A stretch of DNA of 20,016 nucleotides, taken from IMG/VR virus record IMGVR_UViG_3300031758_006414, positions 1-20,016 of that record. One strand, given 5' to 3'. Within the stretch, counting starts at the first letter, position 1, and the number at the start of each line of letters is the position of its first letter. Positions 1 through 20,016 of this stretch are shown piece after piece. A program made the translations under genes and the position numbers. The notes beneath the pieces are model-generated. The model had not been told where the DNA came from and ran no database searches. It saw nothing but the letters and a program-made list of their open reading frames with translations. The stretch comes from a virus.

Positions 1-285
1 GTTGACAACTTAATTAGAAATGGGTTAAAGTATAATGATTCAGATACTAAGTTTGTTAAAATTTATTCTGATGGGAATAATATCCATATACAAGATAATG
101 GTAGAGGAATCACACAAGAAGATTTTGACCACCTACGTAAACCATACATAAGAAAAGAAGGACAAAAAGAATCAGGTACTGGTTTGGGGTTAAATATTTG
201 TGTTGCTATTTTGGAAGAACACGGGTTTAGTATTACTTGTGAGAAAAATGAAATAGGCACAAAAATGAAAATAAAAATAAAATAA
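1..285 (+). CDS. Sensor histidine kinase, C-terminal ATPase domain (5' truncated)
   Basis: The window opens inside this gene; 94 codons remain before TAA. The visible part is a HATPase_c (GHKL) domain: N-box DNLIRNGLKYN at local residues 2-12, G1 box DNGRGI at 32-37, and the G2 segment GTGLGLNI at about 59-66. These bind Mg-ATP for autophosphorylation of a histidine that lies upstream of the window. The receiver gene follows 18 bp downstream on the same strand, so the two probably form a two-component pair. No sensor domain is visible. A kinase encoded beside an endolysin in phage-like sequence is unusual. The domain call is firm; the signal sensed is unknown. Confidence 0.93.
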   Translation, partial: VDNLIRNGLKYNDSDTKFVKIYSDGNNIHIQDNGRGITQEDFDHLRKPYIRKEGQKESGTGLGLNICVAILEEHGFSITCEKNEIGTKMKIKIK

Positions 286-303
286 AAAACAAAAAAAGAA
301 AAA

Positions 304-741
304 ATGATTGATTCAATTTTATTAGTGGATGATGAGGATTTATTCCATTTGGTATTTGAAGACGCTTGTTCGTTACTTGACATAAGTTTGTCTTTAAACG
401 CATTAAATAGTTCTGACGAAGCGGCAAAACTATTTGAAAAATGGTTCAAAAATGGGGATAATAATGATAAACCTGAATGTGTGTTTGTTGATTTAAATAT
501 CATTGGTAGTTCTTTTGATGGTATAGAATTAATTAGAAAAATTAATTTTGAATATGGTAATCACGTAGTTGTTGGAATTATTTCGTCAAGTAATGAATCT
601 GAAGAGCAAGCTAAGGCTATCCAAGCAGGTGCGCAGTTTTGGATTATTAAATCTGACGACATTGAACCTCGTTTAGAAGAATTTAGAAATGATTATGAAG
701 GTTACAAAAATAGAACCGCGCCATTTAAAGTTTACAAATGA
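304..741 (+). CDS. Single-domain response regulator (CheY-like receiver)
   Basis: This 145-residue protein is a stand-alone receiver domain with no DNA-binding output. The acidic pocket is D9/D10/E11, the phospho-acceptor is D63 in CVFVDLN, the switch serine is S94 in GIISSS, and the conserved lysine is K116 in FWIIKS. Standard receiver chemistry transfers phosphate from the kinase histidine to D63. Its likely donor is the kinase just upstream. The stop overlaps the start of the next gene by 4 bp (ATGA), so the coiled-coil membrane protein is a plausible partner or output, but that is inference from position only. Confidence 0.94.
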   Translation: MIDSILLVDDEDLFHLVFEDACSLLDISLSLNALNSSDEAAKLFEKWFKNGDNNDKPECVFVDLNIIGSSFDGIELIRKINFEYGNHVVVGIISSSNESEEQAKAIQAGAQFWIIKSDDIEPRLEEFRNDYEGYKNRTAPFKVYK

Positions 742-1415
742 TAAAAATAGATAGTAATACTAAAAAGATTTTGATGGAGTTATACCTTAAAAAAGGTATA
801 GGTCTTGAGGGTAATATTACTAAACTTATAGATACTGAAGATGATGAAGATTTTAAAAACTATTTAAAAGAATGTGAAACAAAAGATTCTGACAAAAGAA
901 AGAAACGTCTTGAAATGACCAAAAAAATTCAAAAACAAAATGATGAGTTAACAGAAGCTAGCAAAGAGAATGAAAGAATAATGTCTGAACTCCAGCAAAC
1001 TTTGAAAGAGGTTGAAGAATCTCGATTGACATTTGAAGTTCAAAACAGAGAACTTAATGAATGGAAACAGGACAATCTTAGATTGACTGAAGAATTAAAA
1101 AATGAAATGACTAAATCTGAATTGGCAAGAATAGAGGCCGAAAGAGCAAAGGAAACCGCTTTAAACGATTTAGATATAATCCAAAAAAGAAATCAAACAG
1201 AACTTATCTCAACCATAGTTAAAGTTGCTTTATGGGTGATAATGGGTGTTGGATTTATTACCACAGGAGTATATGTTCTAACATTGTTCTTAGGTAAAGA
1301 CACCCAAGTTATAAGTGCTGCTTGGTCAAATATATTCGGAATATTATTAACAAACGCATTTTCCATTGTAGGAACAATAATGGGTATAAAATATGCAACA
1401 GAAAATAAACAATAA
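738..1415 (+). CDS. Coiled-coil protein with two C-terminal membrane segments
   Basis: No family recognised. The 225-residue product has an acidic N-terminal part (1-50), a long charged coiled coil (about 52-150, rich in E/K/R with heptad-like Leu/Ile), and two hydrophobic segments at about 157-185 and 192-217. The topology predicts a membrane-anchored rod with a cytoplasmic coiled coil. It is translationally coupled to the receiver gene (4-bp overlap) and sits 12 bp before the endolysin. Two roles fit the context: a membrane effector controlled by the kinase/receiver pair, or a lysis-cassette membrane protein (holin- or spanin-like) for the downstream enzyme. The sequence does not decide between them. 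Confidence 0.9.
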   Translation: MIKIDSNTKKILMELYLKKGIGLEGNITKLIDTEDDEDFKNYLKECETKDSDKRKKRLEMTKKIQKQNDELTEASKENERIMSELQQTLKEVEESRLTFEVQNRELNEWKQDNLRLTEELKNEMTKSELARIEAERAKETALNDLDIIQKRNQTELISTIVKVALWVIMGVGFITTGVYVLTLFLGKDTQVISAAWSNIFGILLTNAFSIVGTIMGIKYATENKQ

Positions 1416-1427
1416 AAAATATAAATT

Positions 1428-2255
1428 ATGTTACTTAAAGTAGGTTCAAAAGGTGATGATGTAAAAAAACTTCAAACTAAACTAGGATTAACTGCCGATG
1501 GGTCATTCGGTCCTAAAACTGAGGCAGCGGTAAACGCATGGTTAACTAAAAACGGATTGACTCCTGATGGAACAATAACATCAGGAAATAAAAGTTGGGA
1601 ATTAATGTTCGGTGTTACATTAGTGAAAGAAGATATTGTAATTAAACCTGTGGAAGGTTTAAATGTTGAAAAACTTAAAGGTACAATACCTGACAATGTA
1701 ATCTCACAAATTGCGGAGACCGCTCAGAAATTTAACATAACTAACAATTTAAGATTGGCTCACTTTTTAGCTCAATGTGCTCATGAGTCAGGAAACTTTA
1801 AAGCCGTATCTGAAAATCTTAATTATTCAGTCGACGGATTAAAGAAGATTTTCCCTAAATATTTCCCTGGAAATCTTGCAGAGTCTTACGCAAAACAACC
1901 TGAAAAAATCGCGTCAAGAGTATACGGTTCAAGAATGGGTAATGGAGATGAATCAACAAAAGAAGGATTCAAATTTAGAGGTAGAGGATATATCCAATTA
2001 ACAGGAAAATCTAACTATAGTAAATTCACACAATTTATTGGTGAAGACTGTGTATCAAATCCTGATTTGGTTGCAACTAAATATCCATTAGCTTCAGCGG
2101 CGTTTTTCTTTAATTCCAATAATCTGTGGTCTATATGTGATAAAGGTTCTGATGATGCAACTGTTACTGCGGTAACTAAAAGAGTTAATGGTGGAACACA
2201 CGGACTTGCAGACAGAATTGAAAAGTTCAAAAAATATTACAGTTTGTTAAAGTAA
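1428..2255 (+). CDS. Endolysin: peptidoglycan-binding domain plus GH19 (chitinase-like) domain
   Basis: The 275-residue protein starts with a PG_binding_1 domain (1-60; KVGSKGDDVKKLQTKLG, then DGSFGPKTEAAV), followed by a linker and a GH19 domain (about 85-272). GH19 hallmarks are the catalytic glutamate E120 in LAQCAHESGNF, the GNGDES segment (172-177) and FRGRGYIQLTGKSNY (183-197). Phage and bacterial GH19 enzymes of this type hydrolyse the peptidoglycan glycan strand, so cell lysis is the likely role. There is no signal peptide; release would need a holin or membrane-active partner, possibly the preceding gene. The ATG follows an A-rich stretch without a Shine-Dalgarno, as is usual for Bacteroidota. 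Confidence 0.96.
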   Translation: MLLKVGSKGDDVKKLQTKLGLTADGSFGPKTEAAVNAWLTKNGLTPDGTITSGNKSWELMFGVTLVKEDIVIKPVEGLNVEKLKGTIPDNVISQIAETAQKFNITNNLRLAHFLAQCAHESGNFKAVSENLNYSVDGLKKIFPKYFPGNLAESYAKQPEKIASRVYGSRMGNGDESTKEGFKFRGRGYIQLTGKSNYSKFTQFIGEDCVSNPDLVATKYPLASAAFFFNSNNLWSICDKGSDDATVTAVTKRVNGGTHGLADRIEKFKKYYSLLK

Positions 2256-2262
2256 TTTACGA

Positions 2263-2613
2263 ATGAATAAAGGATTATTTGAATCTATGTTCTCTACTGA
2301 TTTTAAGAGGAGAATTAACTTGATTGAAAGGTTAATAGAACATCTGTTACCAAACATGTATCCATGTGATTTTTATGATGAAGACGATTTCGTTAGAGGA
2401 GTTGTTGATGAAATTTATTATCTGATGAGTGACGAACTTTATGGTATTCATAGTTTAGAGTTTAGTGACATATCCGATTTTATTTTTCAATATAAAAGTG
2501 ACGAACTATTAGATTATTATAGAGAACGTTGTGAAATGACAAATTTGGATGAACAGACCACAAGAATGAAAGTGATGATGGGTTTAAATGAAAATAGATT
2601 GAGTAATAAGTAA
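2263..2613 (+). CDS. Hypothetical acidic protein with a C-terminal EQxxRMKxMMGLNE tail
   Basis: No domain recognised in this 116-residue, mostly helical acidic protein. It starts 7 bp after the endolysin stop, so it is probably co-transcribed. The C-terminal tail (97-112, EQTTRMKVMMGLNENR) resembles the leader of the gene at 6415 (EQISRIHEMM), but here the motif is at the wrong end of the protein. The tail contains L-N-E, a possible prohead-protease-type site. Whether the resemblance is functional is uncertain. Confidence 0.85.
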   Translation: MNKGLFESMFSTDFKRRINLIERLIEHLLPNMYPCDFYDEDDFVRGVVDEIYYLMSDELYGIHSLEFSDISDFIFQYKSDELLDYYRERCEMTNLDEQTTRMKVMMGLNENRLSNK

Positions 2614-2621
2614 AAAAGTAT

Positions 2622-2629
2622 TATATTTG
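2622..2629 (+). promoter_or_regulatory. Bacteroidota-type -7 box TATATTTG
   Basis: TATATTTG matches TAnnTTTG. Its last base lies 4 nt before the ATG at 2634, leaving room only for a leaderless or nearly leaderless transcript. The same arrangement recurs before 18998 and 19730 and, on the minus strand, before 13378. Confidence 0.65.
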
Positions 2630-2633
2630 TCGT

Positions 2634-2936
2634 ATGGTAAGAGAATTAACATACGAAGAAAGAATCAGATGGTTTATCAACAACCATTATGAAACAGGCA
2701 TGGAGTACGAAGGTCTATTAGTCGGTATGAAAGACACTAATTTAGATTCATTTGAATGGTATAACGAAATAATCTCAATTCCTAAATACGTAGAAGTTTT
2801 AAGTCCTACTGATGAGGTACTTGAAAAACTATCAAGTAAGATTAAGGAATTTAACACACCTGAAGGTGAAAACGATTTTAATGATGGTGTTAGAAGAGGG
2901 TTAGCGTTGGCAATCTCAATAATTAAAAATGGTTAA
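2634..2936 (+). CDS. Hypothetical protein without leader peptide
   Basis: This 100-residue protein is not recognised. It has a helical, charged N-terminus (LTYEERIRWFINNHYETGMEYEGLL) and a C-terminal helix (DGVRRGLALAISIIK) and lacks the [ILV]-x-E leader of the following genes. It has its own TATATTTG box. Its TAA and the stop of the convergent gene at 2933 share the palindromic bases TTAA, so the two genes overlap by 4 bp tail to tail with no room for a separate terminator. Confidence 0.85.
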   Translation: MVRELTYEERIRWFINNHYETGMEYEGLLVGMKDTNLDSFEWYNEIISIPKYVEVLSPTDEVLEKLSSKIKEFNTPEGENDFNDGVRRGLALAISIIKNG

Positions 2937-3811
2937 ATTTCTATGTAAATTTTTTCAGAGTCAAAACCCATACTAGTTAACTTTTTTTTAACCCTTTCTC
3001 TTATTTCACCTCTTTTTGACCAATCCCAGCTGCTTATTCCAGAAAAACTAAGTTTGAACCTTAAACCTTGATGACTTGTTGTTATTTTTATTGCTCGAAT
3101 ATACCGACCACCCATTACTGATTTAATACTTGATTTAATTGATTTTTGATATGAGGGGAGAGTGAATTCTTCAGTTCCTTTGAGTAATATGTAGTCATTT
3201 ATGTCTAGCAAACCATGAGCTGGAGAGCCAAAATCAACTCCCATAAATGTTTTTATTTGGTCTTTAAACGATTCAAAATAAGCGTCAGGACCTACAGAGT
3301 AATGTTCATAAACCTCTTCGTATTTTTCATCCGATACCATCATTTTTGGGAAATCAATTATAATCTCAACTTCAACTTTATAAGGAATAGTTTCTTTAAA
3401 ATTAAAAGTCATCCAACTCGGCATTTTTAAAGATTTGATTATATAATTAATTGGTTTAGAATACTTTTCAGTAAACTTAACGGATGGGCGTAAATTTGGT
3501 AGTGTATGTTTACGTTTTATAACAAATTCTCTACCTATGTTAACTAATTGATTTTGAGACCAATATTCGTCATCATCGTCCATGTCTAATCCGACATATT
3601 TACAAAACTCAACAAAATACTTTTTCAAAAGATAAGACATTGGATATCTACCGACATCCTCACCGTGAGTTGATTTAACCCAAGGTCTAAAATACTCAAA
3701 GAAAACTTCAATGAAATCCTCATCATCATATTCACCTAAATCAAAATCCTCTTGTTCGGAAATTAATTTAAAATAATAATTCAAATGATTTTCTGTGATT
3801 ATGTATTTCAT
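2933..3811 (-). CDS. Large MKYIITEN-leader protein, unknown body
   Basis: At 292 residues this is the longest MKYIITES-type protein in the window. It begins MKYIITENHLNYYFKLISEQ, which carries two candidate protease sites (I5-T6-E7 and I17-S18-E19). An acidic stretch follows (20-32), then an alternating helix/strand body (FKETIPYKVEVEIIIDFP) and a basic C-terminal helix (RGEIRERVKKKLTSMG). No enzymatic motif is recognised. A TATTTAT box lies 5 nt upstream of the ATG, so it forms its own unit rather than being read from the genes at higher coordinates. Confidence 0.92.
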   Translation of the reverse strand: MKYIITENHLNYYFKLISEQEDFDLGEYDDEDFIEVFFEYFRPWVKSTHGEDVGRYPMSYLLKKYFVEFCKYVGLDMDDDDEYWSQNQLVNIGREFVIKRKHTLPNLRPSVKFTEKYSKPINYIIKSLKMPSWMTFNFKETIPYKVEVEIIIDFPKMMVSDEKYEEVYEHYSVGPDAYFESFKDQIKTFMGVDFGSPAHGLLDINDYILLKGTEEFTLPSYQKSIKSSIKSVMGGRYIRAIKITTSHQGLRFKLSFSGISSWDWSKRGEIRERVKKKLTSMGFDSEKIYIEI

Positions 3812-3816
3812 ATTTA

Positions 3817-3823
3817 ATAAATA
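3817..3823 (-). promoter_or_regulatory. TATTTAT late-type promoter box
   Basis: Reads AGTATTTAT on the minus strand, with 5 nt between the box and the ATG at 3811. Same geometry as the other TATTTAT boxes in the window. Confidence 0.6.
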
Positions 3824-3841
3824 CTATTTTAGATTGATTTG

Positions 3842-4138
3842 TTACTCCTTAGAGTCACAATCAGCATCACTAACCATAATCATAATATTGAGAGGAATGA
3901 ATTGTTTGATAAATTTTTCGAGTTTACCACCTAAATCATATCTCGAAGGTCCGTTAAATATAATTAACCCTATATAAAAGTCTTTATCATTTTCAGATTG
4001 AAAAACTGCCATATCACAAATCGAAGACGGTTCAAGATATGTTAATATAATTTGTTCAATTGCGTCACCAAACTTACCTTTATTTAAGTTTTCTTTGTTA
4101 AATTTTCTTATTTGTGATTCAGTGACTATAAACTTCAT
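3842..4138 (-). CDS. MKFIVTES-leader protein, short
   Basis: This 98-residue protein begins MKFIVTESQIRKFNKENL, a variant leader with V-T-E at 5-7. The body has a hydrophobic core strand (FYIGLIIFNGPSRYDLGG) and a C-terminal segment (KFIKQFIPLNIMIMVSD), and it ends with an acidic/Cys tail. The GPSRYDLGGKLEKFI part loosely matches SPGRYNLKNWFML of the next gene (4165), so the two are probably diverged paralogs. It has its own TATATTTATC box. Function unknown. Confidence 0.9.
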   Translation of the reverse strand: MKFIVTESQIRKFNKENLNKGKFGDAIEQIILTYLEPSSICDMAVFQSENDKDFYIGLIIFNGPSRYDLGGKLEKFIKQFIPLNIMIMVSDADCDSKE

Positions 4139-4142
4139 ATTT

Positions 4143-4152
4143 GATAAATATA
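4143..4152 (-). promoter_or_regulatory. TATATTTATC promoter box
   Basis: Perfect TATATTTATC on the minus strand, with TATTTAT ending 5 nt before the ATG at 4138. It lies in the 26-bp gap after the gene at 4165. Confidence 0.65.
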
Positions 4153-4164
4153 AACCAAGTTAGG

Positions 4165-4518
4165 TTATTCAGAGAAAAAGTCGTCTATGTATAGTTTAAC
4201 TTTTTCTTGTAATTTAACCGAATATAGTTTCCATAAACTTTCAGATAATTTATAGTCTTTATCCATGTCAATACCAACAAGCATAAACCAATTCTTTAAA
4301 TTATATCTACCAGGCGATATAAATGTATAATCATCAGAAGTGTTAAATGCTAAGTCATACGGATTATCAGAGTGAGGGTATTGTATGTAAGCAACATACT
4401 TAAATTTGTCGTATTTGTGTCTTCTACCACCAAATATGGTGGTTCTATCGACAAGCATATCAAGAAACTTGTCGTATATTTTTTCGTTTAATTGGGATTC
4501 AGTTATAATGTATTTCAT
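4165..4518 (-). CDS. MKYIITES-leader protein
   Basis: This 117-residue protein has the standard leader MKYIITESQLNEKIYDKFLD (I5-T6-E7). The body has strands around KYVAYIQYPHSDNPYDLAF, a central SPGRYNLKNWF segment and a C-terminal helix with an acidic end (KLYIDDFFSE). The start overlaps the stop of the gene at 4515-4883 by 4 bp (ATGA), so translation is probably coupled and no separate promoter box is present. Function unknown. Confidence 0.92.
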   Translation of the reverse strand: MKYIITESQLNEKIYDKFLDMLVDRTTIFGGRRHKYDKFKYVAYIQYPHSDNPYDLAFNTSDDYTFISPGRYNLKNWFMLVGIDMDKDYKLSESLWKLYSVKLQEKVKLYIDDFFSE

Positions 4519-4883
4519 GATATATTCGCCGACCTTACTGATTTAATATTTATTTCAGGATAAAACGATAGAAAAACTTGTTTCATTAGACCACTCCCAA
4601 AAATTAACCATAATGGATGAGGTAATAACTTATCTAAAAAATTACCTAAATCTCTACTGTAATACAATTCTTTCGATGGTTTTACATATGTTAACAAGGT
4701 TTCTCGATTAGAGTTATAAAGATTGATTCTTTTATCGTCTTCATGATAATATGAGAACATTTTTTGAATTAATGGAACCATTTTCTCACACAACTTATTG
4801 AATTCTTTTTCTTGACGTTCATCAGACCAAAAATCATCTTCAGTTAATCGTTTTAATTGCGATTCAGTTATAATGTATTTCAT
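4515..4883 (-). CDS. MKYIITES-leader protein
   Basis: The start chosen is the ATG of MKYIITESQLKRLTEDDF (122 residues), because that restores the leader seen in all neighbours; an ATG three codons upstream is less likely. After I5-T6-E7 comes a charged helix, then a tyrosine-rich middle (FSYYHEDDKRINLY) and RDLGNFLDKLLPHPLWLIF, which resembles the LGGKLEKFIKQFIPLNIMI part of 3842-4138. It lies 2 bp downstream of 4886-5326 and overlaps 4165-4518, forming a three-gene operon. Function unknown. Confidence 0.92.
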   Translation of the reverse strand: MKYIITESQLKRLTEDDFWSDERQEKEFNKLCEKMVPLIQKMFSYYHEDDKRINLYNSNRETLLTYVKPSKELYYSRDLGNFLDKLLPHPLWLIFGSGLMKQVFLSFYPEINIKSVRSANIS

Positions 4884-4885
4884 AA

Positions 4886-5326
4886 TCACCAATAACCCAT
4901 TAATATGGTTTTTACATTTATATCGAATCGTTTATTTAAAAAATTAAGAAAATCATATCCCCAATTAACGTGAGAACCAAACATTTGTTCAATTCTTTCG
5001 TACATATCTTCACTTATTATAATTGTGTCAAATGATGGGTCTTGGATGTTAGGTTGTTCATAACAAGGTTCAGGTAAATCACCTTTAAGTTCTTCAGGAT
5101 AATCCCCATCATCATCATATTTTTCACCATTAACCAATTTAAATAAGTAGTTATCGTAGTTATCCCCTGGCAATGTAAAACCAACTGCATAAGGGTCACA
5201 ACAAACCCCCATACCACAATTAAAGTCTGCCCAATTATATTCGATATTAGAAAACCCAGGAAATTCCATTTCCAAGTATTTTCTCATAACGTCAATCATT
5301 TTACTTTCTGTAATTATAAACTTCAT
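4886..5326 (-). CDS. MKFIITES-leader protein, first gene of a minus-strand operon
   Basis: This 146-residue protein starts MKFIITESKMIDVMRKYL. Its C-terminal part (IEQMFGSHVNWGYDFLNFLNKRFDINVKT) has the pattern FGxxxxxxxxFxxWFxxxFxxxVK shared with 17532, 17882, 8164, 10752 and 11125-11793, so it belongs to that body family. A Cys pair (MGVCCDPYAVG) and an acidic loop lie in the middle. It heads the operon 5326 to 4165, with a TATTTAT box 6 nt upstream. Function unknown. Confidence 0.93.
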   Translation of the reverse strand: MKFIITESKMIDVMRKYLEMEFPGFSNIEYNWADFNCGMGVCCDPYAVGFTLPGDNYDNYLFKLVNGEKYDDDGDYPEELKGDLPEPCYEQPNIQDPSFDTIIISEDMYERIEQMFGSHVNWGYDFLNFLNKRFDINVKTILMGYW

Positions 5327-5355
5327 CTAAAGATAAATATGTAATATTTATTAAT
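5327..5355. promoter_or_regulatory. 29-bp divergent promoter with back-to-back TATTTAT boxes
   Basis: The gap between two divergent ATGs is only 29 bp. It holds a minus-strand TATTTAT (5333-5339, 6 nt from the ATG at 5326) and a plus-strand TATTTAT (5345-5351, 4 nt from the ATG at 5356). The layout and much of the sequence recur at 8476-8504. Confidence 0.7.
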
Positions 5356-6045
5356 ATGAGCCTACAAGAATCAATAAAAAGAATATTAAGGGAAGAAACT
5401 GAATTACCTATTTTCATTAGGCGTAGGTTCACGATGAAAGAGTTAGATAAGTTAATTAATAATGTAGAAGATGCAATACTAAAATATGGTGATGATAAAC
5501 ATATTGATGATACGATATATGATGAGGTTAGAGAATTCATTAAAGAAAGAAGATTTGATGATATTGATGAATTTGGTGATGACCAAGATTATTGGAGAAC
5601 TTATTTGAAATATGAAACACCACTTGTGAAATATGTAAAACACAGGATAGACAACAAGTTGGTGAAAGAACAGGAAGATTATTTCCAGCAAAAAGAAAAA
5701 CGAATACAAAAAGAAAAAAAGTTCCAAAAACTGATTGATAGTGAAATACAAATAATGAAGAACATTTGTGAATATATGGACGCGGAAAGTGAAGACGAGT
5801 TCATTTCATTTGATGCTTGTGATTTCCTTGATTTAGACCCAAAAGTTAGAGTAACGAGTGTGGACAAATTAAATGGAGTCTCAAGAATATTAGTTGTTAT
5901 AGAATACGAAGCAATGATGCACTTTCATGACGAAGAAACATTTATTAGTGAATTACAATATAGATTACGTAAATGGATAACTAATGTTAATATAGAAGTG
6001 GAGGATGTATTAAACACATATCCTGATGAAAAAAGACAGTGGTAA
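5356..6045 (+). CDS. MSLQESIKRILREE-leader protein, IRRR subfamily
   Basis: This 229-residue protein has leader MSLQESIKRILREETELP with L11-R12-E13. It is followed by IFIRRRFTMKELDKLI, shared with the second half of 8851-9450 (YIRRRVTMEELDELV). Residues about 20-105 align with that paralog and end in the helix TPLVKYVKHRIDNKLV. A charged coiled coil (about 105-135) and a unique C-terminal domain of about 90 residues follow. It is the first gene of a five-gene plus-strand cluster reaching 7226. No enzymatic motif recognised. Confidence 0.93.
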   Translation: MSLQESIKRILREETELPIFIRRRFTMKELDKLINNVEDAILKYGDDKHIDDTIYDEVREFIKERRFDDIDEFGDDQDYWRTYLKYETPLVKYVKHRIDNKLVKEQEDYFQQKEKRIQKEKKFQKLIDSEIQIMKNICEYMDAESEDEFISFDACDFLDLDPKVRVTSVDKLNGVSRILVVIEYEAMMHFHDEETFISELQYRLRKWITNVNIEVEDVLNTYPDEKRQW

Positions 6046-6046
6046 G

Positions 6047-6415
6047 ATGAGTATAAGAGAATCCATAAAACAAATATTAAGAGAACAATCGGAGAGGAGC
6101 CGATTAATTGACCTGTATATCACAAAAAGAATGAACTCTTTTGAACAAAGTACAGTTAATCACGGAGGTTATAGTCGAGTCAATTTTAGAGAAAAGAATG
6201 GTAGATTAAGGGTATCAATTTTTTTTAATAGGGTTAAACAAGAATTAGAAGTAACTATGTCAGATAATCTATACGGAGAAATATATGGTATGTTCTCAAT
6301 GGAAGGATGGGTAGAAATACAGAAACACTTAATAAATTGGTTTAAAGATAATTTTGATGGATTAGATGATATAAATGAAATCTATACATTTGATGACGAA
6401 GAATACGTATACTAA
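6047..6415 (+). CDS. MSIRESIKQILREQ-leader protein with an EEYVY-ending body
   Basis: The start at 6047 is preferred over an in-frame ATG at 6026 because it gives the leader MSIRESIKQILREQS (L11-R12-E13) and sits 1 bp after the upstream stop. The 122-residue product has body MFSMEGWVEIQKHLINWFKDNF and ends DDEEYVY. The same body, ending EEQYVY, follows a different leader (MKYIITES) in 10752-11090, so leader and body are separable modules. Function unknown. Confidence 0.92.
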   Translation: MSIRESIKQILREQSERSRLIDLYITKRMNSFEQSTVNHGGYSRVNFREKNGRLRVSIFFNRVKQELEVTMSDNLYGEIYGMFSMEGWVEIQKHLINWFKDNFDGLDDINEIYTFDDEEYVY

Positions 6416-6894
6416 TGAATTTACAAGAACAAATATCAAGAATACATGAAATGATGGATGGTAACAACCGTAATAATAGTTCTGTTATAGAAAGATTATT
6501 AAACATGATGTTTGTTGACAAACATGATATTGTGTGTAAAGTAGAAGTTAAACATCCTGATGAAAGAGAAGTTTTAGATGGACAACCAAAATATAAAAGT
6601 TATAGTTTAACAGTAACATTTATTGGTGGTCCTGACACTGAATATTGGCCAGCTCCATTGTTGCTTCGGGACAAGTATGAAGAATTAATGAATGAAGCAT
6701 GGATGATTGTGTATGACTACACAAATACACCTTGTGATATATATTCCAAGTACGTAAAGGAATGTCCTGATGAAACTAATAATATAAGTCACACCGAACT
6801 AACAGAAAGGTGTTGGAAAGGATATACCCAAAAAGGGATGAAGACAATGTTTGGTAAGAGATATCCTAATTGTGTTAAGAAAACAAAGAAATGA
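6415..6894 (+). CDS. MNLQEQISRIHEMM-leader protein
   Basis: Starts at TAATG, sharing one base with the previous stop. The 159-residue protein has a third leader type, MNLQEQISRIHEMMDGNN, with I10-H11-E12. A strand-rich body follows (VKHPDEREVLD, then YKSYSLTVTFIGGPDTEYWP). The C-terminal region (TERCWKGYTQKGMKTMFGKRYPNCVKKTKK) is strongly basic with two Cys, compatible with nucleic-acid or membrane contact, but no family is recognised. It overlaps the next gene by 4 bp. Confidence 0.91.
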   Translation: MNLQEQISRIHEMMDGNNRNNSSVIERLLNMMFVDKHDIVCKVEVKHPDEREVLDGQPKYKSYSLTVTFIGGPDTEYWPAPLLLRDKYEELMNEAWMIVYDYTNTPCDIYSKYVKECPDETNNISHTELTERCWKGYTQKGMKTMFGKRYPNCVKKTKK

Positions 6895-7226
6895 GCCTAC
6901 AAGAATCCATAAGAAGAATATTAAAGGAGGAAACCAATTCACGTTTAAGTGCCAGACGAAGGTTTCATGAGTTAGATGAGTTGTTATATGAATTACTTGC
7001 AACATATTATTCCCCTGGCAAGATTTGCAAATATCGTAATGAGTATGAATTTTTTGAACACATTACATATACAATAATTGCTGACAACATGTATTACAGA
7101 CATTTTGAACACATCGATGATTTGTCAGAAGAATGGAATCAATTATATCGTATGATGGAGGACTATCTTTTAAAAAAGTATCAAGATAAATTGGAGAAGT
7201 ATTACCACATTAATTGTGGTGATTAA
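6891..7226 (+). CDS. MSLQESIRRILKEE-leader protein, IRRR subfamily
   Basis: This 111-residue protein has leader MSLQESIRRILKEETNS (L11-K12-E13) followed by SARRRFHELDELLYELL. This matches the IRRR-(F/V)-x-x-x-(E/D)-L-(D/E) block of 5356, 8505 and the second half of 8851, and the C-terminal helix MMEDYLLKKYQDKLEKYY also matches. The start overlaps the previous stop (ATGA). It is the last intact gene of the 5356-7226 cluster; a leader relic follows 3 bp later. Function unknown. Confidence 0.92.
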   Translation: MSLQESIRRILKEETNSRLSARRRFHELDELLYELLATYYSPGKICKYRNEYEFFEHITYTIIADNMYYRHFEHIDDLSEEWNQLYRMMEDYLLKKYQDKLEKYYHINCGD

Positions 7227-7229
7227 GAT

Positions 7230-7259
7230 ATAAACCTACAAGAAAACATAAGAAGAACT
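7230..7259 (+). pseudogene. Relic of an MNLQES-type leader with ATA for ATG
   Basis: Read in frame from 7230 this gives ATA then N-L-Q-E-N-I-R-R, which matches MNLQESIRR codon for codon (compare 8505). It has no start codon and loses similarity after the second Arg. From there on the bases are the 3' end of the minus-strand gene at 7258. It marks a lost gene or a recombination junction where a minus-strand block was joined into a plus-strand leader. Only about 27 bases support it, but the match is close. Confidence 0.7.
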
Positions 7260-7719
7260 ACCTTAGAGTTGCAAAGAAACCGTAATCCTCACTATTAGGA
7301 TAAAAAGAATCAATATTGGATTCTCTAATATTAATACCATAAGTCTCCCTCACCCAAGATTTTAACACCTTTAATGTCTCACGATATGAATGAATGTCAC
7401 TGAATAAAGCAAGGGCACCAAAAATATAGTCTTGGTTAAAATAAAGATAATTACCATACTCATCATCTTCATCACGAGCATCATAAACTATAATATTATT
7501 CGATTCTCTATAACGATATAAGAAAAGATTAGGATTCTCCTCACTCTCATGTATCTCAAGGTCATCATACAAAGATAGGAATTCATTGTAGTCATTGTTA
7601 AACACTTCATGAACCAAATAATCTTGACCAACCATTTTAGAAGCAAGGGCAAATCCGTTTTCTTTAACAGTTTGTTTTAACAATGAATGTTTTTGTGATT
7701 CTGTGATGAGGTATTTCAT
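7258..7719 (-). CDS. MKYLITES-leader protein, GFxxAxxMVG body
   Basis: This 153-residue protein begins MKYLITESQKHSLLKQTV, then ENGFALASKMVGQDYLVHEVF. The latter pattern is shared with 7725, 9452, 9876 and 10346, which carry two different leaders. The C-terminal WVRETYGINIRESNI segment links it to the WFxxxF...V tail family. It ends in TAG, showing that TAG is a stop here, and its last codons abut the leader relic. It lies 5 bp after 7725-8162 in a three-gene operon. Function unknown. Confidence 0.92.
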   Translation of the reverse strand: MKYLITESQKHSLLKQTVKENGFALASKMVGQDYLVHEVFNNDYNEFLSLYDDLEIHESEENPNLFLYRYRESNNIIVYDARDEDDEYGNYLYFNQDYIFGALALFSDIHSYRETLKVLKSWVRETYGINIRESNIDSFYPNSEDYGFFATLR

Positions 7720-7724
7720 ATAAA

Positions 7725-8162
7725 TTATAATTCGTATTCTGCAATTTTTAGATATTTCCCAGTGTCTTTGTAAACCCTAACCTTTTCACTATACAACTCA
7801 GGAAATCGGGACACCAATTCTTTAATTAAGTTTCTTCTATTCGAGGTATAAAATGTAGTTAACTCCTCACCAATAGTTAATTTGATATAATCGTCATATA
7901 CGGTTAAATCTAGTCCCCATATAGAGGAGGGTTTTTCCAAAATAGGGAGTCCACCATTCATCAACAAAATAGAACCTCCTCGTTTTGTAATATTTAATTT
8001 ATCAAATTTATTAATCATTACATCCATGAGTTTTGACTCACCAACGATATTAATTAAATTGTTCATACCCCCAACCAAATCAGAAGCCATATCAACCTCA
8101 CCATTTTTCACAAGGTTAATTAACAATTCACTCTTTTGATTTTCTGTAATTAAGTATTTCAT
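7725..8162 (-). CDS. MKYLITEN-leader protein, AxxLVGGxxxLINI body
   Basis: This 145-residue protein begins MKYLITENQKSELLINLV, then MASDLVGGMNNLINIVG, closely paralleling TANMVGGVDDLLNILG of 9876-10325, which carries the other leader. The C-terminal half (GLDLTVYDDYIKLTIGEEL, NLIKELVSRF) has no recognised motif. Spacing is 1 bp to the upstream gene and 5 bp to the downstream one, so it is the middle cistron of the minus-strand operon 8475-7258. Function unknown. Confidence 0.92.
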   Translation of the reverse strand: MKYLITENQKSELLINLVKNGEVDMASDLVGGMNNLINIVGESKLMDVMINKFDKLNITKRGGSILLMNGGLPILEKPSSIWGLDLTVYDDYIKLTIGEELTTFYTSNRRNLIKELVSRFPELYSEKVRVYKDTGKYLKIAEYEL

Positions 8163-8163
8163 A

Positions 8164-8475
8164 TTACATTACATAAGGTTCATCAACAGGAAGTTCAAAA
8201 TTTTTTTCAAACCAATTTGTTAATTTTAAAGTACTATCTATAGGGTCTAATGAAAAAAATGAGGATATTTCCATAATTAGTTTTGCGGATATACCAAGTT
8301 CTTTTGTTTTAACATAATAAGAAAAAATAGGACGATGACTATTCGTCCAAGATTCTTTATTTAACCAAATAAGAATATTATCCCTATCATCAACGGTATA
8401 TAAATCTTTAAACATACTATCAAGGTAGTTAAAGTATATTTTATCCAATTGGGTTTCTGTGATGATGTACTTCAT
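8164..8475 (-). CDS. MKYIITET-leader protein with WFEKNFELPV tail
   Basis: This 103-residue protein begins MKYIITETQLDKIYFNYLDS. The tail FSLDPIDSTLKLTNWFEKNF aligns without gaps to FTMDEPDFTPVISSWVEEVL of the repeat-bearing gene at 11125-11793, making it that gene's best local paralog. It shows what the repeat-gene body looks like without the array: here the protein ends about 12 residues after the helix. It heads a three-gene operon from the divergent promoter at 8476-8504. Function unknown. Confidence 0.92.
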   Translation of the reverse strand: MKYIITETQLDKIYFNYLDSMFKDLYTVDDRDNILIWLNKESWTNSHRPIFSYYVKTKELGISAKLIMEISSFFSLDPIDSTLKLTNWFEKNFELPVDEPYVM

Positions 8476-8504
8476 ATAAAGATAAATATATGATATTTAT
8501 TAAT
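8476..8504. promoter_or_regulatory. 29-bp divergent promoter, second copy
   Basis: Same length and layout as 5327-5355: minus-strand TATTTAT at 8482-8488 (6 nt from the ATG at 8475) and plus-strand TATTTAT at 8494-8500 (4 nt from the ATG at 8505). The outer flanks (AAAGATAAATAT and TATTTATTAAT) are identical in both copies. Confidence 0.7.
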
Positions 8505-8849
8505 ATGAACCTACAAGAAACCATAAGAAGAATATTAAGGGAAGAGTCCAAACCTATCCTGATGATTAGACGCAGAGTCCCTGACGATGATTTAGAGAGG
8601 GAGTTTAGTGAATCTTTAGAGATGTCATCAAATATGTTACGTAATACAAATAAAGAAGATGGGAGTATTATGAGTTTAAATAGGTTTATAGATGTAACAA
8701 CTTCAATTTTAATGGATGGGATTCATTACGAACTATATAGTACAATGCCAGAAGATTCACAATGGTATGGTGAGGCTATAGAAAGTTTAAAAGATTACTA
8801 TAAAGATAGAATTAAAAGTAGATATAAAAAATTAGTTTCAAATATATAA
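8505..8849 (+). CDS. MNLQETIRRILREE-leader protein, IRRR subfamily
   Basis: The start at 8505 gives the leader MNLQETIRRILREESKP and sits 4 nt after the TATTTAT box; an in-frame ATG at 8490 would lie inside the box. The 114-residue product continues MIRRRVPDDDLEREF and ends with the helix ESLKDYYKDRIKSRYKKLV, matching the paralogs at 5356 and 6891. First gene of the plus-strand cluster 8505-10325. Function unknown. Confidence 0.92.
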   Translation: MNLQETIRRILREESKPILMIRRRVPDDDLEREFSESLEMSSNMLRNTNKEDGSIMSLNRFIDVTTSILMDGIHYELYSTMPEDSQWYGEAIESLKDYYKDRIKSRYKKLVSNI

Positions 8850-8850
8850 C

Positions 8851-9450
8851 ATGAGTCTAAAACAATCCATAAGAAGAATATTAAGGGAAGATAAAAAAAC
8901 TAAATCAACTAATAAAGAATTTAGTAAATACAAAAATTCAAAGTTTAATACTTTAAGAGATTATACTTTACAAGATATTGTTGATAATTGGGATTCACTA
9001 TCTGACCACAAGAATGAAAACATAAAGACAATAAAACATTTTATTAATAACCCCGATAAGATAACTGATTTGGTTTATGATGAAAAAGGTTTAGAAGATG
9101 GTTACCATAGGTTAATTGCAGCTAAAATATTAAAAAAACCAAGATTTAGTTACAGATTAGTTGAGAACCTACAAGAATCCATAAGAAGAATATTAAGGGA
9201 AGAAACTGAACTACCATCGTATATTAGAAGAAGGGTAACTATGGAAGAATTAGATGAATTAGTTGACGATGTTAAAAATTCAATGGATAATGGTCGGTCT
9301 AGACCCAATACAATATATGGTTTAATACAAGATTTTATAATGTCTAAAGAATCATTCAAGTTAACAGGTGAAACAGAAGAAGAATATTGGTATTCTTATG
9401 AAAAATTTGCAAATCCTTTAGTTGATTATGTTAAATCAAAATTAGATTAA
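8851..9450 (+). CDS. Double-leader fusion: ParB-nuclease-like half plus IRRR-subfamily half
   Basis: This 199-residue ORF is two leader genes in one frame. Part 1 (1-105) has leader MSLKQSIRRILRED, then a segment ending LEDGYHRLIAAKILKKPRF (81-99), which resembles the DGxHRxxAA motif of ParB/sulfiredoxin-fold nuclease domains. Part 2 starts at residue 106 with a full second leader, NLQESIRRILREETELP, where the expected ATG is GAG (9163-9165). It continues YIRRRVTMEELDELV, the closest relative of 5356-6045. Both leaders keep L-R-E, so cleavage of the precursor could release two products. The ParB-like assignment rests on one motif. Confidence 0.9.
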   Translation: MSLKQSIRRILREDKKTKSTNKEFSKYKNSKFNTLRDYTLQDIVDNWDSLSDHKNENIKTIKHFINNPDKITDLVYDEKGLEDGYHRLIAAKILKKPRFSYRLVENLQESIRRILREETELPSYIRRRVTMEELDELVDDVKNSMDNGRSRPNTIYGLIQDFIMSKESFKLTGETEEEYWYSYEKFANPLVDYVKSKLD

Positions 9451-9451
9451 T

Positions 9452-9874
9452 ATGAACTTACAAGAATCCATAAGAAGAATATTAAGGGAAGAATCATCAC
9501 CAACAAAAAAACTTAGGGATTTTGTTGCATCAAACGGATTTATAACCGCAAGAAAAGTTTTTGGTAATGATGAGAAATTTTATGAGACAATTGATTTAGA
9601 TGGGTCAGTAGATGATAATTTATTTGTTATAAAAACAATCCTAAATCATGATGTAGTAAATAGAGAGATATGTAACTTCAAAATAACAAAACTATATAAT
9701 GGTAACAGAATCGAAGTCTTAATTTTTATTCCTCAAGTAAATGAAGACGAGGAATCTTATAGTAATAAATTAAAGGAAATTGCGGTTAGTAGAGAAATAA
9801 GTGACCACATTTTTGAATTAGGTGTAGGTACGGTTAGAGGACACAATATAAAGGTTCAAACATGGAAATGTTGA
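9452..9874 (+). CDS. MNLQESIRRILREE-leader protein, NGFxxAxxxxG body
   Basis: This 140-residue protein begins MNLQESIRRILREESSPT. The next segment, LRDFVASNGFITARKVFG, is the same body start seen after the MKYLITES leader in 7258. A strand-rich middle (CNFKITKLYNGNRIEVLIFI) and a C-terminal VGTVRGHNIKVQTWKC follow. It sits 1 bp after 8851-9450 and 1 bp before 9876, mid-operon. Function unknown. Confidence 0.92.
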   Translation: MNLQESIRRILREESSPTKKLRDFVASNGFITARKVFGNDEKFYETIDLDGSVDDNLFVIKTILNHDVVNREICNFKITKLYNGNRIEVLIFIPQVNEDEESYSNKLKEIAVSREISDHIFELGVGTVRGHNIKVQTWKC

Positions 9875-9875
9875 T

Positions 9876-10325
9876 ATGAATTTAAAAGAATCCATAAGAA
9901 GAATATTAAGGGAAGAATATACTGAAAAACAAATGAAGTTATTAACCCTTGCAAGTCAGGTAGGTTTTCTAAAGACTGCCAATATGGTAGGAGGAGTTGA
10001 TGACCTTCTTAATATATTAGGTAACGACTTTCTTAACAATAAGAATAATAAGATTATGATTATTAAGGAAGTTGTGGAGTCAACTGATGATGAATATATC
10101 ACACTTATGGATATGAATGAAAATCCAATAGTTGTAAAAGATGAGGATGGAGAGATTAGTCAGATAGAAATGATATATCCAAACGATGTTACAATATTTC
10201 ACTATGGAGGATATGAGTATTCCCAAGATTTAGGGGAAACGTATATGGATTATTATACATTACCAAAAGATATCTTAGATGATATCTTTAATATGGTTAT
10301 GGGTTATTATATGGAGAATAACTAA
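9876..10325 (+). CDS. MNLKESIRRILREE-leader protein, TANMVGGVDDLLNILG body
   Basis: This 149-residue protein begins MNLKESIRRILREEYTEKQ. Body residues LASQVGFLKTANMVGGVDDL match 7725-8162, which carries the other leader. The rest is acidic (about 70-149) with many Tyr/Met and ends MVMGYYMENN. Last gene of the 8505-10325 cluster, convergent with the gene at 10346 across a 20-bp gap in which no terminator hairpin is evident. Function unknown. Confidence 0.92.
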   Translation: MNLKESIRRILREEYTEKQMKLLTLASQVGFLKTANMVGGVDDLLNILGNDFLNNKNNKIMIIKEVVESTDDEYITLMDMNENPIVVKDEDGEISQIEMIYPNDVTIFHYGGYEYSQDLGETYMDYYTLPKDILDDIFNMVMGYYMENN

Positions 10326-10345
10326 TCGTACCCCGTGATGAGGTC

Positions 10346-10750
10346 TTATAATGATTGATTAATCGGGTTAAAATTAATCTTGTCGACTTTTATTTTATAT
10401 TTCTCTAACAACCAATTCTTGGTTATTTCCCTAATCACATCTTTCTCAAGATTAAAGTCCACATATAGAGGTTCGAAAAAATCATTATAATCAACAAAGA
10501 CTTCTTTTTTCCTCGGGTTGTATAACATAATGTTTCTCCCATTAAGACTATAAACCCACAACGTTGATTTAAGTTTACGAACTTCCATGTTGTCAAACAT
10601 TCTAATAAATTCATTCGGGTCATTATTAAAACCTAACTCAATAACTTTTTCAGGACTACCAATAACCCGTAAAGCAAATTTATACCCACTAGATTTAACT
10701 AACTGTTGTATTAGTTTTTCTTGTTGATTCTCAGTGATAATGTATTTCAT
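10346..10750 (-). CDS. MKYIITEN-leader protein, GYxFALRVIG body
   Basis: The start chosen is the ATG of MKYIITENQQEKLIQQLV (134 residues). A longer frame adds 38 residues overlapping 10752-11090 and would bury the leader. The body KSSGYKFALRVIGSPEKVIELGFNNDPNEF parallels ENGFALASKMVGQDYLVHEVFNNDYNEF in 7258-7719, so these two are close paralogs. The C-terminus has KNWLLEKYKIKVDKI. It lies 1 bp after 10752-11090 as the second gene of a two-gene operon. Function unknown. Confidence 0.92.
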   Translation of the reverse strand: MKYIITENQQEKLIQQLVKSSGYKFALRVIGSPEKVIELGFNNDPNEFIRMFDNMEVRKLKSTLWVYSLNGRNIMLYNPRKKEVFVDYNDFFEPLYVDFNLEKDVIREITKNWLLEKYKIKVDKINFNPINQSL

Positions 10751-10751
10751 A

Positions 10752-11090
10752 TTAGTATACGTATTGTTCTTCACCACGGGAGAAAGTCGAGATATTCGAT
10801 TCTTCCACAGGTAAGTTATAATGTTTATGTAACCATTTAGATAATACGGACTGTATAGCCTCAAAACTTTTCATAGAAAACATATGGAATACAATATCCC
10901 AAATCTTGTCCAATACCCAAACAAAATAACTATTATTTTTTAATGGATAAACCATAATCATGGGGTCACCATTATCATTAACCAATGTAAGTTTATCACC
11001 GTCTAACTGATGATGTAATTCACCAAATTGTTTTGTGAGGAAATTATCAATCGTGGAGATAAGTTTAGATTCTGTTATTATGTATTTCAT
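10752..11090 (-). CDS. MKYIITES-leader protein with EEQYVY-ending body
   Basis: The start is placed at MKYIITESKLISTIDNFL (112 residues), 5 nt after a TATTTAT box; an upstream in-frame ATG at 11132 would span the box. The C-terminal half (FHMFSMKSFEAIQSVLSKWL, then EEQYVY) matches 6047-6415, which carries the other leader. It also belongs to the WFxxxF...V tail family. First gene of the operon 11090-10346. Function unknown. Confidence 0.92.
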   Translation of the reverse strand: MKYIITESKLISTIDNFLTKQFGELHHQLDGDKLTLVNDNGDPMIMVYPLKNNSYFVWVLDKIWDIVFHMFSMKSFEAIQSVLSKWLHKHYNLPVEESNISTFSRGEEQYVY

Positions 11091-11094
11091 AATA

Positions 11095-11104
11095 GATAAA
11101 TATA
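11095..11104 (-). promoter_or_regulatory. TATATTTATC promoter box
   Basis: Perfect TATATTTATC on the minus strand (TATTTAT 11096-11102), with 5 nt between the box and the ATG at 11090. Confidence 0.65.
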
Positions 11105-11124
11105 ATGAAATTACTAAACACGAT

Positions 11125-11793
11125 TTATTCAATTACATTATGATTTAGAACCTCGTCTACTTTACGTACAAGCATGGTTTCTAACTTATATGTTTCATTC
11201 ACCTTACAATTAAGGGATTCTTCCACCAAATATTCCACAGGATTTTCAGAATGACCTGTTGTGTTTACCTTATAATTCAAAACCTCTTCCACCTTTAAGT
11301 TCAGTTCACGCTCAATAGTTTCTGTTGTGTTCACCTTACAATTCAAGACCTCTTCCACCTCACCCCTAAAATACCCAATGCCTCTTGTTGTTGTGCTTAC
11401 CTTACAATTCAAGACCTCTTCCACCAAAAGGAAAATTGGATGGTCATTACACAGAGTTGTGTTCACCTTACAATTCAAGACCTCTTCCACCTGGGAGAGA
11501 GAGATATCATAGGGTATGAAGGTTGTGTTCACCTTACAATTCAAGACCTCTTCCACCCAAGAAGAAATAACGGGGGTAAAATCAGGCTCATCCATTGTAA
11601 AAAGGACAAAGAACTTAGTAAAGAAACCATATCTCCATAGTAATCTCCCATCTGATTTACAATACCTGAAATACCAAAACTTTTCTTCCCTATCAATGAA
11701 CCATATATAATCATGAAAATGAATAATCTCTACATGAGATAAATCCTTATACAGTTTCTTAAATATTAAATCCTTCAGTCTACTACTCACCAT
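11125..11793 (-). CDS. Leaderless paralog whose 3' end is a CRISPR-like repeat array (22-residue repeats)
   Basis: The start at 11793 (ATG, 6 nt after TAACTTTG) is preferred over a TTG three codons upstream. Residues 1-79 form a body related to 8164-8475 (FTMDEPDFTPVISSW versus FSLDPIDSTLKLTNW) but without the MKYIITES leader. Residues 80-222 are in-frame 22-residue units: VEEVLNCKVNTT plus ten unrelated residues, repeated down to a degenerate VDEVLNHNVIE before TAA. The 12-residue unit fits the normal C-terminal helix of this body family, so the repeat looks native to the gene. No stop occurs in roughly 60 interval codons. Either a real repeat protein or a CRISPR-like array that happens to stay open. 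Confidence 0.7.
   Translation of the reverse strand: MVSSRLKDLIFKKLYKDLSHVEIIHFHDYIWFIDREEKFWYFRYCKSDGRLLWRYGFFTKFFVLFTMDEPDFTPVISSWVEEVLNCKVNTTFIPYDISLSQVEEVLNCKVNTTLCNDHPIFLLVEEVLNCKVSTTTRGIGYFRGEVEEVLNCKVNTTETIERELNLKVEEVLNYKVNTTGHSENPVEYLVEESLNCKVNETYKLETMLVRKVDEVLNHNVIE
11126..11557 (-). CRISPR. CRISPR-like array: seven 36-bp repeats, six 30-bp intervals
   Basis: Repeats lie at 11126-11161, 11192-11227, 11258-11293, 11324-11359, 11390-11425, 11456-11491 and 11522-11557, a strict 66-bp period. The plus-strand unit begins GTTGTG and ends CTTCCACC. The copies at 11324, 11456 and 11522 are identical; those at 11390 and 11258 have 2 and 3 changes; 11192 has about 8; 11126 matches about 20 of 36. 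The intervals share no evident similarity. Degeneration at one end is typical of a CRISPR trailer, placing the leader side at 11557 and transcription on the minus strand. On that strand the repeat can form a 5-bp stem with a 7-nt loop and ends ACACAAC. No cas gene is in the window, and the array lies inside an open reading frame. Confidence 0.6.
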
Positions 11794-11799
11794 AATAAA

Positions 11800-11807
11800 C
11801 AAAGTTA
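11800..11807 (-). promoter_or_regulatory. TAnnTTTG box (TAACTTTG)
   Basis: TAACTTTG on the minus strand, 6 nt before the ATG at 11793. It supports that start and would transcribe the repeat array. Confidence 0.5.
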
Positions 11808-11844
11808 ACGATTTAATTTGTATTATACAATAAGGGGGGAATGA

Positions 11845-12147
11845 TTAATTTAAGTGTACGTCAATAGTCAAACCATGGTGTTCGTATGGAGCGAACCCCT
11901 GAAAATTTAACCCCGAGGTCATGACACCAAAATAGTCATATATATCTTTTCTTATTTGTTTCTCTAAGTTCATCTCCTTCATTTTATTTTTAGAGTAAAA
12001 ATTATGGTTGGTTATATATTCATCACTAATCTCGTCCATGTATATATTAATATAGATTTCACCACCATTAGATTCATCAACTATAATCTCAGATGGTTTA
12101 TATAAGACATCAATAAATTTAACAACAGCATTTAAACTTGGCTTCAT
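11845..12147 (-). CDS. Hypothetical protein with TATTTAT promoter but no leader
   Basis: The start at 12147 (MKPSLNAVVKFIDVL, 100 residues) is set by a TATATTTAT box 5 nt upstream; an in-frame ATG at 12180 lies beyond the box. The protein has an N-terminal helix, the strand region EIIVDESNGGEIYINIYMDE, a basic helix (KNKMKEMNLEKQIRKDIYDYF) and a C-terminal GLTIDVHLN. There is no [IL]-x-E leader; the nearest is V-D-E well inside. Its size and helix-strand-helix-strand pattern resemble the leader-bearing neighbours. Function unknown. Confidence 0.85.
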   Translation of the reverse strand: MKPSLNAVVKFIDVLYKPSEIIVDESNGGEIYINIYMDEISDEYITNHNFYSKNKMKEMNLEKQIRKDIYDYFGVMTSGLNFQGFAPYEHHGLTIDVHLN

Positions 12148-12152
12148 ATGAT

Positions 12153-12161
12153 ATAAATATA
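12153..12161 (-). promoter_or_regulatory. TATATTTAT promoter box
   Basis: TATATTTAT on the minus strand, with 5 nt between the box and the ATG at 12147. Confidence 0.62.
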
Positions 12162-12371
12162 GTGAAATAATATAACCCAATTACTCACTCCCGTTTTTTT
12201 TACTTCGTAATCGTTCCCCCCACTTTCAGTGGTGGTCACTAAAAAACTTCGTTCATAATTGTGTCATATCATTTCCCCCATATAGTGGTGACATACAAGT
12301 AAATTGTTATGGGGGTAAATTAGTATATAGATGAGGTAATCAAATTATAAGGTCAAGACCTAATAATGGAT

Positions 12372-12397
12372 GATTATAAGGTTATAGACTTATAATC
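12372..12397. repeat. Inverted repeat GATTATAAG / CTTATAATC
   Basis: Perfect 9-bp arms (12372-12380 and 12389-12397) with an 8-nt loop. No T-tract follows, so a terminator is unlikely; a protein site or a structured RNA are alternatives. Confidence 0.6.
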
Positions 12398-12446
12398 CCA
12401 TAGAGTAAGTTAATGAGTAGTAAGTTATGGTGTTCATTTTTAGAGG

Positions 12447-12467
12447 ATGTTCACGGCACGTGAACAT
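12447..12467. repeat. Palindrome ATGTTCAC-N5-GTGAACAT
   Basis: Perfect 8-bp arms (12447-12454, 12460-12467) around GGCAC, with an embedded CACGTG. The size and symmetry are typical of an operator for a dimeric regulator. A half-site-like GTTCA occurs just upstream (12432-12436). Confidence 0.6.
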
Positions 12468-12692
12468 AATGAAATAATGAACAAGTGTTTAACTATAGTG
12501 GTAACTGTATTATAATTGTTATGGTATGTCATTGAAGGGGAAGTTATGGTGGTGTATAATATCGGACAAAATGTCCTCTCGTTGAAGGATAATGAATGAC
12601 TCTTCTAACACACTAAAGTGTTTCCCCGCTTTATGTACCATAAGTAGTATTTTTTACTGGGAATTATATATAGTAAAAAAATTGGTTCCTAC

Positions 12693-12729
12693 GATACTGT
12701 TAAACGGGAAAAATCCGTTTTTTAGTATC
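12693..12729. terminator. Long hairpin with T-tract, terminator-like
   Basis: Outer arms GATACT (12693-12698) and AGTATC (12724-12729) and inner arms AAACGG (12702-12707) and CCGTTT (12715-12720) pair around a 7-nt loop; three bases per side are unpaired between them. A run of T6 lies in the 3' arm (12718-12723). It could terminate plus-strand transcription of an unannotated RNA. Confidence 0.45.
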
Positions 12730-12824
12730 AAGAATGACAATATCGGTGGTAAAAGGTGGGGAAGAATGTACTAATTGTGGGGGTTAAAACCCTGTGAAGG
12801 GATTATCCCCATCATCGAACGAGA

Positions 12825-12934
12825 CTGACATTTTGACAAAAACAAGTTTTTTAACACTTTTTTTTATAAAAAAGTTATCAACAATCCCCACTGACACTAT
12901 GACAGTAAGGGATATTTATAAAAAGTTATTAACA
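12825..12934. repeat. Direct repeats: two TGACA-N3-TGACA and two TTTATAAAAA(A)GTTATYAACA units
   Basis: CTGACATTTTGACA (12825-12838) and CTGACACTATGACA (12891-12904) share TGACA-N3-TGACA. TTATCAACA (12875-12883) and TTATTAACA (12926-12934) each follow a TTTATAAAAA tract. TTATCAACA differs by one base from the DnaA-box consensus TTATCCACA. A third TTATCAACA lies at 12970-12978 inside the next gene. Interleaved repeats plus AT-rich tracts suggest an origin or a regulator-binding array. Confidence 0.55.
12913..12919 (+). promoter_or_regulatory. TATTTAT box with longer spacing
   Basis: GATATTTATAAAAA lies 20 nt before the ATG at 12940; the same GATATTTATAAAAA precedes 18268. It would give a short 5' leader rather than a leaderless mRNA. 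Confidence 0.4.
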
Positions 12935-12939
12935 AATTA

Positions 12940-13248
12940 ATGTGTAAAAATATGTACCATTTAAAAAACTTATCAACAGAGGTTTCCAAGGAAGGAAATT
13001 ATATAACTGTAGAGTACAGTCTAAACGAAAAGAGGGGGATGTGTAAGTATATAGAGAAACCTTCAATGTCAAAGATTCAACCTGGAATACACTTACTATT
13101 AATAGAGGTGGGGATGAGTGATATAATAGATGAGATAAATAAGAAATCCCCACTTAAAGATGAGGATTTAATTTCACTTCAAATGGAGATAAGGGAAGAC
13201 TCCCTAAATAGGATTACTCTGTGGGAGGGTCAAGGTCTTCAGAACTGA
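12940..13248 (+). CDS. Hypothetical protein
   Basis: This 102-residue protein (MCKNMYHLKNLSTEVSKEGN start) has no recognised domain. A strand region NYITVEYSLNEKRGMCKYI is followed by the amphipathic IHLLLIEVGMSDIIDEI and an acidic helix KDEDLISLQMEIREDSL. It lacks the leader peptides found elsewhere. The first codons carry a TTATCAACA repeat (12970-12978). Its 3' end overlaps the convergent small membrane gene by 35 bp. It is the only plus-strand gene in the 12181-14402 island. Confidence 0.8.
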   Translation: MCKNMYHLKNLSTEVSKEGNYITVEYSLNEKRGMCKYIEKPSMSKIQPGIHLLLIEVGMSDIIDEINKKSPLKDEDLISLQMEIREDSLNRITLWEGQGLQN

Positions 13249-13378
13249 CAACATGTCTTTCCCAAAACTTTCTTAACCAATGTTCCTTGGGGAAACTATT
13301 TAGAATTCCTGCTGAGACAATCATGAATACCACAAACAGGATAAAACAACTTAATAGACCTAATAGAATATATTTCAT
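13214..13378 (-). CDS. Small membrane protein, 54 residues
   Basis: It begins MKYILLGLLSCFILFVVFMI, a strong single membrane span (about 3-25), followed by a short basic and aromatic segment (KEHWLRKFWERH) and an acidic tail (SSEDLDPPTE). A TATATTTG box lies 4 nt before the ATG, the same geometry as other genes here, which supports it as real despite its size. It overlaps the 3' end of 12940-13248 tail to tail and starts 17 bp after 13396-13818. The role is unknown; small phage membrane proteins often act in lysis control or superinfection exclusion. Confidence 0.72.
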   Translation of the reverse strand: MKYILLGLLSCFILFVVFMIVSAGILNSFPKEHWLRKFWERHVVSSEDLDPPTE

Positions 13379-13382
13379 AATT

Positions 13383-13390
13383 CAAATATA
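13383..13390 (-). promoter_or_regulatory. TATATTTG box
   Basis: TATATTTG on the minus strand with 4 nt to the ATG at 13378. Confidence 0.6.
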
Positions 13391-13395
13391 GGTAA

Positions 13396-13818
13396 TTAGA
13401 TTTTACTCCTCAAGTATTTGAGACAAGATTTATAATGGAGGAGTTCCATGTTTCTTGCTTCAATCTCATCAGGGTGCTGAGTATAACCGTAGTTAATTAA
13501 TTTATGGACGTAGTACCTTAAGTTCTGAACTGAGTGGGTATACTCATGAATATATGTCCCAACGAATTTCTTAAGGGAGTCAATGTTGTTATAGTATATA
13601 TTGATTCTATGTTTGGTGGGACAATACTGACCATAGTAGTTTCCACTATAATCTTTTCTTACACTAAAGGTGGGAAGTCCCTTATGTTTCTTATACCCAA
13701 TATTATCCTTACAATATTCATTAAGGATGTCACAGATATCACGAAGTTCCTTAATGGTGAAATCCTTGATTGGGGAATAGTCCCTATACTTATGAGATTT
13801 TAATAAACGTTCAAACAT
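13396..13818 (-). CDS. HExxH zinc-metalloprotease-like protein
   Basis: The start at 13818 (MFERLLKSHKYRDYSP, 140 residues) is preferred. The frame extends 47 residues further, but that part is hydrophobic and poorly gene-like and reaches into an inverted repeat (13918-13979). A zincin signature TYIHEYTHSVQN places the zinc ligands at H91 and H95 and the catalytic glutamate at E92. A downstream HPDEIEARNMELLHY (115-129) offers the third ligand (E118 or E120), as in SprT/ImmA-like or DUF-type zincins. It carries no signal peptide or leader. Substrate unknown. Confidence 0.85.
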   Translation of the reverse strand: MFERLLKSHKYRDYSPIKDFTIKELRDICDILNEYCKDNIGYKKHKGLPTFSVRKDYSGNYYGQYCPTKHRINIYYNNIDSLKKFVGTYIHEYTHSVQNLRYYVHKLINYGYTQHPDEIEARNMELLHYKSCLKYLRSKI

Positions 13819-13917
13819 AATGGCTAAGATACAAAAAAGATTATGAATAAAAAATTTGTGTATGTCATTTTTTTTCAGTAACTTTGTTATGTAACCATTT
13901 GAGAAGATGGGGACCGA

Positions 13918-13979
13918 GTAGACTCCACCCTGCTTTATACTTTCCCCATTACTAAACATTAAGGCAGGTTGGAGTATAC
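13918..13979. repeat. Inverted repeat, 16-bp arms
   Basis: GTAGACTCCACCCTGC (13918-13933) and GCAGGTTGGAGTATAC (13964-13979) are complementary at 14 of 16 positions, separated by 30 bp. It lies just upstream of the zincin gene and could be a regulatory hairpin or binding site. Confidence 0.6.
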
Positions 13980-14080
13980 CCTCTGCGATGAAACCTCATC
14001 GAACCCCCAACTGAGCCATTCCCCATTATTGTAATACAAAGGTACGGATTATTTCTGACACTACCAAACTTTCCCCCATA

Positions 14081-14117
14081 AAGTTATGAACATGACATGA
14101 TGTCTGTTGATAAGTTT
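14081..14117. repeat. Inverted repeat of TTATSAACA units around GACATGATGTC
   Basis: AAGTTATGAACA on the left and TGTTGATAAGTTT on the right flank the near-palindrome GACAT-G-ATGTC (14094-14104). The arms match with two substitutions and one extra base. The unit is the same TTATCAACA-like word found at 12875, 12926 and 12970. Confidence 0.6.
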
Positions 14118-14245
14118 ATTTGTATATGTCATTGTTTTGACTTCACCCTATTAGAAGGGATATAAGACACTCTCCCTCTTGGGGGTCTTTTAACTATACC
14201 CATATGGGGATATCTCCCCCTGTATACCCCTATAGGTGGGGGATA

Positions 14246-14269
14246 CCCCTCCCCTCCCCGTATCCCCCC
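14246..14269 (-). other. G-quadruplex motif on the minus strand
   Basis: Plus-strand C4-T-C4-T-C4-GTAT-C6 gives a minus-strand G-run series with four tracts of at least four G and loops of 4, 1 and 1 nt. This is an ideal intramolecular G4 pattern and very unlikely by chance in such AT-rich DNA. Confidence 0.7.
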
Positions 14270-14375
14270 TCCATATATGACATATTGACAGGTCAAAAAG
14301 GGGGGATAATCCCCAATACAAAGTGTATATTAAAAATTCTGGAAAAAAATTTTTGGAAAAATTTCCCCCATATAT

Positions 14376-14416
14376 AACGTGGGTAATTATTACCTTTGTT
14401 ATATGAACGTGGGTAA
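14376..14416 (+). repeat. Direct repeat AACGTGGGTAA, twice at 30-bp spacing
   Basis: AACGTGGGTAA occurs at 14376-14386 and 14406-14416. Between them lie the palindrome GGTAAT-T-ATTACC (14382-14394) and a TACCTTTG box (14391-14398), suggesting a regulated promoter. Confidence 0.55.
14391..14398 (+). promoter_or_regulatory. TAnnTTTG box (TACCTTTG) for an alternative upstream start
   Basis: TACCTTTG lies 4 nt before an ATG at 14403 that is in frame with the gene at 14445. It overlaps the GGTAAT-T-ATTACC palindrome. Confidence 0.45.
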
Positions 14417-14430
14417 AGTTTACTCCAATC

Positions 14431-14440
14431 TATATTTATC
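14431..14440 (+). promoter_or_regulatory. TATATTTATC promoter box
   Basis: Perfect TATATTTATC, four bases before the ATG at 14445. Confidence 0.65.
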
Positions 14441-14444
14441 ATAT

Positions 14445-14786
14445 ATGAAATACATTATAACTGAAAATCAAACGGATAACGTTATTGAAAAGGTGTTAAA
14501 GAAAAGTAACATTCAATATACCATTGAGTATGGAGAAAGAGAATTTTATGGGGAAACATATTTTTATAAATTAAATGTTTGGTTTACAATAGATGGTTAT
14601 AATGTATATAGACCATTTGAGTATTACTATCGTGTTAAAGATAATAATATTGTTGGACTTGAATGGAGTGATGGGATTAACGATATGCACATATTCAAAT
14701 TTCTCCCACCTGAAATGGTTAATGATTATTTTAGAAAAAAGACAAGGGAGTATCTACAGGAAATGTTTGATACGGACACTATATAA
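14445..14786 (+). CDS. MKYIITEN-leader protein, FLPPEMVxxYF family
   Basis: The start at 14445 restores MKYIITENQTDNVIEKVL (113 residues). An in-frame ATG at 14403 with its own TAnnTTTG box would add 14 residues (MNVGKVYSNLYLSY). The body is strand-rich and aromatic and ends with HIFKFLPPEMVNDYFRKKTREYLQEMF. That tail is shared with 15225 (YIPHKILMDYFIEKGKRHLEK) and 16782 (LFKFMPPDMVIKYFSDKVENYLKK), defining a three-member family. First gene of the right-hand plus-strand array. Function unknown. Confidence 0.92.
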   Translation: MKYIITENQTDNVIEKVLKKSNIQYTIEYGEREFYGETYFYKLNVWFTIDGYNVYRPFEYYYRVKDNNIVGLEWSDGINDMHIFKFLPPEMVNDYFRKKTREYLQEMFDTDTI

Positions 14787-14889
14787 TTTCCAACGAAAAT
14801 CTAATAAAGTATTTTATACCCCCATATTCAAAAAAAATTTCTGGAAAAATTTTGGTAAAACGGTTCTATTTATAACTAAAGAATATACT
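14787..14889 (+). promoter_or_regulatory. Intergenic region with TATTTAT box and repeated TTCTGGAAAAA motif
   Basis: A TATTTAT at 14867-14873 lies 16 nt before the ATG at 14890. Upstream, TTTCTGGAAAAATTTTGG (about 14838-14855) repeats a motif seen at about 14336-14362 before the previous gene, together with a CCCCCATAT word. Likely a promoter region; no convincing terminator hairpin is visible. Confidence 0.4.
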
Positions 14890-15165
14890 ATGGGAAAATT
14901 TATTATAACCGAAGAGGAGAAAAAACATATCATGGGATTATATGAGTCTGTCATTGTAAAATCCCCCAATGAAGATGAGTGGTGTAAGAAGAACATTACT
15001 GATAAAACAAATCAAGTATGTGTTGTAAAAACTCCTGATAATGGGGATAAAGAAATATGTAGAAGAATGACAGGGGACTTTGTGAAAAGTAAAGGATATG
15101 TAAACAATATTAAAATTGAATCCGAGGGAAATTTCTGTAGGACAGTTTGGGAAAAGATTAAGTGA
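14890..15165 (+). CDS. MGKFIITEEEKKHIMGLYE-leader, Cys-rich small protein
   Basis: The start at 14890 gives a 91-residue protein with another leader type (I6-T7-E8 within MGKFIITEEEKKHIMGLYE). The longer frame upstream is a shadow of 14445. The body has four cysteines (EWCKK, NQVCVV, KEICRR, GNFCRT) in a pattern suggesting a small disulfide- or metal-stabilised fold, and it is basic at both ends. A strong terminator follows. Function unknown. Confidence 0.9.
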   Translation: MGKFIITEEEKKHIMGLYESVIVKSPNEDEWCKKNITDKTNQVCVVKTPDNGDKEICRRMTGDFVKSKGYVNNIKIESEGNFCRTVWEKIK

Positions 15166-15174
15166 TAACAAATT

Positions 15175-15205
15175 AACCCTTCCTTTATCGGAGGGGTTTT
15201 TATTT
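15175..15205 (+). terminator. Rho-independent terminator
   Basis: AACCCTTCC (15175-15183) pairs with GGAGGGGTT (15190-15198) over 9 bp including one G-U, with a 6-nt loop and a T-rich tail. It ends the 14445-15165 unit. Confidence 0.85.
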
Positions 15206-15210
15206 CCCCA

Positions 15211-15220
15211 TATATTTATC
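15211..15220 (+). promoter_or_regulatory. TATATTTATC promoter box
   Basis: Perfect TATATTTATC, four bases before the ATG at 15225, directly after the terminator. Confidence 0.68.
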
Positions 15221-15224
15221 TTAT

Positions 15225-15599
15225 ATGAAAATCATTCTTGCAGAATCTCAATATATTAACCTATTGGAATCCTCCGACAGGGGTAATGTTATTGAGAGAA
15301 TCTTGGAAATGAAAGGTATTGAGTATGACGGTTGTGAATATGATGGGAGAACCCGTGATAATTTTGGAAGAACCTATGACTCTGTTGTTTTTTATTTTGA
15401 GTATCCTAATGATTATAAACATAGAAGTATTCGTTTTTTAACCAAAGATAATGAAGTTGTCAGGGTTGCAAGCTCATCAGATTTTAGAACGATTACCGAT
15501 GGGTTTAACTATATCCCTCATAAAATTTTAATGGATTATTTTATTGAAAAGGGTAAAAGACATTTGGAAAAAATATTACCTCTAAAAGATGTATCATGA
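15225..15599 (+). CDS. MKIILAES-leader protein, PPxMVxxYF-type family
   Basis: This 124-residue protein begins MKIILAESQYINLLESSDRG, with candidate sites L5-A6-E7 and L13-L14-E15. Body GNVIERILEMKGIEYDG parallels DNVIEKVLKKSNIQYTI of 14445, and the C-terminal YIPHKILMDYFIEKGKRHLEK matches that family. It has a conspicuous run of D/G/Y/R residues (EYDGCEYDGRTRDNFGRTYD). Its own promoter and flanking terminators make it monocistronic. Function unknown. Confidence 0.92.
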   Translation: MKIILAESQYINLLESSDRGNVIERILEMKGIEYDGCEYDGRTRDNFGRTYDSVVFYFEYPNDYKHRSIRFLTKDNEVVRVASSSDFRTITDGFNYIPHKILMDYFIEKGKRHLEKILPLKDVS

Positions 15600-15713
15600 A
15601 AAAATTTATTAAAATGGTATAGACCGACCGACCCGAACTCCCTTCGGTCGTTGTCAATCCCCCCGCCCCCTTTTTTTTTCGAGTTTTGTTATATTTATAT
15701 CATAAAGAACATT
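15600..15713 (+). promoter_or_regulatory. Hairpin, C/T homopolymer tract and TATTTAT box
   Basis: CGACCGA (15625-15631) can pair with TCGGTCG (15644-15650). This is followed by C6-G-C5-T9 (15659-15679), an unusual tract in this genome. TATATTTAT (15690-15698) lies 15 nt before the ATG at 15714. The hairpin may terminate the upstream gene, though the T-run is displaced about 20 nt from it. Confidence 0.5.
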
Positions 15714-16379
15714 ATGGATACAAATAGATTTAAACAATTATTAGAGTCATCGTTAGGTAACGTTAAACCATTACTTATGGAATCGTTGGATTCGGGATGT
15801 TTACGTAGTGCTGGATTCACAAGAGAGTCTATCGGAGGTCCAATGACAAGACGTATGGTTTATGAGAAAACAAAAAACGGTGTTACATACCAAATTGGTA
15901 TTACAGGTAATGACACACCATCTTCAGAATTAAAAATGATTAAGAACGGTACCTCACAATATTGTTCTTGGACTTGTGATTCAGCATCACCTATTGGAAT
16001 TAAATATTCGGGGTGTAAGGTTGAGGAACGACCATTAAATGAAGAAGAAATGGACGAAAGTGTAATCATTACTAATGAAGATTATCCATTCCCTGATGAC
16101 CCAAATGATTTTGGTAAATTTGAGGTTGAGGAGATTTTTAATGTTGCAAGTAGTGTTGATGAAGCAAATGAAATGATTAAAGACATATACCCTGGTTATT
16201 ATTTTAATGCGGATTTCGAAACACCTGATGGTAAAACTATAAATTTCTATACACCTGATGGTGAAAAAATAACAGGAAAATATATTGTAGGTTGTTGTGG
16301 AGGAATGGGTTCTACAGAAAACCTTGATAGATTTAGTCGTAGTGATGACGCATTTTTTAACCCAAATAAGAAATATTAA
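15714..16379 (+). CDS. MDTNRFKQLLES-leader protein with Cys motifs
   Basis: The start at 15714 (MDTNRFKQLLESSLGNVKPL) avoids a proline/phenylalanine extension translated from the C/T tract. The 221-residue protein has another leader type with sites L9-L10-E11 and L21-M22-E23. Its middle has NGTSQYCSWTCDS and YSGCKVEER, an acidic linker, a repeated TPDGKTINFYTPDGEKITG pair of strands, and a C-terminal VGCCGGMGS. The cysteines could bind metal or form disulfides. It lies 10 bp before 16390, so probably an operon. Function unknown. Confidence 0.92.
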   Translation: MDTNRFKQLLESSLGNVKPLLMESLDSGCLRSAGFTRESIGGPMTRRMVYEKTKNGVTYQIGITGNDTPSSELKMIKNGTSQYCSWTCDSASPIGIKYSGCKVEERPLNEEEMDESVIITNEDYPFPDDPNDFGKFEVEEIFNVASSVDEANEMIKDIYPGYYFNADFETPDGKTINFYTPDGEKITGKYIVGCCGGMGSTENLDRFSRSDDAFFNPNKKY

Positions 16380-16389
16380 AAAGAACACA

Positions 16390-16713
16390 ATGAACAAAAA
16401 AATAAAATTATCTGAATCTGATTTAATGAGAATTGTTAAACGTGTTGTTAATGAACAAAGTTTTGACGAATCAAATGATTACGAAAAAAAATATGATGGT
16501 CTTGTTTCCCAGTTACGTAATATTATTTTTGACCTTGAAAAAATATCAGAAGAATTTAATCAACTTGGTAGACAAGTTTCTTCAGAGTTGGAATCTTTTG
16601 AAGATGATGACAATTTTGAATTTGACGAATCAAAAGATTACTTAGGGGAAATTGCCTCTGCTTGTTATTATTATGATGACAAAATTAATGACTTCATGAG
16701 AGAATTGGATTAA
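16390..16713 (+). CDS. LSESDLMRIVKRVVNEQ-leader acidic protein
   Basis: The start at 16390 gives the leader MNKKIKLSESDLMRIVKRVV, related to that of 18574 (RLTESQLTKIVKRVIKE), with sites L7-S8-E9 and V20-N21-E22. The rest of the 107 residues is a strongly acidic helical protein (DYEKKYDGLVSQLRNIIFDL, then ESFEDDDNFEFDESKDY) ending in DDKINDFMRELD. This basic amphipathic leader on an acidic body would suit a scaffold-bound cargo. A strong terminator follows. Function unknown. Confidence 0.91.
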   Translation: MNKKIKLSESDLMRIVKRVVNEQSFDESNDYEKKYDGLVSQLRNIIFDLEKISEEFNQLGRQVSSELESFEDDDNFEFDESKDYLGEIASACYYYDDKINDFMRELD

Positions 16714-16732
16714 AAAGTTAATATAAAGTATT

Positions 16733-16760
16733 AAACCCACCTCATCAGGTGGGTTTTTTA
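16733..16760 (+). terminator. Rho-independent terminator, 10-bp perfect stem
   Basis: AAACCCACCT (16733-16742) and AGGTGGGTTT (16747-16756) pair perfectly around CATC, followed by a T-rich tail. The identical stem recurs at 18945-18968. Confidence 0.9.
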
Positions 16761-16768
16761 TTTCATAT

Positions 16769-16778
16769 AGTATTTATC
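16769..16778 (+). promoter_or_regulatory. TATTTATC promoter box
   Basis: AGTATTTATC (TATTTAT 16771-16777) lies 4 nt before the ATG at 16782, 13 nt after the terminator stem. Confidence 0.65.
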
Positions 16779-16781
16779 TAT

Positions 16782-17141
16782 ATGATATACCTTATTAGAG
16801 AATCACAATCTAAAGACGTTATGACGAACTTCCTAAAAAAAATGGGGATTAAAGTTCATATACTGTATTGGCAAGATAATGGTTATGATAGTATAACGGG
16901 AACTGTATATCTTTATAAAGATGAAAAAATGTTGGGGTATACACACGGATATGAATTTTATTTTAAATACGACTCAAGATTTAATAACTTAAAATATGAA
17001 GGACGTTGGCCTTATATCGAGAATCTTGATTTATTTAAATTTATGCCACCTGATATGGTTATTAAATACTTTTCGGATAAAGTTGAAAATTATTTGAAAA
17101 AATTTATTGATGATGGATATTCAACCCTTAGAAAAAGATAA
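16782..17141 (+). CDS. MIYLIRES-leader protein, FMPPDMVxxYF family
   Basis: The start at 16782 is set by the box 4 nt upstream; a longer frame from 16749 crosses both box and terminator. The 119-residue product begins MIYLIRESQSKDVMTNFLKK (I5-R6-E7). It shares LFKFMPPDMVIKYFSDKVENYLKK with 14445 and 15225 and ends in a basic tail (STLRKR). First of four closely spaced MKFIITES-type genes. Function unknown. Confidence 0.92.
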   Translation: MIYLIRESQSKDVMTNFLKKMGIKVHILYWQDNGYDSITGTVYLYKDEKMLGYTHGYEFYFKYDSRFNNLKYEGRWPYIENLDLFKFMPPDMVIKYFSDKVENYLKKFIDDGYSTLRKR

Positions 17142-17146
17142 GTAAT

Positions 17147-17515
17147 ATGAAATTCATAATAACAGAATCACAATTTAATTTGATAGGGTTGGAAAAAAAA
17201 TCTGATTTGTTATATAGATTAATGAAATCATTTTTTCCTGAGAATTATGAGTATGAAAATTCGAATAACGAAACTGAAGTATTTGCAAATGAAAACAATA
17301 TTGAGTTATTGTTTTTTTATGATTGGGATACTAAAGATTTTCACATTGGAGCAAATTTCATTAATGAATTATATGAAGCAACTGAAATACCATTTCTAAA
17401 TGTACATGAAGCGCAAAGAATTCAAAATCGACCAATGTTTGACGAACTAATGAAAGTTTTTGCCAAAAGACATTATGGTTGGGATGTAAATAAAGTGTGG
17501 TTTCATTTTTATTAA
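17147..17515 (+). CDS. MKFIITES-leader protein
   Basis: This 122-residue protein has leader MKFIITESQFNLIGLEKKSD and starts 5 bp after the previous stop. The body includes NNIELLFFYDWDTKDFHIGA and a C-terminal part with FDELMKVFAKRHYGWDVNKV, an instance of the helix-then-V tail common to these bodies. No promoter box of its own, so likely read from 16769. Function unknown. Confidence 0.92.
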   Translation: MKFIITESQFNLIGLEKKSDLLYRLMKSFFPENYEYENSNNETEVFANENNIELLFFYDWDTKDFHIGANFINELYEATEIPFLNVHEAQRIQNRPMFDELMKVFAKRHYGWDVNKVWFHFY

Positions 17516-17517
17516 AT

Positions 17518-17527
17518 TATATTTATC
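17518..17527 (+). promoter_or_regulatory. TATATTTATC promoter box
   Basis: Perfect TATATTTATC, four bases before the ATG at 17532. Confidence 0.66.
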
Positions 17528-17531
17528 TAAT

Positions 17532-17885
17532 ATGAAATTCATAATAACAGAATCTAAAGCCGAACAAATTATCCTGAAATATTTGGATGTGTATATCGAA
17601 CCTGATTATAGTTGGGGACCTGATTTACATAAGTTCTATCGTCAAGAAGTTAAAAACGCTGGTGTTTATGATTTTGTTATTAATGATAGACGAGCTTACT
17701 CTTATTGGGATGGAAATAATAATGATAAACTATTGGAAGTAATGCCGTGGGTTTATGAACAACTTGATAGTTTGTTTGGTTCAATGTGGGAAGATATTTT
17801 TATTGAGTGGTTTGAGAAAAACTCTGGCCTTAAAGTTAAACGATTTGAAAAATACGATGCCGATTGGGTACCAAAAAGAATATGA
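17532..17885 (+). CDS. MKFIITES-leader protein, WFEKNSGLKV tail family
   Basis: This 117-residue protein begins MKFIITESKAEQIILKYLDV. The C-terminal block LDSLFGSMWEDIFIEWFEKN matches LNSMFQDKWKPVFKEWFKEN of the next gene and the tails of 4886 and 8164. Trp is frequent (YSWGPD, YSYWDG, MPWVYE). It overlaps 17882-18247 by 4 bp (ATGA), so the two paralogs are probably translated together. Function unknown. Confidence 0.93.
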   Translation: MKFIITESKAEQIILKYLDVYIEPDYSWGPDLHKFYRQEVKNAGVYDFVINDRRAYSYWDGNNNDKLLEVMPWVYEQLDSLFGSMWEDIFIEWFEKNSGLKVKRFEKYDADWVPKRI

Positions 17886-18247
17886 GATTCGTAATTTCCG
17901 AAAATAGACTGAACGATATTATCCTAAACTTCATAAATAATTATTATGATGTTGATGAGATACACTCCAGTCCATTTCATGATGAAGATGGAAATCCAAC
18001 GAATAAGGCTATTGAGTATTATCTTGGTGATTGGGGAGATGGTGAAGAGATATTCAGATTATATAACGAAAGTTATTGGATAAATCCAGGTGATTTCCGT
18101 AAAGAGTTAAGTCCAATATTAATGATTGAGAATGAGAATTTTGTTTCTCACCTTAATTCAATGTTTCAAGATAAATGGAAACCTGTATTTAAAGAGTGGT
18201 TTAAGGAAAATTTTGGTGAAGAGATAAGAACAATTGATTTTTATTGA
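17882..18247 (+). CDS. MRFVISEN-leader protein, WFKENFGEEI tail family
   Basis: The start at 17882 (MRFVISENRLNDIILNFINN, 121 residues) is preferred to an in-frame ATG at 17864 because it restores the leader (I5-S6-E7) and gives the ATGA overlap. It is a tandem duplicate of 17532-17885, sharing LNSMFQDKWKPVFKEWFKENF at its C-terminus. A central YLGDWGDGEEIFRLYNESYW is acidic and aromatic. Function unknown. Confidence 0.92.
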   Translation: MRFVISENRLNDIILNFINNYYDVDEIHSSPFHDEDGNPTNKAIEYYLGDWGDGEEIFRLYNESYWINPGDFRKELSPILMIENENFVSHLNSMFQDKWKPVFKEWFKENFGEEIRTIDFY

Positions 18248-18254
18248 TATTTAT
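18248..18254 (+). promoter_or_regulatory. TATTTAT box with longer spacing
   Basis: TGATATTTATAAAAA immediately follows the previous stop and lies 13 nt before the ATG at 18268, resembling the box before 12940. Confidence 0.45.
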
Positions 18255-18267
18255 AAAAAAATAAGTT

Positions 18268-18567
18268 ATGAACAGAAGTTATAGTAAAATTAGACATATT
18301 CAAGAGTCCAACCGTTTATTGGAAAATAGACTACTTAATGAACAAACAACAACTGGTACTACGGGAACAACTCAAGTTGATATTAGTGAGTGTTTAAAAC
18401 CTTTAATTGAACAGGTAAAACCGCAAGCATGTAAAGGAACAACCATAGATTCTATGAAATGTTATGAAGAATTAAAACAAGTTGGTGGTCCATTTGCAAG
18501 TGGTGGAGACGTTAGTCTAAAGACTGCATATTTTTGCGTTAGTGATAAATTGGGGATGAATAAATAA
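18268..18567 (+). CDS. SYSKIRHIQESNRLLENRL-leader, Cys-containing small protein
   Basis: This 99-residue protein has a further leader type, MNRSYSKIRHIQESNRLLEN, carrying three candidate sites (I11-Q12-E13, L17-L18-E19, L23-N24-E25). A Thr/Gly linker (TTTGTTGTTQ) leads into a small domain with four Cys (ISECLKP, PQACKG, MKCYEE, YFCVSD), reminiscent of the spacing in 14890-15165. It lies 6 bp before 18574, so probably an operon. Function unknown. Confidence 0.91.
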   Translation: MNRSYSKIRHIQESNRLLENRLLNEQTTTGTTGTTQVDISECLKPLIEQVKPQACKGTTIDSMKCYEELKQVGGPFASGGDVSLKTAYFCVSDKLGMNK

Positions 18568-18573
18568 TTTGAA

Positions 18574-18927
18574 ATGAAGAAAGTAGTAAGATTAACAGAA
18601 TCTCAATTAACCAAAATAGTTAAAAGAGTTATTAAAGAAAACCAAACTGAGAGAGAGTTGGATTTAAGAAATAAACTTAATGATATCTTTTTTGGTCATG
18701 ATGAATACAATATGACAAGTGAACCAGGAGAATTCGGTTTTCTTTCACAAGAACATAGATTAAGTAAAAAGATTAGTCCAAGACAAAGAATTAAAAGAAT
18801 TGAGATGGTTATTAACGACCTTGAAAATTACATTGAAGACTTAAAGGACATTGCACAAGGAGAAGATGTGTATACCCAAAATCCTGAATACGATTCAGTA
18901 TGGAAGGATATTGAAAAGGATATGTAA
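18574..18927 (+). CDS. RLTESQLTKIVKRVIKE-leader protein
   Basis: This 117-residue protein begins MKKVVRLTESQLTKIVKRVI, a basic amphipathic leader with L7-T8-E9 and I20-K21-E22, like 16390. The body is charged and mostly helical (RQRIKRIEMVINDLENYIED) with an acidic end (VWKDIEKDM). Both genes with this leader are followed by the same terminator stem, suggesting duplication of a leader-body-terminator cassette. Function unknown. Confidence 0.92.
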   Translation: MKKVVRLTESQLTKIVKRVIKENQTERELDLRNKLNDIFFGHDEYNMTSEPGEFGFLSQEHRLSKKISPRQRIKRIEMVINDLENYIEDLKDIAQGEDVYTQNPEYDSVWKDIEKDM

Positions 18928-18944
18928 AAAACAATTTTATAATC

Positions 18945-18975
18945 AAACCCACCTAATCAGGTGGGTTTTTTTGTT
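18945..18975 (+). terminator. Rho-independent terminator, copy of 16733
   Basis: AAACCCACCT (18945-18954) and AGGTGGGTTT (18959-18968) pair perfectly around AATC, followed by a T-rich tail. Stem identical to that at 16733-16756; only the first loop base differs. Confidence 0.9.
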
Positions 18976-18985
18976 TTATTTTTCT

Positions 18986-18993
18986 TATATTTG
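18986..18993 (+). promoter_or_regulatory. TATATTTG box
   Basis: TATATTTG, 4 nt before the ATG at 18998 and just downstream of the terminator. A TTTG at 18970-18973 is too close to be a canonical -33 element. Confidence 0.62.
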
Positions 18994-18997
18994 TTTT

Positions 18998-19309
18998 ATG
19001 AAGGATATTGTCTATAATTTCTTGGATAAGATTATTGGTGGGGATGTAAAATGTAGAGTTATTTCAAAAGGAAAAAATTATACGCATTACGCTATTTTTT
19101 CTATTAGTGGTACGTTAATTCTTGATTTTAGAGTTTTTGAGGACTTAGACCGAATAGCCATATTTCGTAGCTCTAAACTTTGTGATACTGTGTCAGGTTT
19201 TTTTGGTATTGATGACCAAGAATCCGCAAGATATATTAAGTTTTGGTTTGGTGATAAACATGGGTTAAATAAAATAGGTGATATAAAAAAATTTATACGT
19301 GAAAAATAA
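18998..19309 (+). CDS. Hypothetical protein without leader peptide
   Basis: The start at 18998 (MKDIVYNFLDKIIGGDVKCR, 103 residues) is set by the TATATTTG box; a longer frame from 18851 runs through the terminator and the previous gene. The body is strand-rich (HYAIFSISGTLILDFRVFED) and ends in a basic segment (KIGDIKKFIREK). Unlike the genes to its left it has no [ILV]-x-E leader. It overlaps the next gene by 11 bp. Function unknown. Confidence 0.87.
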   Translation: MKDIVYNFLDKIIGGDVKCRVISKGKNYTHYAIFSISGTLILDFRVFEDLDRIAIFRSSKLCDTVSGFFGIDDQESARYIKFWFGDKHGLNKIGDIKKFIREK

Positions 19310-19556
19310 ATTAATAATTAGTTATGAAGTTAAAGATGATGGTAGACTATACCTTGACTTAGGTTCTCCATCAGGTCAACATTTGGATTACTCTGAAATA
19401 TTATCAGTCCTTGTTTCATCTCTTTCTATGTCAATTAGAATCGCAGGAGAAAGTTCTCATAAAACTGAAGGTCAAATATTTCGAGAAGTTCTTTCACACT
19501 TAGAAAAAGAATTTATAAATCCAGATTCATTCAAGGATTTAGAAGTTCTTCGATAA
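19299..19556 (+). CDS. Hypothetical protein, GTG start
   Basis: The first codon is GTG at 19299, overlapping the previous gene by 11 bp; no in-frame ATG lies near the N-terminus. The 85-residue product begins (M)KNKLIISYEVKDDGRLYLD and contains an amphipathic helix (ILSVLVSSLSMSIRIAG) and a C-terminal helix (GQIFREVLSHLEKEF). Not recognised; probably co-translated with 18998-19309. Confidence 0.78.
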   Translation: MKNKLIISYEVKDDGRLYLDLGSPSGQHLDYSEILSVLVSSLSMSIRIAGESSHKTEGQIFREVLSHLEKEFINPDSFKDLEVLR

Positions 19557-19636
19557 TATTCGAAGTACTCTTTTCTGTCTTTTAATACAGTTCCAATTAT
19601 AAAAATAATTGATAATAACGAAAATAAAATAATCAT
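19472..19636 (-). CDS. Possible small membrane protein, 54 residues
   Basis: Minus-strand frame starting MIILFSLLSIIFIIGTVLKD: one clear membrane span followed by a basic and aromatic stretch (RKEYFEYYRR). The first half fills the otherwise empty gap after 19556, but the last 85 bp overlap the convergent gene 19299-19556, and no good promoter box precedes it. The length (54) and topology are like 13214-13378. Only moderate support. Confidence 0.38.
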   Translation of the reverse strand: MIILFSLLSIIFIIGTVLKDRKEYFEYYRRTSKSLNESGFINSFSKCERTSRNI

Positions 19637-19717
19637 ACCAATATGTATGAATCATTGTTGTAAAACAAAGTTTTCGTGTTTTATCAAAACTTTATTAAAT
19701 TGTTAACTGTTTTTTTA

Positions 19718-19725
19718 TATATTTG
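19718..19725 (+). promoter_or_regulatory. TATATTTG box
   Basis: TATATTTG, 4 nt before the ATG at 19730; TTG at 19700-19702 is a possible upstream element. Confidence 0.62.
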
Positions 19726-19729
19726 TATT

Positions 19730-20016
19730 ATGAAAGAAAATTTTAGATTAAAGTGTGATGAAACCCTTAAGGATTTCAAATGTTTGTTGGTAAGATATCG
19801 TGAAGTAAAAGATGATGTAAAGTTATTTAAAATGTTTATGACCCGAAATCGTAACCCTCTTTGGGATTTATCGAATTCAACTGAACTCCGTACAGGTCTT
19901 AAATCAAGACAAGTAATTGAAACAAATGTTAAAGGTGTCGATGACCACTTTATCCAAAGGTCAAAGGCAATGAAAAATATTTTTTTCGAATTAAATAATA
20001 ATCCCGATATGGATTT
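19730..20016 (+). CDS. Hypothetical protein, 3' end outside window
   Basis: The frame starts MKENFRLKCDETLKDFKCLL and stays open for 95 codons to the window edge. The visible part is charged and helical (RYREVKDDVKLFKMFMTRNR, then SRQVIETNVKGVDDHFIQRS) with no recognised domain and no leader peptide. The TATATTTG box supports the start. Confidence 0.85.
   Translation, partial: MKENFRLKCDETLKDFKCLLVRYREVKDDVKLFKMFMTRNRNPLWDLSNSTELRTGLKSRQVIETNVKGVDDHFIQRSKAMKNIFFELNNNPDMD

Follow-up and report, generated by a model that had tools for sequence, protein, structure and literature searches.

The 20-kb phage fragment analysed here raises the question of why so many of its short genes begin with the same few N-terminal peptides. 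Very probably, these short interchangeable tags are address labels for loading proteins into the phage head, where they are clipped. The genes of the window, meaning the whole stretch of DNA that was analysed (20,016 nucleotides), are given below, with a slash at each putative cut; genes are named by their start coordinates thereafter.

304-741, + strand, response-regulator-like gene
738-1415, + strand, 225-aa gene
1428-2255, + strand, endolysin/chitinase
2933..3811, - strand, 292 aa, MKYIITE leader, MKYIITE/NHLNYYFKLISE/QED
3842..4138, - strand, 98 aa, leader MKFIVTE/SQ
4165..4518, - strand, 117 aa, leader MKYIITE/SQ
4515..4883, - strand, 122 aa, leader MKYIITE/SQ
4886..5326, - strand, 146 aa, leader MKFIITE/SK
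5356..6045, + strand, 229 aa, leader MSLQESIKRILRE/E
6047..6415, + strand, 122 aa, leader MSIRESIKQILRE/Q
6415..6894, + strand, leader MNLQEQISRIHEMM; C-terminal KGMKTMFGKRYPNCVKK motif also in several PHROGs
6891..7226, + strand, 111 aa, leader MSLQESIRRILKE/E
7258..7719, - strand, 153 aa, leader MKYLITE/SQ
7725..8162, - strand, 145 aa, leader MKYLITE/NQ
8164..8475, - strand, 103 aa, leader MKYIITE/TQ
8505..8849, + strand, 114 aa, leader MNLQETIRRILRE/E
8851..9450, + strand, leader MSLKQSIRRILRE/D
9452..9874, + strand, 140 aa, leader MNLQESIRRILRE/E
9876..10325, + strand, 149 aa, leader MNLKESIRRILRE/E
10346..10750, - strand, 134 aa, leader MKYIITE/NQ
10752..11090, - strand, 112 aa, leader MKYIITE/SK
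14445..14786, + strand, 113 aa, leader MKYIITE/NQ
14890..15165, + strand, 91 aa, leader MGKFIITE/EE
15225..15599, + strand, 124 aa, leader MKIILAE/SQ
15714..16379, + strand, candidate leader MDTNRFKQLLE/S, a weaker singleton
16390..16713, + strand, 107 aa, leader MNKKIKLSESDLMRIVKRVVNE/Q
16782..17141, + strand, 119 aa, leader MIYLIRE/SQ
17147..17515, + strand, 122 aa, leader MKFIITE/SQ
17532..17885, + strand, 117 aa, leader MKFIITE/SK
17882..18247, + strand, 121 aa, leader MRFVISE/NR
18268..18567, + strand, candidate leader MNRSYSKIRHIQESNRLLENRLLNE/Q, a weaker singleton
18574..18927, + strand, 117 aa, leader MKKVVRLTESQLTKIVKRVIKE/N

By curated count, 29 of the 31 genes between 2933 and 18927 bear a leader, and none was found on the remaining two (11125-11793 and 11845-12147). 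An [ILV]-x-E tripeptide falls within residues 4-24 in 29 of the 31, as compared to 9.0 +/- 2.3 (maximum 16, 2000 draws) for 21-residue stretches taken from the interior of these proteins; by itself the motif is weak, being found in ~29% of such internal stretches. Leaders of the MK[YF]IITE[SN] or MGKFIITEEE type account for 17 of the 29 genes, the MNLQESIRRILREE type for eight (one being the variant MNLQEQISRIHEMM) and the L[TS]ES[DQ]L..IVKRV[IV][NK]E type for two, with MDTNRFKQLLESSLG and MNRSYSKIRHIQESNRLLE as the two singletons. Each long LTESDL..IVKRVINE leader has two hydrophobic-x-E sites, and hence an ambiguous cut position. In the 29 genes, unrelated mature parts stand behind N-terminal propeptides of some 10 residues ending in the protease motif, and 8851..9450, in which a second, internal leader (NLQESIRRILRE/E) precedes a body homologous to that of 5356, is a fusion of two cargo genes. 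All leaders quoted in the initial annotation can be located exactly at, or close to, the positions it gave, and its statement that nearly all contain [I/L/V]-x-E is borne out; it also counted more than 25 leader-bearing proteins with different bodies, of which the number stands, but several of the bodies are distant paralogs (6047/8164/10752, 7258/10346, 5356/8851, 14445/16782 and 17532/17882). The body of 7725 has weak similarity (E 0.015) to 9876, which has an MNLKES leader. Searches of the window's proteins against Pfam and PHROGs gave nothing convincing except for the response regulator, no Pfam or PHROG match of the carriers tested is named as a T4 internal protein, and a literature search found no description of these leaders.

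Shared N-termini might be mere relics of recent duplication and mosaic recombination, without any targeting role. Many genes of the window are indeed paralogous, and the MNLQES copies show so few synonymous differences (36 vs 111) that they are too recent for a synonymous test. In the MKYIITE type, however, the changed leader codon pairs comprise 219 synonymous and 224 non-synonymous pairs, and the glutamate at position 7 is invariant in 15/15 strict leaders of the window. Because about half of the changes are synonymous while the glutamate never varies, it is the peptide, not the DNA, that is conserved. Leaders also swap on homologous bodies, both within the window, where 6047 carries MSIRESIKQILRE and the homologous 8164 and 10752 carry MKYIITE, and across phages, where relatives' versions of the 2933..3811 body are led by MKFIITES.. 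or by MKKIHTLTESDL..VVRTVLE. Among relatives, 682 unique carriers fall into 269 body clusters, and 27 of the 99 multi-member clusters have more than one leader class, although these counts are approximate because some regex matches are false positives (e.g. exonucleases, glycan enzymes). Leader types differ within the YMFFSN family, yet every one of its 35 distinct N-termini (35/35) closes with [KR]..[hydrophobic]-x-E. Since, in addition, the ends of unrelated leaders coincide with the capsid cleavage site and an enzyme nucleophile (see below), a purely historical origin of the shared N-termini is extremely improbable. A role for the leader DNA as a regulatory element was also considered, and is ruled out for MKYIITE-type leaders by the frequency of synonymous changes. 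As a control on the DNA pattern, MKYGDTE gave 2 matches as compared to at least 119 for MKYIITE, and another control pattern gave none.

The contig of the window carries no head genes, and its connection to a head module is inferred through relatives only. The order of the three genes of 304..2255 (+) is repeated in relative G001 at 12270-14216, tying the window to a phage group that bears an S77 protease, and its endolysin relatives (up to 85% identical, syntenic) lie on contigs of 200-320 kb. The window belongs to a group of T4-superfamily jumbo phages, and Bacteroidota are the predicted hosts of the published group nearest to it. A gp21 search of the window record found no protease, as the record is only a 20-kb fragment, and the initial annotation had held that a genome lacking one would refute its reading. 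That refutation fails: a gp21-type (S77; PF03420) protease accompanies a T4-type head module in the window's relatives, and is found in 5/7 IMG/VR records of at least 200 kb among the endolysin relatives, in 17/20 MKYIITE-bearing contigs (including all 17 of at least 137 kb) and in 13/16 contigs bearing a C45 cargo gene (see below), as compared to 3/10 in a small, size-unmatched control set. The relatives' head module is T4-like in order, with matches to Gp23 (PF07068, E 4e-74) and the gp20 portal (E 5e-75). The proposed check of whether head proteins are cut at the leader motif likewise comes out in favour at the sequence level, in that a LINE/[AS] site is invariant in all 75 orthologs of the relatives' Gp23-type major capsid protein (MCP), in register with T4 gp23 LTE/A and with IVSE/A of Flavobacterium phage immuto. 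Immuto is a cultured relative in which a gp21-type protease is annotated, and besides its Gp23 MCP it has candidate leaders of its own (MKKSQLRQIIKE/A and MKKQILSEQFRRMQKLAGIITE/S). For two huge phages with endolysin matches, LR745206 and LR756500, a 50-kb sample of each contained no leaders.

Leader genes number 22 in G001, 40 in G038 and 34 in G034, as compared to 1.8-3.5 after shuffling (2.5-3.5 for the latter two, which are jumbo genomes). Some sit within the head operon: in G001 an LTE-leader gene separates gp21 from the presumed gp22, and in G014 an IITE-leader gene lies between the portal and gp21. A TATTTAT upstream motif is common to leader genes and structural genes. A protein encoded close to the MCP begins with variable leaders, behind which comes ATSDSSGSRGSY, a sequence of the same kind as the post-cut MCP sequence ATSDGSSGSF. 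Many leader carriers could be structural core proteins, not injected effectors; the leaders would still be cleaved head-assembly propeptides, with most carriers serving as minor scaffold, core or structural proteins and few or none injected. The leader genes inside the head operon, the conservation of the YMFFSN and SGSY families near the MCP, and the similar processing of certain T4 core proteins speak for such a role. It is difficult to reconcile with 34-40 leader genes per genome whose bodies are highly variable and mostly accessory, or with lysozymes, PPK2, a GDSL hydrolase, SET and an Ntn hydrolase, which would be odd as scaffold, and we consider it possible but on the unlikely side. Alternatively, because certain carriers adjoin tail genes, the leaders may serve for targeting to some assembly other than the head (tail, baseplate, membrane or a phage compartment) without being cut. 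This seems very unlikely, as tail and replication genes of G001 mostly lack a leader, and the leader ends fit the capsid protease motif, not any known secretion signal, with no signal-peptide hydrophobic core apparent on inspection.

A cargo family of the relatives, a C45-type Ntn hydrolase, bears on where the leaders end. In 49/49 distinct sequences with unrelated leaders, [ILMF]-x-E immediately precedes the catalytic Cys, which as the N-terminal residue is invariant in the family; the shortest propeptide example is MAKLLNE/C. NCBIfam C45_proenzyme (NF040521) matches 45/46 members, the first member scoring 39 bits, below the curated threshold of 85. A PDB profile search by sequence missed the Ntn fold, which NCBIfam and a fold search detected: an AF2 model built with 46 orthologs (pLDDT 85, against 31 for a single-sequence model) finds IAT, NAAA and acid ceramidase at VIA Z 18-21, with residue 21 of the model aligned to chain residues 103, 126 and 143, known catalytic Cys positions. 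C45 proenzymes are annotated as autoproteolytic, and the precursors of isopenicillin N acyltransferase and NAAA cleave themselves before the Cys. The E/C boundary could therefore be autocatalytic, rather than the work of a prohead protease, in which case it would not be independent evidence. Yet although these short propeptides show no sequence relationship, their final three residues fit the MCP cleavage motif in every case, and cellular C45 enzymes are not known to us to require a hydrophobic-x-Glu; autoproteolysis in place of prohead cleavage is accordingly doubtful. A search of bacterial genomes found no C45 relative, which leaves the -1 residue without a cellular comparison. Neither the Ntn nucleophile nor the interchange of leaders on one body was foreseen in the initial annotation, and both strengthen its case.

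Prohead cleavage after hydrophobic-x-E is thus supported in three ways, by the MCP site, by leader swapping and by the C45 boundary. Taken as a whole, the data are best explained, and we think this likely, by interchangeable cleaved propeptides that load head cargo, which is likely injected. The shared peptides would be propeptides of 7-50 residues, and the mature bodies would stay inside the capsid alongside the DNA and, at infection, most probably pass into the host; for the C45 hydrolase, the same cut would create the catalytic N-terminal Cys, such that packaging would activate the enzyme. Computed support consists of peptide-level leader conservation with leader swapping on homologous bodies; the co-occurrence of leaders, S77 protease and Gp23-type head module; and a leader end identical to the capsid-protein cleavage site, with the cut site coinciding with the Ntn nucleophile. 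Targeting, packaging, cleavage, virion retention, injection and host function of the window's proteins are inferred, and a search for a virion proteome of this phage group found none. The initial annotation's proposal of T4-like capsid targeting and cleavage is therefore supported, with virion presence, cleavage and injection remaining inferences. The label of effector rests on the kinds of enzyme among relatives' cargo bodies (lysozymes, PPK2, a GDSL hydrolase, a DHH+SET protein and candidate, metalloprotease-like proteases), as the window's own bodies match nothing known. With such a system, the set of proteins that the virus could bring into the bacterial cell would be unusually large and varied. 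A broader reading, toward which the balance tips only slightly, is a modular code of address and activation across a whole group of T4-like jumbo Bacteroidota phages, whereby several interchangeable leaders bring 30-50 different proteins per virion into the head and the prohead protease frees them and also activates zymogens, Ntn hydrolases for example, as a ready-made arsenal that enters the host with the DNA.

If head loading is correct, hypothetical genes that are now anonymous, hundreds of them in the huge phages of environmental samples, would become a recognisable class of head-packaged, protease-matured cargo, callable from sequence alone and with exact mature N-termini predicted. It also suggests that the capsid protease doubles as an enzyme activator, and the leaders would be natural tags for putting proteins into T4-like capsids.

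Among known systems, bS21-encoding huge Bacteroidetes phages, which have large genomes and probably overlap with this phage group, cluster TerL, portal, prohead protease and MCP genes and express the protease late; leaders and cargo are not described in the portion of that report available to us (PMC9723584). Giant phages of the SPN3US/phiKZ type similarly package many head proteins whose N-terminal propeptides are removed after Glu by the prohead protease, there gp245 (PMC10052503). Their motif is A-x-E as opposed to [ILV]-x-E, their capsid lineage is different, and their propeptides, on nine substrates, are mostly long (111-254 residues), whereas those described here are short and found on dozens of proteins. 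The closest parallel is phage T4, where IPI, IPII, IPIII and Alt carry capsid targeting sequences cut by gp21, an S77 protease, and diverse mature bodies follow a short N-terminal propeptide ending in hydrophobic-x-E (PMC9026906). A T4-like head operon is also shared, as is a Gp23 capsid protein with its cut at the corresponding position. We judge the leaders and their cargo to be the capsid-targeting system of T4 in a greatly enlarged form, with ~30-40 carriers per genome as compared to ~4 in T4, several types of leader interchangeable on one body, and enzymatic bodies that include lysozymes, PPK2, DHH+SET, metalloprotease-like proteins and Ntn hydrolases.

Twenty-nine genes between positions 2933 and 18927 of the window carry a leader, a short N-terminal peptide ending in [hydrophobic]-x-E, which the initial annotation had read as a candidate capsid-targeting and cleavage signal. 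Of the 31 genes in this region, 29 have an [ILV]xE motif within residues 4-24, whereas internal stretches taken from these proteins give 9.0 +/- 2.3. Among leaders of the MKYIITE type, the commonest class, the E is kept in 15 of 15 despite synonymous change in roughly half of the codon pairs that differ, evidence that it is the peptide that is under selection. The bodies that follow form small paralog families for which Pfam and PHROGs offer nothing convincing, and gene 6047 differs in leader from genes 8164 and 10752, with which it shares a homologous body. Other features of the window are as follows:

1428-2255, endolysin gene, at most 85% identical to proteins of large virus contigs
2263-2613, gene just before the cluster, with a leader-like stretch, RMKVMMGLNENRLSNK, at the C-terminus
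6810-6894, C-terminal motif CWKGYTQKGMKTMFGKRYPNCVKK, which also ends several PHROG families; the one place where the window comes near to matching the DNA of a sequenced phage
8851-9450, one ORF with two leaders, N-terminal and internal (NLQESIRRILREETELPSYIRRR), the second body being homologous to that of gene 5356
11125-11793, minus strand, ORF containing, in frame, a CRISPR-like array (11192-11558)
12180-14440, C-rich tracts, few ORFs and sparse coding, between two leader-gene clusters
13396-13959, within that sparse region, possible HExxH-type metallopeptidase (YIHEYTHSVQ; DUF6782, E 0.025)

The ORF at 8851-9450 resembles a polyprotein formed by fusion, which a prohead protease could split into its parts. 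With regard to the C-terminal stretch of gene 2263-2613, C-terminal processing also occurs in T4 Alt and gp21 (PMC9026906). The array consists of six 36-nt repeats (GTTGTGTTCACCTTACAATTCAAGACCTCTTCCACC) and five unique 30-nt spacers with a period of exactly 66 and one degenerate end, and the C-terminal segment of its gene, VEEVLNCKVNTT, is the repeat. Homologous genes at L007/L224, L194, L117, L187, L021, L128/L052, L112 and, probably, L092 are built in frame in the same way around other repeat sequences; L180 and L158 (period 65) resemble ordinary arrays. No convincing spacer target was found in the loci examined, and Rfam gave no CRISPR match to the array.

The window is a virus record of 20,016 bases and not a complete phage genome. 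DNA-level matches of it to sequenced phages are almost absent, and its relatives are large virus contigs such as G001 (229 kb), which shares the gene order response-regulator-like gene, 225-aa gene, endolysin. An S77 (gp21-type) prohead protease is present in 5 of 7 endolysin relatives that reach 200 kb, in 13 of 16 contigs with a C45 gene, and in 17 of 20 contigs with MKYIITE leaders, including all of those of at least 137 kb, as compared with 3 of 10 unrelated contigs. Since this control set is small and includes shorter contigs, the difference is no more than an indication. The head module of relatives follows a T4-like order of terminase, gp20 portal, gp21, presumed gp22 and gp23, with terminase and scaffold assigned from position and general resemblance; the scaffold matched no Pfam or PHROG family. 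In all 75 major capsid protein orthologs, QAS[HFY]LINE is followed by A or S and a flexible TSDGSSGSFE stretch, and the site occupies the same alignment columns as T4 gp23 LTE/A, Flavobacterium phage immuto IVSE/A and T4 gp24 LLRE/S (slash, presumed cut). As far as sequence can tell, the capsid protein establishes [hydrophobic]-x-E as the motif that is cleaved. Leaders of the group X protein, encoded near the capsid gene, include MLNQLIKKVLLE, MKNNKIHINE and MYRDRLEEDVRNWYFKKPINE, and lead into ATSDSGGGRGSY, a sequence of the kind found downstream of the capsid cut.

Among the carried bodies is a C45-type Ntn hydrolase, of whose 46 members NCBIfam C45_proenzyme matches 45 (the first scores under the curated cut-off). 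Its AF2 model (pLDDT 85) resembles CV2077, NAAA and isopenicillin N acyltransferase (IAT) with VIA Z scores of 21.1, 20.4 and 19.4, and model residue 21 aligns at chain residues 103 of IAT, 126 of human NAAA and 143 of acid ceramidase, and at residue 1 or 2 of penicillin V acylase and bile salt hydrolase. These aligned residues are the known catalytic N-terminal Cys of the enzymes, identified in part by the entry titles. Since the N-terminal Cys has to be free in enzymes of this kind, the leader ends where the chain must be cut. Directly before this Cys stands [ILMF]-x-E in 49 of 49 distinct orthologs (three, mis-registered by the script, read LSE/C or LNE/C by inspection), behind leaders wholly different in sequence and length, the shortest being MAKLLNE/C. 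Insofar as alignment and predicted structure hold, the Cys position is an independent test of the leader cut site; autoproteolysis within the C45 family remains a rival origin of the cut. Regarding cleavage by the prohead protease, longer leaders have ITE/S plus a second downstream site, either a possible cut, and the 7-residue C45 leader and 10-residue group X leader MKNNKIHINE/G indicate that a leader of MKYIITE length can be complete.

The YMFFSN protein (PHROG 27331) joins one body to leaders MNINYIIRKVLRE, MKRIIRLNESDVTNLVKRVLNE, MRITESQLNNLVKKIVTE, MNRITSREINSLVRKIVNE and others, and [hydrophobic]-x-E ends all 35 distinct N-termini. Across the loci of relatives examined, clustering by body sorts 682 unique leader proteins into 269 clusters, and of the 99 clusters with several members 27 combine different leader classes. 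Both counts rest on regular expressions, and some of the matches are false positives. Judged from these predicted proteins, leaders are interchangeable between phages on one body. By similar regex-based calls, leader genes make up 22 of the 231 genes of G001, 40 of the 389 of G038 and 34 of the 444 of G034, large contigs of relatives for which residue shuffling predicts 1.8, 3.5 and 2.5. Among the bodies in relatives are phage lysozymes, PPK2 (E 1e-70), a DHH+SET protein and a GDSL hydrolase and, by inspection, HExxH proteins and L,D-transpeptidase-like and P-loop kinase-like proteins; tail, replication and sugar-metabolism genes of G001 mostly lack leaders. No prior description of these leaders was found in the literature searched, which did not cover subscription journals.

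In G001 and the window alike, TATTTAT lies within the 30 bases preceding 22% of genes, versus 1% for random stretches. Many structural genes of G001 have it, gp21, the presumed gp22 and large genes of the tail region among them, and so do 11 of its 22 leader genes as compared with 48 of its 209 other genes, a pattern that fits late expression of leader genes together with head genes, although this is an inference. The motif, a likely late promoter, stands a few bases 5' of ATG (minus-strand starts 3811, 4138, 5326 and 8475, for example), so near the start codon that the mRNAs may have almost no 5' untranslated region.

On the best account, leader proteins would be synthesised late and enter the prohead core by virtue of the leader, the S77 protease would cut after [hydrophobic]-x-E, and the mature bodies would be kept in the capsid and delivered along with the DNA. 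The steps up to the identity of the cleavage site are supported by computation, without proteomics; packaging and delivery are inferred by analogy with T4, where cleavage by gp21 C-terminal to Glu and a targeting role for the 10-residue propeptides of the internal proteins are both established (PMC9026906).

Follow-up and report, generated by a model that had tools for sequence, protein, structure and literature searches.

Gene Organization at the Locus

The stretch of viral DNA analyzed here, referred to below as the window, is 20,016 bases long and is densely packed with leader genes. Two main leader types are present, MNLQESIRRILREE on the plus strand and MKYIITES on both strands, mostly the minus strand, and the motif [LIV]xE occurs by residue 30 in 30 of 36 window genes. 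The open reading frame (ORF) at 8851 to 9450 on the plus strand encodes a 199-amino-acid product that consists of a leader, a ParB-like body, an in-frame second leader, and a second body. Its leader type is also found on the window genes starting at 5356, 6891, 8505, 9452, and 9876. The features of this gene, its neighbors, and a related gene are as follows.

5356 to 6045, plus strand: second two-unit ORF of the window; its first body is homologous to the second body of 8851 to 9450
8505 to 8849, plus strand: neighboring single-unit leader gene, leader MNLQETIRRILREE
8851 to 8889, plus strand: first leader, MSLKQSIRRILRE; cleavage predicted to follow E13, between L-R-E and D
8890 to 9162, plus strand: first body, ParB-like (..LEDGYHRLIAAKILKKPRFSYRLV), residues 14 to 104; putative fold, from a motif
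9163 to 9204, plus strand: inner leader, ENLQESIRRILRE followed by E, residues 105 to 118; GAG where stand-alone genes start with ATG
9202 to 9450, plus strand: second body, residues 118 to 199 and the stop codon; homologous to the body of the gene at 5356 to 6045
9452 to 9874, plus strand: neighboring single-unit leader gene
9876 to 10325, plus strand: neighboring single-unit leader gene

An earlier reading of this DNA from the sequence alone had described a complete in-frame second leader in which the usual ATG had become GAG, and the translation agrees with it. Residues 105 to 118 are ENLQESIRRILREE, with the replaced start codon at 9163 to 9165; the leader itself is as described, and its start, which had been put at residue 106, is at residue 105, one position away. 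The 29-nucleotide leader core GAATCCATAAGAAGAATATTAAGGGAAGA occurs seven times in the window with two or fewer mismatches, whereas the reversed control pattern has no occurrence, which excludes a chance origin. The second half of the product aligns with the body of the leader gene at 5356 to 6045 (37% over 86 amino acids; E value, 3e-14). At about residues 100 to 110 of that gene's product (NKLVKE|QEDYF), another body follows, which also stands alone behind a leader in a different contig (L217, 506 to 880). Likewise, the body of the gene at 8505 to 8849 is found fused inside a longer ORF (L208, 3122 to 4264), where its leader has decayed but the LRE is kept. A tblastn search with the full 8851 to 9450 protein against 50,697 phage records returned zero matches, and the second body by itself gave no confirmed match in viral contigs.

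The label of the first body as ParB-like comes from a DG-x-HR-L motif pattern (DGYHRLIAAKIL). The first half had been proposed to be ParB nuclease-like; the motif pattern is in keeping with this, and searches of Pfam, PHROGs, and PDB with the 8851 to 9450 protein gave no significant match. An hhalign comparison of this body with the ParB-like unit of L208 gave 68% over 27 columns, and a search for the ParB half in GTDB genome contigs found none. This half may have a nuclease role. Different ParB-like bodies occur in the first position of multi-unit ORFs or stand alone behind a leader elsewhere (L208, 1405 to 3120; L177, 5058 to 6182; L123, 3569 to 4486; and L008, 5438 to 5836), which suggests that cargo of this type recurs as an N-terminal module.

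The Same Fusion with Different Second Bodies

The junction ..PRF[ST]YRLV-GAG-AACCTACAAGA.. is common to the window and to two IMG/VR contigs from other samples, L008 (4836 to 5441) and L011 (2 to 610). In all three, the ParB half leads through the GAG into the inner leader, beyond which each contig has a different second body. DNA similarity among them runs to approximately position 9204 of the window, the 3' end of the inner leader, with nothing clear beyond. Between the window and L008, 4 of 90 codons differ in the ParB body, one of them nonsynonymously (98.9% identical residues), and 5 of 14 codons differ in the first leader, all nonsynonymously. The ParB half of L011 shows 9 synonymous and 2 nonsynonymous differences from the window in 37 codons. 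Moreover, the inner leader of L008 carries a GAGAAC variant that is also present in other leaders of the same contig. Taken together, these differences in bodies and leaders argue that the ParB body behaves as a leader-flanked cassette and that phages have exchanged the second body by recombination at or within the inner leader.

The leaders are near-identical repeats of about 40 bp, and the second body in any single contig could therefore be chimeric, created by a short-read jump between leaders; a missed stop codon or frameshift would be a comparable artifact. However, three assemblies agree exactly on the GAG junction, which adjoins the ParB body, many of the decayed junctions described below contain no repeat, and intermediates exist. 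In L167, for example, the stop codon has been removed and the ATG kept, such that KLD continues straight into MNLQES (..KLDMNLQES..). We regard an assembly artifact as highly improbable. Indeed, the possible assembly error at 9163 that the sequence-only reading had flagged is set aside by the presence of the same junction in two further contigs. The option of a recent fusion, one of two that it offered, is not supported, since a fusion shared by three contigs with three different second bodies, and with a ParB half that has diverged among them, is not very recent.

A second locus shows a similar arrangement. Downstream of an 890-amino-acid gene in L122, the leader MKELIRKILREE is joined directly to a body starting IITEARVKKSDR. 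At the equivalent place, these two elements are separated by a ParB-like body in L009 and L010 and by a different ParB-like body in L123, the latter matching ParB_N below the cutoff (E value, 0.013). The ITE[AS] that precedes RVKKSDR is kept in all four contigs, and the locus reads as a second, independent case of the logic seen at 8851 to 9450. Within the window, the product of 2263 to 2613 has a C terminus (..MTNLDEQTTRMKVMMGLNENRLSNK) that resembles a leader placed at a body's end. In L177, L182, and L208, bodies related to this one continue at that place into a full MNLQES-type leader and another body.

Multi-Unit ORFs across IMG/VR

Scanning IMG/VR with a leader-DNA pattern yielded 97 stretches with 117 distinct leader sites. 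Ninety-eight of the sites are initiated by ATG, and most of the remaining 19 are internal to longer ORFs, some of which have three or four units. Further long ORFs were sought by homology searches with the bodies of stand-alone leader genes. Representative ORFs are listed here.

L208, 1405 to 3120: 571 amino acids, four units, the first ParB-like
L208, 3122 to 4264: 380 amino acids, multi-leader ORF
L177, 5058 to 6182: a ParB-like body, then a DUF2237 body (E value, 3e-39), then a third body
L157, 178 to 3351: 1,057 amino acids, five homology-supported junctions, at least six units
L218, 4732 to 7788: 1,018 amino acids, found by the body homology search

L135 and L165 share a first body and an inner leader and differ in their second bodies. 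The putative L157 polyprotein had no match among cultured phages. A first scan with regular expressions had returned double leaders of the ParB type only, and double leaders had appeared to be rare; the DNA-pattern and homology scans overturned that impression. A separate protein family, ..KKITFGD..RHNCKDKKDR..GYWACR (L016, 5612 to 6247), is present in more than 566 IMG/VR contigs and has its own leader, with several LxE motifs near the N terminus.

A Candidate Cleavage Motif at the Junctions

Junctions between units were placed by homology to stand-alone bodies, with the motif of the tested ORF left unused; the body starts are approximate. For each junction, the 10 residues before and the 8 residues after were taken and compared with control windows from the same ORFs. 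Among 76 nonredundant junctions in 70 ORFs, [LIVM]xE was found at 72 (95%), versus 35% of control windows. With S, N, E, T, D, Q, A, or G as the next residue, the motif was present at 91% of the junctions versus 14% of the controls. The corresponding motif with aspartate, [LIVM]xD, was depleted (11% versus 28%).

The effect of inheriting an intact leader was reduced by considering a subset of 47 decayed junctions without a recognizable leader, which are not all phylogenetically independent, as approximately nine belong to one C-domain family, and a few of which retain a partial leader. In this subset, [LIVM]xE was present in 91% versus 32% of controls, and [LIVM]xE[SN] in 64% versus 6%. [LIVM]xD was found in 6% versus 28%, and [AGSTP]xE, at 21% versus 23%, was at the control level. 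A body that begins with SPAGKE illustrates the pattern: the preceding triplet varies (LRE, LKE, LNE, IYE, or INE), with the L or I and the E kept in 12 of 12 contexts. The motif is short and also occurs within bodies, in about one-third of control windows, and specificity must therefore stem from exposure. In a family of orthologs with a variable N-domain and a conserved C-domain (L053, 12443 to 13411; L055, L057, L080, L101, L107, and others), [LI]xE always lies right before the C-domain, as INE, IVE, IME, IKE, or LIE, which suggests that phages at a greater distance carry two-unit polyproteins that are older and have become fixed.

The junction data bear on whether the chains are cut at all. 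The two bodies might function as one uncut multidomain protein, with the inner leader as a helical linker; domain fusions are common, and polyvalent phage proteins such as the N4 virion RNA polymerase can be packaged unprocessed (PMC5512222). A linker, however, needs neither L or I at P3 nor E at P1 and would accept D, whereas the junctions keep [LIVM]xE and avoid [LIVM]xD, even where the remainder of the leader has decayed. In addition, the partner body is exchanged from contig to contig. We consider an uncut fusion unlikely.

Leader Conservation at the DNA and Protein Levels

In MNLQES-type leaders, codons were identical in 86 to 92% of same-residue comparisons, versus 44 to 49% expected, and the codons immediately past the leader were near expectation. 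In MKYIITES-type leaders, same-residue codon identity was 54%, versus 51% expected, and the peptide is conserved. From these comparisons, the MNLQES leader is homogenized at the DNA level through recombination and the MKYIITES leader is kept at the protein level. Conservation of the MKYIITES peptide without DNA homogenization argues for a protein-level role. An intact inner leader, as in 8851 to 9450, could be kept partly by recombination.

Recombination might even be the whole explanation, if leader DNA were a crossover hot spot and inner leaders persisted through exchanges alone. The codon homogenization of the MNLQES type, the break in similarity at the leader, and the GAGAAC variant of L008 are what such a by-product would leave. 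It would not account for MKYIITES-type leaders, which keep their peptide without DNA homogenization, and decayed junctions that have lost leader similarity still carry the cleavage triplet. Since these junctions keep the motif, recombination on intact leaders does not explain them, and we give this possibility a rather small chance.

Head Protease and Capsid Genes in Related Records

Peptidase_S77 (the gp21 family) was detected in 7 of 13 and in 14 of 27 related records, and a T4-type gp23 was detected in 8 of the 13. In two records, G018 and G035, S77 occurs together with a double-leader ORF. Flavobacterium phage immuto is among the nearest named relatives, and from this the hosts may be of the Flavobacterium type. 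The records of the window, L008, L009, L010, and L011, all of them fragments, contain no S77; nor is there a protease or capsid gene in the 20-kb window or the 57-kb L008 contig, both fragments. Six gp23 proteins have ..NQAS[HF]LINE followed by A ahead of the conserved shell domain. We take the point between LINE and A to be the expected end of the propeptide, its position being set by analogy with T4 gp23.

T4 gp21 cleaves after L/I-X-E (PMC9026906). In the 10-residue targeting sequence of IPIII, the N-terminal part serves in targeting and residues 8 and 10 serve in processing, which an Asp at position 10 prevents (PMC9026906). By analogy, the decayed junctions appear to retain only the processing half of the leader.

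Proposed Processing and Delivery

In light of these observations, we think it likely that the product of the gene at 8851 to 9450 is a polyprotein made up of two T4-type internal head proteins, targeted by its first leader and cut by the prohead protease. A functional polyprotein was one of two options offered by the sequence-only reading, and it gains support from the recurrence of multi-unit ORFs, from [LIVM]xE at decayed junctions, and from the occurrence of S77 and gp23 in the group.

In the mechanism that we infer, the first leader would act like a T4 capsid-targeting sequence (CTS) and draw the entire chain into the core of the prohead. A gp21-family (S77) protease would cut after L-R-E at residue 13 and a second time after L-R-E at residue 117. 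The products would be a ParB-like protein of residues 14 to 117, carrying the spent inner leader at its end, and an 82-residue second protein, residues 118 to 199. Both mature proteins would be packaged and then delivered to the next host, and the first might have a ParB activity. In longer chains, S77 would cut wherever a [LIM]xE is exposed, and each body would be packaged as a protein of its own. Leader-family DNA doubles as a recombination handle for exchanging bodies. The wider proposal, to which we assign roughly even chances, is that a widespread group of T4-like phages carries long chains of interchangeable packaged effectors behind one targeting leader, divided by the head protease at [LIM]xE, with leaders as swap joints, in a manner resembling RNA viruses.

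If cleavage does occur, a group of double-stranded DNA phages would obtain many packaged proteins from one polyprotein gene, with the capsid maturation protease dividing them. This would explain how dozens of small effectors could be loaded with few targeting signals, and [LIM]xE between known bodies would become a sequence rule by which mature internal proteins could be predicted in metagenomic data. The T4 CTS concept would also come to cover chains of modular cargo.

Relation to Known Systems

Among the T4 internal proteins, the targeting sequence is conserved and the bodies that follow it are diverse (PMC3012670). The genes described here resemble those for T4 IPI, IPII, IPIII, and Alt in having a short N-terminal leader that ends in L/I-X-E, here MSLKQSIRRILRE before D (PMC9026906, PMC3012670), in sharing a leader among unrelated bodies, and in the presence, here in related records, of a T4-type head and a gp21-family protease. 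However, T4 has one body per gene, whereas here two to at least six are joined with the cleavage motif at every junction; the leader sequence differs from the T4 CTS, and carriage in the head would be by analogy. T4 gp22, gp67, and gp68 and head proteins of SPN3US and phiKZ also undergo several prohead protease cuts (PMC9026906, PMC10052503), as predicted here. Those additional cuts in T4 core, SPN3US, and phiKZ proteins mostly break up scaffolds or propeptides, whereas the cuts proposed here would separate bodies that are known as stand-alone genes.

The polyvalent proteins of phages and conjugative elements (Iyer et al. 2017) likewise have many domains, and their delivery along with the DNA has been proposed. 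One of them, P1 DdrB, includes a ParB-like domain and undergoes processing ahead of packaging (PMC5512222). They are the nearest functional parallel. They have their own metallopeptidase or other signature domains, whereas the units here would be separated by the head protease at a motif belonging to each unit. The 8851 to 9450 protein had no significant Pfam match to polyvalent signature domains (MPTase, vRNAP, LPD, and others), and a single LPD22 match, in L177, was below threshold (E value, 0.096). In the literature, of which our coverage was partial, we came across no account of CTS-type internal proteins joined to one another. The best reading of these sequences is that joined units, with a candidate cleavage motif where they meet, represent a new variation on the T4 internal-protein theme.

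Other Features of the Window

Positions 11192 to 11558 contain six copies of a 36- to 37-nucleotide repeat, GTTGTGTTCACCTTACAATTCAAGACCTCTTCCAC, at an exact 66-nucleotide spacing with unrelated 30-nucleotide spacers. The array resembles a CRISPR array and is degenerate at its low-coordinate end. No cas gene for it was recognized within the window, and the repeat array had no Rfam match. The ORF that spans it, 11125 to 11802 on the minus strand, is probably spurious. Elsewhere in the window, 1428 to 2255 encodes an endolysin with peptidoglycan-binding and chitinase class I-type (GH19) domains.

Follow-up and report, generated by a model that had tools for sequence, protein, structure and literature searches.

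The locus studied here raises the question whether a row of repeats with CRISPR-like geometry in a phage genome is a CRISPR array or a protein repeat. It lies in a linear IMG/VR virus record of 20,016 bp (the window, i.e., the whole stretch of DNA analyzed), where seven 36-bp units separated by 30-bp intervals follow each other from 11126 to 11557 at an exact period of 66 bp (Table 1). The original prediction saw here a CRISPR array shaped by Cas1-Cas2 spacer acquisition, with three identical, two nearly identical and two decayed repeats and six mutually unrelated intervals. This anatomy was borne out, with the decayed copies at the low-coordinate end. Near-identical direct repeats within the range of 23-47 bp and unique spacers of uniform length are features of CRISPR arrays in general, and both are present. 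Tandem Repeats Finder did not report the array in the window because the intervals are unrelated to each other. A chance origin is excluded, since members of this family turn up in dozens of contigs.

Table 1. Features of the array gene in the window. Identities are to the first repeat; reading follows the minus strand and starts at 11557.
Feature	Position	Strand	Sequence or identity	Basis or remark
Array-protein gene	11125-11793	-		ATG at 11793 (TTG at 11802 possible); stop codon 11125-11127; homologues
Folded N-domain, ~79 aa	11558-11793	-	ends ...ISSW	alpha-beta4-alpha-alpha predicted; AlphaFold2, alignments
Repeat 1	11522-11557	-	GGTGGAAGAGGTCTTGAATTGTAAGGTGAACACAAC; 36/36	Proximal "leader" end; also the domain's native C-terminal helix-strand (VEEVLNCKVNTT)
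Interval (spacer) 1	11492-11521	-	FIPYDISLSQ	Unmatched in IMG/VR
Repeat 2	11456-11491	-	36/36
Interval 2	11426-11455	-	LCNDHPIFLL
Repeat 3	11390-11425	-	34/36
Interval 3	11360-11389	-	TRGIGYFRGE
Repeat 4	11324-11359	-	36/36
Interval 4	11294-11323	-	ETIERELNLK
Repeat 5	11258-11293	-	33/36
Interval 5	11228-11257	-	GHSENPVEYL
Repeat 6	11192-11227	-	28/36	Decayed
Interval 6	11162-11191	-	YKLETMLVRK
Repeat 7	11126-11161	-	20/36	Terminal; holds the gene end (VDEVLNHNVIE)

First, we consider the coding nature of the array. It lies entirely within a single minus-strand open frame (11125-11802), whose stop codon ends the last decayed repeat, and the protein comprises 222 aa if translation starts at the ATG or 225 aa if it starts at the TTG. 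Of the distinct repeat sites recovered in a nucleotide profile search, 343 of 348 are located in a long open frame. Moreover, 164 unique intervals contain no in-frame stop in 1640 codons, as compared to 55 of 1476 and 143 of 1476 codons in the other two forward frames (143 in frame +2). CRISPR arrays are non-coding, whereas this array is translated sequence. In the protein, the N-domain is followed by 12-aa repeats (VEEVLNCKVNTT) that alternate with unrelated 10-aa intervals, always in frame. AlphaFold2 modeling with 23 homologues predicts residues 1-88 confidently (pLDDT ~90) and places the last helix of the N-domain in continuity with repeat 1, while the array tail is predicted to be disordered (pLDDT below 40). 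A known fold or family for the N-domain was ruled out in PDB (no match with E below 1), Pfam and PHROG.

Alignment searches recovered this type of gene from no fewer than 35 IMG/VR contigs (5-326 kb) of large T4-like phages, with 56 distinct genes carrying two or more intervals. The first relative (L006) has four tandem paralogues, each with an array of its own and with differing intervals. The longest array has 15 intervals (L105, 5986-7311; 442 aa), one of which, VSINKFIPRD, occurs twice. Neither 84,980 species genomes of bacteria and archaea nor 50,697 records of cultured phages yielded a member of the family, and its presence in these groups was rejected. Array-less paralogues in the same phages have a C-terminal end, W-VENTLQMKVTNT or similar, that is homologous to repeat 1, so that repeat 1 is a native part of this protein family. 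In L131, L075, L044, L061, L129 and L080, W-VENTLQMKVTNT is followed by short, often unrelated tails up to the stop codon; L131 (4996, minus strand) carries a single 22-aa unit, VENTTQMKVTNT-PISFPTKELM-VENTPQ. These tails may mark array sites of a second type that arose more recently.

A native first repeat and intervals that are open in frame are also what an ordinary repeat protein would offer, in which a 66-bp unit was duplicated in tandem and the intervals then diverged rapidly. The way in which related arrays differ argues against this origin. Interval pairs are nearly the same or else unrelated, and no class in between exceeds the shuffled expectation. Common intervals were found in 75 array pairs, which are not independent of each other, and are collinear in all of them. 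The intervals not in common are 323 leading, 109 internal and 58 trailing, and leading ones outnumber trailing ones in 59 pairs with the reverse in 4. Orthologous arrays hence have their distal intervals in common and differ in the proximal ones, and turnover at the proximal end (11557 in the window), for which a comparison of strains had been proposed, is seen across the family. Furthermore, repeats decay distally, from a mean of 2.5 mismatches to repeat 1 at repeat 2 up to about 6 at repeats 5-6. Same-or-unrelated intervals, an interval base composition unlike that of the gene and turnover from one end rule out simple tandem duplication with divergence, and an ordinary repeat protein is disfavored as an extremely improbable explanation. 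The final interval base, which directly precedes the first codon of the repeat, is a G in 157 of 164 cases, and the third base of the codon following ...ACA is free. Thus, the unit that is duplicated in the DNA measures 36 bp and is shifted by one base from the codon grid, as would be expected if the process acts at the DNA level. Polarized turnover, same-or-unrelated intervals, distal decay and the 36 + 30 bp geometry support the part of the original prediction that concerned spacer acquisition: the array resembles a CRISPR array in its mode of growth.

Comparison of the repeat with known CRISPR repeats, likewise proposed at the outset, revealed a resemblance to the repeats of type VI-B (Cas13b) systems. 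The window repeat is identical to VI-B repeats at 25 of 36 positions, a value reached by 0 of 200,000 of its shuffles; the phage repeats range from 17 to 28 of 36 (mean 22.9, best 28/36). For most phage repeats the match exceeds that of random synonymous recodings of the same peptide, and in 25 array-less paralogues, used as a control, the homologous region scores 10-17 of 36 (mean 13.8). A pattern common to the repeats of the window and of Bergeyella zoohelcum VI-B was found in three of 84,980 species, all from genera with type VI-B systems (B. zoohelcum, Riemerella anatipestifer, and Capnocytophaga cynodegmi), which demonstrates specificity and is not an independent discovery, as the overlap between these very repeats had defined the pattern. 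The arrays of the three species have the 36 + 30 = 66 bp geometry of the phage arrays, and a Cas13b gene was read directly adjoining the B. zoohelcum array (L107). The strand of the phage repeat and its 3' end (ACAAC) also agree with the orientation of VI-B crRNA. No bacterium carrying the phages' own repeat was found.

The repeat is, moreover, constrained at silent sites. Codon by codon in 37 non-redundant genes, the constraint sets in with the first codon of the repeat (GTG, p = 1e-24; GAG, p = 4e-17; AAG, p = 1e-14) and stops at the 36-bp edge (p = 0.44). VI-B-like repeats, low-scoring paralogues and silent-site constraint confined to 36 bp together mean that a native protein sequence has been bent at the nucleotide level toward a CRISPR repeat. 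A constraint that covers exactly 36 bp offset from the codons, and a VI-B resemblance that is missing in the paralogues, are further arguments against an ordinary repeat protein. Upstream of repeat 1, a weak codon bias is seen in the 37 genes at codons -6 to -3 (CCC, TCT), where the DNA is coding; it could be a leader-like recognition element.

If the array grows by integration, the machinery and the source of the intervals have to be considered. The original prediction noted the lack of cas genes, and this holds as far as tested: Cas1 was not detected in 41 phage records, Cas2 and Cas4 not in 22 and Cas13b, the VI-B effector, not in 29. Hence, any machinery would be that of the host. No integrase was obvious beside the arrays in the open reading frame lists of five loci, which contain mostly small paralogues and are not exhaustively annotated. 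A precedent is offered by the VI-B array of Flavobacterium columnare, which has no Cas1-Cas2 of its own and gains spacers of 28-32 bp, mostly 30 bp, through the Cas1-Cas2 of a II-C system (PMC8092290). The II-C and VI-B repeats of this species have in common the length of 36 bp and a leader-distal GTTGT/ACAAC motif, and many of its VI-B spacers derive from the host genome (PMC8092290). By analogy, integration in trans would be the simplest agent here.

The protospacers that the prediction implied were not found. No source was detected in phage sequences, in plasmids (48 intervals), or in 396 Bacteroidota genomes, which were searched with the same 48 intervals and no positive control; exact scans of IMG/VR with three intervals returned the arrays themselves or nothing. 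No interval was thus matched to mobile elements or host DNA within the limited coverage of the databases. An origin in the phages' own genomes was rejected, as 2 Mb of their DNA with the arrays masked contained no source and the best matches were about as good as in the reversed-sequence control. The idea that adjacent intervals are consecutive pieces of one gene, raised by the DHHA1-like look of TFGGGGHSKE-IGFDYSTESL in L044, was unsupported in PDB, Pfam and phages. The composition of the intervals nevertheless carries information on their origin. Their GC content is 0.40 as compared to 0.32 in phage genes, which fits a foreign source, and host DNA may be the main one. In a codon-phase mixture model, 38-48% of the intervals have the composition of in-frame sense coding sequence, where random capture with a filter against stops predicts 27-29%, and few are antisense.

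The strand, the ACAAC end and the 36 + 30 bp geometry would also suit a true phage mini-CRISPR, in which the mRNA is at the same time a pre-crRNA that directs host Cas13b to competing phages or to transcripts of the host. Huge phages that lack spacer-acquisition genes are known to carry arrays without cas genes, and these are short as well, with a median of six repeats in one survey (PMC7162821). However, those arrays are not described as coding and some of their spacers match other phages, whereas the arrays here are always in frame and have no matches in any of the sequence sets searched. In addition, the phage repeats lack a VI-B-like fold, with predicted RNA folding z-scores of +1.2, +0.6, -1.3, and +0.2 as opposed to -3.4 and -2.1 for real VI-B repeats. 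Functional Cas13b guides were rejected on account of this missing hairpin and of sense capture being favored over antisense, and the requirement for an open frame would be left unexplained. We therefore regard a mini-CRISPR as quite unlikely. The missing hairpin bears equally on an RNA anti-CRISPR sponge, in which repeat mimics within a single mRNA would tie up Cas13b or processing enzymes of the host. Racr units, solitary copies of CRISPR repeats in phages, are a precedent for such mimicry (PMC10651486), and each phage here has several copies and genes. Yet Racrs are single non-coding units that sit behind a promoter and act as RNA, and the survey found no type VI examples (PMC10651486); the array here is multi-unit, coding and subject to turnover. 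Since a sponge explains neither the polarized turnover of intervals nor their coding nature, it is a very improbable reading.

Which selection acts on the intervals is indicated by their variants. Between orthologues, 14 synonymous and 12 non-synonymous interval changes were counted along minimum spanning links, where neutrality predicts a synonymous share of 0.30 (p = 0.01), and the pairwise pN/pS is 0.22. This is modest evidence that selection acts on the interval peptides. Mostly synonymous change, the excess of in-frame sense intervals and the fact that the arrays are always coding would fit a protein diversity generator run by borrowed Cas1-Cas2, in which 10-aa peptides are displayed on constant 12-aa spacers and useful ones are kept, so that selection is on the protein and not on the DNA site. 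We consider this unlikely, though less so than the RNA-based readings: the tail is predicted to be disordered, the selection signal is small, and the closeness of the repeat DNA to VI-B is not explained by it. Diversity-generating retroelements of phages also diversify the C-terminal part of a protein. They do so by adenine-directed substitution from a template repeat with a reverse transcriptase, whereas unrelated blocks are inserted here and no reverse transcriptase (RVT_1) was found in 22 records.

Taken as a whole, the CRISPR array of the original prediction did not hold in that form. The array is the translated C-terminal tail of a protein, with stop-free intervals and mostly synonymous change, and differs from VI-B arrays in lying inside a phage gene, in a repeat that derives from a native protein family and in the loss of the RNA hairpin. 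No targets, no cas genes, a coding nature and no hairpin are the four reasons for which we do not class it as a CRISPR array. Synonymous-biased change and a lack of protospacers had been named beforehand as arguments against such an array, and both were found in part; the acquisition pattern holds nonetheless. Hence, neither a plain CRISPR array nor a plain protein repeat describes the locus.

We propose instead that, in one subfamily of a large phage-specific paralogue family, the DNA of the C-terminal helix-strand was turned into a mimic of a VI-B repeat. Prespacers of ~30 bp would be inserted at the first repeat by a trans-acting integrase, probably host Cas1-Cas2, and each insertion would duplicate the 36-bp repeat. 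Insertions would keep the frame because 66 bp equal 22 codons, so that a stop-free insertion would leave the gene intact and add 22 residues to the disordered tail; older units would decay and then disappear distally. That the coding array was built by integration is likely. The whole explanation, in which a coding sequence mimics a CRISPR repeat of the host and is extended in trans by host Cas1-Cas2, we hold with moderate confidence. Against it speak the searches that yielded neither a source for any interval nor a bacterium with the phages' own repeat, and the DNA ahead of repeat 1, which is coding and shows no more than a weak leader-like bias. We lean slightly toward describing it as a translated CRISPR array, in which host Cas1-Cas2 writes 30-bp spacers into a phage coding repeat and the spacers are expressed as peptides, be it a protein-writing or an immunity-absorbing device. 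Ectopic (off-target) integration can place spacers in host or phage DNA that resembles a repeat and start a new array there. In the present case, in contrast, selection maintains the site in divergent phages, and its product is translated. As to the use for the phage, a DNA site kept by selection, a tolerance for any stop-free insert and the lack of an RNA hairpin are best fitted by a decoy that diverts spacer integration to itself while the phage infects and leaves the host unimmunized. This role is the most likely one but tentative, and a decoy alone does not predict the mostly synonymous change of the intervals. Next in likelihood is the diversification of a host-facing protein.

The phages and the surroundings of the arrays provide some context. 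One array-bearing phage encodes a T4-like tail sheath, a baseplate wedge and a major head protein, and closer cultured relatives of its capsid include Flavobacterium phage immuto, Microcystis phage Mel-JY01 and Rhodothermus phage RM378. These relatives make a Bacteroidota host likely, if not proven. In the window, many small paralogues that start with MKYIITES..., MNLQESIRRILREE... or RLTESDL... are encoded on both strands at 2933-11095 and 14448-18927, and they also occur in L073, L085 and L092. The MKYIITE start is also present in one array gene (L090, minus strand, 9736). The N-terminal I/L-x-E motifs of the small paralogues recall prohead-protease sites and capsid-targeting sequences of T4, and these proteins may be packaged and injected. 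Other features of the window are a partial histidine-kinase-like ATPase end, judged by eye (1-285), a response-regulator receiver protein with a Pfam match (304-741), an endolysin candidate with peptidoglycan-binding and GH19 chitinase-type domains in Pfam (1428-2255) and an 18-bp tandem repeat of 2.2 copies inside a coding region (14529-14567).

No report of in-frame CRISPR-like arrays was found in the open PMC literature, and translated arrays that gain spacers provisionally appear to be new. If the proposed explanation is true, the arrays would be a hitherto undescribed viral counter-move to CRISPR adaptation, one that does not inhibit interference but offers spacer integration a decoy in the form of DNA; it would also follow that spacers can be expressed as protein. 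Phage genomes would then offer a directly testable integration site for Cas1-Cas2, and CRISPR finders and host-prediction pipelines could misread coding arrays as CRISPR loci. The in-frame gain of unrelated 10-residue blocks at one defined site is a new route to protein diversity in phages even if Cas1-Cas2 has no part in it.
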